Virus record (IMG/VR): IMGVR_UViG_3300011116_000574
Span: 1 to 64,000 of that record
DNA: 64,000 nucleotides
Source of the DNA: a virus
Direction: 5' to 3' (one strand)
A program made the translations under genes and the position numbers. The notes below the pieces were generated by a model that saw nothing but the letters and a program-made list of their open reading frames with translations, was not told the origin of the DNA and did not search any database. Positions 1 through 64,000 of this stretch are shown piece after piece (positions within the stretch are counted from its first letter, which is position 1; each line of letters begins with the position of its first letter).

Positions 1-90
1 GATATGGCTAAAGAGGCTGGATGCAGCCACATGACTATACAGCGAGCTTTAGAAAAGTTTGGCTTAATAAAAAAAAGAGGTTCTAAATGA
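1..90 (+). CDS. C-terminal end of a helix-turn-helix protein (partial)
   Basis: The frame is open from the first base to TGA at 88-90 and gives 29 residues. A short helix-turn-helix core is visible (AKEAGCSHMTIQRALEKFG), followed by a basic tail. The start lies outside the window. The stop overlaps the next gene's ATG at 87 as ATGA, so the two are probably translated together. It may be a small DNA-binding protein or the end of an HNH/HTH protein like the one at 9625. Confidence 0.6.
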   Translation, partial: DMAKEAGCSHMTIQRALEKFGLIKKRGSK

Positions 91-827
91 TATACAATAG
101 CATTAAGGAAATGGTAGAAAGCATTGATTCTCCCAAACTTCCTGTAATAATTCCAACACACAACAATCCATCATATTTAAGAATGATGTTAGATCAGTTA
201 GATAAAAATAATTTAAATGATGTGATAATTATTGATAATTTTTCCTTGTACCCAGAAATGCGGGACTTATTAAAACAAGTGTCAGATAAGTACATTGTTG
301 TTGCTAAGTTTACAAATGAAGGACCAAGAGAGTTTTATACTAACCCAATACTATTTAATTGGTTGCCACAAAAGTTTATTGTAACAGACCCAGACATCGG
401 TTTGAATCAGAACTTGCCAGACAATTTTGTGGAAATACTAGACTCTGTTTCAGAAGAACTTAAACTGTTTAAGGTAGGCGTAGCATTAGATATAGAGTTT
501 GATGGAAATGAATGCATAAAGAGGGTGATGCCTTGGGGTTCTACAATTTATGATTGGGAATTAACTATGTATTTAAATCAAATTGGAGAAACATCTAGTG
601 GAGATCCAATTTATAAATCTCCATTAGACACAACATTCTGCTTCGTAAACAAAGCATACGACAACGGAGATTTTTTATACACATCTACCGCCAGAGTGGG
701 TGGCAATTTTATTAGTCAGCATTACGGATGGTACGATAATCCACCAATACCAGAAAAAGAAAATAGCTACTTAATAAATAATGCTGGTCGTTGGTCATCT
801 ACTTCTAATGGGGGTAATTCGGGATGA
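87..827 (+). CDS. GT-A-like glycosyltransferase
   Basis: 246 aa. A nucleotide-binding start of family-2 type is visible near residues 19-38 (PVIIPTHNNPSYLRMML). A DPD motif at 101-103 fits the metal-binding DxD of GT-A enzymes. No signal peptide or membrane segment is seen, so it should act in the cytoplasm on a nucleotide-sugar donor. It overlaps its neighbours by 4 bases on each side and belongs to the glycan cluster at 87-3698. Donor and acceptor cannot be read from the sequence. Confidence 0.7.
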   Translation: MIYNSIKEMVESIDSPKLPVIIPTHNNPSYLRMMLDQLDKNNLNDVIIIDNFSLYPEMRDLLKQVSDKYIVVAKFTNEGPREFYTNPILFNWLPQKFIVTDPDIGLNQNLPDNFVEILDSVSEELKLFKVGVALDIEFDGNECIKRVMPWGSTIYDWELTMYLNQIGETSSGDPIYKSPLDTTFCFVNKAYDNGDFLYTSTARVGGNFISQHYGWYDNPPIPEKENSYLINNAGRWSSTSNGGNSG

Positions 828-1414
828 GTATAAGTGTTATTATAGCAACAATTCCTGGAAGAGAAGGTTTCTTAGAGAGAGCAGTAAATTCAGTAATTAA
901 TCAAACTTTGAAAGCAGATGAAATTATTATTTGCTGTGACAATAAAAGGTTGGGTGCTCCAATAAATAGAGACAAGGCTTTGAATAAAGTAACAAATGAG
1001 TTTGTTGCAATACTAGATGACGATGATTATTTATTACCCTTGCATTTAGAGACATTATTTAGTACAATTAAGGAACAAAATGCAGATTTAGTTTATCCAG
1101 CATGGCAACAAGAGCAAGGTTTTATTACACACCTAAATTATATTTTTGGTAAAGAATGGGACAACAACAATATTCATCAGGTTCCAATAACTTGGATGGC
1201 TAAGACACAATCTTTAATTGATGTAGGTGGCTTTTCTTCGGGCTTTGATGTTAATGTGCATGAGTTAGATGAACAAGGTCATAGGATAGGCGAAGATTTT
1301 AATATAATTAAAAAATTAGTCAATAATAACAAAAAGATTTTCCATGTTAATGAAGTAACATGGGTCTGGAATTCAAATAATCCAGGGTCTACACAAGGTA
1401 GACCAAGCATATGA
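824..1414 (+). CDS. Family 2 glycosyltransferase
   Basis: 196 aa. It has a typical GT2 N terminus (SISVIIATIPGREGFLERAV), the NQT spacing motif, and DDDD at residues 65-68 as the metal and donor site. It is shorter than most GT2 enzymes and lacks membrane segments, so it is probably a soluble transferase adding one sugar. It starts inside the previous gene's stop (ATGA), and the dehydratase-like gene follows 13 bases later. Confidence 0.8.
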   Translation: MSISVIIATIPGREGFLERAVNSVINQTLKADEIIICCDNKRLGAPINRDKALNKVTNEFVAILDDDDYLLPLHLETLFSTIKEQNADLVYPAWQQEQGFITHLNYIFGKEWDNNNIHQVPITWMAKTQSLIDVGGFSSGFDVNVHELDEQGHRIGEDFNIIKKLVNNNKKIFHVNEVTWVWNSNNPGSTQGRPSI

Positions 1415-1427
1415 GAAAAGGAATAAT

Positions 1428-2441
1428 ATGAGTAAGAGAGTCCTGCTAACAGGAGCAAGTGGTTTTGTGGGCAGCCATGTCCTTCGCCACATTTTAGTAA
1501 ATACAGATTGGTTTGTTGTTTGTCCAACAACATTTACACATAAAGGTCTACAAGATAGAATTAGAGTAGCTTGTGACGATATTGACGGTGCTTATAAGCG
1601 AGTAAAAGTAATTAAGTGTGATTTTACATCACCAATTTCTCCAATAACAGCACATGAATTTGGCAAGATTGATTATGTTATTAATGTGGCTAGTGAAAGC
1701 CATGTTGATCGAAGCATTGAATATCCAGCACCATTCATTATCAACAATGTCTCTTTGATTTGTCACCTACTTGACTGGGCTAGAATTGCTCAGCCAGAAA
1801 AGATTGTTCAGGTTTCAACAGACGAAGTATATGGTCCTGCTCCAGCTGGGTACGCACATCGTGAATGGGTAGATCAGCATTTCCCAAGTAATCCTTATTC
1901 TGCATCTAAGGCTGCACAAGAAGATATTGCTTTTGCTTACTGGCGTACATATGGATTGCCAATTGCAATTACCAACACAATGAATATTATTGGTGAGACA
2001 CAAGATCCAGAAAAGTTTATGCCAATGGTAATTAAGAAAGTGCTTAACGGAGATGTGATGAAAATTCATGCTTCACCAACAGGTGAAATCGGAAGCCGTT
2101 TTTATCTTCATGCTCGTAATCAAGCAGATGGATTATTGCATGTACTAAATCAGCCTTTCCCAGCTTTTGGCGAGGCAGATACCCCACAGCGTTTCCATAT
2201 TGTTGGTGAGCGCGAAGTAGATAATTTAGAGATGGCTCAAATGATTGCTAGTGCAGTTGGCAAGCCATTAAATTATGAGTTAGAAGACTTCCATTCATCT
2301 CGCCCAGGTCACGATTTGCGGTACGCACTTGACGGCACTAAAATTACGGATACTGGTTGGACTTTGCCAATTCCACTACAGGAATCAATTCAGCGTACTG
2401 TAGAGTGGACAATGGCTCATCCAGAATGGTTGGAGCTTTAG
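1428..2441 (+). CDS. NAD-dependent sugar epimerase/4,6-dehydratase (RmlB-like)
   Basis: 337 aa. An extended short-chain dehydrogenase: Rossmann TGASGFVGSHV at residues 8-18, STDEVYG at 130-136 as in dTDP-glucose 4,6-dehydratases, and catalytic YSASK at 157-161. The family removes water from an NDP-hexose to give an NDP-4-keto-6-deoxyhexose, or epimerises it. RmlB-like dehydratase is the best guess. Base composition is slightly richer in GC than the flanking transferases, which may mean separate acquisition. Confidence 0.75.
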   Translation: MSKRVLLTGASGFVGSHVLRHILVNTDWFVVCPTTFTHKGLQDRIRVACDDIDGAYKRVKVIKCDFTSPISPITAHEFGKIDYVINVASESHVDRSIEYPAPFIINNVSLICHLLDWARIAQPEKIVQVSTDEVYGPAPAGYAHREWVDQHFPSNPYSASKAAQEDIAFAYWRTYGLPIAITNTMNIIGETQDPEKFMPMVIKKVLNGDVMKIHASPTGEIGSRFYLHARNQADGLLHVLNQPFPAFGEADTPQRFHIVGEREVDNLEMAQMIASAVGKPLNYELEDFHSSRPGHDLRYALDGTKITDTGWTLPIPLQESIQRTVEWTMAHPEWLEL

Positions 2442-2442
2442 G

Positions 2443-3102
2443 ATGACCTTATCCCTTATCGTTCCAGTACTAAATAACTTTAAGGTTTTTGCAGAATTAA
2501 TGGCAACGGTTGACTATCCAGTTCAACCTATTATCATGGACAATTGGGTAGAAAATCGTGGAGTGTCTGGTGCTTGGAACGAGGGGATGAGGAGATCCTT
2601 GAAATATGGCAATAAATATGCTATAATTTCTAATGATGATGCTTCATTTACTCCTGGGGCAATTAAAGAGTTGTATGACACTATTCGTTATACAAAAGCC
2701 GTTATAGTCTCTCCTAATCAAAATGGCAAAGATTTGGCGGATAGCTTTACCCTAGAGAGTAATGCAGATTTCTTTTGCTTCATTGTAGATATTAATCAGT
2801 TAATAGAAAATGTTGGATGGTTCGATGAAAACTTTTTTCCAGCATACTTTGAGGACAACGATATGCATAGAAGAATTAAATTGGCTGGACTGAAAAACTA
2901 TATACGAAAAGATGTTCGTGTAAATCATGTAGGTTCAGCCACACAATTCTTTGACCCAAGCAATCCAGTCGTAGATGATTGGAAATGGGATAGGGTTCAG
3001 GGGTATTATATATCTAAATGGGGCGGGATGCCAGACAAAGAAACTTATTCTCACCCATTTAATAATGATAAAAATGATTTAAAATATTGGGAGAAAAAAT
3101 GA
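2443..3102 (+). CDS. Family 2 glycosyltransferase
   Basis: 219 aa. It begins TLSLIVPVLNNFKVF and has NDD at residues 64-66 as the DxD-like site, plus a rhamnosyl- or galactofuranosyl-transferase-like central part (GWFDENFFPAYFEDND). It starts 1 base after the dehydratase stop and shares ATGA with the next gene, so it is in the same operon. The sugar transferred is unknown. Confidence 0.75.
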   Translation: MTLSLIVPVLNNFKVFAELMATVDYPVQPIIMDNWVENRGVSGAWNEGMRRSLKYGNKYAIISNDDASFTPGAIKELYDTIRYTKAVIVSPNQNGKDLADSFTLESNADFFCFIVDINQLIENVGWFDENFFPAYFEDNDMHRRIKLAGLKNYIRKDVRVNHVGSATQFFDPSNPVVDDWKWDRVQGYYISKWGGMPDKETYSHPFNNDKNDLKYWEKK

Positions 3103-3698
3103 CAGAAAGACCTAGATTTTCAATAATTGCTGTAGATTATGAACATCATGTACCAAGAGATGGCTTTCGCAGTGGAATTGAATCATTGGCAAATCAAACA
3201 TTCAAAGATTTTGAATTAATTATTTGCCATGATGGTCCAAAAGAAGTGCCATACGAAGAAGAAATTGATTTTGAAGCTTTAGGATTAAAGCCAATAATTA
3301 TAAATACTCCAGAGCATCGGGGAGAGTGGGGACACCCTTCAAGAGATTTGGCTATGAAACAGGCAACTGGAGAATTTTTTATCCAGTTTAATATTGATAA
3401 TATTTTTTATCCAGAAGCATTTGAAAAAATTGATCAAAGATTGACCGATGCACAAACTCAAATTTTAATATTTCATATTTTACACTTTAAGGTAAATAAT
3501 GGAACGGCTCCGTTTAGTGGTATACCACCAGTTGTAGCAAGCATTGATGCTATGCAATTAGTTGCACATAGAGATATCTGGGAAGAAGTTGGATATTGGT
3601 ACCGCAATGATTTTTGTGCAGACGGATATATCTATCAAGACATGTGCACAAGGCATCCTTGGGCGGAACTACCAGAAGTATTAGGAAACAATTATTAA
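3099..3698 (+). CDS. Family 2 glycosyltransferase
   Basis: 199 aa from ATG at 3099, which overlaps the previous stop as ATGA; an upstream TTG at 3087 is less likely. The N terminus FSIIAVDYEHHVPRDGF and the segment SLANQTFKDFELIICHDG are GT2-like. A weak metal motif lies near FNIDNIFYP. It is the last transferase of the first glycan cluster, and its TAA overlaps the next gene's ATG. Confidence 0.65.
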   Translation: MTERPRFSIIAVDYEHHVPRDGFRSGIESLANQTFKDFELIICHDGPKEVPYEEEIDFEALGLKPIIINTPEHRGEWGHPSRDLAMKQATGEFFIQFNIDNIFYPEAFEKIDQRLTDAQTQILIFHILHFKVNNGTAPFSGIPPVVASIDAMQLVAHRDIWEEVGYWYRNDFCADGYIYQDMCTRHPWAELPEVLGNNY

Positions 3699-4018
3699 TG
3701 ACAAATAAAAAAGAACTTGAAGACCTGTATAATGCAGCCAAGAAAGCTCCTGCGGGCGATTTAATATTGGGGGCTGCAGTTGAAGTAATTGACTTGCTGA
3801 TTAGAAAAAACATTTCTTATGGCAACTCAGCACTTTATCCAAATGGCATTTTTGCCAAAGGTGATGCGGTAGAACAATTATCTGCCAGATTAGATGACAA
3901 ACTAAATAGAGTGAAAAATAACGAATCCTTTGAAAATGAAGGTATGCTTGATGCTGTTGATGATATTATCGGATATCTTGTCTTATTAAAAATTGCAGTA
4001 CAAAATAAGCAAAAATAG
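3698..4018 (+). CDS. Nmad1/DUF1599-like protein
   Basis: 106 aa from ATG at 3698, coupled by TAATG to the preceding stop. The pattern ISYGNSAL..FAKGDAVEQLSARLDDKLNRV..DAVDDIIGYLVLL resembles nucleotide-modification-associated domain 1 proteins, an all-alpha family common in phages. The family is linked by context to modified DNA bases, but its reaction is not established. No other base-modification enzyme is visible here. A MazG-like role is an alternative. Confidence 0.55.
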   Translation: MTNKKELEDLYNAAKKAPAGDLILGAAVEVIDLLIRKNISYGNSALYPNGIFAKGDAVEQLSARLDDKLNRVKNNESFENEGMLDAVDDIIGYLVLLKIAVQNKQK

Positions 4019-4020
4019 TG

Positions 4021-4026
4021 TATAAT
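4021..4026 (+). promoter_or_regulatory. Extended -10 promoter (GTGTATAAT)
   Basis: TATAAT preceded by AGTG sits 21 bases before the ATG at 4048. The same AGTGTATAATATATAT string recurs at 20995. No convincing -35 is found at 16-18 bases. It would serve the terminase operon. Confidence 0.5.
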
Positions 4027-4047
4027 ATATATAACAAAGGATAAAAT

Positions 4048-4215
4048 ATGCCAAATTATGATTACAAATGCTTGACTTGCGAGAAAAAGTTTGATAGAGT
4101 AGTATCTATTGACGAGAGAGATAATCAAACCTGCGAAGAATGTGAAGGAAAAGCTGAGAGGCAAATCACATTTGGTGGCATGGTTTGGGCACCAACTGCT
4201 GGAGGATGGCGATAA
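4048..4215 (+). CDS. FmdB-like zinc ribbon protein
   Basis: 55 aa, MPNYDYKCLTCEKKF followed by a second CxxC (CEECEG) and FGGMVWAPTAGGW. Two CxxC knuckles right after an MPxYDYKC start are typical of FmdB-family putative regulatory zinc ribbons. Its TAA overlaps the next ATG. In phages such genes often sit just before the terminase; the role is unknown. Confidence 0.7.
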   Translation: MPNYDYKCLTCEKKFDRVVSIDERDNQTCEECEGKAERQITFGGMVWAPTAGGWR

Positions 4216-4490
4216 TGGCAAAGAAAAAAGATACACCAATGAACTTAAACCCTGCTTGGGAAGTTACATATTTTTATAAACACGGAAGAGATGAAATTGA
4301 GCCAGGGGATTTTGTTAAAATTAAATTCCAAAGAGGTCAATTTAAATTTTTACGCCATGTTTATCACACAGAAAAGGGTGTGGCTTGGTTAGATTGTTTT
4401 GGACCAGAGGGATACAGATCATTCTACATTGAAGAATTAAAGGGCAAAGTAAAGCCTAAAAAGTTCAGGAGAAAGAAAAATGTCGTCTGA
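4215..4490 (+). CDS. Hypothetical basic protein before the terminase
   Basis: 91 aa from ATG at 4215, which overlaps the previous stop. It has a lysine-rich N terminus, a compact beta-rich middle (GDFVKIKFQRGQFKFLRHVY) that could be an SH3- or KOW-like barrel, and a KPKKFRRKKN tail. It overlaps the small terminase gene by 11 bases. It may bind nucleic acid; I do not recognise the family. Confidence 0.6.
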   Translation: MAKKKDTPMNLNPAWEVTYFYKHGRDEIEPGDFVKIKFQRGQFKFLRHVYHTEKGVAWLDCFGPEGYRSFYIEELKGKVKPKKFRRKKNVV

Positions 4491-5004
4491 GTTAGAAGTT
4501 GCTGATAAATTTGATCAGATGAATCGTGTAGTTGAAGAAATGCTTAAGGGCAACAATCCTACACAAATTGCAAGAGAACTTAAAATCAAAAGGGTTGAGG
4601 TCTTAGACCATATTGACACTTGGAAAAGTTTGGTAAAGGGCGATAGCACAATTCGTGAGCGGGCAAAAGAAGCACTTGCTGCAACAGACCAGCATTACGC
4701 AATGATTATCAATCGGGCTTGGGAAACTGTAGAGCAAGCAGACGCAAACGATCAACTCAACATTAAATCACAAGCACTAAAATTAATTGCCGATGTTGAG
4801 GGTAAAAGAATTGATATGCTACAAAAAGCTGGACTGCTAGAAAATAATGAACTGGCAGATCAGTTGCTGGATACAGAGCGTAAACAAGAAATACTTGTTG
4901 GAATACTTAGAACAGTTACTGCAGAATGTGATCATTGCAAATTTGAGGTAGCAAGACAACTATCTGAAGTTACTGGCAAGGTAGAAGCAGTCCAGGTTGA
5001 CTAA
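4480..5004 (+). CDS. Terminase small subunit
   Basis: 174 aa. An N-terminal helix-turn-helix (NPTQIARELKIKRVEVLDHI, about residues 27-46) is followed by long helices suited to oligomerisation. The stop overlaps the ATG of the large terminase. Small terminases recognise the packaging site and hand DNA to the large subunit. The assignment depends on position plus the HTH-helical layout, not on a unique motif. Confidence 0.65.
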   Translation: MSSELEVADKFDQMNRVVEEMLKGNNPTQIARELKIKRVEVLDHIDTWKSLVKGDSTIRERAKEALAATDQHYAMIINRAWETVEQADANDQLNIKSQALKLIADVEGKRIDMLQKAGLLENNELADQLLDTERKQEILVGILRTVTAECDHCKFEVARQLSEVTGKVEAVQVD

Positions 5005-6833
5005 TGGAATTTACTGATTTTTTAGAAGCCCTAGAAGATGATGTATTTGAAGAAACTCCTATAGATATTGAAGAGTTTGTTACAAGTAAAGATTTTTTGG
5101 GGCTTCCCCCTTTGTCACAACATCAGTACACCATGATTAAAGCATCAACACAAATTTATAAATTAGAAACTCTTATTCAATTGTACGGTGAAGAAGAAGG
5201 ATTAAAAAGGCATAAGCAAACTTGTACAGAAGTTATATTTCAGCTTGGAAAAGGTTCTGGAAAAGACTATGTATCTACTATTGCTTGTGCCTTTATTGTT
5301 TACCGTTTACTATGCCTAAAAGATCCAGCCAGATATTTTGGAAAACCCACAGACGATGCCATTGACATTATTAATATTGCTATTAATGCTGAACAGGCTA
5401 AAAAGGTTTTCTTTGGTGGCTTCCTAAAAAGAATTAAAAATTGCCCTTGGTTTGCTGGAAAGTATGACGATAAGGTTGCATCTATCACATTCCCCAAATC
5501 TATTACTGTTCATTCAGGTCACTCTCAAAGAGAATCTTGGGAAGGATACAATGTTATTATGGTTATCCTAGATGAGATTTCTGGTTTTGAATTGGAATCA
5601 ACCACAGGTCACGCATCAGCAAAGACCGCAGAAGCAATTTACAAGATGTATCGTCAGTCTGTCACATCTCGCTTTCCAAGTGTTGGCAAAATTATTCTTC
5701 TTTCATTTCCCCGATTTAAGAATGATTATATTCAGCAGCGATATAATCAAGTGGTGGCAGATAAAGAAATTATTATTAGATCTCATACATTCAAAAAGGA
5801 TGAAGATTTGCCAGATGGCATTAAGGAAAATGAATTTACAATTGAATGGGAAGAAGACCACATCATCAATTATAATACCGCAAAAACCTTTGCTCTTAAA
5901 AGACCAACTTGGGAAATTAACCCTACCATTAAAATTAATGATTTAGCTCAGGCTTTTTATGACGATCCAGTAGATTCACTTTCTCGTTTTGCCTGTATGC
6001 CACCAGACGCTGTGGATGCGTTTTTCAAATCTCGTGAAAAAATTGAGACTGCCTTTGTTCAAATGAATGGCGTAGATAATCAGGGAGCTTTTGAAAACCA
6101 TTTTGTTCCAGATGAGGAAAAAGTTTATTTTGTCCATGTTGACTTGGCTCAAAAACATGACCATTGTGCTGTTGCACTCGCCCATGTTGATCATTGGGTA
6201 AGTATGAAAATTGCGGGACAGATGAAAGATGCTGCCCCTAAAGTTGTAGTAGATGCTGTCAGATGGTGGACACCAACAAAAGATAAGTCTGTAGACTTTG
6301 CCGAAGTTAGAGATTATATTTTGCAACTACGCTCTCGGGGATTTAATATCAAACTTGTCACATTTGACCGCTGGAACTCCCATGATATGATGCAACAAAT
6401 GATTGCCTATGGAATGAAGTCTGAAATTTTATCTGTAGCGAAAAAGCATTATGACGACATGCAACTGGTAATCACAGAAGAAAGATTGGCTGGACCAAAA
6501 ATACCGCTTTTGGTAGAAGAGCTTTTACAATTAAGAATTATTAAAGACAAGGTAGATCACCCACGAAAAGGCTCTAAAGACCTCTCGGATGCCGTTTGTG
6601 GGGCTATATACAATGCTGTGGCGGGAACACCAAGAAACCTTGATCAAGAAGTTAAGATTTATGATTATACATCTTATCACAGAGAAGATGAAGAAGAGTA
6701 TTTAAAGAAAAATGCAAGTACAATTCAAATGCCTCAAATGAATATCATGCCTAATGATATTAGAGAATTTTTAGGAATGAATCCTCCAGAAAACGATGGA
6801 TTAGAATTCATTGACAATTTTACAATCCTTTAG
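5004..6833 (+). CDS. terL: Terminase large subunit
   Basis: 609 aa. The ATPase has a Walker A-like GKGSGKD at residues 82-88 and Walker B VIMVILDE near 184-191. A C-terminal RNase H-like nuclease follows, with acidic residues at VHVDLAQKHDH, VTFDRWNSHD and KDLSDAV. It drives DNA packaging through the portal and cuts concatemers. It lies about 50 kb from the portal gene at 57437, which fits a circularly permuted map or an arbitrary linear start. Confidence 0.93.
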   Translation: MEFTDFLEALEDDVFEETPIDIEEFVTSKDFLGLPPLSQHQYTMIKASTQIYKLETLIQLYGEEEGLKRHKQTCTEVIFQLGKGSGKDYVSTIACAFIVYRLLCLKDPARYFGKPTDDAIDIINIAINAEQAKKVFFGGFLKRIKNCPWFAGKYDDKVASITFPKSITVHSGHSQRESWEGYNVIMVILDEISGFELESTTGHASAKTAEAIYKMYRQSVTSRFPSVGKIILLSFPRFKNDYIQQRYNQVVADKEIIIRSHTFKKDEDLPDGIKENEFTIEWEEDHIINYNTAKTFALKRPTWEINPTIKINDLAQAFYDDPVDSLSRFACMPPDAVDAFFKSREKIETAFVQMNGVDNQGAFENHFVPDEEKVYFVHVDLAQKHDHCAVALAHVDHWVSMKIAGQMKDAAPKVVVDAVRWWTPTKDKSVDFAEVRDYILQLRSRGFNIKLVTFDRWNSHDMMQQMIAYGMKSEILSVAKKHYDDMQLVITEERLAGPKIPLLVEELLQLRIIKDKVDHPRKGSKDLSDAVCGAIYNAVAGTPRNLDQEVKIYDYTSYHREDEEEYLKKNASTIQMPQMNIMPNDIREFLGMNPPENDGLEFIDNFTIL

Positions 6834-6848
6834 TATTATAGAATGCCT

Positions 6849-6921
6849 GGGGAGTTAGCTTAATGGTTAAAGCATCTGTCTTATTAACAGCCGACTGAAG
6901 GTTCAAATCCTTCACTCCCTA
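6849..6921 (+). tRNA. tRNA, probable anticodon TAT (Ile)
   Basis: The acceptor stem 6849-6855 pairs with 6914-6920, the D stem is GCTT/AAGC, and the T arm is GAAGG-TTCAAAT-CCTTC. The anticodon stem has only four pairs (CTGT/ACAG) around CTTATTA, which places TAT at 6882-6884. Position 37 would be U rather than the usual purine, so the identity is uncertain. CCA is not encoded. Confidence 0.8.
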
Positions 6922-6922
6922 C

Positions 6923-6951
6923 TTGACAGTAAGGATATATCATGATATACT
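6923..6951 (+). promoter_or_regulatory. Sigma-70-like promoter, leaderless HNH gene
   Basis: TTGACA at 6923-6928, a 17-base spacer, and TATACT at 6946-6951. The ATG at 6958 is only 6 bases after the -10, so the transcript should start at or near the start codon. Confidence 0.65.
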
Positions 6952-6957
6952 ATCCCT

Positions 6958-7296
6958 ATGCCTTATAAAAATAAAGAAGATTTATATAAAAATCAACAAC
7001 AAACAAGAGATAGAAATTCCGAAATGGTTTGGAAATTGTTGTCGGAATCCGAATGCGTTGACTGTGGAATTTCAGATCCAAGAGTATTACAATACGACCA
7101 CCTTCCAGAAAGCGATAAAAAGTTTAGTATTTCTAGAGCTTGTTCTGGAATGACTATTTCTTGGAAAAGAATCCAGGAAGAAATTGACAAATGTGAAGTT
7201 GTGTGTGCTAATTGTCATCAAATAAGAACTTCCGAAAGAGGAAATTTTATTAGGCATAGGCTTTACAAAAAGGATAGTGTGGGTTCGACTCCCTAA
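6958..7296 (+). CDS. HNH endonuclease
   Basis: 112 aa. It has a zinc-binding CVDCG, a DHLPESDK segment supplying the catalytic His, and the closing CANCHQIRT. The gene starts 37 bases after a tRNA. Phage HNH proteins act as free-standing homing enzymes or packaging nickases; the tRNA neighbour favours homing. Its C terminus is encoded by a T-arm-like stretch (GGGTTCGACTCCC). The relative at 9625 shares the CEVVCANCHQIRT end. Confidence 0.82.
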   Translation: MPYKNKEDLYKNQQQTRDRNSEMVWKLLSESECVDCGISDPRVLQYDHLPESDKKFSISRACSGMTISWKRIQEEIDKCEVVCANCHQIRTSERGNFIRHRLYKKDSVGSTP

Positions 7297-7306
7297 CTAT
7301 TCACTT

Positions 7307-7417
7307 GGCTACAGGCACTTTCTTGGGATGGTGTAGTTACTTATGGTAAGAGTCCATAGTTGGGCTACGAAGTTCAGCCTTTTGTTTGTGCGGGATTTTC
7401 GTCAGGTGTCTGTAGCC
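7307..7417 (+). ncRNA. Candidate structured RNA closed by a 12-bp stem
   Basis: GGCTACAGGCAC at 7307-7318 pairs with GTGTCTGTAGCC at 7406-7417, with one G-U. Inner hairpins include TATGG/CCATA and GGCT/AGCC. The element fills the gap between the HNH stop and the lysin promoter, and no open frame uses it. It matches no RNA family that I recognise. Confidence 0.5.
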
Positions 7418-7420
7418 TCA

Positions 7421-7434
7421 AAAAGTGGTATAAT
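7421..7434 (+). promoter_or_regulatory. Extended -10 promoter for the lysin operon
   Basis: AAAAGTGGTATAAT, with TATAAT at 7429-7434, lies 47 bases before the lysin ATG. Near-identical AAAGTGGTATAAT boxes occur at 26207 and 50889. No -35 box is present at the normal distance. Confidence 0.6.
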
Positions 7435-7480
7435 ATAATCAGGTGAAAACCTATTTTAAAAATAAAGGAAATGATTTTAA

Positions 7481-7912
7481 ATGGCTTATCCAATTAAAAA
7501 TGGAGAAAAAAGAGTAACTTGTGCCTATGGTGTTAAAGGACCACAATGGCAATCAGGATGGCATCAAGGAATTGATCTTGGTGGACCAATTGGCGAAGAT
7601 GTTTTTGCTGTGGCAAATGGCGTTGTAGTGGGTGTTGGAATTTGGGGATCAGCTTTTGGTAAAGATGCTGTCGTCATTAAGCATAAATTCCGTGTTCGCT
7701 CATACTATTGTGTTTATGCACACATGGGAGTTCATTCTGTTAAGGCTGGAGACAAGGTTAAAATTGGTCAAAAGGTTGGCGAAATCGGAGTTGAAGGAAA
7801 TTCTGGTGGACCACACCTACATTTTGAAGCACAAAAAACACCATACTGGCAAGTTGGCGGAGGAGTAAATCCAAAGTGGATACTTTCTTATAGGTCTAGA
7901 AAGACAAAATAA
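7481..7912 (+). CDS. M23 peptidase endolysin
   Basis: 143 aa. The zinc site residues are H28 and D32 (HQGIDLG), H81 (YAHM) and H112/H114 (HLHFE). This is a LAS-type metallopeptidase that cuts peptidoglycan cross-bridges. No signal peptide is seen, so it would need a holin or act from the virion. The next gene starts on its last base. A small putative holin lies at 8284. Confidence 0.88.
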   Translation: MAYPIKNGEKRVTCAYGVKGPQWQSGWHQGIDLGGPIGEDVFAVANGVVVGVGIWGSAFGKDAVVIKHKFRVRSYYCVYAHMGVHSVKAGDKVKIGQKVGEIGVEGNSGGPHLHFEAQKTPYWQVGGGVNPKWILSYRSRKTK

Positions 7913-8274
7913 TGCAATTCGGACATGGGGCAAAAGATCCATTCTACATTGAATACAATGTGTCAGACGCACAGGGTATGTGGGCGGTTTGTAAAGAAAA
8001 CAATGCTCAGGTAGTTGGAGTATATTCTACAGAAGAAGAGGCTAAGGTAGCCTTAGAAGCTCTTGTAGTCCAAGTTGACAATTATGAAGAAAAAGGGGTT
8101 GAAGAAGAAGGCACCCCAGCACTTTCATTTTGGAATGGGTCTTTTGCGCCAGTATTTGGATCTTTAGATCAAGATGCCAGATACAACTCAACCTACAACG
8201 CCCCACCAAATCACGATGGTAAAAAATCTACGGGATATGGCAATAGTTCAGGCTACGGCTATAGCAACCAGTAA
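7912..8274 (+). CDS. Hypothetical protein with FWNGSF motif
   Basis: 120 aa. The N-terminal 50 residues look like a small alpha/beta domain (GVYSTEEEAKVALEAL). Residues 73-78 read FWNGSF, followed by a Gly/Ser/Tyr/Asn-rich disordered tail. A similar W-x-G-x-F motif ends the prohead protease (60696), the head protein at 21304 and the HAD protein at 9115. It may be a virion-associated or lysis-linked protein; the function is unknown. Confidence 0.6.
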   Translation: MQFGHGAKDPFYIEYNVSDAQGMWAVCKENNAQVVGVYSTEEEAKVALEALVVQVDNYEEKGVEEEGTPALSFWNGSFAPVFGSLDQDARYNSTYNAPPNHDGKKSTGYGNSSGYGYSNQ

Positions 8275-8283
8275 GGGGGAGCT

Positions 8284-8514
8284 ATGTCAAAGTTTTTGAA
8301 AAAAATTAAAAAAGCAATACATAATAACCCGACAATTATTTATGGATGGGCATCAGTTGGTGCAACATACATTGTTAAGAAATATCCAGAAATTCCAAAT
8401 GAATTAATTATATTTACATTGTTGAGTTTCTTAGGTCTTAGTCACCGAGTACAAAGAATTGAAGATAAAAAAACAGAGGAAGCCCTCTATACAGAAACCC
8501 CTAAAGGAGAATAA
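8284..8514 (+). CDS. Small membrane protein, candidate holin
   Basis: 76 aa. A basic N terminus precedes two hydrophobic segments (about residues 16-32 and 39-52), and the C terminus is charged. Small size, two possible membrane spans and a place just after the M23 lysin fit a holin, but no family signature is recognised. Its stop shares bases with the next ATG. Confidence 0.5.
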   Translation: MSKFLKKIKKAIHNNPTIIYGWASVGATYIVKKYPEIPNELIIFTLLSFLGLSHRVQRIEDKKTEEALYTETPKGE

Positions 8515-8648
8515 TGGGAAAACATCACGACAAAATAGCGGAAGCACTAGAAATCCGCAGAAAACATACCCCAAATAAAAGCGGGTACAATACACCAGGA
8601 TCCATGAACAAGAAAAAAACTGGCTACAAAAAGCGTTCAGGCAGATAG
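8514..8648 (+). CDS. Hypothetical basic 44-residue protein
   Basis: It starts at ATG 8514, overlapping the candidate holin stop (TAATG), and ends at TAG 8648. The sequence is rich in Lys, Arg and His (IRRKHTPNKSGY...NKKKTGYKKRSGR). The coupling to the upstream gene supports translation. It may bind nucleic acid or membrane; no family is recognised. Confidence 0.55.
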   Translation: MGKHHDKIAEALEIRRKHTPNKSGYNTPGSMNKKKTGYKKRSGR

Positions 8649-8653
8649 TAAGG

Positions 8654-8659
8654 TATAAT
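8654..8659 (+). promoter_or_regulatory. -10 promoter of the leaderless dps-like gene
   Basis: AAGGTATAAT with TATAAT at 8654-8659 is followed by 6 bases and then ATG at 8666. This is the spacing expected for a leaderless mRNA. Confidence 0.6.
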
Positions 8660-8665
8660 ATACAT

Positions 8666-9115
8666 ATGGATGAATTAGCTTTATTACTTAGAAAAGCCCA
8701 GGCAAATGCATTTCAGATGTATTCTCAGTCGCATGGGTACCATTGGAATGTGGTTGGTCCACATTTTAAACAATTTCACGCATTCTTTCTTGAGATTTAC
8801 GAAGATGTGTTTGACTCAGTTGACCTTTATGCAGAAATGCAGCGCAAGATTGGTAAGTATGCACCATTTGGTGCAGCAAACATGGCACTAATTTCAGATG
8901 TTCAAATTAATGACACCCTTGACCTAAAGCCATACGATATGCTACAGGAACTTTACAAAACAAATAACACTGTTTTGGAAAGCCTTACTAAACTGTTTGA
9001 CAAATCTAATGAATTGAATGAGCAGGGTATTTGCAATGATGTTGCAGCCCGCATTTCACAGCATCAATTCTGGGCATGGCAGATCAAAGCTTCATTTGAG
9101 TGGGGCTGGGGGTAA
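8666..9115 (+). CDS. Dps-like ferritin family protein
   Basis: 149 aa, the usual Dps length. The intersubunit ferroxidase residues fit: H26 (HWNV), H38, D53 and E57, with the same spacing as in Listeria Dps. Dps forms 12-subunit shells that oxidise and store iron, and some bind DNA. No long basic tail is present, so iron and peroxide protection is more likely than DNA packing. It has its own promoter, and its stop overlaps the HAD gene start. Confidence 0.85.
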   Translation: MDELALLLRKAQANAFQMYSQSHGYHWNVVGPHFKQFHAFFLEIYEDVFDSVDLYAEMQRKIGKYAPFGAANMALISDVQINDTLDLKPYDMLQELYKTNNTVLESLTKLFDKSNELNEQGICNDVAARISQHQFWAWQIKASFEWGWG

Positions 9116-9525
9116 TGAAGCCCAAAGCGATTGTTTGTGATATTCACAATACAGTCCTGATTCCCGACAAGAATGATAAGCCTATAAACAATGTCATTGA
9201 ATTCTTGAAAGAGCATGCGTCAACTCACAGAATAATTATGATGACATCTAGTCCAGAAAAAGATCGGGCAGAAGTCACAAAAGATCTCAGAGACCTTAAA
9301 ATACCTTTTGATGAAATAATTATGAATAAGTTGGAAGAAGACTCCGATGACTATAAGTATGATGCCATGAAAGACCTATTGGTTAAATATGATGTCACCC
9401 TATTTATTGATAATAAAAAAGAGAATCGTAAGGCTATTAAAAAGCTGGGAATCCGTACAAAAAAACCTGAAAACATTTCAAATAAAATATTGACAAAGAC
9501 CGTTTGGTCTGGTATATTTATATAA
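9115..9525 (+). CDS. HAD superfamily protein with altered motif I
   Basis: 136 aa from ATG at 9115. Motif I reads D9-I-H-N-T; in phosphatases it is normally DxDxT, so the second Asp (general acid) is His. Motif II is in MMTSSPEKD and motif IV in FIDNKKEN. It resembles T4 polynucleotide kinase 3'-phosphatase-type domains but may have altered activity. It ends TVWSGIFI, like the W-x-G-x-F tails elsewhere. The tail codons also contain the next promoter. Confidence 0.7.
   Translation: MKPKAIVCDIHNTVLIPDKNDKPINNVIEFLKEHASTHRIIMMTSSPEKDRAEVTKDLRDLKIPFDEIIMNKLEEDSDDYKYDAMKDLLVKYDVTLFIDNKKENRKAIKKLGIRTKKPENISNKILTKTVWSGIFI
9490..9518 (+). promoter_or_regulatory. Promoter inside the HAD gene end, for tRNA-Arg
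   Basis: TTGACA at 9490-9495, an exact 17-base spacer, and TATATT at 9513-9518. It overlaps the last codons of the HAD gene and points at the tRNA at 9535. Confidence 0.65.
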
Positions 9526-9534
9526 TAGCAATTA

Positions 9535-9607
9535 GCCCCATTAGCTCAGCAGATAGAGCAAACGGTTTCTACCCGTTAGGTCGTGGGTGCAAATCCTACA
9601 TGGGGTA
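9535..9607 (+). tRNA. tRNA-Arg (TCT)
   Basis: Acceptor GCCCCAT/ATGGGGT (terminal G-U), D stem GCTC/GAGC, anticodon stem AACGG/CCGTT with loop TTTCTAC, anticodon TCT, and T arm GTGGG/CCTAC. CCA is not encoded. TCT reads AGA/AGG, and AGA is common in this AT-rich phage. Confidence 0.92.
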
Positions 9608-9624
9608 CTAAAAGAAAGAAAAGA

Positions 9625-10047
9625 ATGTCAGAATTATCAGAAAGCATCCTGAAGCTTCGTGCCGAAGGAAAAAGTTATAATGAAATAAAAAATGAATTGG
9701 GTTGTTCTAAGGGAACAATCTCTTATTATCTTGGGGAAGATCAAAAAGAAAAAACTGGTGCTAGACGGCGGGATAATAGAAGTAAAAACCTTAGAACTTT
9801 TCATGCGTATAAAGAAGAAACTGGATGCACTGACTGTGGAGAAAAGTATCCTTATTTTGTTTTAGAGTTTGACCACAAGCCAGAATTTGAAAAAATTGAT
9901 ACTGTTTATAAAGTTTTAACCAAGTACGGAGTAGAAAAAGCTTGGGAAGAGATTGCCAAATGTGATGTGGTTTGTGCTAATTGTCACAAAATAAGGACAT
10001 ATATGCGTAAACCTTTTGGTGAAGGACCCTTGACTTTATTCAAATAA
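9625..10047 (+). CDS. HNH endonuclease with N-terminal helix-turn-helix
   Basis: 140 aa from ATG at 9625; upstream starts would overlap the tRNA. Residues about 5-35 form an HTH (SILKLRAEGKSYNEIKNELG then CSKGTISYYL). The nuclease has TDCGEKY, EFDHKPEF and CANCHKIRT. It starts 18 bases after tRNA-Arg, repeating the tRNA-then-HNH order at 6849-7296. A free-standing homing nuclease is likely. Confidence 0.82.
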   Translation: MSELSESILKLRAEGKSYNEIKNELGCSKGTISYYLGEDQKEKTGARRRDNRSKNLRTFHAYKEETGCTDCGEKYPYFVLEFDHKPEFEKIDTVYKVLTKYGVEKAWEEIAKCDVVCANCHKIRTYMRKPFGEGPLTLFK

Positions 10048-10065
10048 AATAGTAAACTAGAAGTA

Positions 10066-10527
10066 ATGCGATTCAAAACCAAAGTCTTGATTCCCGTTAT
10101 TGCGCTTCTTGCGAGTTTACTCGTATCGCTACCAATAGCCCAGAATCAAGCTAACGCTAATGAAAGACAGAGCAGGTGTAAAGTTTCGGCTTCACGAAGT
10201 TATACTAGGGTTCCATATGCGACCCCAACATATAACAAAAGATTTGCACTCGCATACATGTCCAATAAGTATGGATGGTGCGGGCAGCAATTTACCTGTT
10301 TAACAACATTGTGGAACAGAGAAAGTGGTTGGAGAGTAAATGCTCACAATCCATCTGGTGCACACGGAATACCACAAGCATTGCCAGGATCTAAAATGGC
10401 AAAATTTGGAAAGAAATGGAGAACCGACCCACAGGTTCAAATTAAGTGGGGACTACATTATATCAAGAATAGATATGGGAGTCCCTGCAACGCCTTGGGT
10501 CACTCTTATAATTTCGGCTGGTATTAA
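10066..10527 (+). CDS. Secreted lytic transglycosylase-like protein
   Basis: 153 aa. A signal peptide is clear (MRFKTK, then hydrophobic to about residue 25, AxA-like site near 31). The catalytic domain has Glu86 in WNRESGW, then HGIPQALPGSKMA and IKWGLHYIKNRYG. This is the actinobacterial SLT-like fold that cleaves glycan strands. A -10 box (TAAACT) lies 7 bases before ATG, so the mRNA may be leaderless. It complements the M23 lysin. Confidence 0.82.
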   Translation: MRFKTKVLIPVIALLASLLVSLPIAQNQANANERQSRCKVSASRSYTRVPYATPTYNKRFALAYMSNKYGWCGQQFTCLTTLWNRESGWRVNAHNPSGAHGIPQALPGSKMAKFGKKWRTDPQVQIKWGLHYIKNRYGSPCNALGHSYNFGWY

Positions 10528-10533
10528 AAATAA

Positions 10534-10597
10534 GACGGTATGGTGTTGTAATTAGCATCCTTCGGAGAGTCTGGGTTAAAATCCCAGCCATACCGTC
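10534..10597 (+). ncRNA. tRNA-like RNA lacking room for an anticodon arm
   Basis: A 10-bp terminal stem (GACGGTATGG with CCATACCGTC) and a perfect T arm (CTGGG-TTAAAAT-CCCAG) look like a tRNA. Only 27 bases lie between the 5' stem and the T arm, against about 41 in a normal tRNA. They hold a D-arm-like stretch and a small TCC-TTC-GGA hairpin. It is either a decayed tRNA or a functional tRNA-like RNA. Confidence 0.6.
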
Positions 10598-10601
10598 ATA
10601 A

Positions 10602-10673
10602 TCTTCCTTAGCTCAACGGCAGAGCATGCGACTGTTAATCGCAGGGTTCTTGGTTCGAATCCAAGAGGGAGAG
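10602..10673 (+). tRNA. tRNA-Asn (GTT)
   Basis: Acceptor TCTTCCT/AGGGAGA with one wobble, D stem GCTC/GAGC, anticodon stem TGCGA/TCGCA with loop CTGTTAA, and T arm CTTGG-TTCGAAT-CCAAG. CCA is not encoded. It is the third RNA of the tRNA cluster. Confidence 0.95.
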
Positions 10674-10753
10674 CAAGCAATATGTATTTAATCGGTTGTA
10701 CATATTCCCACACGATGTAATGGCGTGGCAAGCCGACCTATATTAAGGAAAAA

Positions 10754-10909
10754 ATGAAAGAGATCATACTGTCAACATTAACGGGTGCTGCCTGTGGCGT
10801 TGTATTTGCACTACTAAAACTTCCAGTTCCAGCCCCACCAGTTTTATCTGGAGTAATGGGAATTGTTGGGTTGTGGATTGGTTATACATTAATTCACGGA
10901 GGAGGATAG
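10754..10909 (+). CDS. XapX domain membrane protein
   Basis: 51 aa, ATG 10754 to TAG 10909. It matches the small XapX (DUF1427) pattern: two hydrophobic segments joined by LLKLPVPAPPVLSGVMGIVG. This is a two-span membrane protein of unknown function found in many bacteria. A good AAGGA site lies before the ATG. The next small membrane gene follows 3 bases later, so the pair may act together, perhaps at lysis. Confidence 0.75.
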   Translation: MKEIILSTLTGAACGVVFALLKLPVPAPPVLSGVMGIVGLWIGYTLIHGGG

Positions 10910-10912
10910 GTT

Positions 10913-11011
10913 ATGATAAAACGATTTGTAATGGGAATTGTTGGGACAGTTGGTCTAGCATTCATACTCTCTGCATTTAAGCATGAGGATAAAAATAAAA
11001 AATCTGAATAA
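10913..11011 (+). CDS. Single-span membrane mini-protein
   Basis: 32 aa: MIKRFVMGIVGTVGLAFILS then a charged tail. One membrane helix with an Arg/Lys N-side suggests a cytoplasmic tail. An AGGAGG site sits upstream inside the XapX gene end. The function is unknown; a spanin- or holin-like accessory role is possible. Confidence 0.5.
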   Translation: MIKRFVMGIVGTVGLAFILSAFKHEDKNKKSE

Positions 11012-11017
11012 AAAAAT

Positions 11018-11089
11018 GCCTCTTTAGCTCAGTGGTAGAGCATCGCTCTTGTAAAGCGAGGGTCATCCGTTCAAATCGGATAAGAGGCT
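11018..11089 (+). tRNA. tRNA-Thr (TGT)
   Basis: Acceptor GCCTCTT/AAGAGGC, D stem GCTC/GAGC, anticodon stem TCGCT/AGCGA with loop CTTGTAA, and T arm ATCCG-TTCAAAT-CGGAT. All stems are intact. CCA is not encoded. Confidence 0.95.
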
Positions 11090-11093
11090 CTAA

Positions 11094-11170
11094 ACAGATA
11101 TAGCTCAGCTGGTTAGAGCACCAAACTGATAATTTGGGGGTCGGTAGTTCAAGTCTACCTATCTGTACCA
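11094..11170 (+). tRNA. tRNA-Ile (GAT), CCA encoded
   Basis: Acceptor ACAGATA/TATCTGT, D stem GCTC/GAGC, anticodon stem CCAAA/TTTGG with loop CTGATAA, T arm GGTAG-TTCAAGT-CTACC, then A and an encoded CCA. It is the only tRNA in this window with CCA in the DNA. Confidence 0.95.
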
Positions 11171-11196
11171 GAATCTTTTTATTACAAGGTTCTTTG

Positions 11197-11225
11197 TTGC
11201 GTAATAATTATATAAATTGTATAAT
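11197..11225 (+). promoter_or_regulatory. Promoter of the glycan operon
   Basis: TTGCGT at 11197-11202, a 17-base spacer, and TATAAT at 11220-11225, 22 bases before the ATG of the methyltransferase. It is the only clear promoter before the overlapping run 11248-18928. Confidence 0.6.
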
Positions 11226-11247
11226 GTTATAGATAAAAAGGATAAAA

Positions 11248-11835
11248 ATGAATTCAAAAATTCTAGGTGATTTATTTATAAAGCATGGTAGTGATAAGTC
11301 AGACCCACATAATTATGAAGAAACATATGCAAAAATTCTTCCAGATAATTTAAACAATTTATTAGAAATTGGTATTTCAAATACCGATGCAGATCATTCA
11401 TCTTTGCATGCTTGGTCAGAAATTTATCCAGATGCAAAAATTTGGGGTGCGGATATTGTATTTGAAAAGTTAATTAATAAAGATAATATTTCTAGTTACT
11501 TATTAGATCAATCATCAGCAGAATCATTAGACAACTTTAAACTATTTTTAAACAATAAGTTTGATGTTATTATTGATGATGGATCCCATGTGTTTGCACA
11601 TGCCAAGCTAACCGTTGAGAAACTTTTTGATTGTTTAAAGGAAGACGGCATTTATTGTATTGAAGATATTGCCAAAGGACCTCTTTGGTATTGTGAGCAA
11701 ACGGTAAAGCAATGGACAGATTATTTAGACACCCGCACAGATATAAGATATGATGTTTATGACAGTAGAGAAGACTTGGGTGCGGAAGATGACAGCGTTA
11801 TTATTACCATTAGAAAGATTAAAAATGAATTATGA
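11248..11835 (+). CDS. SAM-dependent methyltransferase, class I
   Basis: 195 aa. The motif LLEIGISNTDADHSSLHAW is the SAM-binding loop, ADIVFEK the second acidic strand, and FDVIIDDGSH the motif of sugar O-methyltransferases of the macrocin or rhamnosyl-tetracenomycin type. GSDK(S) near residue 15 also fits that group. It probably methylates a sugar of the glycan made by the following genes. It overlaps the next gene by 11 bases. Confidence 0.75.
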   Translation: MNSKILGDLFIKHGSDKSDPHNYEETYAKILPDNLNNLLEIGISNTDADHSSLHAWSEIYPDAKIWGADIVFEKLINKDNISSYLLDQSSAESLDNFKLFLNNKFDVIIDDGSHVFAHAKLTVEKLFDCLKEDGIYCIEDIAKGPLWYCEQTVKQWTDYLDTRTDIRYDVYDSREDLGAEDDSVIITIRKIKNEL

Positions 11836-12604
11836 TGTAACAATAAAGTCTCACCCAAAAGATTATCACAAACTTAGTCTTGTTGTAGAGTCTTTGTCGT
11901 TTTTATCTCCCCAGCCTAAAAATATTTATATTATAAGTCCAGATGGATTTATTCCAGAAAGTAAAAAGTATAAAGATATATTGGTGGCAGTAAAAGACTC
12001 TGAGATTGTTCCAAATATAGACAGGGATAAGTTTGCTGAAAGAAAAAATTGGGCATGGCAAAATTCTTTATCTATACTGCAAGATATAACAGAGAATGAT
12101 TTATACCTAGATGTTCAATCAGATAATTTCTTTATAAAAGAAGTAGAGCTTTTTGACCCTGAGAAAAAACCAAAACTCTTTAGGTCTATTCAAAACCTAA
12201 ACAATAATGCTGGGTGGTCTCCATATTTTGTTTTTAATAAAAATGTATTTGATTTAGATAGAACTTGGGATGGATACTCTTACATAATTGAATTTATGCT
12301 GTATGACAAAAAAATACTTAAAGATTTTTTTATTAATAAATTTGGATCCATAGATAATTTGTTGTTGAATATGTACAAAAACAATAACAACTTTAGCTAT
12401 CTGGGAGATCAAGAATTTTATGGCAGTTTAGTTGAATCTTTATATCCAAATAAATATAGTTTTGTGGACAATACCCCAGTAATACTTGGTGGTTCCGACA
12501 ATGATGTCACTGTTGAATTTTTAAAAGAATACGAAGATAAAATAAAAAAAATGTATCCAGAAACTATTGCATTTAGTTATCACACATGGAGAAGAACAGA
12601 ATGA
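11825..12604 (+). CDS. Glycosyltransferase-like protein (DUF6492-like)
   Basis: 259 aa from ATG at 11825, overlapping the methyltransferase end. The N terminus [20 protein letters not shown] and the segment [10 protein letters not shown] are reminiscent of DUF6492 and related GT-A proteins. No DxD is certain. It overlaps gmd by ATGA. A glycosyltransferase role is inferred from fold-like features and context. Confidence 0.5.
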
Positions 12605-13614
12605 AAAAAGCTTTAATTACTGGGGTCACAGGTCAGGATGGTTCATATCTTGCAGAGCTGCTACTCGAAAAAGGATATGAGGTTCACGGAATTAAGCGCA
12701 GATCCTCATCTTTTAATACAGAGCGTGTCGATCATATATTTGAAAGCAACCCAAATTTTTACTTACATTATGGAGACTTGACAGACTCAACAAACATAAT
12801 TAGATTGTTAAATGAAATCAGACCAGATGAGGTTTATAACCTTGGCGCACAAAGTCATGTTCATGTATCCTTTGAAACTCCAGAATACACTGCAAATTCA
12901 GATGCGCTTGGAGTATTAAGAATGTTAGAAGCAATTAGAATTTTAAATATGGAAAAATCTGTAAAATTTTATCAGGCTTCTACATCCGAAATGTATGGTT
13001 TGGTTCAGGAGATTCCACAAAAGGAAACCACACCATTTTATCCTCGCTCACCCTATGGTGTTGCAAAATTATATGGTTATTGGATTACAAAAAATTACCG
13101 CGAAGCTTACGGAATGTTTGCTTGTAGTGGTATTTTGTTTAATCACGAATCTCCAAGGCGTGGAGAGACATTTGTTACTCAAAAAATTGTAATGGCTTTG
13201 CGAAATATTTCTGAAGGAGAACAGGATTGTTTATATCTTGGAAACCTTAACGCTTTAAGAGATTGGGGTCATGCAAAAGATTTTGTTCGTGCAATGTGGT
13301 TAATGTTACAGCAAGAAGATCCAGAAGATTATGTTATTGCAACAGGAGAACAATATTCAGTTCGGCAATTTGTTGAAGCTTGTGCCCCGTATTTTGGAAT
13401 GAATATTGAATGGGTCGGAGAGGGCTTAGATGAAGTTGGAATAGATACCAATAGCAATAAGGTCGTAATTAAAATTAACCCTAAATATTTTAGACCTACT
13501 GAGGTTGAAAGTTTATTGGGAGATTCTACATTAGCTCAAAATGTTTTGGGCTGGAAGCCAGAAATTAGCTTTGAAGAATTGATTAAGGATATGTGTTTAA
13601 ATGGAACTAGATAG
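12601..13614 (+). CDS. gmd: GDP-mannose 4,6-dehydratase
   Basis: 337 aa. Strong Gmd signature: [20 protein letters not shown] at residues 8-27, [35 protein letters not shown], and [16 protein letters not shown]. It turns GDP-D-mannose into GDP-4-keto-6-deoxy-D-mannose, the branch point for fucose, rhamnose, perosamine and colitose. It acts in the cytoplasm. It is coupled to its neighbours by ATGA and a 14-base overlap. Confidence 0.95.
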
Positions 13615-14542
13615 CAGAATTTTTGTTGCTGGTCATAATGGATTAGTTGGCTCAGCAATTGTTAGAAAACTTAAAGAATTGGGCTATAGCAATATTATTA
13701 CTGTAGATAAATCAGAAATTGACTTGAGGGATAAAGAAAAAGTTGATTGGTTGATGTCTGCATACATTCCAGAATATGTTTTCCTTGCTGCTGCAAAAGT
13801 GGGCGGTATCGGGCACAACAAAAAGTTTCCCGCAGACTTTATTTATGATAATCTTCAAATACAAAATAACATTATTCATTCTGCAAATAAGCATAAAGTT
13901 ACTAAGCTTTTGTTTTTAGGTTCGGCATGCATTTATCCAAAAATAACTCCACAGCCAATTAAAGAAGAATATTTATTAAGTAGTTACCTAGAGCCAACAA
14001 ACGAAGGTTATTCCATTGCCAAAATTGCGGGACTTAAAATGTGTCAAATGTACAATAGTCAGTATGGACTTAATGCTATTTCCGTTATGCCAGCAAATAT
14101 TTATGGAGTCAACGATAATTTTAATGTTGAAGAGTGTCATGTTATTCCAGCAATGATTAATAAATTTATTTCAGCTAAAAATAATAATATGGAAGATGTT
14201 GTTTTGTTTGGAGACGGGACTCCAACAAGAGAATTTCTTTATGTTGATGATCTTGCAGATGCTTGCATATTTTTAATGAATAATTACGATAGTCCAGAAC
14301 ACATTAACATTGGTTCTTCAGAAGAATATACTATTGCCAACCTTGCAGAAATTGTTGCAAGTGCAGTTGGGTTTACTGGAAATATTGTTTGGGATACATC
14401 AAAGCCTAACGGTACACCAAGAAGAAAACTGGATAGTTCACGAGCAAAGCATTTGGGCTGGGAGTCAACAACAACATTAAATGATGGAATTGCTAAAACA
14501 ATAGACTGGTTTGTTAAGGATGGAGACAGGCGTAATGGCTAA
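13601..14542 (+). CDS. GDP-L-fucose or GDP-L-colitose synthase (epimerase/reductase)
   Basis: 313 aa. Rossmann motif [29 protein letters not shown] and catalytic Y-S-I-A-K mark the GDP-fucose synthase family, which epimerises and then reduces a GDP-4-keto sugar. The colitose enzyme ColC is a homologue acting on the 3-deoxy intermediate. The dehydratase in the next gene favours the colitose version; GDP-L-fucose remains possible. Confidence 0.85.
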
Positions 14543-15701
14543 ATGGAAATTGATGCAAAATACAATCACCATAAAGGATAGATTAAGAATTGCTAAATTT
14601 GTGCTGACCACAAAACAATTTACTAATGGTAAAATGGTAAAGAATTTTGAAGAATTGTGGAGCAAATGGTTAGGCGTAAAACATTCTCTTTTTGTTTCTT
14701 CTGGAAGCACAGCAAACTTTTTGTTAATCGCTGCCATAAAAGAAAAATATAACTTAAAAGACGGAGATAAAGTTCTTCTTCCCGCTTGCACCTGGGTAAC
14801 AAATGTTGGACCTATCATTCAACTAGGACTGCAACCAATCTTCTGCGATGTAAACACTGATAACTTTAGCTTTGATCTTGCTGAAATAGAAAAAATCAAA
14901 AAGGATCATCCAGACATTAAATTAATTTTTGTAACACATTTACTTGGCTTTGCTGCACAAAACGAAGAATACCAAAAGGCTTTTCCAAAAGCCATCATTG
15001 TTGATGATGTTTGCGAATCACATGGAGTACAATTTAAAGATGGCACCAAAGTGGGTTCAGATAGTCTTGGTTCTACATTTAGTTTTTACTTTGGTCATCA
15101 CATGACCACTATTGAAGGTGGTATGGTGTGTACAAATGACACGGAGCTATATGACCTAATGAAGATGAAAAGAAGTCATGGTCTTTCCAGAGAATCAATT
15201 AAATCTAATGAGTATGCAAAACAATATCCAGAAATAAACAAATCTTTTTTATTTATTACTGATGGTTATAATTTTAGAAACCATGAGATTTGTGCTGTGT
15301 TGGGTATATCTCAACTTAAAAGACTAGACAAAATGATTCAAATTCGTAGAAAAAACTATTCCGTATTTTATAAAATAATGCAAGAGCATAAAAACAAGTT
15401 TCTTTCAGTAAGAGAGAATTTAACCAATAGCAGTTTTTGCTTTCCAATTATTTGTAAAAGTAAAGATATTTATGAAAAATTAATTTATGAGTTAGAAAAA
15501 AATAAAATTGAATACAGACCAATTGTTGGGGGAAATTTACTCAAGCATCCATTTTTAAAAGAATATGAATTATGTTCAGTAAAAGAAATTAAAAATGCAG
15601 ACATAATAAATGATTATGGTGTATACTTAGGAAACAATCATTTTGTTGGAAAAAAACAGCTTAAATTATTAAAAAAAATATTGGAGAATATAAATGAGTG
15701 A
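14535..15701 (+). CDS. colD: DegT-family PLP enzyme, His-type: probable GDP-4-keto-6-deoxymannose 3-dehydratase (ColD-like)
   Basis: 388 aa from ATG at 14535. Fold-type I features include SSGSTANFLL, LPACTWVTN and the PLP Asp in IIVDDVCESHG. Where aminotransferases have the PLP-binding Lys, this reads SFYFGHHMTTIEGGM with His188-His189. Replacement of that Lys by His is the hallmark of ColD, which removes the 3-hydroxyl instead of transaminating. E. coli ColD, as I recall it, also uses His188. With gmd and a fucose-synthase homologue, the product would be GDP-L-colitose. Confidence 0.85.
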   Translation: MAKWKLMQNTITIKDRLRIAKFVLTTKQFTNGKMVKNFEELWSKWLGVKHSLFVSSGSTANFLLIAAIKEKYNLKDGDKVLLPACTWVTNVGPIIQLGLQPIFCDVNTDNFSFDLAEIEKIKKDHPDIKLIFVTHLLGFAAQNEEYQKAFPKAIIVDDVCESHGVQFKDGTKVGSDSLGSTFSFYFGHHMTTIEGGMVCTNDTELYDLMKMKRSHGLSRESIKSNEYAKQYPEINKSFLFITDGYNFRNHEICAVLGISQLKRLDKMIQIRRKNYSVFYKIMQEHKNKFLSVRENLTNSSFCFPIICKSKDIYEKLIYELEKNKIEYRPIVGGNLLKHPFLKEYELCSVKEIKNADIINDYGVYLGNNHFVGKKQLKLLKKILENINE

Positions 15702-16329
15702 CTTAGCTTACTTAGTGGATTTATACAAAGCAAACATTGGTGATACCGCCGACACCATATTTGACATCGGATCTAGAGATGGTGATGATGCAAAGTATCT
15801 TGCAGACTCTTTGAGCGCAAAAAATGTATTTACATTTGAAGCTAATCCAGATTGTTATACTTTAATTGAAAATTCTTATCCAGATTTTAAAAATATTTAT
15901 GGTGCTATATCAAATTATAAAGGCAACGCAAATTTTAACATGGTTGTTTCATCCGATTGGGAGGCAGTAGGAACATCATCACTTAAAGATAGAAGTGACG
16001 ATTGGTACTCAGACAAGGCAAGAAAAATTACTGTACCTGTAAATACAATAAAAAATATTATAAAAGACTACAGCATTCCAGGACCACTTGACCTTGTAAA
16101 AATTGATACCGAGGGCTGTTCTTTTGAAGTGCTTGAGGGTTTTTCAGATGAGATTGAAAATGTAAAAATGTTTCATGTAGAAAATGAAACATACCAGTAT
16201 TGGCAAGATCAAAAACTTGCTAATGAAGTTGGGGATTTTTTGCAAAGCAAAGGTTTTGTTTTAATTAATTCATATAATTTTGCTGCAAATAGTGTTGATG
16301 AGGTATGGATAAATGGCAATATCGTTTAG
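15694..16329 (+). CDS. FkbM family methyltransferase
   Basis: 211 aa. IFDIGSRDGDDAKYL is the SAM loop, VFTFEANPDCYTLIE the acidic strand, and DLVKIDTEGCSFEVLEGF the FkbM catalytic-region signature. The family O-methylates sugars and other hydroxyls. It is the second methyltransferase of the operon and overlaps both neighbours. It probably caps the glycan. Confidence 0.85.
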   Translation: MSDLAYLVDLYKANIGDTADTIFDIGSRDGDDAKYLADSLSAKNVFTFEANPDCYTLIENSYPDFKNIYGAISNYKGNANFNMVVSSDWEAVGTSSLKDRSDDWYSDKARKITVPVNTIKNIIKDYSIPGPLDLVKIDTEGCSFEVLEGFSDEIENVKMFHVENETYQYWQDQKLANEVGDFLQSKGFVLINSYNFAANSVDEVWINGNIV

Positions 16330-17080
16330 TCAACTTGGCAACATGGGTCATGTAGGAAATCAAATGTTTCAATATGCTGCGTTAAAGGGTATAGCAAAAA
16401 ATAATAATTTAAAATGGACAGTTCCGCCAGAATATTTATTTGGAAAAAATTATAATATAAAGAGTAGCCTTTATGACATCTTTACATTGCCAAGTGTAGG
16501 CATCGGAGAAACTATTATTCCAGAAGGAAATATAGCTTTTCCCGAAAGGCAATTTAATTTTGATGAAGATCTTTTTAACAATTGCCCAGATAATGTAGAC
16601 CTTAATGGTTACTATCAATCCTATAAATATTTTGATCACATAAAAGATGAATTATTAAAAGATTTTTCTTTCAGGATGCCAGTGTCTTTGCCTAAAAATA
16701 TTGTAGCAATTCATGTAAGGCGGGGTGACTATGTAAATCAACCGCAGTTTCACCCTGTATGCGATGCAGAATATTATAGAAAGGCTATGGAATATTTCCC
16801 CAATGAAAGCTTTTGTGTGTTCTCTGACGATCCAGAATGGTGCAAACAGCAAGAAGTTTTTAAAAATTGCTTTATAGTTGAAAATTCTACAGAAGCGTAT
16901 GACTTGCAATGGATGTCTCAGGCTAAAGGAAACATTATTGCCAATAGTTCTTTTAGCTGGTGGGGTGCGTATTTAAATAAAAATGGTGGCACTGTAATTT
17001 GCCCCGAAAGATGGTTTGGTGTAAACTATAGTCATTATAGTATGTCAGACCTTAGACCAACAGAATGGATTCAACTATGA
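16313..17080 (+). CDS. GT11 fucosyl/colitosyltransferase
   Basis: 255 aa. GT11 motifs are clear: MGHVGNQMFQYAALKGIA near the N terminus, HVRRGDY at residues 134-140, and SSFSWWGAYLN. The family transfers L-fucose from GDP-fucose to a 2-hydroxyl, and close relatives in E. coli O antigens transfer colitose. It is the natural consumer of the sugar made by the three preceding biosynthetic enzymes. Confidence 0.9.
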   Translation: MAISFSQLGNMGHVGNQMFQYAALKGIAKNNNLKWTVPPEYLFGKNYNIKSSLYDIFTLPSVGIGETIIPEGNIAFPERQFNFDEDLFNNCPDNVDLNGYYQSYKYFDHIKDELLKDFSFRMPVSLPKNIVAIHVRRGDYVNQPQFHPVCDAEYYRKAMEYFPNESFCVFSDDPEWCKQQEVFKNCFIVENSTEAYDLQWMSQAKGNIIANSSFSWWGAYLNKNGGTVICPERWFGVNYSHYSMSDLRPTEWIQL

Positions 17081-17667
17081 TAAATGATTACTTTGATCAT
17101 ATCTACTGCATTAACTTAGATAGCAGAACTGATAGATGGGCAGATTGTGAAAAAGAATTTGCTAAACATAACTTGTCGGTGGAAAGAGTTAGTGCTTTTA
17201 CTCCAGCAGATATTAATTTTAGTATAGGCGTAAATGGTGGAGAAGCAGCTTTAATTATGACTCATAAAAAAATACTTGAAGATGCTAAAGAAAAAGGGTA
17301 TAATAATATTCTTGTACTAGAGGATGATGTAGAATTTGCCGAAGATATTAATGGATGTTTGTCAGAGATTCCTAAAAATTGGGATATTGTTTATTTTGGT
17401 GGAAACCATTATCATGGAGCACCCGCTAAAATAACAGACAAAATGGCTATTGCTAATAAAACATTGGCTATGCATTGTGTAGCAATAAATAGTACAATAT
17501 ATGATAGGATGTTAGAAAAAATACATTATGGTTTTCCAATAGATGTAATTTATGCAGAAAGCTTATACTTATTTAATAGTTATGTATTTGTGCCATCGAA
17601 AGCGTGGCAAAGACCAAGTTGGTCGGACTTATTACAACAACATGTAGATTATGGATTTTTAAGATGA
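17077..17667 (+). CDS. Family 25 glycosyltransferase
   Basis: 196 aa from ATG at 17077 (ATGA overlap). The N terminus IYCINLDSRTDRW and NILVLEDDVEF are GT25 signatures known from LPS galactosyltransferases. The C terminus is shorter than in many members. It is cytoplasmic, with the acceptor unknown. Confidence 0.82.
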   Translation: MINDYFDHIYCINLDSRTDRWADCEKEFAKHNLSVERVSAFTPADINFSIGVNGGEAALIMTHKKILEDAKEKGYNNILVLEDDVEFAEDINGCLSEIPKNWDIVYFGGNHYHGAPAKITDKMAIANKTLAMHCVAINSTIYDRMLEKIHYGFPIDVIYAESLYLFNSYVFVPSKAWQRPSWSDLLQQHVDYGFLR

Positions 17668-18791
17668 GAATAGGATTTATCAGTTCAGACTGGGCTGATC
17701 ATTATGCGGGATCTCCAGGTGGATGCACTTGGATTAGATGTGAGTCAGTAGCCCACTATTTAAATACAATTGGTCACGAGGCTGCTTGCGGAGAAATTGG
17801 CTGGAAAGACGGAGAAGGATTTGTTGTTGTACCAACAAAATTTAGATTATCTTGGGGACACAAATCTCCAATTACAAATCCTCCAGTATCTTTTGACAAA
17901 CTTGATGTTGTTATTATTAAATTATTAATGTGGCATAAGTCAAAAGAAATGATTGAAGAAGCTCGTGCGTTGGGGCAAGTAGTAATTATTGATGTTGATG
18001 ACTGGTTCATGGGACTTCCACAAACTAATATTGCTTTTAAAACTACACATCCAAATGCTGACCCAGAATGGAATAGAGATCATATGCATGCTTCTTACGG
18101 TGCTGCAGACGCTTTAATCCATAGTACCGAGTTCCTTGCCGATAACTATGGTAAGCTTAACAAAAATAACTATATTGTTCGTAATTCTGTAGCACCAGAA
18201 TTATTTACAAAGCGTTATGATAATGCTGGTTGGAAGCCAACTATTGGCTGGGTTGGAATTATGTTGTGGAGACAGCATGATGTTGAAAAATTAAAAGGAA
18301 TACTTGGTCCATTTTTAGATGAGCATGACTTAATGTTTTATCACGCAGGTATGTTGATAGATAGACCTAAACAATTTGCAGAACTAACCAACATGGATCC
18401 TGAAAGATTAATTGAAGTAACAGGAACAAATGTTCATAATTATGGAAATATTCTTTTGTCAATGGATATTGGTTTAGTACCATTGGATATGATTCCTTTT
18501 AATGAAGCAAAGTCAAGTCTTAAAGGCATGGAGTATGCAATGTCTGGCATTCCCTTTATTGCAAATGCAACACATGAGTATAAAATTCTTGCAGAGGATG
18601 GGGCGGGTAGAGTAGTGTCAAAACCTAGAGATTGGATTAGGCACATGGAACATTACCTAGACCCTGCCAATAGAAAGGCAGATGCTCAAAGAGGCTTTGA
18701 TGTTGCAATGGAAAAGTACAACCTATCAAATAAGGTACATGAATGGTCAGATACAATTGTTGATATTTATAAGAAAGCAAAAGGGTTATGA
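17664..18791 (+). CDS. GT-B glycosyltransferase (family 1/4-like)
   Basis: 375 aa from ATG at 17664 (ATGA overlap). The N-terminal half binds the acceptor (DVVIIKLLMWHKSKEMIEEA). The C-terminal half has a GT-B donor domain with DIGLVPLDMIPFNEAKSSLK and MEYAMSGIPFIA, close to the E-x7-E zone. A related but separate enzyme lies at 47872. Last large gene of the operon. Confidence 0.8.
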   Translation: MRIGFISSDWADHYAGSPGGCTWIRCESVAHYLNTIGHEAACGEIGWKDGEGFVVVPTKFRLSWGHKSPITNPPVSFDKLDVVIIKLLMWHKSKEMIEEARALGQVVIIDVDDWFMGLPQTNIAFKTTHPNADPEWNRDHMHASYGAADALIHSTEFLADNYGKLNKNNYIVRNSVAPELFTKRYDNAGWKPTIGWVGIMLWRQHDVEKLKGILGPFLDEHDLMFYHAGMLIDRPKQFAELTNMDPERLIEVTGTNVHNYGNILLSMDIGLVPLDMIPFNEAKSSLKGMEYAMSGIPFIANATHEYKILAEDGAGRVVSKPRDWIRHMEHYLDPANRKADAQRGFDVAMEKYNLSNKVHEWSDTIVDIYKKAKGL

Positions 18792-18928
18792 AAAACTGGA
18801 TAGATCCAGATGATGAAATAATTCGGGGCAGAAGAAAAAAGGTTGAGGCAAAGCCTAGACCTAAAAAAGCTAATCATAAGCATGAATACATAGATAATTC
18901 ATGCACTAAATGTGGTAAAATTAAATAA
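18788..18928 (+). CDS. Small Lys-rich protein with CxxC
   Basis: 46 aa, overlapping the transferase stop by ATGA. The sequence is basic (RGRRKKVEAKPRPKKANH) and ends HEYIDNSCTKCGKIK, a half zinc-ribbon with His. The stop codon is immediately followed by the first base of the tmRNA, so the operon transcript may run into the RNA gene. Confidence 0.6.
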   Translation: MKNWIDPDDEIIRGRRKKVEAKPRPKKANHKHEYIDNSCTKCGKIK

Positions 18929-19167
18929 GGGGATGCTTAGTTTCGACTATGTGCAGACTTTTATACAGAAGTAAAACAAACTAAAAATAAACGGCGTATC
19001 TCAAAATACCCTCGCTTTAGCTGCATAAACTAAAGCCGTGTGACGACTACATGGGAACAGAAAGTCGTACAAAACAATAAAAATTAAATAAAAATGCTAG
19101 ACAATATTACTTAAATACTGTATACTAGAAAACATATAGGACAGGGGTGCAATTCCCCTCATCTCCA
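18929..19167 (+). ncRNA. ssrA: tmRNA (transfer-messenger RNA)
   Basis: The 5' end GGGGATG pairs with CATCTCC at 19160-19166 as the tRNA-like acceptor. TTTCGACT follows the 5' stem, and the T arm is AGGGG-TGCAATT-CCCCT. The tag frame ends ...SQNTLALAA with TAA at 19026, the usual ALAA degradation signal, and is closed upstream by a stop at 18972. Pseudoknot-like pairs follow (GTACGACTT-type). CCA is not encoded. tmRNA with SmpB frees stalled ribosomes and tags the peptide. Confidence 0.9.
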
Positions 19168-19180
19168 CAAAGGATAAAAA

Positions 19181-19447
19181 ATGGATTATAATGAAAGCAA
19201 ATGGGCTAAGCTCGGAGAAAAGAATAAAACTACAACTGCATACGGAGAGTATGAAAAGGTTGCACATAAATATACAACGGCGGAAAAATATATTAGGATT
19301 TATTCCGAAGCATTTTTAAACTACATTGATGCTATTGGAAGCCGTACCCACGCAATTCACATTGAAGATATTGTTCTTGCAAATGCTGGATTTGCCGAAG
19401 CTTTTGTTCAGGTGATGCAAGCATTAAAAACTTTGGAAGACAAATAA
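19181..19447 (+). CDS. Hypothetical protein
   Basis: 88 aa, starting 13 bases after the tmRNA with an AAAGGA site. Largely helical (TAEKYIRIYSEAFLNYIDAIG), acidic C terminus. Its stop overlaps the next ATG (TAATG). No family is recognised. Confidence 0.65.
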   Translation: MDYNESKWAKLGEKNKTTTAYGEYEKVAHKYTTAEKYIRIYSEAFLNYIDAIGSRTHAIHIEDIVLANAGFAEAFVQVMQALKTLEDK

Positions 19448-19752
19448 TGCACTTTGAAAATGACGATGAGTTTTTTCAGTTCTTATTAGAAAAAGGTGCT
19501 ATGGAGCCGTATGGCTTAAATGAATTGGGAGAGCCACTATACAGGTTTAATATGAAGGTTTTAGAAGAAGTTCTTCCAGAAGCTGCCGAAACCATCAAGG
19601 AAGAAATTGATCAAGACCTAAAGAACCTTTACGAAATGGGCTTGGTGGATATTTCTTACAACGAAAATTTAGAAGCAACTTTTTCAATTAGTGAAAAAGG
19701 TAAGCGTTATGTTCAAACTGGTGAAATAGAAAGTTTTACAAGAGAAGATTAA
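19447..19752 (+). CDS. Hypothetical acidic protein, possible winged helix
   Basis: 101 aa. The C-terminal part (DLKNLYEMGLVDISYNENLE followed by FSISEKGKRYV) has the look of a winged-helix C-terminal wing, as in small regulators. The N terminus is acidic. Coupled to the preceding gene. The DNA-binding role is a guess. Confidence 0.6.
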   Translation: MHFENDDEFFQFLLEKGAMEPYGLNELGEPLYRFNMKVLEEVLPEAAETIKEEIDQDLKNLYEMGLVDISYNENLEATFSISEKGKRYVQTGEIESFTRED

Positions 19753-19757
19753 AATCG

Positions 19758-19787
19758 TTGACACGCTAAACAATAGTGGTGTACAAT
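19758..19787 (+). promoter_or_regulatory. Sigma-70-like promoter
   Basis: TTGACA at 19758-19763, an 18-base spacer, and TACAAT at 19782-19787, upstream of the ATG at 19825. Confidence 0.55.
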
Positions 19788-19824
19788 AGAATAGTAAAGT
19801 ATTAAACAAAATTAAGGAATTAAA

Positions 19825-20016
19825 ATGACAGAACAAGAGTGGAACGATAGAGCAGACTGGATTCAATTTGGAATTGCTAAGGGGTGGGTAAGCGACACAT
19901 ATTGCAATACCCATGATGGCGGTCAGGAATACTGGACAGAGGAAGAAATGCTTGAATGGGAAGAGGGCAACGATCCATGTCAGACCGTAATTAGAGTTTT
20001 GGGCGTGGATTCTTGA
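19825..20016 (+). CDS. Hypothetical acidic protein
   Basis: 63 aa with an AAGGA site before ATG. Rich in Trp, Glu and Asp (WTEEEMLEWEEG). A Cys/His pair (YCNTHDGG) may bind metal. Own promoter. No family is recognised; similar small proteins are common in actinophages. Confidence 0.6.
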   Translation: MTEQEWNDRADWIQFGIAKGWVSDTYCNTHDGGQEYWTEEEMLEWEEGNDPCQTVIRVLGVDS

Positions 20017-20231
20017 TAGAAGTTTTGGATAAAAAAAGACAATTAGTTCTAGCAGATAGGTGTGACCGATGTGGTTCACAGGCTTTTGTTTTGGTAAAAA
20101 TGGTTGCGGGAGAATTATATTTCTGTGGACACCATTACAACAAGCATGAAAAAGCACTAACCAAGATGTCTTTTGAAATTATTGACGAGCGTTGGGCTAT
20201 TAATGATAAGAGTGAATCTAGTGTCCAGTGA
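20013..20231 (+). CDS. DUF7455-like zinc protein
   Basis: 72 aa from TTG at 20013, overlapping the previous stop. The core ADRCDRCGSQAFVLVK..GELYFCGHHYNKHEKAL resembles the DUF7455 family found in actinobacteria and their phages, with Cys and His ligands for zinc. This supports an actinobacterial host. Function unknown. Confidence 0.75.
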   Translation: MIEVLDKKRQLVLADRCDRCGSQAFVLVKMVAGELYFCGHHYNKHEKALTKMSFEIIDERWAINDKSESSVQ

Positions 20232-20424
20232 TCAATATTTAGCTCTAGTTTATCGCATTTTAGATAAAATAAAGAGTCTCCATCAACCAATGGAATTTAC
20301 AATAAGCAATGGTAACACATACTTAATATGCAAAGAATGTAGTGGATACCGTCAAGAGTTAGCTAGGTACATGGCTCCACATAAATACCCTTGTGAAACA
20401 ATGAAACTAGCAGATAGCGTATAA
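20221..20424 (+). CDS. Small CxxC/YPC motif protein
   Basis: About 67 aa. GTG at 20221 is preferred because an AAGAG site lies about 9 bases upstream; GTG at 20212 is the alternative. The layout, a helix with SLHQPMEF, then CKECSGYRQ, then YPCETMKLA, is shared with the leftward genes at 27413 and 27625. The Cys residues could form a zinc site. Function unknown. Confidence 0.6.
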   Translation: MSSDQYLALVYRILDKIKSLHQPMEFTISNGNTYLICKECSGYRQELARYMAPHKYPCETMKLADSV

Positions 20425-20433
20425 AGGAACAGT

Positions 20434-20844
20434 ATGAAAAGCGTAGTAATCGTAGATATTGATGGCACAGTTGCCACAAGAACAAACAGAGATCCATTTG
20501 ATTATTCTAAAGTACTTGATGATGCCCCAAAGCCAGATGTAATTGAAGTTGTTGCTTCTTTATGGCGAGCGGGTCACAGGATTATTTTTGTTACCGCTAG
20601 GGATGACTCTTGCTTTAATGATACATTTAAATGGTTAACATTAAATTGTCCACCATTTATTAAATTGTATATGCGTAAGACAGGCGACACCAGATCGGAT
20701 GGAGTAATAAAGCGTGAAATTTACGAGAATTTAATTAAGCCAGAATACAGTGTTTTGTGCGTACTTGACGATAGACAGCGTGTTGTGGATATGTGGAGAT
20801 CAATTGGGCTTACCTGTTTACAGGTAGATTATGGAAATTTTTAA
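20434..20844 (+). CDS. HAD phosphatase, polynucleotide kinase 3'-phosphatase-like
   Basis: 136 aa. Motif I VDIDGTVA has both Asp residues, motif II is in IIFVTARDD, and motif IV VLDDRQRVVDMW. It resembles the phosphatase half of T4 polynucleotide kinase, without a kinase domain. It may trim 3'-phosphates during RNA or DNA repair, which would suit a tRNA-rich phage. Contrast it with the altered HAD protein at 9115. Confidence 0.8.
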   Translation: MKSVVIVDIDGTVATRTNRDPFDYSKVLDDAPKPDVIEVVASLWRAGHRIIFVTARDDSCFNDTFKWLTLNCPPFIKLYMRKTGDTRSDGVIKREIYENLIKPEYSVLCVLDDRQRVVDMWRSIGLTCLQVDYGNF

Positions 20845-20987
20845 TGTTAATTAATAAACTTATGAAATATGCAGCAAAGCTGGGGTTAGACCCAGAAGAA
20901 CTCATGGAAATGACGGTTTTAGATGCTGCTCTGCTTATTGACTATACTCAGAATATGTGGGTAACGCTAGAAAAAAGCGTAGAATAA
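20844..20987 (+). CDS. Hypothetical 47-residue protein
   Basis: Starts at ATG 20844 overlapping the HAD stop (TAATG). Helical and acidic, with AAKLGLDPEELMEMTVLDAA, which may fold as a small HTH-like or death-type helix bundle. No family is recognised. Confidence 0.55.
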   Translation: MLINKLMKYAAKLGLDPEELMEMTVLDAALLIDYTQNMWVTLEKSVE

Positions 20988-20998
20988 GCGTTTTAGTG

Positions 20999-21004
20999 TA
21001 TAAT
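20999..21004 (+). promoter_or_regulatory. Extended -10 promoter (AGTGTATAAT)
   Basis: TATAAT at 20999-21004 in AGTGTATAATATATAT, the same string as at 4017. It precedes the head-protein gene pair at 21050-22422. Confidence 0.5.
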
Positions 21005-21049
21005 ATATATAGGACTTTATGTCCAAACGAAACGAGGTGAATTAATATA

Positions 21050-21283
21050 ATGGATAACAACTTACAGAATAATACAGTTGTTCAGCCTTCAGCCAACCCA
21101 TCAACAGGTGTTAGTGCAAGCTCACCAGAAGGTGGGTCAGTACCATCAGTAAATGATCTTGGCGTAAACGAGGCTGTAAACATTGCTTCTTTTCCAACCA
21201 TCGGTAATGGAACAGACGCTTCTTTAACAATCGAACAGCCAGCAGGTGGACCGATTGTTGATGGTCAGGCAGGACCTAACTAA
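21050..21283 (+). CDS. Low-complexity hypothetical protein
   Basis: 77 aa with a strong AGGTGA site. Rich in Asn, Ser, Gly and Pro and probably disordered. It sits directly before the head-type gene at 21304, so a minor virion or assembly role is possible. No family is recognised. Confidence 0.55.
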   Translation: MDNNLQNNTVVQPSANPSTGVSASSPEGGSVPSVNDLGVNEAVNIASFPTIGNGTDASLTIEQPAGGPIVDGQAGPN

Positions 21284-21303
21284 TTAATTAAGGGGATATT
21301 TTT

Positions 21304-22422
21304 ATGGCAGACAAAGGACATAAACCAACAAGCGGAATGAAATCCGCAGCAAGAAGAGCACTCGCATGGCACAAGGATGGCAAGCGTGGTGGTACTTCTG
21401 TTGGTTACGCCAGAGCAAATCAAATTGTAAACGGAGAATCTTTGTCCGATGATACCGTCAAGAGGATGTACTCTTTTTTCTCACGCCATGAGGTAGACAA
21501 AAAAGCCACAGGATTTAATTCTGGAGAAGAGGGCTACCCAAGTCCAGGCAGAGTTGCTTGGGACTTATGGGGCGGAGATGCAGGGTTTGCTTTTGCCCGA
21601 TCCAAAGTAAAGCACACAATCAAGAAAGAAATTATGGAGATGTTTGAAAAAACAATCGGAAATAATTCCAGCAAAGCGCATGACCCGATTGAAGAACCTG
21701 GTCATGTAGAATATTATGCAAAAGGAGGTGACAAGATAGATATGTCAGGAGAAGATAAAACAACAACAGAACCCGATCCAAAGGGTGATATTGCGGTAAC
21801 AAAGGCTGTGGACTCAGATCTGGCTCGCAGAAAGATTACAAAGGCAATTAAGTCTTTGGAGAAGGCTCTTAAGGGTCTACCAAATGTTGGTAGAGCATCG
21901 GATGTTTCCGTAGATAACGAAACATCACCTGTTGCAAAAGCAGCAGATCCAGATGTAAGCCGAGCAGATTCAGTTGATGTTTCAAACGAAACATCACCTG
22001 TAGCAAAGAATGTCGGAAATCCAGATGATGTTAAGGGCGATGGAGAATACTCTAAGCCAGCAAACGAACCAGTTAGCACAGACGCAGAACCTATGACTAA
22101 GGGAGCATGCTGTGAAGATTGTGGAGATGATTGCACATCAGAAAAGACTTGCTGCACAAAGTGCATGAAGATGGAGAAGGAATACGCATCGGCACCAGCA
22201 CCATCAGCAGCTTCTAGTACAGCACCAGTTACAGCATCAGTAGATGATTTGGAAAAGGCTGCAGATACAGATAAAGATGGCGATACAGAATCAGACACAG
22301 ATGAAGATGATGATGATAAGCCTGTTTACAAGTCTGCACAGGAATTAGTAGATGAAGCAAAGATCAACAAGAGCGTATGGGGTGGCGCATTTGCTGCACC
22401 AGCAGCTCCAAGAATCCAGTAG
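21304..22422 (+). CDS. Probable head-associated or scaffold protein
   Basis: 372 aa. The N-terminal domain (residues 1-105: SGMKSAARRALAWHKDGKRG, YARANQIVNGESLS, GFAFARSKVK) is a conserved phage domain often found near head genes. Then come acidic, Ala/Pro/Ser-rich linkers with two ETSPVAK repeats and a Cys-rich patch (CCEDCGDDC, CCTKCMK), probably metal-binding. It ends NKSVWGGAFAAP, similar to the prohead protease tail WQGSF. A strong terminator follows. Confidence 0.6.
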   Translation: MADKGHKPTSGMKSAARRALAWHKDGKRGGTSVGYARANQIVNGESLSDDTVKRMYSFFSRHEVDKKATGFNSGEEGYPSPGRVAWDLWGGDAGFAFARSKVKHTIKKEIMEMFEKTIGNNSSKAHDPIEEPGHVEYYAKGGDKIDMSGEDKTTTEPDPKGDIAVTKAVDSDLARRKITKAIKSLEKALKGLPNVGRASDVSVDNETSPVAKAADPDVSRADSVDVSNETSPVAKNVGNPDDVKGDGEYSKPANEPVSTDAEPMTKGACCEDCGDDCTSEKTCCTKCMKMEKEYASAPAPSAASSTAPVTASVDDLEKAADTDKDGDTESDTDEDDDDKPVYKSAQELVDEAKINKSVWGGAFAAPAAPRIQ

Positions 22423-22436
22423 GATTTAAAATATTG

Positions 22437-22472
22437 GCTAATAGCGGTCTATGACCGCTATTAGCATTTTTA
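22437..22472 (+). terminator. Rho-independent terminator
   Basis: A perfect 13-bp hairpin, GCTAATAGCGGTC-TAT-GACCGCTATTAGC, followed by ATTTTT. It ends the 21050-22422 unit. Confidence 0.9.
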
Positions 22473-22486
22473 GAAAGGTAAAAAAA

Positions 22487-22867
22487 ATGAGGGTATTAGT
22501 AATTGGAAGTAGAGAATGGGATAACTATTCTGAGGTTATGAGACAAATTACCTTACTTCTGGAAGACGCAAAGTACTATGATGATCCGCAATTAACTCTT
22601 GTGCATACCGCTAGTAAGGGTGCAGAAGACATGGTTACAGAGTACATAGGCAAAGTAGACAAATTTTTAAAACAAAAGGGGTATTCTATCAAGGAGGAAT
22701 TATTTAGAAATTCTAAGGACACTCCTAAATCTACCAATGATTATAATATGATATCCTTTGGGGCAGATTATGCTCTAATTTTTAGAACCCATGATGATAA
22801 GCGGGCAAGCTATTGTGAAAAGATTTTGCAAGAATTTGAAATTCCCACTAAAGTAATTAAAGATTAA
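22487..22867 (+). CDS. SLOG/DUF2493-like protein
   Basis: 126 aa from ATG at 22487; the longer frame would run through the terminator. The N terminus RVLVIGSREWDNYSEVMRQI and VHTASKGAEDMVTEYI follow the YspA/DUF2493 SLOG pattern, a Rossmann-like fold thought to bind nucleotides or nucleotide signals. The ligand is unknown. Such proteins are frequent in actinophages. Confidence 0.75.
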   Translation: MRVLVIGSREWDNYSEVMRQITLLLEDAKYYDDPQLTLVHTASKGAEDMVTEYIGKVDKFLKQKGYSIKEELFRNSKDTPKSTNDYNMISFGADYALIFRTHDDKRASYCEKILQEFEIPTKVIKD

Positions 22868-22933
22868 TTGACGAATAAACAGTATAATGGTAAAATATAC
22901 TATTGACACAAACAACTCTAGAAAGGGTTATTG

Positions 22934-23158
22934 ATGAAAGACCTAGTTGAACTAGACTACGAAAAAGCACATTCATTTGTAGCAAAGAATGCCAAGATTG
23001 GTTTCTTTTGGGATGGATGGGATATTGTTAAGTGGACCGAAAATGAAAATGGATTCACACAAAAAAACGGAATGTTTCGTAATGGTAAGTGGGGACACGC
23101 CATGAAGATTCCAATGACAAATGCTGGAACCTGGAAAGTATTAAACAGATATGTCTGA
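22934..23158 (+). CDS. Hypothetical protein
   Basis: 74 aa from ATG at 22934. Beta-rich with several Trp and Gly (FFWDGWDIVKWTENENG). Overlaps the WhiB gene by 8 bases. No family is recognised. Confidence 0.55.
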   Translation: MKDLVELDYEKAHSFVAKNAKIGFFWDGWDIVKWTENENGFTQKNGMFRNGKWGHAMKIPMTNAGTWKVLNRYV

Positions 23159-23471
23159 AATTATTGATGCATTGGGAATGATGCCAGAAGATGTTCGTTG
23201 GTATCATCTTGCTGCGTGTAGAAATATGCATGTAAACAATTTTTATGATTTCTATGAAAATGATCAGAGACTTGCCATGCAGATTGATGAAATGTGCATG
23301 GTTTGCCCTGTAGCACAACAGTGCTACGCAGAGGGAGTAAGAAATAAAGAGAAAGGTGTATGGGGCGGGATCTTTATGGATCTTGGTAGAGTTGATAAAC
23401 AAAACAATACCCATAAAACACTTGAAGTATGGAAGAGATTAAAGAAAATTCATGGAAGAAATAGTTTTTAA
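23151..23471 (+). CDS. WhiB family iron-sulfur regulator
   Basis: 106 aa. The four cluster cysteines are C23, C49, C52 and C58 (CxxCx5C), followed by GVWGG at 69-73. WhiB proteins hold a 4Fe-4S cluster and bind the primary sigma factor; they occur only in actinobacteria and their phages. This phage copy could redirect host transcription. A second, shorter WhiB lies at 39940. Confidence 0.92.
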   Translation: MSEIIDALGMMPEDVRWYHLAACRNMHVNNFYDFYENDQRLAMQIDEMCMVCPVAQQCYAEGVRNKEKGVWGGIFMDLGRVDKQNNTHKTLEVWKRLKKIHGRNSF

Positions 23472-23757
23472 CGATGATGTAACCGCATACGAAAAGCCAA
23501 AAAGAATTGTTTATAACATTCAAATGGCTAAGGCTCTGCGTGACTTGAAGCCACCGTATAAAGGTATAGTATTAGAGGTTAGAGCTAGACCACACTGGCT
23601 TGCTTTAGTTGTCTACGAAGAAAATATCATGTCTTACAATGTGCATCAGCAGGAAAATATTATGCAATGGCTATGGATGGCTAGAGATTTGATTCAATCA
23701 TACGGAACTCGCTGTGAAATTGAGGGAATCAAATACCGTGAAGAGACAAAACTTTAA
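23452..23757 (+). CDS. Hypothetical protein
   Basis: 101 aa, overlapping whiB by 20 bases. An alternating beta/alpha pattern (YKGIVLEVRARPHWLALVVY) with a helical, Trp-rich C terminus. No family is recognised. Same transcription unit as its neighbours. Confidence 0.6.
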   Translation: MEEIVFNDDVTAYEKPKRIVYNIQMAKALRDLKPPYKGIVLEVRARPHWLALVVYEENIMSYNVHQQENIMQWLWMARDLIQSYGTRCEIEGIKYREETKL

Positions 23758-23929
23758 CTATATAATTGTATATTTACCAGATGAAAAGGTATATGGAGAA
23801 GTTATTTCTTTGGGAACCTATGCATCAAAAGTACATTATATCAAAGACGGATTTGAGTATGAGTCTATTATACTTAATGAAGATTTTGAAATTTTAGAAC
23901 AAATAAATATTGAAGAGATAGAGGAATAA
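23738..23929 (+). CDS. Small SH3-like hypothetical protein
   Basis: 63 aa from GTG at 23738, inside the previous gene's end; another GTG at 23714 is possible. The core VYGEVISLGTYASKVHYIKD looks like a small beta barrel. The acidic tail ends at the next gene's ATG. Confidence 0.5.
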   Translation: MKRQNFNYIIVYLPDEKVYGEVISLGTYASKVHYIKDGFEYESIILNEDFEILEQINIEEIEE

Positions 23930-24162
23930 TGAATTGTTATTCATGCAATAAGCAAAAAAATCAATTGCATCCAGTTAATTCAGCTTTACTTAAAGGTACA
24001 TCCTTGCTGTTGTGTCAGACCTGTGCTGACCTTAAGTATGAACCAAGATGGGTAATTGTTATGGCTGGAAGACAGTTTGGGTCGGAGTATGTAAAAGACT
24101 ATATACTTAAGCGTAGATATGTTGGAAAGCTTATTTTAGCAGAAGATTTAATAGTGGAGTAA
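23929..24162 (+). CDS. Small zinc-binding protein
   Basis: 77 aa. CYSCNKQK and LLCQTCADL give two CxxC pairs for zinc, followed by KYEPRWVIVMAGRQFGSEYV. The WVIVMAGRQFG segment is familiar from small actinophage proteins of unknown role. Coupled on both sides. Confidence 0.6.
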   Translation: MNCYSCNKQKNQLHPVNSALLKGTSLLLCQTCADLKYEPRWVIVMAGRQFGSEYVKDYILKRRYVGKLILAEDLIVE

Positions 24163-24164
24163 TT

Positions 24165-24461
24165 TTGTTAGAAGTCGTAGAAAACATTGAACAAACATTT
24201 AATGGCAAATCAATTGTTTATTTTACTGCTACATGGTGTCAGCCTTGTAAGTTAATTAAACCACAATTTGCTAGAGCGGGAACAATCGACAAAAACAACA
24301 ACTATTTTGTTGTTGATGTGGACAATGTTGATCCCGAATATTTGGGCAAATATAATATTATGTCTGTCCCACAAATCCTGATACTTAATGATGGAGATGT
24401 AACAAAAAAAATTGAAGGTAGAACTTCAGAAGAAATACTAGAAGAGGTAAACAATGTATAA
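24165..24461 (+). CDS. Thioredoxin
   Basis: 98 aa from TTG at 24165. The active site is WCQPC at residues 24-28, with the cis-Pro in MSVPQILIL. The protein is reduced in length but complete. It is a disulfide reductase that may feed the class II ribonucleotide reductase at 48908, which carries a C-terminal redox Cys pair. Confidence 0.88.
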   Translation: MLEVVENIEQTFNGKSIVYFTATWCQPCKLIKPQFARAGTIDKNNNYFVVDVDNVDPEYLGKYNIMSVPQILILNDGDVTKKIEGRTSEEILEEVNNV

Positions 24462-24735
24462 ATTAGGAAAATTTTTTGGATGGCTAGTTAATTTAGCTTT
24501 GCATGTAGGAATTATTTATGATGGTGTACGAAACTTTCAGAATGGAAATTCCTTTGTTTTAAATATTATTGCTTATGTTTTTGTTGTAAGTGTAAAGCAA
24601 ATTATCAAGGCACTATCTTTTAATGCTGGTGCAACTGAGTACATTGCTTGGCATTTAACACAGCAGAGCGAAAAAGCAAACAATAAAAAAGATTCAATTA
24701 ATAATATTTTTAACAACATTACAAAGGATCTGTAA
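24454..24735 (+). CDS. Hypothetical membrane protein
   Basis: 93 aa. Two hydrophobic stretches (about residues 5-24 and 34-50) and a charged C-terminal tail rich in Asn and Lys. Overlaps the thioredoxin end by 8 bases. No family is recognised. Confidence 0.55.
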   Translation: MYKLGKFFGWLVNLALHVGIIYDGVRNFQNGNSFVLNIIAYVFVVSVKQIIKALSFNAGATEYIAWHLTQQSEKANNKKDSINNIFNNITKDL

Positions 24736-25281
24736 ATGACTTGTATTGCAGCGGTAGCCAAAGACGGTAAAGTTTACATGGGCGGGGATTCAGCAATGAC
24801 TGACGAAGGCTCTGGTATAGTAAGCCGTATGCATTTACCCAAAGTATTCATCAAAGGTGAATATATTGTAGGTTATGCTGGCAGTGCTAGATTTGGCAAA
24901 CTTATGCAACATGTATTTGAATATCCAAAGCCAATACAATCAATAAAAACATCTGAACAATTAGATGCATTTTTAAATGGTGTCGTAGTAACAGCACTTC
25001 GTAAACAGGCACAAGAAATGAGTCTCGAAAAGGAAGAGAAAGAAGACTTCCAGGTTTTGATCGGACTTCGTGGACACCTGTTTGAATTTGACGAAGATTG
25101 GGCTATGTTTGAGGTAGGTAGAAACTATAATGCAGTTGGTAGCGGTGCTGCTGTTGCGTTAGGGTCTCTATTTACCACAGAAGCTTGGAAAGATCCAAAT
25201 AAAAGAATTAGGGTGGCACTTGAAGCGTCATCTTTATACACCCCATATGTGGGTGAACCATTTGATATATTATCAATTTAA
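24736..25281 (+). CDS. Proteasome-beta/HslV-like Ntn hydrolase
   Basis: 181 aa. It begins MTCIAAVAKDGKVYMGGDSAMT, matching the proteasome beta/HslV pattern in which Met is removed to expose Thr as nucleophile; Asp18 and Lys36-type residues follow (LPKVFI). GSGAAVALGSL near residue 135 is also typical. It should be an N-terminal-nucleophile peptidase. No phage ATPase partner is visible, so it may work alone or with host Mpa-like or Clp proteins. Confidence 0.82.
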   Translation: MTCIAAVAKDGKVYMGGDSAMTDEGSGIVSRMHLPKVFIKGEYIVGYAGSARFGKLMQHVFEYPKPIQSIKTSEQLDAFLNGVVVTALRKQAQEMSLEKEEKEDFQVLIGLRGHLFEFDEDWAMFEVGRNYNAVGSGAAVALGSLFTTEAWKDPNKRIRVALEASSLYTPYVGEPFDILSI

Positions 25282-25282
25282 C

Positions 25283-25311
25283 TTGCATAATAATCATTAA
25301 TATTGTACTAT
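25283..25311 (+). promoter_or_regulatory. Sigma-70-like promoter
   Basis: TTGCAT at 25283-25288, a 17-base spacer, TACTAT at 25306-25311, followed by an AAGGAGA site and the H1-like gene. Confidence 0.5.
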
Positions 25312-25342
25312 AGACAAACACTTATATATAAGGAGAAAACAC

Positions 25343-25633
25343 ATGAGTGAAACACCAAAGGCAAAAACAACTGCAAAAAAGCCAGCAACAAAGAAAGCTG
25401 TAATTGCAGACAGCACAAATGCCGATAAGCCAGCAAAGGCTGTCAAGAAAGCACCTGCTAAAAAGACAGTAACAGATGCACCAGTTGCAAAAAAGGCACC
25501 AGCAAAAAGAAAGGCTACCCCAAAGGTTACTGGAACACCAGAAGTTCCAACAATTGCATGGGTAGAAGTTCCTGGAGCTGTAGGTCGCAAGGGCTTCTGG
25601 GCAAAGCTAAAAGCATTCTTTACAGGAAAGTAA
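25343..25633 (+). CDS. Histone H1-like Lys/Ala/Pro-rich protein
   Basis: 96 aa. Most of it is repeats of AKK, KKAPAK and TKKA, like the basic tails of H1 or of actinobacterial HupB. The C terminus differs (RKGFWAKLKAFF) and may be an amphipathic helix. It probably binds DNA non-specifically, in replication, packaging or host nucleoid change. Confidence 0.75.
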   Translation: MSETPKAKTTAKKPATKKAVIADSTNADKPAKAVKKAPAKKTVTDAPVAKKAPAKRKATPKVTGTPEVPTIAWVEVPGAVGRKGFWAKLKAFFTGK

Positions 25634-25642
25634 GGTTAATTA

Positions 25643-25960
25643 GTGTCTGATTTAAATCCATTGGGTGATTGGGTATTAGCCAAACTCCCCAAGAAAGAAG
25701 CAGAAACAAAGACTTCTTTTGGTCTAATTATTACAGAAGATGCAGATGTTGAAGATGCATTACCAACGGCAGAAGTAGTGAGCGTTGGACCAGGAGGCAC
25801 CGACATAAATGGGAACAGGTTCCCAATGGATGTCGAAGTTGGAGATATCGTTACATACGCCCATCATAACGGCGTTAAGCATAAGATTGATGGCGAAGAC
25901 TATCTATTTCTTAATGTTAGGGCAGGTTATGTTCTAGCCGTAACAAAGGGCGGTAACTAA
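25643..25960 (+). CDS. groES: GroES co-chaperonin
   Basis: 105 aa from GTG at 25643. The family pattern is visible: NPLGDWVLAKL, the mobile loop ending SFGLIIT, VVSVGPG, and the barrel VGDIVTYAHHNGVKHKIDGE then DYLFLN. Phage GroES-type proteins (T4 Gp31 is the classic case) help host GroEL fold the capsid protein. Confidence 0.9.
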   Translation: MSDLNPLGDWVLAKLPKKEAETKTSFGLIITEDADVEDALPTAEVVSVGPGGTDINGNRFPMDVEVGDIVTYAHHNGVKHKIDGEDYLFLNVRAGYVLAVTKGGN

Positions 25961-25964
25961 TAAT

Positions 25965-26198
25965 ATGTCGGACAATTCTACACCTTTAAGCATACAAGAG
26001 CTAGAAGTAGCACTTGAAACAGTTGCTCGCAACTTGCTAGAAAAGTGGGCGATTGAAGATAGATTTACCGAAGAGCAAATGCTGGATTATATCCAATACT
26101 CGGTAGATGATGCTGCCTTTGTAATAAACAATTACATGACGGTAGTAAATGATCTTATGATTGCGAGAGCAACAGAGAACAGAATTATCACAGATTAG
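25965..26198 (+). CDS. Hypothetical acidic protein
   Basis: 77 aa, starting 4 bases after groES. Helical and acidic (IQELEVALETVARNLLEKW). No family is recognised. Likely in the same transcript as groES. Confidence 0.6.
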   Translation: MSDNSTPLSIQELEVALETVARNLLEKWAIEDRFTEEQMLDYIQYSVDDAAFVINNYMTVVNDLMIARATENRIITD

Positions 26199-26206
26199 TT
26201 AAATAA

Positions 26207-26246
26207 AAAGTGGTATAATATAGGTAGGCGTGGGCAACCCCCACGC
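26207..26246 (+). promoter_or_regulatory. Extended -10 promoter with leader hairpin
   Basis: AAAAGTGGTATAATATA with TATAAT at 26214-26219, then a 7-bp hairpin GCGTGGG-CAACC-CCCACGC at 26228-26246 in the leader. No U-tract follows, so the hairpin is more likely a 5' leader structure than a terminator. Confidence 0.55.
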
Positions 26247-26264
26247 TTAATCTATATAAGGGGG

Positions 26265-26651
26265 ATGTTATTCATCCGAAATTTACTACGAAATATAAAC
26301 AAGAAAGCCGAATGGTTTTCAGACAGAGTATCCGACTTGTTCGGAAAGCCTATGTTTCTTTTAGTTCACACTATGTGGTGGGCTATATGGATATTGGGCG
26401 GGATTGAAAGATACCCTTACGGACTACTTACACTTACAGTATCACTAGAAGCTATATTATTGTCGGGCTTAATTCTCAATAGTTCAAACAGAGCTGCTAG
26501 AGAAGATAAACGCCTAATGAATAAAGACTATAATCTTAGCCAAGATACTAACGAGATAGTAGATCGTATGTGGGAAGAAATTCAAGACCTTAAAGCATTA
26601 ATTAGATCAGAGCAGATGGAACACCATGCTGACCTTGATGATGAAATGTAA
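26265..26651 (+). CDS. DUF1003 membrane protein
   Basis: 128 aa. Two membrane segments (FLLVHTMWWAIWILGGI and LLTLTVSLEAILLSGLIL) and the DUF1003 pattern VSLEAILLSxLILxSSNRAAREDKR, with an acidic C-terminal helix. Family function unknown. The last rightward gene before the convergent terminator. Confidence 0.8.
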   Translation: MLFIRNLLRNINKKAEWFSDRVSDLFGKPMFLLVHTMWWAIWILGGIERYPYGLLTLTVSLEAILLSGLILNSSNRAAREDKRLMNKDYNLSQDTNEIVDRMWEEIQDLKALIRSEQMEHHADLDDEM

Positions 26652-26668
26652 CACTCAGTAGTAAAAAG

Positions 26669-26697
26669 ATAGGGCACACAAAACATGTGTGCCCTAT
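26669..26697. terminator. Bidirectional terminator between convergent units
   Basis: An 11-bp inverted repeat, ATAGGGCACAC with GTGTGCCCTAT, with A-rich and T/C-rich flanks, between the rightward DUF1003 gene and the leftward operon starting at 27885. Confidence 0.75.
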
Positions 26698-26788
26698 TCC
26701 TTATCCCGCCCTAGCTGGAATACCCCTAGAATATTTTAAATTCTCTATTTGATTTATCAAACTTATTATACATTATATACCCCTGTAT

Positions 26789-26890
26789 TTAACTCTCTAG
26801 ATAACACTTAGCACATAGTTCATTATCGTTCTTATCCCAGAACCATATGTCTAATTTTTTCTTACTACTGCATTTAATACATACTGCCAT
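26789..26890 (-). CDS. Mini zinc protein with two CxxC
   Basis: 33 aa. CIKCSSKKK and LCAKCYLES supply four Cys, spaced for one zinc. Its ATG overlaps the upstream stop (TAATG). Last gene of the leftward operon 27885-26789. Confidence 0.55.
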   Translation of the reverse strand: MAVCIKCSSKKKLDIWFWDKNDNELCAKCYLES

Positions 26891-27168
26891 TATTGCTCAC
26901 CGTCTAATGCTTTACTAAGCTCTCTTGCAACTCCGCTAAACACTGCTGCAGGTGCAAACCTTGGGTCAAGTTCTGTTGCAAAAGTTTCGTATCTTTCTAT
27001 CAGTTTACGCACTTGCAGAACTGATTGCTCTGTTTTATATAATTTGCCTTGAGTTGCCAAAAGTTCTCCAACTATGACATCTTCATGACCAAAAGGCATA
27101 TCGCAATCAGTTCTGTAGTCTGACAGCAAATTACATAACCATTTAATAAACTTTGTTAATAGTTTCAT
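26890..27168 (-). CDS. Hypothetical helical protein
   Basis: 92 aa. Long helices (QSVLQVRKLIERYETFATEL) and a C terminus SKALDGEQ. The GGTGAGCAA bases that encode the Gly-Glu-Gln end also serve as the ribosome site of the next gene, a junction repeated along this operon. Confidence 0.6.
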   Translation of the reverse strand: MKLLTKFIKWLCNLLSDYRTDCDMPFGHEDVIVGELLATQGKLYKTEQSVLQVRKLIERYETFATELDPRFAPAAVFSGVARELSKALDGEQ

Positions 27169-27416
27169 TCTTGCTCACCATCTAGGGCTTCGTTGTATTG
27201 AATGTTCAGTGCTTGAACAATGCGAATTAGATACAAATCATCTTCTACAAATGAATCAGGGTGCTTTATTAGGTAGTGGCGCATCAAGCCAAATGGGGTG
27301 AGTTTCTTCACCCTAATGTGTGACCAACCTTTCTTGGCTTCCTCTTTGCGTTTCTTGGTTCGACATGCCCCACACTTCACGCGAGAAGGCATAGGTGGCA
27401 CTTCTACTTCATTCAT
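27165..27416 (-). CDS. Zinc-finger-like hypothetical protein
   Basis: 83 aa. CGACRTKKRKEEAKKG, then a His-rich stretch (LMRHYLIKH) gives C2H2-like ligands and a basic surface. It ends ALDGEQE, as do its neighbours. It may bind nucleic acid. Confidence 0.55.
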   Translation of the reverse strand: MNEVEVPPMPSRVKCGACRTKKRKEEAKKGWSHIRVKKLTPFGLMRHYLIKHPDSFVEDDLYLIRIVQALNIQYNEALDGEQE

Positions 27417-27625
27417 CCTTGCTCACCGCCTAACGCTTTGATTGTTCCACACGGGTAATCTTGGTCGCAGTATTCACAATGCTCTCCCCAGTCTTTGTCT
27501 AGTTGTATTGGCTTATGCAATTCACGCACACGCTGAATGGCTGCTCTTGCTTCTAGTAGTGGTGTCATTTCAAAGTCATAGCAAATACTGCATGAGCCAC
27601 AACCGCATTCATTGGTTTTATTCAT
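27413..27625 (-). CDS. Small CxxC/YPC motif protein
   Basis: 70 aa. N-terminal CGCGSCSIC, then IQRVRELHKPIQL and CEYCDQDYPCGTIKAL. The helix-LHKP, CxxC, YPCxT layout is shared with 20221 and 27625. Probably zinc-bound; function unknown. Confidence 0.6.
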   Translation of the reverse strand: MNKTNECGCGSCSICYDFEMTPLLEARAAIQRVRELHKPIQLDKDWGEHCEYCDQDYPCGTIKALGGEQG

Positions 27626-27885
27626 TATTCACCTTCAAAGTAATTAATAGCCCTAATGGTGGGGCAGGGATAAGGAATAACCTCAGATTCAAATGGTGTA
27701 AAGCTACTACAATGATCACATATATAATCATCATATGGACCAGGTACCTCTTTATGTAGTTCATTTACACGCTCCACAGCCCATAATAATTCTTTTTCCA
27801 TACTATTCCTTATTGATTCATTCACTTTTATTTCCGTTCCACATCTCCAACCAAATTCGGCGGGATTTTCAAAAGATTCACTCAT
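27625..27885 (-). CDS. Small CxxC/YPC motif protein
   Basis: 86 aa. VERVNELHKEVPG, ICDHCSSF and YPCPTIRAINYFEGE give the same layout as the downstream gene. First gene of the leftward operon, transcribed away from the origin region. Confidence 0.6.
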   Translation of the reverse strand: MSESFENPAEFGWRCGTEIKVNESIRNSMEKELLWAVERVNELHKEVPGPYDDYICDHCSSFTPFESEVIPYPCPTIRAINYFEGE

Positions 27886-27940
27886 AGATATACTATACTA
27901 TATACATACATATATGTCAATAGATAACACATACTCTGAT

Positions 27941-28183
27941 ATTCACAGGTTATCCACACATGTTGATAAACATAAAGTTAGTTACACTAAAGCATAGCTT
28001 TATCCACAGGTAATAACAAGTTATACACAACTTATCCACAATAAATGCACCCGTATTGGAATTAAATATAATATTAGACAAGCTAATTAGATATATGTGT
28101 TATGGAGCATAACATATTAACCCTCGTAATGTCAAGTATTTTGACCAAAATTGTACCAAAATTGTACAAAATTTGTATAAAAT
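27941..28183. other. Putative replication origin with DnaA boxes
   Basis: There is no gene at 27886-28507. Three perfect TTATCCACA boxes (27950-27958, 28000-28008, 28032-28040) and one TTATACACA (28021-28029) all point the same way. An AT-rich tract with three 11-bp iterons follows at 28144-28176. This is the standard make-up of a DnaA-dependent origin. The rest of the gap holds a partial copy of the cassette motif and a terminator hairpin. Confidence 0.75.
28144..28176. repeat. Three tandem 11-bp iterons
   Basis: ACCAAAATTGT, ACCAAAATTGT and ACAAAATTTGT follow one another with an 11-base period, about one helical turn. They may be initiator binding sites or part of the unwinding element beside the DnaA boxes. 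Confidence 0.75.
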
Positions 28184-28377
28184 GACTGCTTTTTGCTTGA
28201 AAACAAGCTATTTTGCAGAGATTTTATACGATGTTCGTAATGTTGTATTTATATAGCCCACCCGCCCCCACATATATGTATATTTATTTTGATAGACATT
28301 CCAGAGATTTTTTTGGGGGGTTCGTAATAGGGGTTATATAGCGGGCGGGACAAAAAATATATTAGGGCATAGAGAAA

Positions 28378-28406
28378 CCCCCTAGATCTACCGCTTATCT
28401 AGGGGG
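28378..28406 (-). terminator. Hairpin downstream of the leftward array
   Basis: A 10-bp stem, CCCCCTAGAT with ATCTAGGGGG, 9-base loop, lies about 100 bases past the last leftward gene (28508). It probably ends that transcription before the origin. The U-tract is weak. Confidence 0.6.
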
Positions 28407-28507
28407 CTATATTATAGACTTGGCAGAAATAGCCTGAACGCCTATGTATGTTCTATTATACTATTAGATATATTAGATGTCAAGGGAGTTTTTAATTCCC
28501 CCGACTT

Positions 28508-28750
28508 TTATAGTTTCATCTGGTCGCATAAGTCGCCGATAGTTCCCATTGTACCTGGTCTAGCCAGACCACGCCGTTGGCGTTCTGCCATTAGATTGAC
28601 ATACTCTGTGATAATCTCAAAGAATTGCCAATTCACTTCATCTGTTTCTACCGAAATGGCGGAAGCAAACAAAAATGGAGAGAACCTACTATCGTGTACC
28701 GCTTCAACCAATGCTGAAACTGCTTTACCTGTTTTATCTCTAGTGGACAT
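28508..28750 (-). CDS. Hypothetical protein
   Basis: 80 aa with an AGGAGA site and cassette-type promoter (TTGATT, TGTCGG in the spacer, TACACT). Helical, with Arg-rich AERQRRGLARPG near the C terminus. No family is recognised. Confidence 0.6.
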   Translation of the reverse strand: MSTRDKTGKAVSALVEAVHDSRFSPFLFASAISVETDEVNWQFFEIITEYVNLMAERQRRGLARPGTMGTIGDLCDQMKL

Positions 28751-28804
28751 ACTTCTCCTTATTTAGTTGTGACCTACAAGTGTACCATACATTACCGACA
28801 TAAA

Positions 28805-29158
28805 TCAAGCAATTCTTACAATTTTGTCATCGCTGCGTACAACAATTTTTGGAGCTGTAACCTTTTCACACTCACACCAAATCATATGTTGAGAGCATGC
28901 TGCACAGTTTACAAAGCCTACTTTATAACCTTCCTTGGTATACCCATAAAGGCTTCTAGCTTCACGCTGTAGGGTTTGTGGCTTTAGCCTGGTACTTTTA
29001 GTACCCCCAAAGTCTTTTACTTTATTTAGCTTTAATTTAGGTTGATCGTCATCGAACACCCCATCATATTTAGCTAATTCAATTTTCATTAGGTCGTTAA
29101 ATCGACCACGCTCGCCCACGGTGAATCCTAGGCTTCTTAGATATTCTCGTTTAGTCAT
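28805..29158 (-). CDS. Hypothetical protein with RGR motif and Cys cluster
   Basis: 117 aa from ATG at 29158, inside the end of the upstream mini-gene. The N terminus MTKREYLRSLGFTVGERGRF contains an RGR that could contact the DNA minor groove as in Lsr2-like proteins. The C-terminal part has CAACSQHMIWCEC, a possible zinc site. DNA binding is inferred only. Confidence 0.55.
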   Translation of the reverse strand: MTKREYLRSLGFTVGERGRFNDLMKIELAKYDGVFDDDQPKLKLNKVKDFGGTKSTRLKPQTLQREARSLYGYTKEGYKVGFVNCAACSQHMIWCECEKVTAPKIVVRSDDKIVRIA

Positions 29159-29243
29159 TGTCATTTCCATTTCTAATAGTCTTACCAAATATGATAGCTG
29201 TGGGTAATCCCACAGCCAACCATATAACTAAATACTTAAGCAT
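29151..29243 (-). CDS. Mini membrane protein
   Basis: 30 aa: LKYLVIWLAVGLPTAIIFG then a charged tail. One membrane helix. It overlaps the upstream gene end by 8 bases and the downstream start (ATGACTAA), so translation is plausibly coupled. Confidence 0.45.
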   Translation of the reverse strand: MLKYLVIWLAVGLPTAIIFGKTIRNGNDND

Positions 29244-29703
29244 TTGTTGCTTCCCAATTCTCGTCATCTTTAATAAATTCTACTGCCCAATCTACAGCCT
29301 CATAGAACGCACCATGTACTTCACCTTCTGGCAGCACATCATCGTTCCATACTTCCCACCAAGGGTTATTTTGGTAGATATCAATTCCTCGTTCGTTCCA
29401 CCACAAATCATATAACTGACCCAAATCAAAGTCGGTCTTAGCAAATCGTTCTAGGTCATCGGTGTAGCGGCACACATTAATATCATGCTCTACCCATTGA
29501 CCTGGGTTATCCAAATCTTCGGCGGGAATTGAAATACGCATCTCTCCATTACGAGCTACATGAAGTACACGATCCTTATACTCTACTAGGGCAAATGTTT
29601 CACAATCATTTGAATAGGTATAAAACTCTGCAAACTGCTTATCTTCATATACAATCTCTGTATAGGTAATAGTTACATCATCTCGGTATTCTTTAAGTTC
29701 CAT
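29236..29703 (-). CDS. Hypothetical acidic protein
   Basis: 155 aa, very acidic and rich in Trp and Tyr (LYDLWWNERGIDIYQNNPWW). No family is recognised. Overlaps on both sides within the run 30385-28805. Confidence 0.6.
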   Translation of the reverse strand: MELKEYRDDVTITYTEIVYEDKQFAEFYTYSNDCETFALVEYKDRVLHVARNGEMRISIPAEDLDNPGQWVEHDINVCRYTDDLERFAKTDFDLGQLYDLWWNERGIDIYQNNPWWEVWNDDVLPEGEVHGAFYEAVDWAVEFIKDDENWEATNA

Positions 29704-29879
29704 TATAGGTTATTCCTTACTGTTGATATAGCACTAGCATACCCGTTATGCCAAGCTTTGTCAAGGTCTATTTCTTGATAATCCCCTGCCTCTAAAAGTC
29801 TATCCCAATTCTTTGCATCTTGCTCTTCTATTTCTTTAAGTACGGCAAACATATGTTCAATTAATTCATCTTTAGTCAT
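29703..29879 (-). CDS. Hypothetical acidic helical protein
   Basis: 58 aa: MTKDELIEHMFAVLKEIEEQ and WHNGYASAISTVRNNL. Its stop shares bases with the next ATG (TAATG), and it overlaps the upstream gene. No family is recognised. Confidence 0.55.
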   Translation of the reverse strand: MTKDELIEHMFAVLKEIEEQDAKNWDRLLEAGDYQEIDLDKAWHNGYASAISTVRNNL

Positions 29880-30060
29880 TTGTAAACTCCACAGTAATAT
29901 AGTCCATTAGTTCGTTTTCATTAGATAGATTAGTTATATCTGTACAGAAAGCTTCTTTAGCATACTGTACTAATTCTTCTTCTGTCATATCTTCTACATC
30001 AATTGGCTCAAAGGCGGGATTGATGTAAAAAGTAATAGATGTTTTAAGTACTCTATTCAT
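29872..30060 (-). CDS. Hypothetical protein
   Basis: 62 aa, a beta strand then acidic helices (EDMTEEELVQYAKEAF). Similar in style to other small acidic proteins of this array. No family is recognised. Confidence 0.55.
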   Translation of the reverse strand: MNRVLKTSITFYINPAFEPIDVEDMTEEELVQYAKEAFCTDITNLSNENELMDYITVEFTND

Positions 30061-30385
30061 TGATTAACTCCAAATCTTCGTGTGTAAGGAATAGGCAATT
30101 TGCATCAATTTCAAAGTAGTAGCCTGTATCTCTGATGATTAAATTAAACCAATCATACGCCCACTCTGCTACTAACATTAAGTCTTCAAGGATAGACTCA
30201 TCACCAGGATAGTCATCTAATTGGTTTTTAAGTTCTTTCCAATCTTCTACATTTAGGGTCAAGCCAAAGTGTAGGGCTGTTTCAACAAGTTGAATATCGA
30301 ACTCTTTACCGCTCATATTAGTGCCGTCAATCCAGCAACCTAATTGTTCTTCTGTTACATCATTTAAGTCATATATTTTCTGCAT
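30053..30385 (-). CDS. Hypothetical acidic protein, leaderless
   Basis: 110 aa from ATG at 30385. The -10 (TACCAT) lies 5 bases before this ATG and TTGATT lies upstream, so the mRNA should be leaderless. The longer start would fall in the -10. Acidic and helical; family unknown. Confidence 0.55.
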   Translation of the reverse strand: MQKIYDLNDVTEEQLGCWIDGTNMSGKEFDIQLVETALHFGLTLNVEDWKELKNQLDDYPGDESILEDLMLVAEWAYDWFNLIIRDTGYYFEIDANCLFLTHEDLELINE

Positions 30386-30471
30386 ACCCAATGGTAGCAT
30401 AAGTTCCAGAGAAAATCAAGGGGTTTCGTAATAAAGATCTAAAAATTTATCGGGTCCACCCGCAACCCCAA

Positions 30472-30633
30472 TTAAGGGGCTGGAGCAAAGAAAGTATTAT
30501 CAAAAGCTTCGTCAACAGCATCACAGATACCACTTACAATAAAGTCAATGGCGTGTTCCTCATCTCCGATATCTAGGCTATCTAAATACTTTGCTATGTT
30601 GTCATATATATTACTCTTTAGTTCATCATACAT
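30472..30633 (-). CDS. Hypothetical protein, paralogue of 30646
   Basis: 53 aa. It shares with the upstream gene the layout of an N-terminal helix, YLD, and an end with VDEAFDNTFFAP (compare VDTFDEAFFAHPP). A tandem duplication is likely. A ribosome site GGAG precedes ATG. Confidence 0.55.
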   Translation of the reverse strand: MYDELKSNIYDNIAKYLDSLDIGDEEHAIDFIVSGICDAVDEAFDNTFFAPAP

Positions 30634-30645
30634 TATTTGATCTCC

Positions 30646-30834
30646 TTATTGGATTTGTGCGGTAAGGGTACTTGGGGGGTGTGCAAAGAAAGCTTCATCA
30701 AAGGTATCTACAATAACCTGACATAGGTCATCATATACCCACTGCCTATCAACATCTAGATATTGTGACTGAACGGTATCCATATAAGATAGGATATTCT
30801 CTTGCAACTGTTCTCTTAAGTCATTTAGTGTCAT
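30646..30834 (-). CDS. Hypothetical protein, paralogue of 30472
   Basis: 62 aa, helical and acidic, ending DTFDEAFFAHPPSTL. Overlaps the upstream gene by ATGA. No family is recognised. Confidence 0.55.
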   Translation of the reverse strand: MTLNDLREQLQENILSYMDTVQSQYLDVDRQWVYDDLCQVIVDTFDEAFFAHPPSTLTAQIQ

Positions 30835-31001
30835 TTGATTTTCTTCTTTCCAATAGTTACTGACGGATATACATTATAGAAATGTTTGACAAACTCAAGA
30901 GCCGTATCCCACTGCTCTAATTCAATACCTGTATCATTATGCATTTCAACTAGGTCATCTGCTAGTCGTTCTAATAATCTTAAGTCAATTAGTTTACTCA
31001 T
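30831..31001 (-). CDS. Hypothetical protein
   Basis: 56 aa: MSKLIDLRLLERLADDLVEM, then EQWDTALEFVKHFY and a basic tail IGKKKIK. Starts within the upstream stop and ends within the next start, showing coupled translation. Confidence 0.55.
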   Translation of the reverse strand: MSKLIDLRLLERLADDLVEMHNDTGIELEQWDTALEFVKHFYNVYPSVTIGKKKIK

Positions 31002-31138
31002 ATAGATACTATCTCCGTCTCAAACTCGTATAAATCTTCACCGTGATAACTACACCACGCATAATAACCGTCACTTACATCAAACAAAGAAACTTCATCT
31101 TTGCACCTACGACATACGATAAGTTCTTCTTTACTCAT
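30998..31138 (-). CDS. Small zinc protein
   Basis: 46 aa: VCRRCKDEVSLF and AWCSYH supply three Cys and a His for a probable zinc site. Overlaps both neighbours by a few bases. Confidence 0.55.
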   Translation of the reverse strand: MSKEELIVCRRCKDEVSLFDVSDGYYAWCSYHGEDLYEFETEIVSI

Positions 31139-31304
31139 CTTCATCATCTTCCGTTACATACTGTTCATCTACATCAATGGCATACACTTCTGAGAAATTT
31201 GTATAATCTTCCCACTTCCAGCCCTCTGCTTCTGCTTCTGCAATATTATCTGCTTCCACTTCATAGTTAAACTTAACTGTTACTTCTACATCATACTTAG
31301 GCAT
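31131..31304 (-). CDS. Small beta-alpha hypothetical protein
   Basis: 57 aa: YDVEVTVKFNYEVEADNIAE then AEAEGW and a very acidic end. The strand, EAD, helix layout recurs at 31719 and 33753 and looks like the DpnD/PcfM-type fold. Function unknown. Confidence 0.5.
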   Translation of the reverse strand: MPKYDVEVTVKFNYEVEADNIAEAEAEGWKWEDYTNFSEVYAIDVDEQYVTEDDEDE

Positions 31305-31527
31305 AAGACACTTCCTCTATTTCGGTTGAATAAGAAAATTCTAGTGGAGCAAAGCCACACCAGTCTTTTAGAAAATCATTGGCTTTTTGTACTATTACTT
31401 GCTCTTCATAAATCATATCGTCTAGCGAACCCCTAGAGTTAATATTTACTAACTCTAGGTTGTCTACATCTACGGTTGTAGATAAAACAAAATAGTCTGC
31501 GATAAATGTTACTTTATATGAATTCAA
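31297..31527 (-). CDS. Hypothetical protein
   Basis: 76 aa, two or three beta strands then a helix (QVIVQKANDFLKDWCGFAPL). Overlaps neighbours in the 31901-30472 run. No family is recognised. Confidence 0.55.
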   Translation of the reverse strand: MNSYKVTFIADYFVLSTTVDVDNLELVNINSRGSLDDMIYEEQVIVQKANDFLKDWCGFAPLEFSYSTEIEEVSYA

Positions 31528-31738
31528 TTTCTACTCCATTGTTTTGGTAATCTACTGCTTCATCTTCGTGATATACATTATGACCCTTTGCCTCAAAGTA
31601 GTCAAACATATCTTCATAGTCTACACCATCAGGGTCGGCGGTGTCAAGAATAAATTGGTTATATTCTTCTTCATCTAACTCTATAGTATAAGTATGTAGC
31701 ATAGCCACATCATATGTTTTAACTAACCTGATAGTCAT
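31514..31738 (-). CDS. Hypothetical acidic protein
   Basis: 74 aa from ATG at 31738 with a GGGGGG ribosome site. The N terminus is beta (TIRLVKTYDVAMLHTYTIEL), followed by acidic helices. No family is recognised. Confidence 0.55.
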   Translation of the reverse strand: MTIRLVKTYDVAMLHTYTIELDEEEYNQFILDTADPDGVDYEDMFDYFEAKGHNVYHEDEAVDYQNNGVEIEFI

Positions 31739-31901
31739 TGTATTCCCCCCATAGAATTTCATCTGGAATTGTTTCCATAGTGTCAAGATTGACGATAGTA
31801 TGTCCGTCTACAAAGTATTGGTTGTCACGATACATTGTTTCTGCTTCCTCAAATGACTCTGCTTCAACAAATGCTGTGATAGTAATTTCATATTCTGCCA
31901 T
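31719..31901 (-). CDS. Small beta-alpha hypothetical protein
   Basis: 60 aa from ATG at 31901 (GAGAGGAAC site). EYEITITAFVEAESFEEAET is the same layout as 31131 and 33753. Cassette promoter upstream (TTGATT, TGTCTG, TACCAT). Confidence 0.55.
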   Translation of the reverse strand: MAEYEITITAFVEAESFEEAETMYRDNQYFVDGHTIVNLDTMETIPDEILWGEYNDYQVS

Positions 31902-32029
31902 TTTGTTCCTCTCGGTAGTTGATACATCAATGGTATCAGATAGGTCAGACATAATCAAGTATAATCTCGGAGATTTTTTAGATCCTTCGTAATTAGAGCT
32001 TTAAAGGCGGGCGAACCCGAATACCCCAT

Positions 32030-32239
32030 CTAATGATAGATGGGATACTCAAGGCGATCTAAGATAGTTGCAATTTTTCCTTGACAATATTCTGCAATCT
32101 TCTTTGCTTTATCTAAATCTTGAACAGTCAAGTCAAACGAGTTGTCTGCGTACTGCTCTGTTTCTAATCCATATTTCATAGCCTCAAACATACCAGCCAA
32201 CTGGTGCTTGGAACTTGGGGTTGTAATTGTTACAATCAT
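32030..32239 (-). CDS. Hypothetical protein
   Basis: 69 aa: a beta strand (IVTITTPSSKHQLAGMFEAM) then helices and EYCQGKIATILDRL. Followed by a cassette. No family is recognised. Confidence 0.55.
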   Translation of the reverse strand: MIVTITTPSSKHQLAGMFEAMKYGLETEQYADNSFDLTVQDLDKAKKIAEYCQGKIATILDRLEYPIYH

Positions 32240-32321
32240 TTTCTGTTTTCTCCTAGTTATGTGAAAGTGGGGTTTTTATTGTGGTTATCCCCAGCCACAG
32301 TTTACCTACCTACCCGTAGAG

Positions 32322-32789
32322 TTAGCCCTCGTTACAATAGACGACAAAGGTATCGTAGTCTTGGATTTCGTAGTCAGAGTTTTCGCTGATGATGTCAAAC
32401 GAGAAGTCGTGACCCTCTACGCTATCTGCATCAGTACCGACTGGTAGTGTCATTGTAACCGAGAAAGTTACATTTACATCAACGGTTGCTTCATTGGTTA
32501 GTTCAATGTCAAGCAAGCGAGCAATTTCATCTGCGTGGTCGCCTAGTTCATCATAGTTTTCAATTAGGTAGTCACGAACATTGTCAATTCTACCCTCTAA
32601 CTTGGTGTTGCGACTTGCTAGAATTGCTTTGTTGCTGTAAAGAGAAGTGACCTCGTGTGCTTCAAGGACTTTTGGTGTTACGCCTGAATAAACAGGCTGA
32701 TGTGTATTCACCACAATCTTGGCGTATGGGTCATAAGTTAGTTCGTCTGTTACGGTTTCGGTGCTTGCGTGTTTTGGTGCGTATGTCAT
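32322..32789 (-). CDS. Hypothetical protein
   Basis: 155 aa. The central helices SLYSNKAILASRNTKLEGRI and VRDYLIENYDELGDHADEIA are followed by a beta domain TVDVNVTFSVTMTLPVGTDA. Stands alone between cassettes. No family is recognised. Confidence 0.6.
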   Translation of the reverse strand: MTYAPKHASTETVTDELTYDPYAKIVVNTHQPVYSGVTPKVLEAHEVTSLYSNKAILASRNTKLEGRIDNVRDYLIENYDELGDHADEIARLLDIELTNEATVDVNVTFSVTMTLPVGTDADSVEGHDFSFDIISENSDYEIQDYDTFVVYCNEG

Positions 32790-32948
32790 TTGTTTTCCTT
32801 ATCGGGTAGTTGTTATTACAATAATACACTATGGGGGCGACATAAATCAAGTAAAAGTCCAGAGATTTTTGAAGCTTTCGTAATTGACTTATCCAGGATC
32901 GGGATAACCCGCACCCCCCACAAAAGTGGGGGGTGGAGATTTACCTAC

Positions 32949-33716
32949 CTACTCAACCTCAAGTTCATCAAGTTCAGCAATACGCTTTTCGGCTAACAAT
33001 CTAAATGGGCAATCATCAAATAACCACTCTGACTGTGCTTCTAATTCATCTTTAGGTAGGGTTAGGATTTGTTGAGTTGTGTATTCATCAACTTCCCCCC
33101 ACACACAAGCGGTACAAGGTATGTCAAGTGCCATAAAGTCTGCGTGACTAGGGCTATCTACAAACTGGTCAGATACAAGTACGCCACCTGCGTAATGTAA
33201 CTTACCTGCAAAGAAGTTGGCTTCCTCTGTAATCTCATACTCAAACTCAAGATTAGGGAAACGCTCTGCCATAGCGTCATACGCTTCTACGGCTGGCGAC
33301 CAAGCGGTATCAAAAGACCAGTTAAAATACCAGTTACCGTCATTACGCTGGTCAAGGGTTATGTATTCTCGGTCTAAGGTTTTATCCCACTTAGTACCCC
33401 AGTTACGAACATTCCAATCGTACCAATGATTAGATACGGCTAGTTTATGCTCTATCTCTGGCAAAGATGAATTGAAATCTGTGCTTGCGGAAATCTTGAT
33501 TTTGCTTTGTGAGGCAAAGTATTCGTCAAGGATTTCGGCTGGCGGTGTAATAAAGTTCCAAAAAACACCTTTATCATTTTCATCTAAAACATTTGTATCT
33601 GTCTGATAGTCATAGTGATTAGATGTATGTGGCTTATCGGCAAAGTCTAGAAACTCGTTGAGTTCTGCTTCTGTCTTGGCTGATACGATTACTGAATTGA
33701 AACACCAGTTTGGCAT
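32949..33716 (-). CDS. YubB/DUF1281 ferredoxin-like protein
   Basis: 255 aa. The start MPNWCFNSVIVSAKTEAEL, then VFWNFITPP, WYDWNVRNWGTKWD and FDTAWSPAVEAYDAMAERFP are hallmarks of the Api92/YubB ferredoxin-like family seen in phages and plasmids. Function unknown. An extra C-terminal 50 residues carry a DIPCTACVWGEVD segment. Own ribosome site with CCGAAAGGA. Confidence 0.8.
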   Translation of the reverse strand: MPNWCFNSVIVSAKTEAELNEFLDFADKPHTSNHYDYQTDTNVLDENDKGVFWNFITPPAEILDEYFASQSKIKISASTDFNSSLPEIEHKLAVSNHWYDWNVRNWGTKWDKTLDREYITLDQRNDGNWYFNWSFDTAWSPAVEAYDAMAERFPNLEFEYEITEEANFFAGKLHYAGGVLVSDQFVDSPSHADFMALDIPCTACVWGEVDEYTTQQILTLPKDELEAQSEWLFDDCPFRLLAEKRIAELDELEVE

Positions 33717-33752
33717 TTGCTTGTCCTTTCGGTAGGTTGTTAGACTATCTTA

Positions 33753-33953
33753 TCAGTTTTCGGGGGTAGTGTCAAGAGAAACTTCAACACCATCCCAATC
33801 ATAAATTGAATTTGTTGAAACCTGCAATGGCTGAAATGTTGGATCTGTGTTAGCCCAGTTTTCTGCGATAGTTAGTGCTTCATCATAACTGTCTGCTTCA
33901 ATGTGAATTTCATCTGAAACTGTGTAAGTTAGGTATGCGGTGTATGTTGACAT
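33753..33953 (-). CDS. Small beta-alpha hypothetical protein
   Basis: 66 aa from ATG at 33953 with an AGGAGAA site. TAYLTYTVSDEIHIEADSYD then EALTIAENWA shows the same strand-EAD-helix layout as 31131 and 31719. Confidence 0.55.
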   Translation of the reverse strand: MSTYTAYLTYTVSDEIHIEADSYDEALTIAENWANTDPTFQPLQVSTNSIYDWDGVEVSLDTTPEN

Positions 33954-34204
33954 TTTTTCTCCTGTTGGTAGTTGGTTTGTAGTATGTGGGGGACTGGTCT
34001 TTAGTTCTAGAATTTCAACCATTTTCTCGTACCGTCTAGTGGTATTAGCCCCACATACATTATCTAGTGTACACTATGGGTCAGACATAATCAAGGATAA
34101 TTCCAGAGAATTTTTGGTAGCTTCGTAACTAGGGTAATTATGGCGGGTCAACCCGATCAAAAAAATTTTGTCAAATTTACTTGACAAACCCCGAAGGGCT
34201 GGGG

Positions 34205-35197
34205 TTATACCCCAGCCACTTCAGTTACGATTGACAACAGTTTATTTTTTTCTGCGTTCACAACAGGGTCAAAACCTGCTGTTCCCATAAGTAGACTTTC
34301 GTCATTACCGCGAGAAGTTCTGAACCAATCAAGGCGTTCGGTTAAAGCGTTGTACGCACCCCAAGCGTTGCCAGCAATCATACCGTTGGTATCGCCAACA
34401 TAGATTTCCTCTAGCAATTCAATCTTGTTTTCCCATTTCTTTACAGCACCCTTTTTGTCTGCTTCTGGCATTGGGTATGCAAGCGAAACAATCTGGTCAA
34501 ACTGTGCCTTGCTGATTTCAGTTTCAATCATAGCGTGTGCAAGTTTATCAAACTCATCAAGGTATGCGTTAGCAAGACCTAATGCTTCGCGAGCCTGTGC
34601 AACTCTACCGTCAATGGACTGCGTGTGTCGCAACTTGAAAGATTGGTTAGCACCCTTGCGGAATACTGCGGTGTGAGTATTCATACAGGTTAGGCGGATT
34701 GGTGTAACAGTAGCCTGAACAGCACTAGAACCATCGTGGCTCGTAGAGATAGCAAGGTAGTTCTTGACAACATCACGAACACCATTAGGGTCAAGTACGG
34801 TTTCACGCTCTAGGGCTAACGCACCGAAAACGATACGACCATTTTTCAATGAACCAGCAACTTCCCAACGACCACCGTCAAGTAGGTTATCGCCAAACGC
34901 AAAAAGTTCCTCGTTCTGTAAAGTTTTGTAACGCTTGCCCACAACTGACAAAACATTTGAGTGCTTGTCCTCTGGGTGGTCACGCACAACAAGAAAGTTC
35001 TCGGCGGTCATAGAATAGTTATCAGGTAATGGGATTTCCTCTAAGCGAACATTCCAATTATCTAGGTTTGCTAAAGATAGCATTTCAGAAGTAGTAACTT
35101 CATTTTGGAACACAGTTCCAAGTTGGTGGTAGGCAGGTGTACGCAGGGAAGCGTAAGAAGCCTGACCGTTGATGATTTCAATTTGGTCAATTGCCAT
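34205..35197 (-). CDS. DUF932 / phage-plasmid-like protein
   Basis: 330 aa. The pattern TPAYHQLGTVFQNEVTTSEM, VVGKRYKTLQNEELFAFGD, LKNGRIVFGALAL and TPIRLTCMNTHTA is that of DUF932 (TIGR03299-type) proteins. The family is common on phages and plasmids and its molecular role is not settled. The largest leftward gene here, flanked by cassettes, and richer in GC than its neighbours. Confidence 0.85.
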   Translation of the reverse strand: MAIDQIEIINGQASYASLRTPAYHQLGTVFQNEVTTSEMLSLANLDNWNVRLEEIPLPDNYSMTAENFLVVRDHPEDKHSNVLSVVGKRYKTLQNEELFAFGDNLLDGGRWEVAGSLKNGRIVFGALALERETVLDPNGVRDVVKNYLAISTSHDGSSAVQATVTPIRLTCMNTHTAVFRKGANQSFKLRHTQSIDGRVAQAREALGLANAYLDEFDKLAHAMIETEISKAQFDQIVSLAYPMPEADKKGAVKKWENKIELLEEIYVGDTNGMIAGNAWGAYNALTERLDWFRTSRGNDESLLMGTAGFDPVVNAEKNKLLSIVTEVAGV

Positions 35198-35347
35198 TTA
35201 TTTCTCCTAAGTTAGATTTACCTACTAAGTGTAACACAGGGCTATGACATAAATCAAGGATTATTTTATTTAATCTCGGAGATTTTTTTGCCCCTTCGTA
35301 ATTGGATACGAAAGGGCGGGTCAACCCGCAGCTGCGGGTTTGTCAAG

Positions 35348-35421
35348 CGATCTGAACGGGACTTGAACCCGCAACCTCCGCCGTGACAGGGCGGTGCGCT
35401 AACCAATTGCGCCATCAGACC
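35348..35421 (-). tRNA. tRNA-Asp (GTC)
   Basis: Read on the minus strand: acceptor GGTCTGA/TCAGATC (one wobble), D stem GCGC/GCGC, anticodon stem CCGCC/GGCGG with loop CTGTCAC, T arm GCGGG-TTCAAGT-CCCGT. It lies apart from the rightward tRNA cluster, inside the cassette array. CCA is not encoded. Confidence 0.93.
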
Positions 35422-35427
35422 AAGAAA

Positions 35428-35455
35428 TGCGGGGAGATTTGCAACTCTCCCCGCA
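35428..35455 (-). terminator. Hairpin upstream of tRNA-Asp
   Basis: A perfect 10-bp stem, TGCGGGGAGA with TCTCCCCGCA. It lies between the leftward gene ending at 35537 and tRNA-Asp. It may end the upstream message or mark the tRNA 5' side. No long U-tract. Confidence 0.55.
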
Positions 35456-35536
35456 CCCTGTTATGTTTATTAAATCTATCTATACACTCACCAAGCAATA
35501 ACATACAAAATGCTAGGCTACTGTTTTCTTGGCACT

Positions 35537-36007
35537 TTACCAAGAAGCCTGATACTCAAAATAATCAAACTTAGAAGCAAGGCAACGGTCAATTATTGCA
35601 ACCGTTTCTTTCAGGTCTACAAAATAGTATTCGTCATACTCGGTTGAACCAAAAAAGAAACCTGCACCTGTTGGCAAAAGTTCTGATGCCAAACTATTGT
35701 CGGCAAGAACCTGCTCACATAGAGATTTCAATTCCTCTAAATTCTCACGAGTAACAAACATTTTCTGACACTCGTCAATGCCATTACCAATAGTTTCAAC
35801 AAACCAATTATGGATTTGATTTGACTTACGCCAATAACCCATAGGGAAGTCAATAGAGATACCGCCAAAACTATCTTTAGAAACTTGGTCGGAAACACCA
35901 AACTGCTCTACAATCTGGTAAAACAATTCGTTGCGGTTGTCGTTATCGTTATCCCAATCGTATCGGGAAATGTATTCGCTTGCTGATAGGTATTGGTCTA
36001 ATCCCAT
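35537..36007 (-). CDS. Hypothetical protein, YWRKxNxIHxWFV family
   Basis: 156 aa. GLDQYLSASEYI at the start and GYWRKSNQIHNWFVETIGNG mark a conserved phage family of unknown function. The C-terminal part (AGFFFGSTEYDEYYFVDLKE) is beta-rich. Clear promoter upstream at 36038-36066. Confidence 0.7.
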   Translation of the reverse strand: MGLDQYLSASEYISRYDWDNDNDNRNELFYQIVEQFGVSDQVSKDSFGGISIDFPMGYWRKSNQIHNWFVETIGNGIDECQKMFVTRENLEELKSLCEQVLADNSLASELLPTGAGFFFGSTEYDEYYFVDLKETVAIIDRCLASKFDYFEYQASW

Positions 36008-36037
36008 TTAGAACTCCTTATTTGTTGGTAGGTAAAA

Positions 36038-36066
36038 AGTGTATCAGATTATTTAGTTATTGTCAA
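36038..36066 (-). promoter_or_regulatory. Strong sigma-70-like promoter
   Basis: On the minus strand TTGACA, a 17-base spacer, TACACT, about 31 bases before the ATG at 36007. Here the -35 is canonical and the TGTC spacer motif is absent, unlike most units of the array. The rest of the gap to 36187 shows no gene. Confidence 0.6.
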
Positions 36067-36186
36067 GGGTTTGTGAGCCTTGCCTGTCACTTGCCGTAGT
36101 TTCGTATCTAGCCCCCACACATCTAGTGTTGTTACTAGGGGAACGCAAGCCGTTAGCCGTTTTATTACACTCACACCCTTGCTAGA

Positions 36187-36339
36187 CTACTTTACAGTTG
36201 TCCAGCGGTCTTGACCATTTACATCAAGACGAACACGCAAAGAGCCATTTGCGTTTGCGACAATCTCTTTTACGACACCCGTAACCTTAGACTTTTCGGT
36301 GGTTAGAGTATTGCCAACTTCAATAGATGATTTATCCAT
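36187..36339 (-). CDS. Small KOW/SH3-like protein
   Basis: 50 aa from ATG at 36339. EVGNTLTTEKSKVTGVVKEI, SLRVRLDVNGQDRWTTVK resembles the VGDxVTSxSGxxxGVAxxV ... RVLVETD...WITLR family at 43042, 44144 and 44828. Probably a small beta barrel; function unknown. Confidence 0.6.
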   Translation of the reverse strand: MDKSSIEVGNTLTTEKSKVTGVVKEIVANANGSLRVRLDVNGQDRWTTVK

Positions 36340-36400
36340 TTTGCTTCCTTTCGTAGTTTGTCTTACAAGTTTAGCATAGGGGTAGGACAAAAATCAAGGA

Positions 36401-36544
36401 TTATTGCTCAAGTTTTTCAATTAGTTTGTGGTACAACTGAACAAGTAATTCGGCATCATAATCTTCATAGGTGTCTACCCACTCAAGCAGTTCGTCTTTG
36501 CAGTGACGAATACCGTCTGCAAAACCATCTTCATAGTTACTCAT
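36401..36544 (-). CDS. Hypothetical acidic helical protein
   Basis: 47 aa from ATG at 36544 with a GAAAGGAG site. Helical: DGFADGIRHCKDELLEWVDT, VQLYHKLIEKLEQ. Cassette promoter upstream. No family is recognised. Confidence 0.55.
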   Translation of the reverse strand: MSNYEDGFADGIRHCKDELLEWVDTYEDYDAELLVQLYHKLIEKLEQ

Positions 36545-36674
36545 AGCAACTCCTTTCGTTTCACATAGACTACCATACAATAGATAAAAAGTCCAGAGAA
36601 AAATAGGCAGCTTCGTAATTGACAAACCCCGAAGATCGGGGTATCCCGATCCCCCCAGAATTGGGGGGCGGGAA

Positions 36675-36782
36675 TTAAAGTTCCTTATCGTGCTTTTCCC
36701 AAGCAATTATAGAACTAAAGATAAGACCTATCATTGAAAACACAAAGCCGACAACACACACACCAATTAGAACATCTAACAT
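36675..36782 (-). CDS. Mini membrane protein
   Basis: 35 aa: VLIGVCVVGFVFSMIGLIF then a charged tail WEKHDKEL. One long hydrophobic helix. Starts on the last base of the upstream gene's stop (TAATG). Confidence 0.5.
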   Translation of the reverse strand: MLDVLIGVCVVGFVFSMIGLIFSSIIAWEKHDKEL

Positions 36783-36979
36783 TAAGACCCCAACTTTTCT
36801 ACAAGCATTTCCTCATAGTCTACATAGTCTGCTTCCATTAGTTCATCATTGAAATGCCATACCTGATGATTGGGGTCAAATGCAACACCTTCATTTTCAA
36901 ATTTTACCATTGTGGTGTCAATGTCAATCTCAAACTTATCTGTGTCCTCATCATAAAAAACTACAAAATGATACTGCAT
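36782..36979 (-). CDS. Hypothetical acidic protein
   Basis: 65 aa: YHFVVFYDEDTDKFEIDIDT with an acidic C terminus. Coupled to neighbours by TAATG overlaps in the run 37417-36675. No family is recognised. Confidence 0.55.
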   Translation of the reverse strand: MQYHFVVFYDEDTDKFEIDIDTTMVKFENEGVAFDPNHQVWHFNDELMEADYVDYEEMLVEKLGS

Positions 36980-37146
36980 TATTCTACTTCCAATCCATAA
37001 ACATCATACTCAAAATGCTGACTGACTATTTTTAGGTCGTCTGCCATAAGTTCGTCAAAAATCTTTATGGCTTCCTCTTGTGTGTCGGCTTCTATGATGT
37101 CCTCAAACTCGGTTACTCGTTTAGATGAAAAATAATAATTTGGCAT
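36979..37146 (-). CDS. Small beta-alpha hypothetical protein
   Basis: 55 aa: YYFSSKRVTEFEDIIEADTQ then EEAIKIFDEL. The EADTxEEA layout resembles 31131, 31719 and 33753. Coupled by TAATG on both sides. Confidence 0.5.
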   Translation of the reverse strand: MPNYYFSSKRVTEFEDIIEADTQEEAIKIFDELMADDLKIVSQHFEYDVYGLEVE

Positions 37147-37244
37147 TACACCACCTTTTCCAAAATCTTAGTTAGTTGTTCTAGTGCTTCTGGCGATAGT
37201 TCATCTACCGCTTTCCAATCTATAACTGCTTCCCAATCTATCAT
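37146..37244 (-). CDS. Mini helical protein, paralogue of 37244
   Basis: 32 aa: VDELSPEALEQLTKILEKVV. The helix matches EDLTPEQLANLIDCLDEAVE of the upstream gene. Coupled by TAATG. Plausible because the frame, overlap and relative agree. Confidence 0.45.
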   Translation of the reverse strand: MIDWEAVIDWKAVDELSPEALEQLTKILEKVV

Positions 37245-37417
37245 TACTGCCCCACTCCAAAATCTGTTGCTACAATTTCAACTGCTTCATCAAGACAGTC
37301 AATTAGATTTGCTAATTGTTCTGGGGTCAAATCCTCTACCATAAAACTAGGTAATTCGGACTTCCACGCTATCTGTGAGCGGTAAGTATTGCCACACTCG
37401 GCACATTGTTCTGACAT
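37244..37417 (-). CDS. Small zinc/helix protein
   Basis: 57 aa: QCAECGNTYRSQIAWKSELP then EDLTPEQLANLIDCLDEAVE. CxxC at the start may bind zinc. Cassette promoter and CCGAAAGGA site upstream. Confidence 0.55.
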   Translation of the reverse strand: MSEQCAECGNTYRSQIAWKSELPSFMVEDLTPEQLANLIDCLDEAVEIVATDFGVGQ

Positions 37418-37553
37418 TTGTTTTCCTTTCGGTAGGTTTATGTTTCAATGGTACACCATAGGTCAGACATAAATCAAGGATAATCCAGAGAAATTTTAAG
37501 TGTTTCGTAATTGACAACCCCGCAGCAGCGGGGTACCCCGAAGGGTGGTAGAT

Positions 37554-37757
37554 CTAACTACCCCACTCTATGCTTACTTGGGCGGAACTACCAAATAGTG
37601 CCTGGACAAAACCATTAGCATAGTAACGGTGGTTCTCGTTATCTTTATCAAACTCAAATGGAACCTTGCTCAAAAACTCTTGCCAATGGTGGTCTATGTC
37701 CTCTGAATAGACAGACCAGTTACCCTCGCGGTATTGGCGACTAATAGTTGCTCTCAT
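37554..37757 (-). CDS. Hypothetical protein
   Basis: 67 aa from ATG at 37757 with a GGGGG site. RATISRQYREGNWSVYSEDI, then ENHRYYANGFVQALFG. No family is recognised. Ends just before a cassette hairpin. Confidence 0.55.
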   Translation of the reverse strand: MRATISRQYREGNWSVYSEDIDHHWQEFLSKVPFEFDKDNENHRYYANGFVQALFGSSAQVSIEWGS

Positions 37758-37758
37758 C

Positions 37759-38085
37759 TTATCCCCCAAATAATTCGTTTAGTTTGTCAATGTCGTTGCC
37801 GTTCACAATTTCACGCACTTTTTCAGAAACACCGTCAAACTTGCGAACAAAGTAATCGCCTGTGTCACCGCTTATGCTGTATGTGACAGACTTGGCTTCT
37901 GTTGTGTGTTGTGTGTTGTTGTACATAACATCTGAACCAAACTCTAGACGACCAATAAAGTCAATCATACCTTCGGTAGTAATGTCAGAAAGACCAAAGC
38001 CGTATTCACCTGTTTCCAACATCATACGGATAATGTCTGTTTCATCATAGGTTGTTTCAATTCGGGCGGTAATTTGATAGGTCAT
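37759..38085 (-). CDS. Hypothetical protein
   Basis: 108 aa. Starts YQITARIETTYDETDIIRMM, then ITTEGMIDFIGRL and a beta stretch. Coupled by TAATG to the upstream gene. No family is recognised. Confidence 0.6.
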   Translation of the reverse strand: MTYQITARIETTYDETDIIRMMLETGEYGFGLSDITTEGMIDFIGRLEFGSDVMYNNTQHTTEAKSVTYSISGDTGDYFVRKFDGVSEKVREIVNGNDIDKLNELFGG

Positions 38086-38321
38086 TAGTTTATTTCCTTT
38101 TCATAGTTGATGATTGTAAATGATTTTGTTTCCTCGTTGTAAATACACTTTACCATAAAAGTCATACAATGTAAAGAGATTTTGTAAGTTCTTACTTCTA
38201 GGTCATAAAAAAAGTTGTCGCCCTCCCATTCAATAGGGCAAGCGTTCCAAAGAAGTTCGTGCATAAAACTATCTTTGGATACAGGTTCTAATGTTTCTAG
38301 TAATCGTTTCATTTGGCTCAT
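38085..38321 (-). CDS. Hypothetical protein, leaderless
   Basis: 78 aa. TTGATT, 17 bases with TTGTCAG inside, TATTCT, then 6 bases to ATG at 38321: a leaderless message. Helix then beta strands (RTYKISLHCMTFMVKCIYN). No family is recognised. Confidence 0.6.
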   Translation of the reverse strand: MSQMKRLLETLEPVSKDSFMHELLWNACPIEWEGDNFFYDLEVRTYKISLHCMTFMVKCIYNEETKSFTIINYEKEIN

Positions 38322-38446
38322 ACATAAAGAATAGCAGGTACATCTGACAAAATCAAGAATAATTCCAGAGATTTTTTGGCAGCTTCGTAATTTACATTAC
38401 GAAAGATCGGGTTATCCCGCACCCACCCCAAAGGGTGGGCGGTGGA

Positions 38447-38590
38447 TTAGAGCCACTCTGTCAAATCACCATCACCATAGTAATCTTGCTTATGACCATC
38501 TGCTTCAGCAATTACTTCCCAAAGTTCATCTTCGGTAAAATCGCCATCTGGATACCACTCTGCTAGTAATTCATAAACTGCTTTATCCAT
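38447..38590 (-). CDS. Hypothetical acidic protein
   Basis: 47 aa: MDKAVYELLAEWYPDGDFTE then EVIAEADGHKQDYYGDGDL. Acidic and helical. Starts inside the upstream stop region. No family is recognised. Confidence 0.5.
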   Translation of the reverse strand: MDKAVYELLAEWYPDGDFTEDELWEVIAEADGHKQDYYGDGDLTEWL

Positions 38591-38775
38591 TAAAATAAAT
38601 CCTCTACTTCCTCTACTGAATAGCCGTGAGCAAACCTATGAGCAATTACAATACGCATACTGTCGGTTGCTTCGTCAATCGCTTCCCACATTTCCTCTGT
38701 CCAATCATTGGTGTCTAGCAAGAGAATGCCCTCGCCATCACCATAGTTTCCGTCTGTTGCGAAATAATGTCCCAT
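38590..38775 (-). CDS. Hypothetical acidic protein
   Basis: 61 aa from ATG at 38775 with an AGGAAG site. GHYFATDGNYGDGEGILLLD, TDSMRIVIAHRFAHGYSVEE. No family is recognised. Confidence 0.55.
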   Translation of the reverse strand: MGHYFATDGNYGDGEGILLLDTNDWTEEMWEAIDEATDSMRIVIAHRFAHGYSVEEVEDLF

Positions 38776-39104
38776 TACACTTCCTGCCAAATCATCATAC
38801 TCTCAAACGAGTAACCATTTACTGTATTTTTAGTTAGGTCAATCTCTACCCACTCTGACCAATTATCAAATGTGACTTTAGGATTTACGGCAAAGATACC
38901 ATAACCTGTTTCATCAAGGATTTCATTTTGGATTAGGTGTGAAATAACCATACGAGTCCAATAAGAGTGGTCGCCTATTCGTGGTTGTGCGTGGCGAATT
39001 GCTTGGGCTAAATCGTGTTCCCAACTGTCTGCCCCCCAATGTGAATAAAGTGCGACTGCGTGGTCAGTTCCGTCATTGAATACAAAGGTTACTCTAGCAC
39101 CCAT
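38775..39104 (-). CDS. Hypothetical protein
   Basis: 109 aa from ATG at 39104 with a GAGAG site. ARVTFVFNDGTDHAVALYSH and DLAQAIRHAQPRIGDHSYW; the pattern resembles small phage proteins of unknown role. Cassette promoter TTGAAA, TGTCAG, TACACT upstream. Confidence 0.6.
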   Translation of the reverse strand: MGARVTFVFNDGTDHAVALYSHWGADSWEHDLAQAIRHAQPRIGDHSYWTRMVISHLIQNEILDETGYGIFAVNPKVTFDNWSEWVEIDLTKNTVNGYSFESMMIWQEV

Positions 39105-39251
39105 AATTTTCTCTCTTTCGGTAGGTTGATAAATCAAGTGTAGCAGTCTTGTCTGACATTTTCAAGGATAATTCCAGAGATTTTTGAACATCTTCGTACT
39201 TGACAACCCCGCAGCAGCGGGGTATCCCGCCTTTCGGCGGGGCTTTAATGG

Positions 39252-39521
39252 TTATTCCCAGAAGTCCTGTATTTCAGACAAGTCGTTGATACTTTCAATG
39301 TTGGCTCGCTCATAGCATAGGTAAAGCGTATTTAGTAAAGCGTGACCAATCATAGAAGCGGTGTCATAAGAAGCCAAATCTGCTTCTGTTAGATAATCAA
39401 AGTCAAATTCTTTTTCTGTTTCTGATAAAGCAAATAGGTATTGCTCTACAAGAGTTTCAAAGTCAATGAACATCTTGCCCTCGTGAACCATTGAATTTAG
39501 TTCGCCGTCTGCTATAAACAT
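39252..39521 (-). CDS. Hypothetical acidic helical protein
   Basis: 89 aa, helical (TLVEQYLFALSETEKEFDFD). Promoter with TGTCGG spacer and TAAGAT, and a CCGAAAGGAAAG site. No family is recognised. Confidence 0.6.
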   Translation of the reverse strand: MFIADGELNSMVHEGKMFIDFETLVEQYLFALSETEKEFDFDYLTEADLASYDTASMIGHALLNTLYLCYERANIESINDLSEIQDFWE

Positions 39522-39641
39522 TTCTTTCCTTTCGGTAGGTTATGTAATAATCTTAGCACACATTACCGACATTTTCCAGAGAAATTTTAACTAATCGTAA
39601 ATAAGCTGAAAAAGATCGGGGTAGCCCGAAGACCCAGTTTG

Positions 39642-39848
39642 TCAAACTGGGTCGCAGGTGGTGTAGAAAAATTGGATACTATCCGCAGGAACATAAATTA
39701 TTTCATCACCTGTTTTTGTTTCAAAAGATAGTAATCCGTTTTCAATACGGAAAGCATTGTCTGGGTGAACATCTGGGAACTCATAGGGGTTAGCAATTCC
39801 GTTTGGTTGTTCTTTGTAGACAATGTGTAAGTTAGTTTGAAATTCCAT
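39642..39848 (-). CDS. Hypothetical protein
   Basis: 68 aa, mostly beta (NLHIVYKEQPNGIANPYEFP; ENGLLSFETKTGDEIIYV). Starts at the upstream gene's stop. No family is recognised. Confidence 0.55.
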   Translation of the reverse strand: MEFQTNLHIVYKEQPNGIANPYEFPDVHPDNAFRIENGLLSFETKTGDEIIYVPADSIQFFYTTCDPV

Positions 39849-39953
39849 TTAGTAGTCCTCTTTCGCTTCTGGTACACTAGCACCGCATAGCATACAGGTT
39901 GGGTTGGTTCTGTCTGTTACATTGACAATCGGGTGAACTTTACACTCTTTCAT
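39849..39953 (-). CDS. Mini zinc protein
   Basis: 34 aa: ECKVHPIVNVTDRTNPTCML then CGASVPEAKED. Cys-x-x-His and CxxC could bind one zinc. Overlaps the WhiB gene end by 14 bases. Confidence 0.5.
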   Translation of the reverse strand: MKECKVHPIVNVTDRTNPTCMLCGASVPEAKEDY

Positions 39954-40155
39954 TTTTCAATAACGCCTTTCGCTCGTCACCGAGTAGACCGCCATAAATA
40001 CCGTCTACACTTTCATTTGAGAGTGCGAACTCTAAGCACTCTGATTTTACAGGGCAAGCGTTACACAATGACAACGCCAACGCCCTATCTTTTAGTTTGG
40101 CACTAAAAAAGATTTCTGGGTCTGCCTCTAAGCAATTTGCCTTATCCTGAAACAT
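39940..40155 (-). CDS. Short WhiB family protein
   Basis: 71 aa from ATG at 40155. Cluster cysteines C8, C31, C34 and C40 (CNACPVKSEC), then GIYGG at 52-56 and a basic end. Shorter than the WhiB at 23151 and lacking a long C-terminal tail. It sits inside the cassette array, so it could control those promoters through the host sigma factor, though this is only inferred. Confidence 0.88.
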   Translation of the reverse strand: MFQDKANCLEADPEIFFSAKLKDRALALSLCNACPVKSECLEFALSNESVDGIYGGLLGDERKALLKNERV

Positions 40156-40313
40156 AATCTGCCTTTCGTTTGTTGGTAATACTATTATGACACACGCCAC
40201 CGACATTTTTGGTAGCGACACGCACAATTTCAGAGATTTTTTTGGGGCTTCGTAATTTGACAAACCCCGAAGATCGGGGTACCCCGATCCCCCACGAAGT
40301 GGGGGCGGGAAGG

Positions 40314-40781
40314 CTAAAGTCCCAACCCTTCGGCAAGAGAGTTAGCAATTGCTCTAACCTCTATTGCCCAATGCTCTGATAAGTCATCTTCAAGCATCTT
40401 TTCTGATAAGTCAAAGAGTTGTTTTACATAGTCTGGAACGCTGTCAGGTTGTGTTACTAGGTCTTCATCTTCATCAAGCCAAGCATCATCTACATAGTCT
40501 TCATCATAGCACCAAGCGGATAGGTGGTGTTGTTCAATGATTGCCCAAGCAGGTGCGGTTGATTTACCATTTTTGTAGAATACACCTTCAGGCAGTTCAA
40601 TTTCTAGACTGCCATTGTCTTCATTGTAAGCGTTGATTGCTTCAATACAAGGCTGAACCATAGTCAATGGGATTGGTGGATAGTGATTGCTTGTTAGTTG
40701 AATAGCAATTTGCTGTTCAAGGCTAATGTCAATACCGTATTCTGATAGACTTGCTAAGTCGTTTGCTGTGTTGTTACCCAT
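40314..40781 (-). CDS. Hypothetical protein
   Basis: 155 aa from ATG at 40781; a TTG 12 bases upstream lacks a proper ribosome site. Acidic, with WAIIEQHHLSAWCYDEDYVD. No family is recognised. Confidence 0.6.
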   Translation of the reverse strand: MGNNTANDLASLSEYGIDISLEQQIAIQLTSNHYPPIPLTMVQPCIEAINAYNEDNGSLEIELPEGVFYKNGKSTAPAWAIIEQHHLSAWCYDEDYVDDAWLDEDEDLVTQPDSVPDYVKQLFDLSEKMLEDDLSEHWAIEVRAIANSLAEGLGL

Positions 40782-40786
40782 AAGAG

Positions 40787-40930
40787 TTACCAACCTTTCT
40801 TGTGTTTTAGTTTGCGAGTGTAGGCTTTCTTATTTTTATGACCACCGCTTGCGTTGGAACGGCGTAATTCCAAGCGAGCCTGTAACTGTTCAGGTGTTGC
40901 CTGTGTTGCTGTAATCATTTTCTTTTTCAT
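40787..40930 (-). CDS. Small basic protein, leaderless
   Basis: 47 aa from ATG at 40930. TATTCT lies 6 bases before ATG. Very basic: ELRRSNASGGHKNKKAYTRK then LKHKKGW. May bind nucleic acid; one of the few basic proteins of this array. Confidence 0.55.
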   Translation of the reverse strand: MKKKMITATQATPEQLQARLELRRSNASGGHKNKKAYTRKLKHKKGW

Positions 40931-41064
40931 ACCTAAAGAATAGCACACCTCACCGACAATTTCCAGCATAACCCAGAGATTTTTTTGGAGTGTCGTAATT
41001 TGACAACCCCGCTCTGGCGGGGTATCCCGATCAGCCAGCTTTGTCAAGTCGGCTGTCGGTGTGT

Positions 41065-41127
41065 CTAATCTTTTTCGCTAAGAATTATGGCGATAAATTG
41101 CAATAGCATATAAATTAGTCTATTCAT
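41065..41127 (-). CDS. Possible 20-residue membrane peptide
   Basis: MNRLIYMLLQFIAIILSEKD, a single hydrophobic helix, with AGGGG upstream and an overlap with the 41120 gene stop. Too short to be sure; other membrane mini-genes in this array make it plausible. Confidence 0.3.
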   Translation of the reverse strand: MNRLIYMLLQFIAIILSEKD

Positions 41128-41653
41128 GTGAACCCCTGTAAATTATCCAGATTAGTGCTTGTGTTGTGCGAGGTGTTAGCCCCATTGCCTTAGCAACATC
41201 TTTAACCGCTTGTGCCATTTCGCGGTATTGTGTTTTATTTGGTGCATTGGTATCTAGTCCACCTGCGTAGCACATCCATACATCTATCGTTACCGCATTT
41301 TCATCGCCAGCAATTGCACGAGCGAACGCATTAGTTTTTAAGCCTTTAAGTGCATTGAACCCTAGCACTAAACTATTTTGTGCCATAACTAAATTGTTTT
41401 TTAGTCCTGTCGCTTTTCCTGTGTGTGCGAATTCTAACGCTTGCACAACATTTCTTGCCCAACGCTGACGAGGTGAGAATGATGAAACAACACTAGCACC
41501 ATTTTCAATAGTTGCTTTTATGCCACGACTAGCAAGAATACGCACAACATCGTGTGCCACTAATTCTGCATCTGCATACCATTGCGTAGCCAATTCAATT
41601 TGGGTAGCGGTTGCCTTTTTTGCAATTGCGAGGTAGTGGTTGAAGTAATCCAT
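41120..41653 (-). CDS. Conserved phage protein, DNA-glycosylase-like helical core (DUF7178-like)
   Basis: 177 aa. VSSFSPRQRWARNVVQALEF, then GLKTNAFARAIAGDENAVTI and DVWM resemble the helix-hairpin-helix plus Asp region of HhH glycosylase-like proteins found in actinophages. Activity is not established. Promoter and CCGAAAAGAG site upstream. Confidence 0.6.
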   Translation of the reverse strand: MDYFNHYLAIAKKATATQIELATQWYADAELVAHDVVRILASRGIKATIENGASVVSSFSPRQRWARNVVQALEFAHTGKATGLKNNLVMAQNSLVLGFNALKGLKTNAFARAIAGDENAVTIDVWMCYAGGLDTNAPNKTQYREMAQAVKDVAKAMGLTPRTTQALIWIIYRGSHE

Positions 41654-41779
41654 TTTTGCTCTTTTCGGTAGGTTGTAGTAATACTGTACCAGATACCGCC
41701 GACATTTTCCAGAGAAATTTTAGGCGTGTCGTAACTTGACAACCCCGCCTTGGCGGGGTACCCCGAAGGGTGGTGGGAA

Positions 41780-42076
41780 TTAGTTTTCCCAACCAAACAA
41801 AGAGCCTTCCGCATAGTCATCAATCATGTAGTCCATGTCACCAGAACCAAAAATAGCGTTCCAACAGTCACCGCAAGTACCTGTAATAAAGCGTTCACGA
41901 ACATCAACATCAAAATCAGATAGGACATCTTGAACATAAGCACCTTGATTGTATGCGTACAGTTTTTCAGGGGAAATCTGAATAGTGATAGTTTCATCAC
42001 AGGTTGGGCAAACCTTAGAAGTAACTGAATAAGCGGATAGGTCGGCGGTCTTGACAATGTTATTTAGAGTGAACAT
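41780..42076 (-). CDS. Zinc-binding hypothetical protein with LFGW tail
   Basis: 98 aa. VCPTCDETITIQI and GTCGDCWNAIFG give two CxxC pairs. It ends AEGSLFGWEN. The next gene upstream, 42196, ends EGYLFGWDA, so the two share a C-terminal motif. Function unknown. Confidence 0.6.
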   Translation of the reverse strand: MFTLNNIVKTADLSAYSVTSKVCPTCDETITIQISPEKLYAYNQGAYVQDVLSDFDVDVRERFITGTCGDCWNAIFGSGDMDYMIDDYAEGSLFGWEN

Positions 42077-42195
42077 TTTTTCTCCTTTAGGTTAATAGTT
42101 TTATTGTAGCATAACGCCCAGACATTTTCTAGAGATTATTTTGTGGTGTCGTAACAAGGCGAAGCTTGGCGGGGTACCCCGCAGGGTGATTGGGA

Positions 42196-42417
42196 TTATG
42201 CATCCCAACCAAAAAGGTATCCCTCAAAGCCCCTGTCCTCGTCACCCTCGTCAACTTCACAGACACACTCGTCTGTGCCACCGCAACTTGGGCATTCGTT
42301 GTCGTAGTCGTAGTCAGAGTATGGGTCATAAGTGTCAAGCAAAGCCTGTGTCCTTTCATCCTCAAATTGGTTATTCCAGATTTCCATCATTGTTTCGGCG
42401 GTGTAGAACTCATCCAT
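42196..42417 (-). CDS. Acidic zinc protein with LFGW tail
   Basis: 73 aa, strongly acidic, with CPSCGGTDECVC and the end FEGYLFGWDA. AGGAG site before ATG. Possibly a DNA-mimic-like or adaptor protein; nothing proves this. Confidence 0.6.
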   Translation of the reverse strand: MDEFYTAETMMEIWNNQFEDERTQALLDTYDPYSDYDYDNECPSCGGTDECVCEVDEGDEDRGFEGYLFGWDA

Positions 42418-42554
42418 AGGTACTCCTCAAGGTTAGGTTGATAAAATAATTGTAGCAGGGTGCGGTGACATTTTTCAGAGATTTTTAAGGGGTGTCGTAA
42501 CAAGGGTTGGAGATCGGGGTACCCCGAAGGGCTGTGCTTGTCAAGCCGACACGC

Positions 42555-42740
42555 CTACAAGACATTGTATGTTGCTAAAAAAACAAAAAGAGGGGAAAAA
42601 CAAATAAGCAACATCAGAGGCAGGTCAAAACGGTATGCCTTGCCATTTGTTTTTTCATAATTATCTAGTTCAATAGCACCTAACCAACTAAAACCAAAGG
42701 TAATAAGTGATAGTGCCGAAGCGATTAAGATTGTTTCCAT
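42555..42740 (-). CDS. Two-span membrane protein
   Basis: 61 aa. Hydrophobic segments at about residues 4-22 and 41-60 with a charged loop (ELDNYEKTNGKAYRFD). AGGAGAAA site. Function unknown. Confidence 0.6.
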   Translation of the reverse strand: METILIASALSLITFGFSWLGAIELDNYEKTNGKAYRFDLPLMLLICFSPLFVFLATYNVL

Positions 42741-42749
42741 TTTTTCTCC

Positions 42750-42890
42750 TTATGAGTAGTAATCGGCTAGAGTGTCAAAGTCTGAATAATAGGCAGGGTC
42801 ATCATAAGCACCATAGCATTCTGGGCAAAGTAGGTTGCCATTGTTTCCAACATAGTCCATTTCAATTTCGCAAAATACGCAAAGTTCCAT
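42750..42890 (-). CDS. Small zinc ribbon
   Basis: 46 aa: LCVFCEIEMDYVGNNGNLLC then PECYGAYDD, two CxxC pairs at zinc-ribbon spacing, with an acidic Tyr-rich tail. Upstream of it lies a cassette promoter (TGTCAG, TAAAAT). Confidence 0.6.
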   Translation of the reverse strand: MELCVFCEIEMDYVGNNGNLLCPECYGAYDDPAYYSDFDTLADYYS

Positions 42891-43041
42891 TTTTATCTCC
42901 GTTCGTTATGCTTCAATTTTAACACAGGCTACTGACATTTTTCCAGAGATTTTTTGAGTGTGTCGTAACTTGACAAAGATCAAAAACGGGGTACCCCGCA
43001 GGGGTCGGCGTGTCAAGTCGACACGCCGAGTGTCTTGTGAA

Positions 43042-43194
43042 TTACCGCAAGGTAATCCATTTTGTTTCGGTATCAGTTTCCACCAATACACGAACAATTT
43101 TATCGCCACTCTTGGTGGTCTGTTCTGCTACATCTAGGGCAACACCTGATGTGTTACCGCTTGCTGATGTTACTAGGTCTCCGATTTTTACCAT
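43042..43194 (-). CDS. WITLR-family small beta protein
   Basis: 50 aa: VKIGDLVTSASGNTSGVALD, then KIVRVLVETDTETKWITLR. Nearly the same as 44144 and 44828 and related to 36187. A KOW/SH3-type barrel is likely. The stop codon lies in a hairpin (GGATTACC-TTGC-GGTAATTC). Confidence 0.7.
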   Translation of the reverse strand: MVKIGDLVTSASGNTSGVALDVAEQTTKSGDKIVRVLVETDTETKWITLR

Positions 43195-43205
43195 TTGGTT
43201 CTCCT

Positions 43206-43454
43206 TTAGTTTGATGTTGCTATTGTAGCGGATAGGTCTGACAATTCTTGATTTACTCCGTCAATTTCTCGCTGTAAAGTTTCGGTGAGTTGTCGCTTTC
43301 CAAAGCCATTATCTAAGCCAATGGATAAAAGATAACCAACCTTTATCCAACCGTGTAGGCGGTCAGCGGTTCTTGGGTATTTTATTTTATCCAATTCATA
43401 CACAGCATTTACTAATTCCTCAGAAAGGTCTGCGAGTAATTTTTTGTCTGTCAT
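43206..43454 (-). CDS. Hypothetical helical protein
   Basis: 82 aa from ATG at 43454 with a GGAG site. Helical throughout, with LHGWIKVGYLLSIGLDNGFG and a coiled-coil-like end TETLQREIDGVNQELSDLSA. No family is recognised. Confidence 0.6.
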   Translation of the reverse strand: MTDKKLLADLSEELVNAVYELDKIKYPRTADRLHGWIKVGYLLSIGLDNGFGKRQLTETLQREIDGVNQELSDLSATIATSN

Positions 43455-43508
43455 TTGTTTCTCCATTTCGTTTGATGTTTTAATTTTAGCACGAGCCACC
43501 GACAAAAA

Positions 43509-43613
43509 TTATTTTTGAGTTGCTTTTGCGATTTGTGCTATTTTTTTGGCATCTGCTTTACGCTGTTCGTCACGCTCTGCTTTTACCATTTTTTTCCAGT
43601 CATCAAAATTCAT
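43509..43613 (-). CDS. Mini Lys-rich protein
   Basis: 34 aa from ATG at 43613 with an AGGAGAAA site. One charged helix: DDWKKMVKAERDEQRKADAK. May bind nucleic acid or form a coiled coil. Confidence 0.45.
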   Translation of the reverse strand: MNFDDWKKMVKAERDEQRKADAKKIAQIAKATQK

Positions 43614-43770
43614 TTTTTCTCCTATTGGGTTGGTAGTTCTATTATGACAGACACCACCGACATTTTTCAAGGATAACTCAGAGATTTTTTGGGCGTGTCG
43701 TAACTTGACAAAGATCAAAAACGGGGTACCCCGCCCACCCCACTTTGTCAAGTAGGGTGGGGTCTTTGGG

Positions 43771-43944
43771 TTAGAACGGAACTTCATCCCAAAGGCTTTC
43801 CTGCTCACGCATTTCATCATAGAAAAAATCAGGGTCGCACTCTGGACACATAATCATCTCGCACTCGCAAGGGATGCCGTCAAACATCCAATCTGGAGAT
43901 GAGGTCTTGAAACTGACAGGGGCGGTGAAATCAAAATCTGACAT
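43771..43944 (-). CDS. Small acidic zinc protein
   Basis: 57 aa. CECEMIMCPEC provides four Cys, and the rest is acidic (FFYDEMREQESLWDEVPF). Promoter with TGTCTG spacer and TACAAT. Function unknown. Confidence 0.55.
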   Translation of the reverse strand: MSDFDFTAPVSFKTSSPDWMFDGIPCECEMIMCPECDPDFFYDEMREQESLWDEVPF

Positions 43945-44143
43945 TTTGAGCCTTTCGGTTGGTGAATACTAAAATTGTAACACAGGGGGCAGACATAAAT
44001 CCAGAGAAAAATAAGGTGTGTCGTAACTTGACAAAGATCAGAAAACGGGGTACCCCGATCTAATCCAGAGATTTTATTTTATCATCGTAACTAGAAGAAT
44101 AAGCTGCCCCGCCAGGGGCGAATTTTTTCGCTGTTGAAGTGGA

Positions 44144-44329
44144 TTACCGTAGGGTAATCCATTTCATTTCGTTACTGTCAGTTTCCACTAACACGCGAAC
44201 AATTTTTTCACCAGACTTAGTGGTGAAAGGTTGAACATCAACCGCCACGCCTGAAGTGTTGCCACTCGCAGAAGTGACGAAATCGCCAACAGTTACATTT
44301 TCCAATAATGCTTCAAGAATGTTACCCAT
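44144..44329 (-). CDS. WITLR-family small beta protein
   Basis: 61 aa. A 12-residue N-terminal extension (GNILEALLENVT) precedes VGDFVTSASGNTSGVAVDVQ and RVLVETDSNEMKWITLR. The stop lies within a perfect 9-bp hairpin, TGGATTACC with GGTAATCCA (44140-44161). Second of three close paralogues. Confidence 0.7.
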   Translation of the reverse strand: MGNILEALLENVTVGDFVTSASGNTSGVAVDVQPFTTKSGEKIVRVLVETDSNEMKWITLR

Positions 44330-44383
44330 TTTTATCTCCTTTGTTTATGTTTCAATTGTAGCAGGGGGGACTGACAAAAATTA

Positions 44384-44524
44384 CTAATGTAATTCTGAAC
44401 AGTCTTTCATAGTACCGTCAAGCAGATACTCTACGCAATAACCGCAAACTGTGTTTAGGTCACATACAGGGCAAGATACCCACTCTGACCACTCATCACA
44501 AAACATTGAACAATAATCTAACAT
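44384..44524 (-). CDS. Small Cys-rich protein
   Basis: 46 aa: CSMFCDEWSEWVSCPVCDLN then CGYCVEYL, seven Cys in CxxC-type pairs, probably zinc or Fe-S. Cassette promoter (TGTCGG, TACAAT). Confidence 0.55.
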   Translation of the reverse strand: MLDYCSMFCDEWSEWVSCPVCDLNTVCGYCVEYLLDGTMKDCSELH

Positions 44525-44671
44525 TTGAACCTCTTTTCTTTATACCAAAATTGTACCACGCACCACCGACAAAAATTGAAACGACACGCCCAAACCCAGA
44601 GAATTTGACAAGGCTTCGTAACTGTGATAAAATTTTTGCCCCTGGCGGGGCGAAATTTTCGCCCCACTTTT

Positions 44672-44761
44672 TTATCGGTCTTTTAGAATTCCAAAAGCGA
44701 TTACGAATAGGGCTAGGGGTACGAACATTACGAACTCTGAGTGAATAAAGTTGTGTAGCAT
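44672..44761 (-). CDS. Mini membrane protein
   Basis: 29 aa: HSEFVMFVPLALFVIAFGIL plus KDR. One membrane helix. Promoter with TGTCAC and TAAACT upstream, followed by a hairpin with GGCGGGG. Confidence 0.45.
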   Translation of the reverse strand: MLHNFIHSEFVMFVPLALFVIAFGILKDR

Positions 44762-44827
44762 TTTATCTCTTTTCTTTTTGGTTATGGAATTAGTTTAGCG
44801 GATAGGTGTGACATTTTTTGAGGTGGA

Positions 44828-44983
44828 CTACCGTAGGGTAATCCACTTCAATTCGTTATCTTTAGTTTCAACCAAAACTCTAACGATTTTTTCGCCAGCC
44901 TTAGTTGTCATAGGGTTCACCTCTACGGCTACGCCTGAAGTGTTGCCACTTGCCGATGTTACCAAATCGCCGATGTTTGTCAT
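44828..44983 (-). CDS. WITLR-family small beta protein
   Basis: 51 aa from ATG at 44983 with AGGAG-like bases. NIGDLVTSASGNTSGVAVEV, RVLVETKDNELKWITLR. Same hairpin over the stop (44824-44845). Third close paralogue. Confidence 0.7.
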   Translation of the reverse strand: MTNIGDLVTSASGNTSGVAVEVNPMTTKAGEKIVRVLVETKDNELKWITLR

Positions 44984-45189
44984 TTGCGACTCCTTTTCTT
45001 TTTGTTGATAAATCAATAGTACCATACGCCACCGACATTTTTTGACAGACACGCCGACAAAATAGATCCAAATTGTATACAATGTTTTTTGCGACACGCC
45101 GTCAGAGAATTTGACAACCGCTCGTAAATAAGCTAAAATTTTTGCCCCTGGCGGGGCGAAATTTTTTCGCTATTTTTTTCGGCGGGCGA

Positions 45190-45306
45190 TTATGATTTTT
45201 CCTCGCTCTCTTTACTATCTGCACACGCAGAATAAATAAATACGAATGGCATTGATGCGAATACGATTACGGATACGGTTAGGGTTATGTTTAGTAGTGT
45301 TAGCAT
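45190..45306 (-). CDS. Small membrane protein
   Basis: 38 aa: LNITLTVSVIVFASMPFVFI then YSACADSKESEEKS. One hydrophobic helix and an acidic tail; a lipobox-like SAC is near residue 27 but not convincing. GAAAAGAG site. Confidence 0.5.
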   Translation of the reverse strand: MLTLLNITLTVSVIVFASMPFVFIYSACADSKESEEKS

Positions 45307-45361
45307 TTTTTCTCTTTTCGTTAGGTTGATGTTTCAATTGTAGGGGATAGGTACGACATTT

Positions 45362-45559
45362 TTACCAATTAGGTTTCATACCCTTGTGAGTGTCGCAAGT
45401 GTTTCCTGTACCTTGTTGGATAGGGCAGAAACAAATTACACAAGCAATTTGAACGGCGTTAGGGGTAACTAGGGCTAGTTCCAATTCAACGCTATCGGCG
45501 AATGATAGTTCGCTACTGTCAATCTGATTTTCACCATTTACGATTTTGATGTATCCCAT
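45362..45559 (-). CDS. Small Cys-containing protein
   Basis: 65 aa from ATG at 45559. The C-terminal half has CVICFCPIQQGTGNTCDTH, a likely zinc site. The first leftward gene of the array, next to the strand switch at 45.6-45.8 kb. Confidence 0.55.
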   Translation of the reverse strand: MGYIKIVNGENQIDSSELSFADSVELELALVTPNAVQIACVICFCPIQQGTGNTCDTHKGMKPNW

Positions 45560-45652
45560 TTTTTTCTCTTTTCTTTTTCTTGATGTTTCAATTGTAGCGC
45601 ATAGCACCGACATTTTTTGACAGACACGCCAGAGATTTTTGCGGGGCAAAAA

Positions 45653-45668
45653 TTGAACAAATGTTCAA
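45653..45668. promoter_or_regulatory. Palindrome between direct repeats at the strand switch
   Basis: TTGAACA-AA-TGTTCAA is a 7-bp inverted repeat flanked by two copies of GCGGGGCAAAAATT. It sits in the gap (45560-45841) between divergent units and is a candidate operator. No gene is seen in this gap. Confidence 0.5.
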
Positions 45669-45841
45669 ATTGGCGGGGCAAAAATTTTACCATAGGGGTA
45701 TGACAAAAACGGTTAGCGACACGCCGAAAATAAAAAAACATTGGATACAATCTTTTTTCAAAACACTAGCCAAAATGCCCAAAAATGTCGGCGGTATGTG
45801 TTACCATTGATGTATCAACAAAAAATGAAAGTAGGTTCAAA

Positions 45842-46000
45842 ATGGACATTTTGGAAAAAGTAGTCAAGCAACGCCTAGCAAATGCTAAGGCAACCGCAAC
45901 CAATTTTGATGAATTGGGTTATGACAGTAGTGCCGAATTTTGGCATAGTGTCGCTGGAATTCTTGAAGCAATTCTTGATGAGGCAGAGATTTGGGCATAG
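45842..46000 (+). CDS. Hypothetical helical protein
   Basis: 52 aa from ATG at 45842. Promoter of the same class as the leftward array, but rightward (TGTCGGCGGTATGTGTTACCAT). Helical: DILEKVVKQRLANAKATATN. No family is recognised. Confidence 0.55.
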   Translation: MDILEKVVKQRLANAKATATNFDELGYDSSAEFWHSVAGILEAILDEAEIWA

Positions 46001-46064
46001 CCCAAAAATGTCTGCCCTATCCGCTACAATTGACACATAAACAAAAAATGAAAGTTGGTAAAAA

Positions 46065-46364
46065 ATGTCATACTCTTACAATCCTAACGGCGAAAAGGTT
46101 CACGCCTACATTTTGGAACTAGACGCAATTTCGTTCGGCGTACTAATGGCGAATTTCGCGCATAGTATTTTTTCAAATGATAGTTGCGCCTACACAATTG
46201 AGAAATGGTGGAAATTCTGTGATGATGTAGCAGAATGGCTAATTTATGATGATGAGGAATTTGCGAATTCCCTAAACATTTATACGCCGACAGAATGCGC
46301 CGATTGTGGCGGAAAAGGTTGGTCATTGAACCCGATTGAACACGAATACTATTGCGGTTCATAA
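46065..46364 (+). CDS. Hypothetical zinc-tail protein
   Basis: 99 aa with cassette-type promoter (TGTCTG, TACAAT). A helical body (FGVLMANFAHSIFSNDS) and C-terminal CADCGGKGWSLNPIEHEYYC, one zinc ribbon. A terminator follows. Confidence 0.6.
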   Translation: MSYSYNPNGEKVHAYILELDAISFGVLMANFAHSIFSNDSCAYTIEKWWKFCDDVAEWLIYDDEEFANSLNIYTPTECADCGGKGWSLNPIEHEYYCGS

Positions 46365-46376
46365 AACGCTAATGCG

Positions 46377-46410
46377 TAATGGTGTGCCTATGGGCGCACT
46401 ATTTTTTTTT
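46377..46410 (+). terminator. Rho-independent terminator
   Basis: GTGTGCC-TATG-GGCGCAC, extended by AATG/TATT, followed by nine T. Ends the two-gene rightward unit. Confidence 0.85.
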
Positions 46411-46496
46411 GCCTACACGCAAAATTTTTGTATCATACAAAAAAAATAAATATTAACATTTTGATCAAACTGATTTATATGTGACCAATATCACAT

Positions 46497-46670
46497 TTAT
46501 AAGTTGGCGGGGTCTATAAAAGAGCTATAAACTAAAAGCAGGGCAGCTATAGTCAATACAATGGGAGCAAATATTCCCTTTTTGGGTAATTTGCCCTTAA
46601 TAATGTCTCTTGACAGCAAACAGATCATAAAAATGAGTGAAGTCAGGTAGAATAAATTCAAAATAATCAC
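46497..46670 (-). CDS. Two-span membrane protein, GTG start
   Basis: 57 aa from GTG at 46670 with an AGGAGA site. Hydrophobic stretches near residues 2-19 and 34-50 flank a basic loop (RDIIKGKLPKKG). Function unknown. Confidence 0.5.
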   Translation of the reverse strand: MIILNLFYLTSLIFMICLLSRDIIKGKLPKKGIFAPIVLTIAALLLVYSSFIDPANL

Positions 46671-46716
46671 AATTTTCTCCTAAAAGGGGTTATATTATTA
46701 AATACTACTGTATTTA

Positions 46717-46914
46717 TTAGTTATATCCAAGGTTAACATTGTCCAAATTTGGAACAACTTTATTCAAATTGGCGGGACTTGAAGAACAGTCCACAACATG
46801 TGCATCAAACTTATCCATTATACTCTTATCAAATGGAATAACCACTGACATCTTGTAATTCTTACAAATTTTGCACTCTAAAAAGCCTACTTTTGTTCTT
46901 GAAACTCTATTCAT
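46717..46914 (-). CDS. C2HC-type zinc-finger protein
   Basis: 65 aa. CKICKNYKMSVVIP, then DAHVVDC gives a C2HC pattern shared with 46907 and 47112. Coupled to the upstream gene by an overlap. Function unknown. Confidence 0.6.
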   Translation of the reverse strand: MNRVSRTKVGFLECKICKNYKMSVVIPFDKSIMDKFDAHVVDCSSSPANLNKVVPNLDNVNLGYN

Positions 46915-47125
46915 CTTTTAATTTCTCCAATAATTCTCTATTTTCGTCAATAACGACATTAATTGTATCATATAATCTATTTTTTCGTCTAACAGGACAT
47001 TTATTTATGTGATCTTCAAATGATTTTTCTGCGTCAGGTGAAATTGGGAGCTGATACATCATTTTATAATCAAAACAGAAGGGACACACCATAATTCGGA
47101 GATTCGAACCATTAATTTGATCCAT
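46907..47125 (-). CDS. C2HC-type zinc-finger protein
   Basis: 72 aa from ATG at 47125 (GTG starts upstream are possible). CPFCFDYKMMYQLP, then FEDHINKCPVRRKNRL: zinc ligands followed by a basic patch. Paralogue of its two neighbours. Confidence 0.6.
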   Translation of the reverse strand: MDQINGSNLRIMVCPFCFDYKMMYQLPISPDAEKSFEDHINKCPVRRKNRLYDTINVVIDENRELLEKLKDE

Positions 47126-47279
47126 TATCTGCACCACATGTAGCTACATGCTCTTCAACTTGTGCTATTGCAGCTCCACTAAAGAATCCTTCTCCAGAAA
47201 TGTTCCAATTATTACATTCTTCACAAGAAAATACTACAGTTTTTGTGCCATCATCCAAAGATGTTAAAATTTTAATCAT
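47112..47279 (-). CDS. C2HC-type zinc-finger protein
   Basis: 55 aa. VVFSCEECNNWNISGEG, then VEEHVATC gives CxxC...H...C. Overlaps both neighbours. Third member of this local family. Confidence 0.6.
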   Translation of the reverse strand: MIKILTSLDDGTKTVVFSCEECNNWNISGEGFFSGAAIAQVEEHVATCGADNGSN

Positions 47280-47508
47280 CCTCATCATCTATTATTAGGG
47301 CGGGATCTGGAGACAGGACCTTTCCTGACTCATGTAAAGAAATCAATTGCTCTACCTTAGTACTATTACTCTCACCTGATGCAATGAGTCCTAGTAGGTC
47401 ATATATGCGAAGCAATTGGATATACATGCCCCCTAGAAGCTCATAGAGAGCCTCTGAATTTATTTTGGCGGTATCTGGGGTATTTTCCCCTGACTTTAAT
47501 TCAGACAT
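47272..47508 (-). CDS. Hypothetical acidic protein
   Basis: 78 aa. A central helix SEALYELLGGMYIQLLRIYD and an acidic tail ending in DDEDD. Overlaps neighbours by 8 bases each. No family is recognised. Confidence 0.6.
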   Translation of the reverse strand: MSELKSGENTPDTAKINSEALYELLGGMYIQLLRIYDLLGLIASGESNSTKVEQLISLHESGKVLSPDPALIIDDEDD

Positions 47509-47722
47509 TTTCTACCTCGTTTATCAAATTAGTTACTTGTTCATACATCTTTAATCCAGGTCTTAATTTATAATCACATGCATAACAACGAAGCGTCAAT
47601 TCTTCTTTTTCATCAAAGAAGGGAACAAGTGTCATATGTTCCTCATCTACCTTACATTTCAATTGTGGAACTTTTCCATCAAGAGATAAAAGATAGTATT
47701 TAACAAAAATCTTTTTGTTCAT
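47501..47722 (-). CDS. Small zinc-type protein
   Basis: 73 aa: FVKYYLLSLDGKVPQLKCKV and TLRCYACDYKLRPGLKMYE. CYAC plus an upstream Cys and His may bind zinc. First gene of the leftward group 47722-46717; the AT-rich gap to 47872 holds its promoter. Confidence 0.6.
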   Translation of the reverse strand: MNKKIFVKYYLLSLDGKVPQLKCKVDEEHMTLVPFFDEKEELTLRCYACDYKLRPGLKMYEQVTNLINEVENV

Positions 47723-47836
47723 AATAATATATATACCTTAATATAGATTATATAATTCTATAACTTATATAATTTATATTATTTATATAGGTTATATTAT
47801 CTTATATATAAGAAAGTATAATGATAAAATTCAAAA

Positions 47837-47865
47837 TTGTCAAATTAGAAATTATATTTTATAAT
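47837..47865 (+). promoter_or_regulatory. Promoter of a leaderless glycosyltransferase gene
   Basis: TTGTCA at 47837-47842, a 17-base spacer, TATAAT at 47860-47865, then 6 bases to ATG at 47872. Textbook spacing for both promoter and leaderless start. Confidence 0.7.
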
Positions 47866-47871
47866 TAAGCC

Positions 47872-48843
47872 ATGAAGGTTTCTTTTACGGGTGCTCCCGA
47901 ACATATGTATGTAGCTCTAGGCTATGGTAACGCATCTTGGCATATTTTTCAAAGTATGAAGAAATTAGGTTTAGATCCCGTGGTTCGGGATAAAGAAGCA
48001 AAGGTTGGTATTTCTTTCTGTCAACCCGCTCATTATTCCTTCGGCGAAAATCAATATAAAATTGGTTATACACCTTGGGAGTCTACAGAATTTCTTCCTA
48101 ATTGGCAAGAGGGCTTAGAATTAGCAGATGAAATTTGGACTACATCGCATTGGAATAAGAAAATCTTTGAAGCTAAGTTAGATAAAGAAGTATTTGTCTA
48201 CTTGCATGGTATAGACAAAGAGTTTATGCCTATGAAGCGTAAATGGGATAGATCAGAGCCATTTACCTTCTTACATATTGGCGAGCCATTTAATCGTAAA
48301 GATGGTCAACTTGTTGTAGATGTATTTGCAAGGCTCTATGGCAACGACCCCCGCTACCGCCTGATTATGAAATGTACAAAGTCAAACATGCTAAGTCTGA
48401 TGAATATGCCACCAAATCTAGTTTGCAACAACATTATCATCAGAAATGATGTTATTTCTCGTGAAGAACTCATCGACCTATACGCATCTGTTCAATGCTT
48501 TGTATATCCATCTTGGGGAGAAGGTTTTGGATTTAATCCACTTCAGGCACTAGCTATGGGTATTCCAACTATTTGTACCGCAGAGTGGGCGGAGTACAAA
48601 GATAGAATTACACTACCTCTTGACTCTGAATCCGCATGGTCTCCTTGGCAAGAAGTTCACCCTGGATATATGGTAAAACCTAGTGCAGAACAACTTGCTC
48701 AACATATGGTAGAGGTTGTAGAAAACTATGATAAATATTGTGCAGTAGCATTTAAGAACTCTGTAAAAGTTCATAGAGAATATGACTGGGATCTTGTTAC
48801 AAGACCCGCTGCAGGTAGATTAAAAAAAATTATAAAAAACTAG
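47872..48843 (+). CDS. Family 4-like glycosyltransferase
   Basis: 323 aa. GT-B fold: donor domain with FTFLHIGEPFNRKDGQLVVD, IIIRNDVISREELIDLYASV, and YPSWGEGFGFNPLQALAMG, the GT4 E-x7-E region. It stands apart from the two glycan operons beside the reductase gene. Substrate unknown. Confidence 0.85.
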   Translation: MKVSFTGAPEHMYVALGYGNASWHIFQSMKKLGLDPVVRDKEAKVGISFCQPAHYSFGENQYKIGYTPWESTEFLPNWQEGLELADEIWTTSHWNKKIFEAKLDKEVFVYLHGIDKEFMPMKRKWDRSEPFTFLHIGEPFNRKDGQLVVDVFARLYGNDPRYRLIMKCTKSNMLSLMNMPPNLVCNNIIIRNDVISREELIDLYASVQCFVYPSWGEGFGFNPLQALAMGIPTICTAEWAEYKDRITLPLDSESAWSPWQEVHPGYMVKPSAEQLAQHMVEVVENYDKYCAVAFKNSVKVHREYDWDLVTRPAAGRLKKIIKN

Positions 48844-48907
48844 ATTTTAGAAAAAAATAATGTTACACTAGAAACCTAATCAAAAAAATGAAAAGGTGTG
48901 TGTATAC

Positions 48908-50836
48908 ATGAGCGGGATAGAAAATCCTTATGAAAACTTTATTGCGCTTAGCCGTTATGCTCGTTGGCTAAGCGAAGAAAATAGACGAGAAACTTGGTCA
49001 GAGACCGTAGATAGATATTTTGATTATATTCAAAAACATCTAAAGGACAAGCATGGCTATGTGCCAGATGAAAAGCTTGTTGCCGAATTAAAACAATTTG
49101 TATTCGATAGAAATGTAATGCCTAGCATGCGTTCAGTTATGACCGCAGGTACTGCGTTGGAAAGAGATAATGTTGCAGGATATAATTGCTCTTTTCTTCC
49201 TGTCGACTCACTTCGTTCATTCGATGAAGCAATGTATATTCTTATGTGTGGAACAGGGGTAGGTTTCTCAGTAGAGAGTATGTATGTGAATAAGCTTCCA
49301 GTAATTGCAGAGTCATTCGAAAAGACCGACACAATTATTGTTGTAGAAGATTCAAAGGCGGGCTGGTCAAAAGCACTGCGTGAACTTATTGCATTACTAT
49401 ATCAGGGTCAGATTCCTGCAATTGATGTTTCTAAGGTCCGACCTGCTGGTGCAAGACTAAAAACTTTTGGTGGTCGTGCATCTGGTCCTCAGCCATTAAT
49501 TAATCTTTTTGATTTTACTATCAAAACATTTAAGCATGCTGCTGGTCGTAAACTAAAGCCTATTGAAGCGCATGATGTCATGTGTAAGATCGGCGAGGTA
49601 GTTGTAGTCGGTGGTGTACGCCGTAGTGCTATGATTTCTCTTTCCGACCTCAGCGATCACGATATGGCAACGGCAAAAACAGGTGCTTGGTGGGAGAATC
49701 ATCCACAAAGAGCATTGTCTAACAACTCAGTTGCATTTGCTGGAAAGCCAGAAATGAATGACTTTATTGCAGAATGGAAATCTGTTTATGACTCTAAGTC
49801 TGGTGAGCGTGGTATTTACAATGTAAAAGCTGCACAAACACAAGCAGCAAATTTTGGTCGCAGAGATTCAGAAATTCATTATGGAACTAATCCCTGCTCC
49901 GAAATCATTCTTAGACCATATCAGTTCTGTAATCTTTCAGAAGTTGTACTTCGTGAAGAAGACACAGTTGAGCATATTGCTCGTAAAGTAGAGTTGGCAA
50001 CTATTCTTGGAACTTGGCAGTCAACCCTAACAGACTTTAAGTACTTGCGTAAAATTTGGAAAGATAATACAGAGGAAGAGCGTTTACTTGGAGTTTCACT
50101 TACTGGTCAGTTTGGTCATAAGTATATGTCTGGTCAACAGGGGCTTGAAAAGCTCGCTAACACCCTTGACTTTCTTAGAGAACTTGCAGTAACAACAAAT
50201 GTTGAAGAGGCTGGCAAAATTGGAATTAATCCATCTGCAGCAATTACCTGCGTAAAGCCATCTGGAACTGTATCTCAGCTAGTTGGAGTTTCATCTGGCA
50301 TGCATCCTTGGCACAGCGATTACTATATTCGCACTGTTCGTGGAGATAAAAAAGATCCACTAACTCAATTCCTAAAAGATTCTGGAATTCCCGCCGAAGA
50401 TGATTTTATGAAGCCAAATGACACTACTGTTTTTTCATTCCCAATGAAAGCACCTAAAAATGCTATTAAGCGTAATGATCTTACAGCAATTGAACATTTA
50501 AATGTTTGGCTTACATACCAAAGACACTGGTGTGAGCATAAGCCATCAATTACAGTTTCTATTCGTGAAGACGAATGGATGGAAGTTGGTGCTTGGGTAT
50601 ACAAGCACTTTGATGAATTATCTGGAGTTTCGTTCCTGCCATATTCTGAACACACCTATGTACAAGCACCTTATCAGGATGCTACAAAAGAAGAGTATGA
50701 TGCTTTTGTAAAGAAAATGCCAAAGCATATTGCTTGGGAAAATCTTTCCCTTTACGAAACAGAAGATAATACTACTGGTTCTCAATCACTTGCCTGTACA
50801 AGTGGAGAATGTGAATTGGTAGATATTGGGGCATAA
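48908..50836 (+). CDS. nrdJ: Class II (B12-dependent) ribonucleotide reductase
   Basis: 642 aa from ATG at 48908. Monomeric RTPR-like features: MPSMRSVMTAG, VAGYNCSFLPVDS, MCGTGVGFSVE, NPCSEIILRPYQFCNLSEVV with catalytic Cys-x-Glu, PSGTVSQLVG, and a C-terminal redox pair CTSGEC. It makes deoxynucleotides using adenosylcobalamin and can be reduced by thioredoxin, which the phage also encodes (24165). It needs cobalamin from the host or water. Confidence 0.92.
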   Translation: MSGIENPYENFIALSRYARWLSEENRRETWSETVDRYFDYIQKHLKDKHGYVPDEKLVAELKQFVFDRNVMPSMRSVMTAGTALERDNVAGYNCSFLPVDSLRSFDEAMYILMCGTGVGFSVESMYVNKLPVIAESFEKTDTIIVVEDSKAGWSKALRELIALLYQGQIPAIDVSKVRPAGARLKTFGGRASGPQPLINLFDFTIKTFKHAAGRKLKPIEAHDVMCKIGEVVVVGGVRRSAMISLSDLSDHDMATAKTGAWWENHPQRALSNNSVAFAGKPEMNDFIAEWKSVYDSKSGERGIYNVKAAQTQAANFGRRDSEIHYGTNPCSEIILRPYQFCNLSEVVLREEDTVEHIARKVELATILGTWQSTLTDFKYLRKIWKDNTEEERLLGVSLTGQFGHKYMSGQQGLEKLANTLDFLRELAVTTNVEEAGKIGINPSAAITCVKPSGTVSQLVGVSSGMHPWHSDYYIRTVRGDKKDPLTQFLKDSGIPAEDDFMKPNDTTVFSFPMKAPKNAIKRNDLTAIEHLNVWLTYQRHWCEHKPSITVSIREDEWMEVGAWVYKHFDELSGVSFLPYSEHTYVQAPYQDATKEEYDAFVKKMPKHIAWENLSLYETEDNTTGSQSLACTSGECELVDIGA

Positions 50837-50849
50837 CTAATGCTTCATT

Positions 50850-50880
50850 AAGACCCCGCCTTTTGGCGGGGTCTTTGTAT
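50850..50880 (+). terminator. Rho-independent terminator after nrdJ
   Basis: AAGACCCCGCC-TTTT-GGCGGGGTCTT, an 11-bp perfect stem followed by a short T-rich run. Confidence 0.9.
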
Positions 50881-50888
50881 TTCTACCT

Positions 50889-50902
50889 TAAAGTGGTATA
50901 AT
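50889..50902 (+). promoter_or_regulatory. Extended -10 promoter for tail genes
   Basis: TAAAGTGGTATAAT, TATAAT at 50897-50902, right after the terminator. Third copy of the AAAGTGGTATAAT box. Confidence 0.6.
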
Positions 50903-50933
50903 TTTGTTATAAATCTTATGGAATGGTCGTGGC

Positions 50934-51314
50934 ATGGCAACTAAAGCAAATTTTGAACATATTCAGGGAGATAATTTTCGCCTGAATATTACATATTATG
51001 ATTCAAGCGGTAGCGTTGTAAATCTATCGGGTTACTCTGCCGTACTTGAGGTTAGAGATCAGCCTGGTGGTCAACTTTTATGCACCACTGCCTCTATTGG
51101 TTCAATTCCATCAAGTGGATCTTATTCTGGACTATATATATCTACCCCAAGTGCTTCTAGTGGGGCTTTAATTATTAATCTTCCAGGAACTGAAACAGCT
51201 AATTTCAATTACCCACGATCATCATATCAGATTAGAGTTCAGAGTTCGGGTGGGATAAAAGATACCCTTGCTCATGGATGGATTTCTGTAGATGCGGGTA
51301 CCATTGACATATGA
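50934..51314 (+). CDS. Virion structural protein, small beta domain
   Basis: 126 aa. FEHIQGDNFRLNITYYDSSG, YSAVLEVRDQPGGQLL, and YQIRVQSSGGIKDTLAHGWI resemble the N-terminal beta-sandwich of baseplate or fibre-network proteins. The first gene of the tail-fibre group; the stop overlaps the next start. Confidence 0.6.
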   Translation: MATKANFEHIQGDNFRLNITYYDSSGSVVNLSGYSAVLEVRDQPGGQLLCTTASIGSIPSSGSYSGLYISTPSASSGALIINLPGTETANFNYPRSSYQIRVQSSGGIKDTLAHGWISVDAGTIDI

Positions 51315-52582
51315 GCGATAACTATTCCATAATTGAACCAATAATACATACAGTTAGTGCTACACAAATAACCAACACTGTTGTTGTTTCATCTCCAGGT
51401 CCACAAGGTCCAATTGGAGAATTTCAGCCTTCAAGTATTCCAACTGCATATCCAATAACAAATGCTTCTGGAACAATTGGATACAATACATCTTATATTC
51501 CAGCTAGTGCTACATATTCTTCAAGTGCTGGTATTTCATCATCTACTACTCAAACAAATTTTAACTCCCTGACTATAAGTGGTTCGAATGTGGCAACACA
51601 ACAATATGTTTTGGCAAACATTCCAGCTTCTGCCCAATATGCTGGAAGTTCACAGTATGCTACAAATTCTGGAAGTTCAAGTTATGCGACATTATCATCT
51701 AGTGCAAATATATCATCAAGCACTAACTATATTTTAGGATCTAATGTATCTGGTGCAGTTGCTAGTGCTACAATTTCAGCAAGCGGAATTATATCATCTA
51801 GTGCTAATATTTCTTCAAGTGCCATAACATCTTCAAGTGCTACAATCTCTTCTAGTGCAAACATATCAGCATCAGCAAACTATGCTATTAACTCTGAAAG
51901 TTTAAATGGTCAACCAGGTTCTTATTATGCTCCCGCCACATCTAGTGTTGGAATTGGTTCTACCAGAATTACTTTAAATACAACAACATCATCTTTAGGC
52001 GGGGTTTTAATAAACAATAGCTCATCAGTATTATCTCCACTTTTAATTCTTAATAATACTAATACGCAACCTTCAACTACTCAAGGTACGCTGTATTATG
52101 AAACAAACACCTTTAGTCCGACAATTGTTACTGACACTACCAGCCCAATTCACATGCTTCAGCAAGTTATGATTAGAGCGGTAAATGATAGTAATGCAAC
52201 AATATCTAAGGGTCATGCTGTATACTTAAGTGGAGCACAAGGAAATAGACCTGCAGTAAAGTTAGCAATTGCTTCAAGTTCCACAACACATGATGTTATT
52301 GGTCTTGTATATGACGATATTGCAGCTCATCAAGATGGTTGGATTATTATACAGGGTCTTATAGAAGGCGTTGACACAAGAGCTTATACAGAAGGTGAAT
52401 ACATTTACCTTTCTGCAGCAAGTGCTGGAGGAATAACTTCTACAGCACCTTCTTATCCAAACTACGCCTATGTTGTTGCACAAGCACTTAATTCAACTGT
52501 TCAAGGCAAACTCCTTGTTAAGGTATATGATGCTTATAATCAAGTTAATATACCAGGAGCAATTCAGTTCTCTGATGGATAG
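51311..52582 (+). CDS. Tail fibre-like protein with Ser/Ala repeats
   Basis: 423 aa. Residues about 60-200 contain many SSxxISSSA-type repeats (SSANISSSAITSSSATISSS) typical of elongated trimeric fibres. A short collagen-like GPQGPIG occurs near residue 33. The end PGAIQFSDG is a common fibre motif that normally continues into T-x-Q; here a TAG follows, and the next gene starts 8 bases earlier in another frame. Confidence 0.7.
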   Translation: MSDNYSIIEPIIHTVSATQITNTVVVSSPGPQGPIGEFQPSSIPTAYPITNASGTIGYNTSYIPASATYSSSAGISSSTTQTNFNSLTISGSNVATQQYVLANIPASAQYAGSSQYATNSGSSSYATLSSSANISSSTNYILGSNVSGAVASATISASGIISSSANISSSAITSSSATISSSANISASANYAINSESLNGQPGSYYAPATSSVGIGSTRITLNTTTSSLGGVLINNSSSVLSPLLILNNTNTQPSTTQGTLYYETNTFSPTIVTDTTSPIHMLQQVMIRAVNDSNATISKGHAVYLSGAQGNRPAVKLAIASSSTTHDVIGLVYDDIAAHQDGWIIIQGLIEGVDTRAYTEGEYIYLSAASAGGITSTAPSYPNYAYVVAQALNSTVQGKLLVKVYDAYNQVNIPGAIQFSDG

Positions 52583-53939
52583 AGCTGTTGGTTCTGAAAA
52601 TGCCAAACTTGACATAAACGGAAATGCTTCCGTAACAACTTTAAATATTACTGCATCTACATTATCTACAAGTTCAACAACAGGAGCCTTAGTCGTTAAA
52701 GGTGGTATTGCTACAGGAGATGGAGTTACTGTAGGTGGAAATTTAACAGTCATTGGAAATATTAATGGATCAGCAACATTTGCAAATAATTCTGCAAGTT
52801 TAGACGGGATTATAAGTAGTTCTTATGCTCTTAAATCATATGTCGACTCTGCATCTTTAAATGCATATAATGCAGCAAGTGCTTATACGCAAAGCGGGTC
52901 CTGGAGTAATGCTAATGCTTCTGTTTCATACTCATCAAGTGTTGGCGGTAATTTAGTGGGTGGACTATTTAATACTTCTAGTGGGCAAGCAACATTATTC
53001 TCAACACCATCTTCAATTAATATTGGAATTGCGAATGCCAATGGTTTTCAAACTATTAATATTGGAAATTCAAGGGTCACAAGCAATAGATTAATAAATA
53101 TTGGAGGAACTGATGTATTTACAGCAGTAGAAACAATTAATATTGGTACAGGTTCTGTAACTGTTGGTGGAAGAACAATAAATATTGGTACGGGAACCGC
53201 ATCCAATAGCATTGTTATTGGAAGTCTGCTGACCGCATCAATTAATGCTAATACCTATATAAATGGAGCTTTAACTGTTACAAACCTTATTTCTGGAACA
53301 TCTGCCTCTGCCACCACATCTTCAAGTGCTAGATACTCATCAAGTGCCACAACTTCATTAAATTCAGCAAGTTTGGGTGGTATTGTAGCAAGCGAGTACG
53401 CAACAGAAACAGATGTTTATACTGCACAATTAACTCCAACAACATCTATAGATCTTTTTCCAAGAACATCTATTGCGGGAGTAAGAACACTTGCTGCTGG
53501 CACAATTTATGCTACTGGATTTGTACCAATTAAAAACTTTACACTGAATACAGTTACAGTAGTTTTAACATCTGCGGGAACATCATCAATACAGTTTGGT
53601 CTTATTTCTACATCTGGCTCTACACTAACGGTTGTTGCAAGTACCGTTGCAGTGGTTCCTGGAGGAGCTGGTATTTTTACTGGGTCTTTTTCTACTCCTC
53701 AAACATTAACCGCTGGTCAAAGCTATGCAATTGGATTTTTGGCGGTGGGCGGAACAAACCCAACACTTGTTGGTCAAGCTTTTGCGACAACTAATGCGGG
53801 AATAAGTTATGGGCTATCTCCGTTTATGGCAGCAAATTCATCTACCACAACATACACATCAATTCCTGCTGCTGGAAACACTATTGCACTTAATACTGCA
53901 ACACCAACAGTTGCAATGGCTTGGGCTAGGTTATCTTAA
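52575..53939 (+). CDS. Tail fibre-like protein
   Basis: 454 aa from ATG at 52575. Fibre repeats include ENAKLDINGNASVTTLNITA, VKGGIATGDGVTVGGNLTVI, and INIGTGSVTVGGRTINIGTG. The C-terminal 150 residues form a globular beta domain (GFVPIKNFTLNTVTVVLTSA). It may once have been one protein with 51311, since it begins where FSDG ends. Confidence 0.7.
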   Translation: MDRAVGSENAKLDINGNASVTTLNITASTLSTSSTTGALVVKGGIATGDGVTVGGNLTVIGNINGSATFANNSASLDGIISSSYALKSYVDSASLNAYNAASAYTQSGSWSNANASVSYSSSVGGNLVGGLFNTSSGQATLFSTPSSINIGIANANGFQTINIGNSRVTSNRLINIGGTDVFTAVETINIGTGSVTVGGRTINIGTGTASNSIVIGSLLTASINANTYINGALTVTNLISGTSASATTSSSARYSSSATTSLNSASLGGIVASEYATETDVYTAQLTPTTSIDLFPRTSIAGVRTLAAGTIYATGFVPIKNFTLNTVTVVLTSAGTSSIQFGLISTSGSTLTVVASTVAVVPGGAGIFTGSFSTPQTLTAGQSYAIGFLAVGGTNPTLVGQAFATTNAGISYGLSPFMAANSSTTTYTSIPAAGNTIALNTATPTVAMAWARLS

Positions 53940-53982
53940 TGACTGGCTTTAATAAAAATCAAGAAAAGGTATAATAGATAGT

Positions 53983-56900
53983 ATGTCATATGATTTACAA
54001 GTACTAAGAGATAATCCAATTGGTTATTGGTCATTCAATAATACCAATAAGGATATTACTAGATATGCTAATACGGCTACTGTTAGTGGGTCTTATACAA
54101 CCCCGCCGATTATTGCAAATGGCGGATATTCGCTAAAAGTAAATAGTTCTACTACTGCTACTATAACTAACACTGCTGGTAAATATGAATGCTTTTCCAA
54201 TAACTATCAAAATAGAACCTTTACGATTGCTTTTTGGCTTAGCCTTAATAACCAATTAAATGGTTCTGGTGCTGGAACTTATACAAACGATCAACTTACC
54301 CTACTATCAATTAAAAACGGTGCCACAGTAATTGGTAAAATTGTATACGATTATAAGTCGAATACGGTTAGGTATACTTTTCCAGGAACAAATAACAAAG
54401 ATTCTTATGCGGTCATTGATGATTTTGACAAGCAATATTACATAGTTGCAACATATTCTAATGGAAGTCATTCTATAAAAATTAATGGTAGAAATGGGTT
54501 TATTGGTTTGGTTAGCGATTTTTCAAATATGACATCAGCAACAAAAAGCAATATCTCCTTTGTCATTGCTGATACAAGTACCACATCAAACTTTCTTACA
54601 AATAGTTTAGCTTTTTACGACTATCAAATTTCAGATGAGCAAATAAAAAGACATATTCTTTGGGCAGGAAATGATGAAAAACCAAACTTTCAAGGCTCAA
54701 TTTCTGCAAGCACATCCATCTTTACATTCTTAGAAGAAAATCAAGATTTAGGTTATGCAAAAACTATTTCTGGTCAAGATTTCCTAATATTGGGAGAGTT
54801 GGATAAATTAAATGTGACGGATTCTGGATTAACTCCATTAAAGTTAGACACCCCAACATTTAATACCAACTACGATAGTACCGCATCCTATACAATAAAT
54901 AGTTCTTCTGGAATAAATTGGTCGGGATCTGCGGGAGTAGACATTAATTTCTTTCCAAATTATTTTAATATGACAACTGGATTTACTTTATATATGACAG
55001 TAAATAGAACTTCTACTGGAAGTTATAACGAATATTTATTTGGACTATCAAATGTAAACGGACAAAGCATGTTCCTTGAGTATAATGTTCCAGATGGAAA
55101 TACAAACTATTATTTAAAAATGTATGATTCTTATACTGGCTCTACCACAACCATTGTTAGTCTAGCTAGTGGTCAATCAGCATCTACCGCAAAAATTTCA
55201 AATGTTGCCGTACAATTTTCTGGAAGCCTAATTAATCTTTACACATCTGACAATTCTGGAGTAACAGCATCGTCTACATCTGGTTTACCCCTTAATATGA
55301 ATCAGAATTCAATATTAACCTTGGGAAATAGTTATAATTCTCCAAAAAATTTATATTCTTATATAGAAGATTTTGGGGTAACAGATCAGTATTTTGCTAG
55401 TGTTACATCAATCCCCTTTGGCAGTGTTTCTAACTTTATCATGCCATTAACAGCATCAGCTAGTCCATTTCTTATTAAACAAAGAGGAACCTGGATACAT
55501 CAAGTACCATCCGTAGTTATACCTTTTTATAATTTTTACGGAACCGTTTTTGACTGGAAAACAATGGATAACTGTCAGGTTCTTTACTCTGTTGATAATG
55601 GAAGCACCTACAACATTGTAAATAGGCATCAAACTGCAAGTTTATATAATACGCTTGGTGTTGCGGGTAATATTGCAGTAAAAGTTCAAATTGATACAGA
55701 CTATGTGTTAGATCAAAAAAATCAATCCTTTAATAATTTTTATTACAATGTTTATGGTCCGATGAGTTTAATTTCTGATAATGAAATGTATACTCTGTCA
55801 TCATCAACATCTAGCGTTAGCCCAAACCTAAGAATATCTAATGGAACTAATAATATTTTAGCAAGACAAAAAAACTTTGGCGTTAAATTTGGAGGAGAGT
55901 TGCCAACAAATGCTCTTATTACTGTTCCAACATCATCTTCTTATTCCGCCATTGAAATGTGGTATAGACCAGATTTTATTCCAACTCAAACATTAAGAAC
56001 AAATATCATTAAAAATCCATCTTTTGAAGTTACCCCAACTGCGAGTATGTTTATAACTTATAATACAAATTATCCAGTAAGCACATCAACAGCATCCCCA
56101 CTATTTAGAACTAGAAGCGTAACTCAAAATACAGGAACATTCCTAAATGCACAGATTAGAATTGGTTTTCATAGAACTAACTCAGTAGCCCTTCCAATAT
56201 ATTATTCTTGTGATCCTGGTCAAGCATATACTTTTTCTTTCTATATGTCAGACATATTAATGCCATCTCCATCTATTACTGCAAGAATAAGATTTTATAA
56301 TTCTGCTGCATCAGCAACAGTTCTTTCAACAACAACTTCAACTAGCACTATATCAACAGCATCTTACACAAGGGTTTCTGTGACCGCAACTGCACCCACA
56401 TCTATAACAGCGTCTTTAAACGGAAATTTAATATTTCCAGACTTTTTTTGTCCTACAAACACTACATCAAGTTATAGTGGTGGTAGATTCCAGGCAGATG
56501 GAATTTTATTAGAGGCAAGTCCAGCACTAAATGAATATTTTGACGGTTCGTTTACAGGTGCTTCTTGGTCGGGAACTGCAGACATTTCATCATCAAGCTT
56601 GCTATACGCCAGTCCAGTTCATATAATAAATAATACAATAGATCAAAAAATTAGCTCTAGTTCTATTGCAACCGCCCCAGCTATATACATAGATAATTTG
56701 GGTAAATTTAGATCTTTGGGTGGAACCTTATATATAAACGGTGCATCCGTAGTTGACGGGTCATATTCTGCTAGTCAAAATGAGCTGTATCATTTAACTT
56801 TGGTTTTATCATCACCAACATCATCGGCTTTGTATTTAAATGGTGGTAATTTAGTAATGAACTCTACAAGAAGTAAAGGTACATATGGATATCTACAATT

Positions 56901-57048
56901 TTGGAATAGTACCCCAACTGCAGCAGATATTTTAGATAGATATTCCCAGTTTGTTGGTAAAACAATAGTGTCAATTACCGACACAAATACAACTAAATTA
57001 TACTCTGCCTTGTCGCCAGAATTATATATTATCACCAGTCTTGGCTAA
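53983..57048 (+). CDS. Large tail protein with LamG-like domains
   Basis: 1021 aa. LRDNPIGYWSFNNTNKDITR at the N terminus and IAFWLSLNNQLNGSGAGTYT are concanavalin/LamG-like; two more such regions follow (FTLYMTVNRTSTGSYNEYLF; IEMWYRPDFIPTQ). Such domains bind surface sugars. TATAAT lies 7 bases before ATG (leaderless). A receptor-binding or adhesion role is likely. Confidence 0.75.
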   Translation: MSYDLQVLRDNPIGYWSFNNTNKDITRYANTATVSGSYTTPPIIANGGYSLKVNSSTTATITNTAGKYECFSNNYQNRTFTIAFWLSLNNQLNGSGAGTYTNDQLTLLSIKNGATVIGKIVYDYKSNTVRYTFPGTNNKDSYAVIDDFDKQYYIVATYSNGSHSIKINGRNGFIGLVSDFSNMTSATKSNISFVIADTSTTSNFLTNSLAFYDYQISDEQIKRHILWAGNDEKPNFQGSISASTSIFTFLEENQDLGYAKTISGQDFLILGELDKLNVTDSGLTPLKLDTPTFNTNYDSTASYTINSSSGINWSGSAGVDINFFPNYFNMTTGFTLYMTVNRTSTGSYNEYLFGLSNVNGQSMFLEYNVPDGNTNYYLKMYDSYTGSTTTIVSLASGQSASTAKISNVAVQFSGSLINLYTSDNSGVTASSTSGLPLNMNQNSILTLGNSYNSPKNLYSYIEDFGVTDQYFASVTSIPFGSVSNFIMPLTASASPFLIKQRGTWIHQVPSVVIPFYNFYGTVFDWKTMDNCQVLYSVDNGSTYNIVNRHQTASLYNTLGVAGNIAVKVQIDTDYVLDQKNQSFNNFYYNVYGPMSLISDNEMYTLSSSTSSVSPNLRISNGTNNILARQKNFGVKFGGELPTNALITVPTSSSYSAIEMWYRPDFIPTQTLRTNIIKNPSFEVTPTASMFITYNTNYPVSTSTASPLFRTRSVTQNTGTFLNAQIRIGFHRTNSVALPIYYSCDPGQAYTFSFYMSDILMPSPSITARIRFYNSAASATVLSTTTSTSTISTASYTRVSVTATAPTSITASLNGNLIFPDFFCPTNTTSSYSGGRFQADGILLEASPALNEYFDGSFTGASWSGTADISSSSLLYASPVHIINNTIDQKISSSSIATAPAIYIDNLGKFRSLGGTLYINGASVVDGSYSASQNELYHLTLVLSSPTSSALYLNGGNLVMNSTRSKGTYGYLQFWNSTPTAADILDRYSQFVGKTIVSITDTNTTKLYSALSPELYIITSLG

Positions 57049-57098
57049 TATATGTCACTAAATTTCGTTTTCATAAGTAAAAATGGTAAAATCTATTT

Positions 57099-57437
57099 AT
57101 GGGAAGAATGAATATAACAGAAGTAGAAGAAGTTTCTTATGGACTTTATCTCTGGGAAACTCCAGATGGCAAGTTGTTAATGGATGAAGACGGAAACTAT
57201 CTTAATGTTGCTGCTATAAAGGGCGACATATCTAGAATCAATAGTATTAAGCAGGTAGCAAAATCTTTAGGTATAGAAGGTCAACCAGTATGGTTTTCTG
57301 GTCATAGAAGAGTGACCGAGGAAGAATATGAATACCAGAAGCAGAGAATGGATTTGGGTCTTATTCCAGATGAATTAGATGTTCCTGCAATCAAAGAGGA
57401 TATTGAACAAAAGAGAAAGATGGGTCTTTACAAATAA
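57099..57437 (+). CDS. Hypothetical protein before the portal
   Basis: 112 aa. TAAAAT lies 6 bases before ATG. YGLYLWETPDGKLLMDEDGN, then SIKQVAKSLGIEGQPVWFSG and charged helices. Found in the head module with its stop overlapping the portal start; may be an assembly factor. Family not named. Confidence 0.65.
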   Translation: MGRMNITEVEEVSYGLYLWETPDGKLLMDEDGNYLNVAAIKGDISRINSIKQVAKSLGIEGQPVWFSGHRRVTEEEYEYQKQRMDLGLIPDELDVPAIKEDIEQKRKMGLYK

Positions 57438-59023
57438 TGGCTAATTTAACACCAATGGATGATGATGACTTTGACTTCAGTCAAACAATCAATATTGTTT
57501 CCGATAGAGATCGTGTTGCAAAATCTCAAGAATCAGAATATGATGACCCATTTGCAAAAAGCTGGGATGACTTAAAAAAGATTGATGGTCTTAGTGAAAA
57601 CTTTAAGCGTAGAGCAAATAGACTAGAAAAGTCATTTACTGGTATTGATGATGCAAAGTCAAAGAAACTAGACCCACTTGACCTAACAGGATACTCTCTG
57701 TTTATGATTGTTCAGCCACCATACAATGTAATGTATTTGGCTCAACTTTTTGACCTTTCCCCATTTCATCATGCTGCAGTTGAAGCAAAGGTAGCAAATG
57801 TTATTGGTCTTGGTTATGAATTTCAAGAGACACAAAAAACTTTAGATAAGGTTGCCGATGTAATGGACAACCCCGCAAGACTTGATAAAATTCGTAGAAA
57901 TATTGCTCGTGGGCGGGTAGAGTTAAAAAATTATCTAGAAGATATGAACTCTGATGACGGCTTCCTTGAGACACTAAAAAAGGCATATACAGACTTAGAA
58001 GTTACTGGAAATGCCTATATTGAAATTGGTAGAACATCATCTGGAAAGATTGGATATATTGGTCATATCCCTGCCATTACAATGCGTATTCGCCGTCATC
58101 GTGATGGCTTTGTTCAGGTTGTTTATAACCGCTATACATTCTTTAGAAATTATGGAGACACGACAACAGAAGACCAAATTGGCACAGACCCAAGACCAAA
58201 TGAAGTAATTCATTTAAAGAAGTACTCACCAACAAATACTTATTATGGAATTCCAGATATTATGTCTGCAAAAAATGCTGTGGCGGGTGACGAATTTGCT
58301 CAAAGATTTAACCTTGACTATTTTGAAAACAAAGCTGTTCCAAGATACATTATTACCGTAAAGGGTGCTCGCCTTAATGCAGAGTCAGAAAGAAAACTTT
58401 TAGAATTTTTCCAGACAGGTCTAAAAGGTCGTAATCATAGAACCCTTTATATCCCACTTCCTTCAGATGGAGAGAACGCTCGTGTAGAATTTAACATGGA
58501 GCCAATTGAAGCAGGTATTCAAGATTCTTCATTTACAAACTACGCCGTTGAAAGTCGTGACCGTATTCTTTTGGCGCACCGAGTTCCAATTAGCAAATTG
58601 GGAACACCGCAGGGAACATCTTTAGCAGGTGCAAGAGATGCAGATAAAACCTTTAAAGAGCAGGTATGTCGCCCGATGCAAGACTATATTGAAAAGAAAC
58701 TAAGTGGAGTAATTGCCGAAATCACAGACGCATTTACTATACAACTAAACGAACTTACCCTTACTGATGAAGAGACACAGGCAAGAATTGATGATGTTTA
58801 TCTTAAAGATCAAGTTATTGTCCCTAATGATGTTAGACTTCGCAAGGGAATGCCACCTAGAGCGGGTGGTGACGATCCTCTAGTAATTGGTGCGAAAGAT
58901 GCAGCAGAAGCCACAGCACAAGCTAATGGAACAAGACAAAGGGATCAGAAAAGAAAAATAAATGCTCCCGATACTCAGGGCGAGGCTCGCAGTCCAAAAG
59001 GTCAGGGAAGAACACAGGAGTAA
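57437..59023 (+). CDS. Portal protein
   Basis: 528 aa. PFHHAAVEAKVANVIGLGYE, VTGNAYIEIGRTSSGKIGYI, GIPDIMSAKNAVAGDEFAQR, and SRDRILLAHRVPISKLGTPQ follow the HK97/phage portal (PBSX-type) pattern. It forms the dodecameric ring at the head vertex through which DNA is pumped. The C-terminal tail is charged and probably disordered. Confidence 0.9.
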   Translation: MANLTPMDDDDFDFSQTINIVSDRDRVAKSQESEYDDPFAKSWDDLKKIDGLSENFKRRANRLEKSFTGIDDAKSKKLDPLDLTGYSLFMIVQPPYNVMYLAQLFDLSPFHHAAVEAKVANVIGLGYEFQETQKTLDKVADVMDNPARLDKIRRNIARGRVELKNYLEDMNSDDGFLETLKKAYTDLEVTGNAYIEIGRTSSGKIGYIGHIPAITMRIRRHRDGFVQVVYNRYTFFRNYGDTTTEDQIGTDPRPNEVIHLKKYSPTNTYYGIPDIMSAKNAVAGDEFAQRFNLDYFENKAVPRYIITVKGARLNAESERKLLEFFQTGLKGRNHRTLYIPLPSDGENARVEFNMEPIEAGIQDSSFTNYAVESRDRILLAHRVPISKLGTPQGTSLAGARDADKTFKEQVCRPMQDYIEKKLSGVIAEITDAFTIQLNELTLTDEETQARIDDVYLKDQVIVPNDVRLRKGMPPRAGGDDPLVIGAKDAAEATAQANGTRQRDQKRKINAPDTQGEARSPKGQGRTQE

Positions 59024-59076
59024 TATGATACCGTAAATTTTGTATTGCATACAAAACTTGGTATCATTTAAGTAAT

Positions 59077-60696
59077 ATGAATATTCAAAAAGCCACATGG
59101 CAAAATGGAGATCGCAAGATGAGTCTTGCATTCCCATTTGCTAAAGTAGATAAAGAAAATCGCACAGTATCTGGCTTTGCTACATTGGATAATGTAGACA
59201 AGCATGGTGATATTGTTACTTCAGATGCAAGTAAAGCTGCATTTGAAAGATTTCGCGGAAACATTCGTGAAATGCATCAACCAATTGCGGTAGGTAAAAT
59301 CCTTTCTTTTAACGAAGAAGATTACTACGATGCTAATGAAGGTAAAAATTACAAAGGTGTATTTGTACAAGCATATATTTCAAAGGGTGCTCAGGATACT
59401 TGGGAAAAGGTTCTAGATGGCACCCTTACAGGTTTTTCAATAGGCGGAAATATTGTCACAGCCTCTATGGAAAAGGGTGACGATGAGGCAGACGAAGAGC
59501 GTAGAGTTATTAAAGAGTATGACCTACACGAATTAAGTCTAGTTGACAATCCCGCAAACCCACTTGCAAATGTTTTTTCAATTCAAAAGAGTGGTGATAG
59601 TTTAATTTTTAAAGGAATGGCAACAGAAATTGAAACAGAAAATGTCTTCTGGTGCGGAACAGACCAGGTTGCTACAGCTTATTCGGGTGAGACAAAGGAC
59701 TGCAGCATTTGCGGTGACACGATGGACACCATTGGCTGGGTTGAAAAAAGCGATACAGAAAAGAATCTATCTATTCAAAAAGTAATCAATGGTTACTTTA
59801 AGAAAGACGATGCTCCAGGTTCAGTACATGGTCCAAATGGAACACTAGATTCAAGTTCAACACCACTTAATCCCGTTATTGATTCAGAGGAAACAATTAA
59901 CTTGTATCCAGATCAGAACAACATTAGTACAACAAAGGCTGCTGTTGGAGTTGGAAGTTTTGTTACATGGAAATCTAGCGGTGGAAAAGCATATGGTAAA
60001 ATTATAAGTATTAAATCAAAAGGAACAATTAAGGTTCCAGATAGCTCGTTTGAGATCACAGCAGAAAAGGATGATCCAGCAGCACTAATTAGAATTTATG
60101 AGAAAACAGCCGATGGTTTCAAAGAAACCGACAAAAAGGTTGGTCATAAAGTAAGTACCCTTAAGCCAGCAAAAGGCTCAAAGGCTAAAAATAAAATCAG
60201 CAAAGGAGGTAGTATCGTGACAGAAGAAAATCTAGAAACTCAGGAAGCTGAAGAAATTAATGAAGTAGTTGAAGAAAGTGATGATGCAGCAATTGAGAAG
60301 GCTGCAGATGTTTCGGAAATAGAAGTCGATGAATTAGACTTTACTAAGATGGTTACAGACCTCAAAGACTTTGTTGGTGAAAAGCTTGAGAAGAGCGCAG
60401 AAAGCGCAAAAGATAGCACAACAGAATTTAAGAAAGCTCTAGAAGCAGAAACATCAGGTTTGATAAAGAAATTTGATGAACTTTCTGCTGAAAAAAATGA
60501 GCTGGCTAAATCTATTGATGCTCTAAATAACCTTGTTACAGAACTACAAAAGTCTCTTACAGAGACAAACGAAAGGGTCGCATCTTATGAGAGCGACACC
60601 GCAATTAAAAAGTCTGGTGAAGTTGACAAAACAACATCAGTAACAAGAGAAGATAAATTTTGGCAAGGATCCTTCCTCGGAGTAAATGCCCTATAA
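59077..60696 (+). CDS. Prohead protease fused to zinc, Tudor-like and scaffold segments
   Basis: 539 aa. The protease core (1-165) has IREMHQPIAVGKI with the catalytic His, TGFSIGG with the Ser, and ELSLVDNPANPLA. Then a Cys pair region (FWCGTDQ, CSICGDTMDT), a Tudor/DUF2945-like piece (SFVTWKSSGGKAYGKIISIK), and a long acidic coiled coil (about 410-515) suited to scaffolding. It ends KFWQGSFLGVNAL. It matures the capsid and probably guides its assembly. Confidence 0.85.
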   Translation: MNIQKATWQNGDRKMSLAFPFAKVDKENRTVSGFATLDNVDKHGDIVTSDASKAAFERFRGNIREMHQPIAVGKILSFNEEDYYDANEGKNYKGVFVQAYISKGAQDTWEKVLDGTLTGFSIGGNIVTASMEKGDDEADEERRVIKEYDLHELSLVDNPANPLANVFSIQKSGDSLIFKGMATEIETENVFWCGTDQVATAYSGETKDCSICGDTMDTIGWVEKSDTEKNLSIQKVINGYFKKDDAPGSVHGPNGTLDSSSTPLNPVIDSEETINLYPDQNNISTTKAAVGVGSFVTWKSSGGKAYGKIISIKSKGTIKVPDSSFEITAEKDDPAALIRIYEKTADGFKETDKKVGHKVSTLKPAKGSKAKNKISKGGSIVTEENLETQEAEEINEVVEESDDAAIEKAADVSEIEVDELDFTKMVTDLKDFVGEKLEKSAESAKDSTTEFKKALEAETSGLIKKFDELSAEKNELAKSIDALNNLVTELQKSLTETNERVASYESDTAIKKSGEVDKTTSVTREDKFWQGSFLGVNAL

Positions 60697-60726
60697 AAAA
60701 CCACTATGAAAGGTAGGTGAAAAAAT

Positions 60727-61911
60727 ATGAGTAACGAACTTTTACAGAAAGTAATTGATACAAGCAATCTTGGCGCAAACAGCCCATTGACCTCAACAGG
60801 TGACAATGGACCTACAGCACAGGGTGGTGCTGGTCTCCTTTACCCAGATCAGGCTAATCGTTTCTTGGACTACATGTGGGATGCAACAATCTTGGCTAAG
60901 TCAGCTCGTACAATCCGTATGCGCTCAAACACAACCGAAATTGACCGTCTTGCAGTTGGTCAGAGAATTATGACAGTTGCAACAGAAGATAATCCTCGTG
61001 ATTACACAAATAGCACAGGCGCAGGTTTTACTGCTGCAGGTGCTGTATTCTCAAAGATCTCTTTGACAACCCGCAAGCTTCGTCTAGACTGGGAACTTTC
61101 AGCTGAAGCTCTTGAGGATAACCTTGAGGGTCCAGATTTGGAAGATCACATCGCTCGTCTGATGGCAACACAGGCTGGTAACGATGTCGAAGATGTTCTG
61201 ATTAATGGTGATGGTTCTTCAGCAGGTCTGATGGGTGCTTTCAAAGGCTTCCGCACACTTGCTAATACGAATGCACATGTCGTTGATGCACAGGGTTACG
61301 GTCTAGATAAGGCTGTATTCAACCTTGCAATCAAGACCTTGCCTCGTAAGTACAAGCAACGCCGTAATCAGCTAAGATTCTTCGCTGGTTCTAACTTGGT
61401 ACAGGACTATTTGTATAACTTGACTAACACAGTTGGCAACTTCCTCCCATTTGATATCTCTTCAGGTATCATCCGTGGCGATGTAGCAGCTAACGATGGT
61501 GGTCCAGGTACCACAACGCCATTTGCGTTTGGTATCCCAGTTATCAATGTTCCGCTAATCGATGAGACTCGTGCTGGCACATACGCTGGTGCGAATGGTC
61601 TGCATGGTGATGTCCACTTGACATTCCCACAGAACTTTATCGTTGGTATCAAGCGTGATGTTGTTGTTTACCGTCAGTTCGTGGCAAAGAAAGATACAAT
61701 TGAATACACTCTATTCATTCGTGTCGGCTGTGCCCTAGAGAACTACGATGCACATGTTCTTGTTAAGAACATTAAGGTTGCAGGTACAACCGTACCACAA
61801 GGTTCAACATTCGGCTCTTTTGCAAATGGGTCTGGTCTAACAGACGACACTGCAGTAAGAGGTTCAAATGTAAACTTGAATCCAGGTACTGGAGGAGTTT
61901 CAACCTTCTAA
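60727..61911 (+). CDS. Major capsid protein, HK97 fold
   Basis: 394 aa. YMWDATILAKSARTIRMRSN, IALTxRK-like LTTRKLRLDWELSAEALEDN, EDHIARLMATQAGNDVEDVL, and FAFGIPVINVPLIDE show the HK97 core. It follows the protease by 30 bases with an AGGTAGGTG site. Codon use is richer in GC than its neighbours, as expected for the most expressed gene. A terminator follows. Confidence 0.92.
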   Translation: MSNELLQKVIDTSNLGANSPLTSTGDNGPTAQGGAGLLYPDQANRFLDYMWDATILAKSARTIRMRSNTTEIDRLAVGQRIMTVATEDNPRDYTNSTGAGFTAAGAVFSKISLTTRKLRLDWELSAEALEDNLEGPDLEDHIARLMATQAGNDVEDVLINGDGSSAGLMGAFKGFRTLANTNAHVVDAQGYGLDKAVFNLAIKTLPRKYKQRRNQLRFFAGSNLVQDYLYNLTNTVGNFLPFDISSGIIRGDVAANDGGPGTTTPFAFGIPVINVPLIDETRAGTYAGANGLHGDVHLTFPQNFIVGIKRDVVVYRQFVAKKDTIEYTLFIRVGCALENYDAHVLVKNIKVAGTTVPQGSTFGSFANGSGLTDDTAVRGSNVNLNPGTGGVSTF

Positions 61912-61930
61912 CATTAAGCGTGTTGTGGGT

Positions 61931-61961
61931 AAAGGGAGCATATATTGGCTCCCTTTATTCA
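61931..61961 (+). terminator. Terminator after the capsid gene
   Basis: AAAGGGAGC with GCTCCCTTT, an 8-base loop, then ATTCATTTTT. A new TATAAT box (61979-61984) follows for the downstream connector genes. Confidence 0.85.
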
Positions 61962-62010
61962 TTTTTAATATTATTTGGTATAATAATTCTATAAGAGAAA
62001 GAGGAATCAA

Positions 62011-62403
62011 ATGTCTTTTGATACTTTAAAAGTACAAGAATTGCGAGATATCGCAGAATCATTTGCCGTAGATTTGCCAGCAAAGATTTCAAAGCAGCAA
62101 CTAATAATGCTACTTGAAGAAGAGGGCGTAACCTACGACACATACCAAAGATTTTTTGAGAGTGAAAAACTTGAACCACAGCCAGATCCAAGCCCAAGAG
62201 CACAAAATCTGGATGTATCTTCACCAAATGTTGTTTTGGTAAAGATGGAAAGAGGCAATATGTCTTATCAAGTTGGAAACTATGTTTTCAGTTATGAACA
62301 TCCATTTGTTCCAATGACGGAATCAGATGCTCAAAGAATCTTTGACACCTATGAAGGTTTTAGATTAGCTACACCTAGAGAAGTCCAGGAATTCTACGGC
62401 TAG
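62011..62403 (+). CDS. Head protein with SAP/LEM-like N terminus
   Basis: 130 aa. LKVQELRDIAESFAVDLPAK ISKQQLI-type start resembles a SAP or Rho-N helix-extended-helix motif, then a beta region VLVKMERGNMSYQVGNYVFS. It sits between capsid and connector, so it may be a decoration or head-tail adaptor protein. Confidence 0.6.
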   Translation: MSFDTLKVQELRDIAESFAVDLPAKISKQQLIMLLEEEGVTYDTYQRFFESEKLEPQPDPSPRAQNLDVSSPNVVLVKMERGNMSYQVGNYVFSYEHPFVPMTESDAQRIFDTYEGFRLATPREVQEFYG

Positions 62404-62422
62404 TCTTATTGGAGGAATTTAA

Positions 62423-63364
62423 TTGCAACAGATCCACAATGGAACTCAGGAAACAGTTTCATTAGAAATTTATAAGCAAGGACAATTAACAAATGCTGAC
62501 GGAGCAGTATTAGTAAAAATTAAAGATGCAGATGACGGTACTATCCTATTGTCATCTGCATCTGCTACTAATGAACAGCCAGAAGGTCAGTATTCGTTTG
62601 AAATCACCCCAGATTTAACATCTGAAAATCGGGTACTTCAAATTATTTGGTCCTATACACTAAGTGGAAAAGCCACATCACAAACACAATATGCTCAAAT
62701 AGTTACACCATACGCTTTAGTTAGTGATATTGTAGACTACTATAATATTGGAACTAAGCCATCAGAAATTAACTATTATTCACAGTCACAAATATTATCT
62801 GCAGAACAAATTGCAAGAACTATGATTAACAACTACACAAGCCTTGATTTTGGTAAAAGGTATGGTTTTCAAGAAATCTTTGGTTCTGGTAGCGATGCTT
62901 TAGAATTAACTGAAAAAATGCTATATGTAGACAAAGTTTATGAAAATGAAACTTTGCAGGTAGATTACACTGCAAGTCCCGCCTATAATGTTTTTGGGTA
63001 TGATGTAGAACTAAGTCCTACAGGAAAAGTTGTTAGAATTTTAAATACATTTAACAATGTTAGATACGACAATCAGGTAGATCCAACAATTCTGTACTAC
63101 GGCAAATTCCGCGATAACGCCCGCTATAAAATTTATGGAGAAATTGGGTATAATTATGTACCCCAAGATATTAAACTTTGCTCTCTGTTGCTTGTAGGGG
63201 ATTTATTAAGCAATGACGCAGCATGGCGAACCAAATATTTGAAGAAAGTAAATCTTGCTGAAGTAACCTTTGAGTTAGCAGCGGGGGCTTTCAATGGTAC
63301 AGGCAATGTCATTGTAGATGGAATCTTAGATCAATACCGTAATTACAACATTGTGGTGATTTAA
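62423..63364 (+). CDS. Head-tail connector/adaptor protein
   Basis: 313 aa from TTG at 62423 with a GGAGGA site. The N-terminal beta domain (SLEIYKQGQLTNADGAVLVK) is followed by helices (SAEQIARTMINNYTSLDFG) typical of HK97 gp6-like adaptors, then beta structure and LCSLLLVGDLLSNDAAWRTK. Adaptor role inferred from order and the helical core. Confidence 0.6.
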   Translation: MQQIHNGTQETVSLEIYKQGQLTNADGAVLVKIKDADDGTILLSSASATNEQPEGQYSFEITPDLTSENRVLQIIWSYTLSGKATSQTQYAQIVTPYALVSDIVDYYNIGTKPSEINYYSQSQILSAEQIARTMINNYTSLDFGKRYGFQEIFGSGSDALELTEKMLYVDKVYENETLQVDYTASPAYNVFGYDVELSPTGKVVRILNTFNNVRYDNQVDPTILYYGKFRDNARYKIYGEIGYNYVPQDIKLCSLLLVGDLLSNDAAWRTKYLKKVNLAEVTFELAAGAFNGTGNVIVDGILDQYRNYNIVVI

Positions 63365-63820
63365 ATGTCTGTGTTTCAACTTAACTCATATGTAAATACA
63401 TTTATGAATATGTCTGCCGATATATTTGTTCAGAAAAATATACAATCTGAAAGTGGTGCCATGACTCGTCAATGGGTATATGATCAGACAATTCATTGCA
63501 AAGTTATGTCAGTCCAAGACAAAGGTGGTCGTGGAGCATCAGATGACAAACAGTATAGTACTGGTGCTACAGGATATATCGAGGATGTTCATGTTAAAAT
63601 GCAATCTCCAATTAGGCTAAGCAAGCGTTGGCGGGTTGGAAATGTTATTTCTGCAAATGGAGAAAGAATATTTATTGAACCAGATAGACTAGACCTTGAA
63701 GATACAGTCTTTGATATTGTTTCTAATCACCCAGTTTTAGACCCATTTGGGCAAATTGCATACTACGCTATTAACTTACGAAGGGCACAGGTTCAAAATA
63801 ATGATATCGTTACAGTTTAA
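63365..63820 (+). CDS. Head closure/stopper-like protein
   Basis: 151 aa. NIQSESGAMTRQWVYDQTIH, HVKMQSPIRLSKRWRVGNVI, and FDIVSNHPVLDPFGQIAYYA give a beta-barrel of the head-closure type. It begins next to the connector's stop and overlaps the next gene by 20 bases. No strict family signature. Confidence 0.55.
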   Translation: MSVFQLNSYVNTFMNMSADIFVQKNIQSESGAMTRQWVYDQTIHCKVMSVQDKGGRGASDDKQYSTGATGYIEDVHVKMQSPIRLSKRWRVGNVISANGERIFIEPDRLDLEDTVFDIVSNHPVLDPFGQIAYYAINLRRAQVQNNDIVTV

Positions 63821-64000
63821 AAATATAGATTCTTTATATAAAGAATTAGAAAAAAAGGTTGCTGGGATAAACGAACTTATGAAACCAGCCACAAAAAACG
63901 AAGTTTCCAAAGCTCTTTTTACAATTACTGGAAAAAAGTTTTTAAAAGATATTGGCATAGCAGCAAGACTAGATCCACAGAAATTTTTTCATGTTTTTGA
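63801..64000 (+). CDS. Neck or tail-completion protein (partial, runs off the end)
   Basis: 66 residues before the window ends: SLQFKNIDSLYKELEKKVAG and KNEVSKALFTITGKKFLKDI. The helical start and position after the head-closure gene suit an HK97 gp10-like tail-completion protein. The remainder is not visible. Confidence 0.5.
   Translation, partial: MISLQFKNIDSLYKELEKKVAGINELMKPATKNEVSKALFTITGKKFLKDIGIAARLDPQKFFHVF

Follow-up and report, generated by a model that had tools for sequence, protein, structure and literature searches.

In the middle promoters of T4, a MotA box replaces the -35 hexamer at a fixed distance from a sigma-70-type -10, and in cluster K actinophages a repeated element with the consensus GGGATAGGAGCCC (SAS/ESAS) precedes many small genes. 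The cluster A phages L5 and TipsytheTRex carry stoperators, more than 20 asymmetric sites that share one orientation and lie in promoter regions and in short gaps between genes (PMC9283540). BldC of Streptomyces and other oligomeric wHTH factors, such as RdfS, bind directionally to direct repeats of 9 bp that vary in number (PMC5859096, PMC11963761). In halovirus HF2, intergenic repeats carry promoters, and their position is conserved among related viruses (PMC8707807). The literature searched, with most subscription journals lying outside it, yielded no description of the element reported here.

The window analysed (the whole stretch of 64,000 nucleotides, positions 1 to 64,000 of virus record IMGVR_UViG_3300011116_000574) contains a leftward arm of small genes, which a first-pass annotation had read as a series of more than 20 stop-operator-promoter cassettes. 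Its central component is an asymmetric element of about 27 bp, E, of the form TTACG[A/G]-N12-14-TCTCTGGA with an A-tract. The E array resembles the stoperators of L5 and TipsytheTRex in consisting of many asymmetric sites in one orientation within short gaps of an actinophage genome; it resembles SAS/ESAS in that E recurs ahead of many small actinophage genes, and the HF2 repeats in being intergenic, promoter-bearing and kept in position in relatives.

With a spacer of 12-14 allowed, 23 copies of E were found at 28239-45127, every one on the minus strand, and the scan of the whole 100,657-bp record gave no plus-strand copy and none outside the arm. The repeated block is real: TTACGA-N13-TCTCTGGA with at most three mismatches has 24 matches in the window, of which 20 are genuine minus-strand copies in the arm, against 4.6 (sd 2.0) in shuffles, and the weight-matrix scan of both strands proposed by the first-pass annotation places E far above chance (20 hits reach at least 15 bits, none of them outside the arm, with 0 expected). 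TACGA and TCTC flank the A-tract and are both invariant in this genome (G000). The TTGTCAA described as often preceding E is recovered in part, as TGTCAA upstream of 9 of the 23 copies. The drift of the copies into two blocks holds for the letters after TTACGA and fails for ancestral blocks, because the same junction may bear the other letter type in a relative (TTACGAAGC at 36618 in this genome versus TTACGACAC at 17537 in relative G002). The copies are as follows, distances being those from E to the TGTC of the promoter P described below.

45101 to 45127, minus strand: E copy 1, the weakest; P about 89 bp away
44595 to 44621, minus strand: E copy 2; 49 bp
44064 to 44090, minus strand: E copy 3, without a P of its own; followed downstream by another hairpin and by copy 4
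44000 to 44026, minus strand: E copy 4; 30 bp
43677 to 43703, minus strand: E copy 5; promoter -10 is CATAAT
42942 to 42968, minus strand: E copy 6; 30 bp
42474 to 42500, minus strand: E copy 7; 29 bp
42128 to 42154, minus strand: E copy 8; 29 bp (in relatives this junction has 40, 28, 49 and 36)
41708 to 41734, minus strand: E copy 9, preceding a DUF7178 gene; 29 bp (40, 39 or 49 in relatives)
40972 to 40998, minus strand: E copy 10; 39 bp
40229 to 40255, minus strand: E copy 11, 5' of a WhiB gene
39575 to 39600, minus strand: E copy 12, spacer shorter by one; 28 bp
39173 to 39199, minus strand: E copy 13, with GTACGA; 40 bp
38364 to 38390, minus strand: E copy 14; 40 bp
37484 to 37510, minus strand: E copy 15; 40 bp
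36592 to 36618, minus strand: E copy 16; promoter without TGTC, yet in register
35275 to 35301, minus strand: E copy 17, in the gap between tRNA-Asp and a DUF932 gene; 51 bp (50-51 in nine genomes)
34102 to 34128, minus strand: E copy 18; 40 bp
32858 to 32883, minus strand: E copy 19, spacer shorter by one; 40 bp
31966 to 31992, minus strand: E copy 20, 3' half TCTCCGAG; 40 bp from TACG to TGTC
30405 to 30431, minus strand: E copy 21; a -35-like TTGATT inside the E spacer, so that E and promoter overlap
28300 to 28327, minus strand: E copy 22, first of a tandem pair at the arm end
28214 to 28240, minus strand: E copy 23, second of that pair; no nearby P

The promoter P consists of an A/T-rich -35 region and ATGTC-N12-TAnnnT, often with TG just before the TA; its constant part is TGTC-N12-TAnnnT. 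A P matrix finds 28 minus-strand hits in the arm against fewer than one expected, and two more on the plus strand, while the strict set comprises 25 copies. The roughly 25 small-gene promoters of the arm are of one type, and most have E upstream.

28777 to 45717, minus strand: promoter P, overall range
45705, 45612, 45358, 45037, 44813, 44571, 44376, 43995, 43504, minus strand: first base of TGTC in P
43243, 42937, 42470, 42124, 41704, 40958, 39571, 39158, minus strand: first base of TGTC in P
38349, 37469, 36389, 35249, 34087, 32842, 31951, 28800, minus strand: first base of TGTC in P
45774 to 45809, plus strand: P facing right, before a small gene in the 45785-46000 region
45997 to 46032, plus strand: P facing right, upstream of a small gene at 46065-46364

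The one-sidedness noted in the first-pass annotation therefore applies to E (23 of 23) and not to P, whose two plus-strand copies serve two rightward small genes. TTGATT, which had been taken as the -35-like hexamer of almost every unit, occurs in 8 of the 25 P copies, which are confined to the left part; elsewhere TTGAAA, TGGAAA or A/T runs are found. P is like the T4 middle promoters in that a box 12 bp from a sigma-70-type -10 replaces the -35, and unlike them in that TGTC[AG]G takes the place of the MotA box and is joined by an upstream, phased E. A search for Sigma70_r4 found no phage sigma factor, and the large proteins scanned gave polymerase III, terminase, tape measure or nothing. A T7-like promoter was provisionally set aside, as no phage RNA polymerase was seen among these proteins or in the PF00940 (single-subunit RNA polymerase) search, in which the control genomes were likewise without a match.

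A terminator-like GC hairpin lies upstream of nearly every E (for example CTTCGGGGTACCCCGCCAAGGCGGGGTTGTC, 41735 to 41777, minus strand, before E). In this genome all 16 strict promoters that carry an E are preceded by a strong hairpin, and those without E mostly have none (Fisher p = 5e-4), which supports the order of hairpin, operator and promoter before many small genes. The repeats do not, however, form a single unit: E and P are independent, 9 of the 25 strict P copies lacking E, and E standing without P at 44064-44090 and in the tandem pair at the arm end. Four DnaA-box-like 9-mers adjoin this pair (27950 to 28040, no strand assigned), and such 9-mers are found beside tandem E copies in several genomes.

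The spacing between E and P follows the helical turn. Distances from E to TGTC in related phages fall into discrete classes of 28-32, 38-41, 48-52 and 62 bp (centres 29, 40, 51 and 62 bp); the Rayleigh test at 10.5 bp gave p = 3e-5 for 17 similarity clusters, and clustering by the intervening sequence alone into 15-23 clusters gave p from 1e-3 to 1e-5. Among 122 pairs of orthologous junctions, the spacing differs by 0-4 bp in 86, by 7-13 in 27 and by 20-21 in 9, and in none by 5-6 or 14-19 bp. A group-level test of this turn-wise rule gave p = 0.006 and counts 8 group-level jumps, independent changes being few because the copies are related by descent; in three held-out genomes by themselves, phasing did not reach significance (R = 0.35, n = 10). 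The half-sites begin 10-12, 20-24 or 31-33 bp upstream of TGTC, and tandem half-sites are 9-12 bp apart. No such rule was detected at group level from TGTC to ATG (p = 0.95) or from the hairpin to E (p = 0.89). With E phased to P and both other distances unphased, the likeliest reading of E is an operator in double-stranded DNA that works on P from one constant face of the helix, and neither a terminator part nor an RNA signal.

A terminator-linked role for E was rejected because the distance from hairpin to E is free. An RNA hairpin around TTACGA was also rejected: pairing of the flanks beat shuffles in L211 and L212 only (2 of 500 shuffles) and not in G000, G002 or L213-L222, and Rfam gave nothing above threshold except the tRNA. 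A ParB/Noc-like site was discarded, ParB_N being absent.

Kinship with the Stanwilliamsviridae is indicated by a DnaE-like polymerase with 55% identity to that of BillNye and by the order glycosyltransferase-RNR-portal-protease-capsid, which is the same as in BillNye; blastn of one structural gene against phages gave no match. A scan of genome contigs returned a single phage contig, within a cyanobacterial bin. Relatives keep E to one strand, with controls near zero. Isolated Streptomyces phages (Stanwilliamsviridae, Loccivirinae) have 4-8 copies of E, likewise on one strand, present without P and antisense to the local genes, as in BillNye and Muntaha, whereas in the freshwater clade E runs along transcription; polarity relative to transcription is for this reason not a defining property. 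The core is conserved across the family although the hairpins differ, and it persists in 53% GC phages that infect another host genus. As judged from these sequence comparisons, E is ancestral.

These observations bear on the likeness to stoperators. E could be a roadblock or fail-safe terminator at which a bound repressor halts read-through from the preceding gene and silences the arm, and its place after hairpins in short intergenic gaps, its asymmetry, its one-sidedness within each genome and the pair of tandem copies that closes the arm would all suit this role. We nevertheless consider it improbable, as E is spaced to the promoter and not to the hairpin and is antisense to transcription in Loccivirinae. 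The 13-bp L5 consensus GGTGGMTGTCAAG with 3 mismatches has 24 matches versus 20.2 expected, which is chance level, and no tyrosine integrase (PF00589) was found in this genome and four relatives. The "stop" function suggested by the first-pass annotation is thus not upheld, and the copies are probably not L5-type stoperators: E is longer, has another sequence, is helically phased to a promoter and varies within the family in its orientation to transcription, even though a monomeric binder with two domains, as in L5, could fit its two-part site. The parallel with start-associated sequences fares no better, since the SAS consensus has 2 weak matches versus 5.6 expected, and E lies upstream of the promoter and not at the start codon.

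Two further explanations leave the turn-wise spacing between E and P unaccounted for. E might be a strand-specific genome element for replication, partition or packaging, oriented by the structural genes: here as in BillNye it lies on the strand opposite to the structural genes, though the local genes run in opposite directions, and the DnaA-box-like 9-mers beside tandem copies would fit. Only two clades are compared, so that the common orientation may be chance, and we hold this very improbable. Still less credible is that the repeats are recombination boundaries, across which terminator-E-promoter-gene cassettes are copied or exchanged, their likeness reflecting conversion and not regulation. 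Hairpin cores and P letters are indeed homogenised per genome (GGGGTACCCC occurs 8 times in the arm of this genome, GGGTCGACCC 15 times in relative G054), but the E core is conserved family-wide despite differing hairpins.

We return to E as an operator on P, in a model that we favour with moderate confidence: a bound protein would meet the promoter complex from one helix face and so share control across the arm. E would comprise a TTACGA box, the A-tract and at least one half-site of about 9 bp (T[CG][AT]CNRGAA; TCTCTGGA here). Because the protein would touch the promoter complex from one face only, the distance between E and P could change by whole turns and not by half turns. The GC hairpin would end the previous transcript and E-P would start the next, so that the arm may be a row of insulated small units with one common regulatory input. 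This two-part site is probably where a single regulator binds to control the arm. Of the proposed phage-wide switch of accessory genes, the part that stands is joint control of dozens of genes, which is the natural reading of the array. HF2 differs in that its promoters are archaeal and no helically phased upstream operator is described in the work cited.

We infer that a protein binds E and that the phage encodes it. Our best guess is the MerR-like winged-helix protein of the family core encoded at 87976-88488 of the genome. It is conserved across the family (gp183 in BillNye), its viral orthologs are annotated as MerR-like, its AlphaFold model has a pLDDT of 80, and comparison with the PDB gives MerR-family proteins and BldC as neighbours, though with E > 0.001; the predicted fold is thus a MerR-type winged helix. 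Some phages without a recognised E encode this protein as well. The comparison with BldC and RdfS extends to this candidate MerR-like winged helix and to an asymmetric, A/T-rich site; the candidate differs from BldC in its extra N- and C-terminal parts and in that its binding is a prediction. The tandem 9-bp half-sites of E differ in sequence from BldC sites, and the BldC consensus AATTNNNNC is not enriched at E (AATTN4C in 2 of 23 E segments versus 9% of random arm segments). Activator-dependent promoters have poor -35 hexamers. Those of P are also poor, and for this reason we infer that the regulator would activate and not repress.

Alternatively, E could be an UP-like or host-regulator site, with the alpha-CTD of host RNA polymerase or a host transcription factor on the A-tract and no need for a phage regulator. 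Sites of alpha-CTD show helix-face phasing and A/T runs, which match the phasing of E and the A/T run before TCTC, and the A-tract would lie near -42, -53 or -64 by class (computed from 29/40/51). A plain A-tract explains neither the invariance of TACGA and TCTC in this genome nor the survival of the E core in 53% GC phages of another host genus, and we regard this explanation as unlikely. A fuller version of the phage-regulator model is possible, though doubtful as a whole. A family-wide, phage-encoded MerR/BldC-like protein would assemble head-to-tail on one helix face, beginning at the TTACGA box and A-tract and continuing over tandem 9-11-bp half-sites to the TGTC box in the promoter spacer, and would jointly switch more than 20 small-gene promoters. 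Addition of half-sites would gain or lose turns, promoter strength would evolve in helical-turn steps, and the element would go back to the ancestor that freshwater actinophages share with Streptomyces phages of soil.

Large actinophages carry long arms of dozens of uncharacterised small genes. E is predicted to be a concrete, conserved control element for such an arm, with changes of spacing by whole turns at one and the same junction between genes as its evolutionary signature. The freshwater virus is uncultured, but since the isolated Streptomyces phages BillNye and Muntaha carry the same element, its function can be tested in laboratory strains.

The repeats of the leftward small-gene arm (about 28-46 kb) are a real, conserved array of two parts, an asymmetric element of about 27 bp, here called E, and a promoter type, P. 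In G000, the 100,657-bp record whose bases 1-64000 form the window, E (TTACG[AG]-N12-14-TCTC[TC][GA]) occurs 23 times in the arm, in all 23 cases on the minus strand, and a pattern scan found none in the rest of the record. The aligned block carries about 38 bits of information; TACGA and TCTC are invariant in the G000 copies, and an A/T run precedes TCTC. With up to 3 mismatches, the pattern has 24 matches in the window against 4.6 in shuffles, which bears out the more than 20 repeated minus-strand blocks reported in the first-pass annotation. P (an A/T-rich stretch, then ATGTC-N12-TAnnnT) has 28 matrix matches on the minus strand of the arm, where fewer than one is expected, and two plus-strand copies, at 45774 and 45997. 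The one-sidedness claimed for the cassette thus holds for E and fails for P, and of 25 P copies just 8 have TTGATT, the hexamer proposed as common to the promoters.

Copies of E without P are located at 44064-44090 and at the end of the arm, where two stand in tandem close to four DnaA-box-like 9-mers inside 90 bp (window 27950-28040). Similar clusters are found near arm ends in relatives, and this region is a possible origin. TTACGA also occurs inside a strong leftward promoter, TTGACATTACGA...TATGCT (28135-28106).

G000 (about 37% GC) encodes portal, capsid, class II ribonucleotide reductase (RNR), WhiB, DUF932, tmRNA and tRNAs. The DnaE-like polymerase shares 55% identity with those of the Streptomyces phages BillNye, Circinus and Muntaha, and it shares the gene order glycosyltransferase-RNR-...-portal-protease-capsid with BillNye (Stanwilliamsviridae: Loccivirinae). 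WhiB and the freshwater actinophage literature (PMC6802176, PMC10202952) point to a freshwater actinobacterium as the probable host. A scan of IMG/VR yielded 551 portal relatives, and related arms were gathered with the E pattern and with searches using the portal and DUF932 proteins. Within the viral records so searched, the pattern was on a single strand only, with one match for the reversed control; G002 has 20 copies, and in other relatives the 3' half of E has diverged (TTACGA-N-AAAAA-TCACNGAA). The arms of G003, G011 and G020 are strongly enriched in a further repeated word, GGCGTGTCG (in G003, 7 copies in 15.6 kb against 0.01 expected). The 110-kb contig CAINGU010000031.1 (L226), whose portal is 69% identical, has been assigned to a cyanobacterial MAG; it is probably a mis-binned phage contig.

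In ten discovery genomes, the TACG-to-TGTC distances fall into classes of 28-32, 38-41, 48-52, 62 and 70 bp, with empty gaps between them (R=0.84 at 10.5 bp; n=73, non-independent). Merging by sequence similarity into 17 clusters gave R=0.79 (p=3e-5 at 10.5 bp); an earlier clustering on the intervening sequence alone gave 15-23 clusters, R of about 0.7, p from 1e-3 to 1e-5 and a periodogram peak at 10-10.5 bp. Distances in three held-out genomes (36, 38, 38, 39, 41, 50, 51, 52, 64, 75) are mostly in the predicted classes, and phasing in these three taken alone is not significant. The strongest evidence is provided by junctions before orthologous genes, where E-to-TGTC distances differ by 0-4 bp in 86 of 122 same-gene pairs, by 7-13 in 27 and by 20-21 in nine, and in none by 5-6 or 14-19 bp. 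Across genomes, the DUF7178 junction measures 29, 40, 39 or 49 bp and the MFTLNN-gene junction 29, 40, 28 or 49 bp (36 in one genome), while the DUF932 junction keeps 50-51 bp in nine genomes despite changed intervening bases. At the group level, the whole-turn rule holds for E-to-TGTC (p=0.006, eight jumps), not for TGTC-to-ATG (p=0.95) or hairpin-to-E (p=0.89), which ties E to the promoter rather than to the hairpin. The last half-site (consensus TCACNRGAA, background rate 1% per position) starts 10-12 bp (28 sites), 20-24 bp (24) or 31-33 bp (14, including one at 31) before TGTC; tandem half-sites are spaced by 9 bp (11 pairs), 11 bp (3) or 12 bp (5), and extra helical turns often contain an additional one. 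Judged from these spacings, E is most likely an operator acting on P from a fixed face of the helix.

The GC hairpin described as joined to this set was confirmed: in G000, a strong hairpin lies within 150 bp of each of the 16 strict P copies that have E, and most P copies without E lack one. Hairpin cores are homogenised genome by genome (GGGGTACCCC eight times in G000, GGGTCGACCC 15 times in G054, GGGGCGACCC-type cores 10-11 times each in G055, G056 and G061), and the letters of P agree better within genomes (7.0/12) than between them (6.2/12; 100 of 100 shuffles lower). GC blocks at 41735-41777, 39200-39245 and other junctions are often built from three or four segments that are complementary in alternation (e.g. 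CCCGCC-GGCGGG-CCCCGC-GCGGGG) and could fold into mutually exclusive hairpins. The arm also holds a lone tRNA-Asp (window 35347-35421, minus strand), apart from the other tRNAs and followed by hairpin and E, and tandem paralogous small genes, GDLVTSASGNTSGVA..., on the minus strand (44134-44287, 44818-44971 and about 43055-43190), two of them 80% alike over 154 bp and the third close by.

TTACG-N-AAATCTC occurs in BillNye (8 copies), Circinus (8), Muntaha (7) and Ankus (4), always on the minus strand and with reversed controls at zero; Wakanda has 7 copies under a looser pattern, and the Boydwoodruffvirinae Anedea and Daubenski have no matches. Since P was not found in the two BillNye stretches tested, E is most likely the older of the two. 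In BillNye, the annotated genes around E are on the plus strand and E on the minus, several copies starting at the stop codon of the preceding gene, so the polarity of E relative to transcription is most likely not fixed. This variability counts against E as an obligatory roadblock and against E as an RNA signal. At Loccivirinae sites (L264-L281), TTTCGTAA is flanked by complementary arms; at a given junction their letters vary in concert among BillNye, Muntaha and Ankus, and E may therefore adopt a hairpin or cruciform shape there as well. Two further junction words recur in BillNye (NC_042105, 85-119 kb, L257): 15 copies of AAGCTTCC directly following GC hairpins, and 13 of TCTCGGGA, most of which lie immediately before an ATG.

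The array resembles the L5 stoperator system, as first suggested, yet is not that system: the spacing of E follows the promoter, and the polarity of E is most likely not fixed. As a putative binder of E we propose the following protein.

Candidate binder of E: a MerR-like protein encoded beyond the window, immediately ahead of the helicase region (genome 87976-88488).

Its identity to annotated MerR-like helix-turn-helix proteins is roughly 45-53%, and 134 Streptomyces and Rhodococcus phages match it. A search of 18 records recovered it from 16, and both exceptions are partial contigs; the protein is also present in phages in which E was not recognised. An invariant, AT-hook-like GRPR-x-D motif follows its winged helix. 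A model of an ortholog (mean pLDDT 80) has MerR-type regulators and BldC as PDB neighbours, none with E-value below 0.001, and the BldC consensus is not enriched at E. BldC binds 9-bp direct repeats head-to-tail and directionally (PMC5859096), a mode of binding that would suit E, with its asymmetric sites changing in turn-wise steps.
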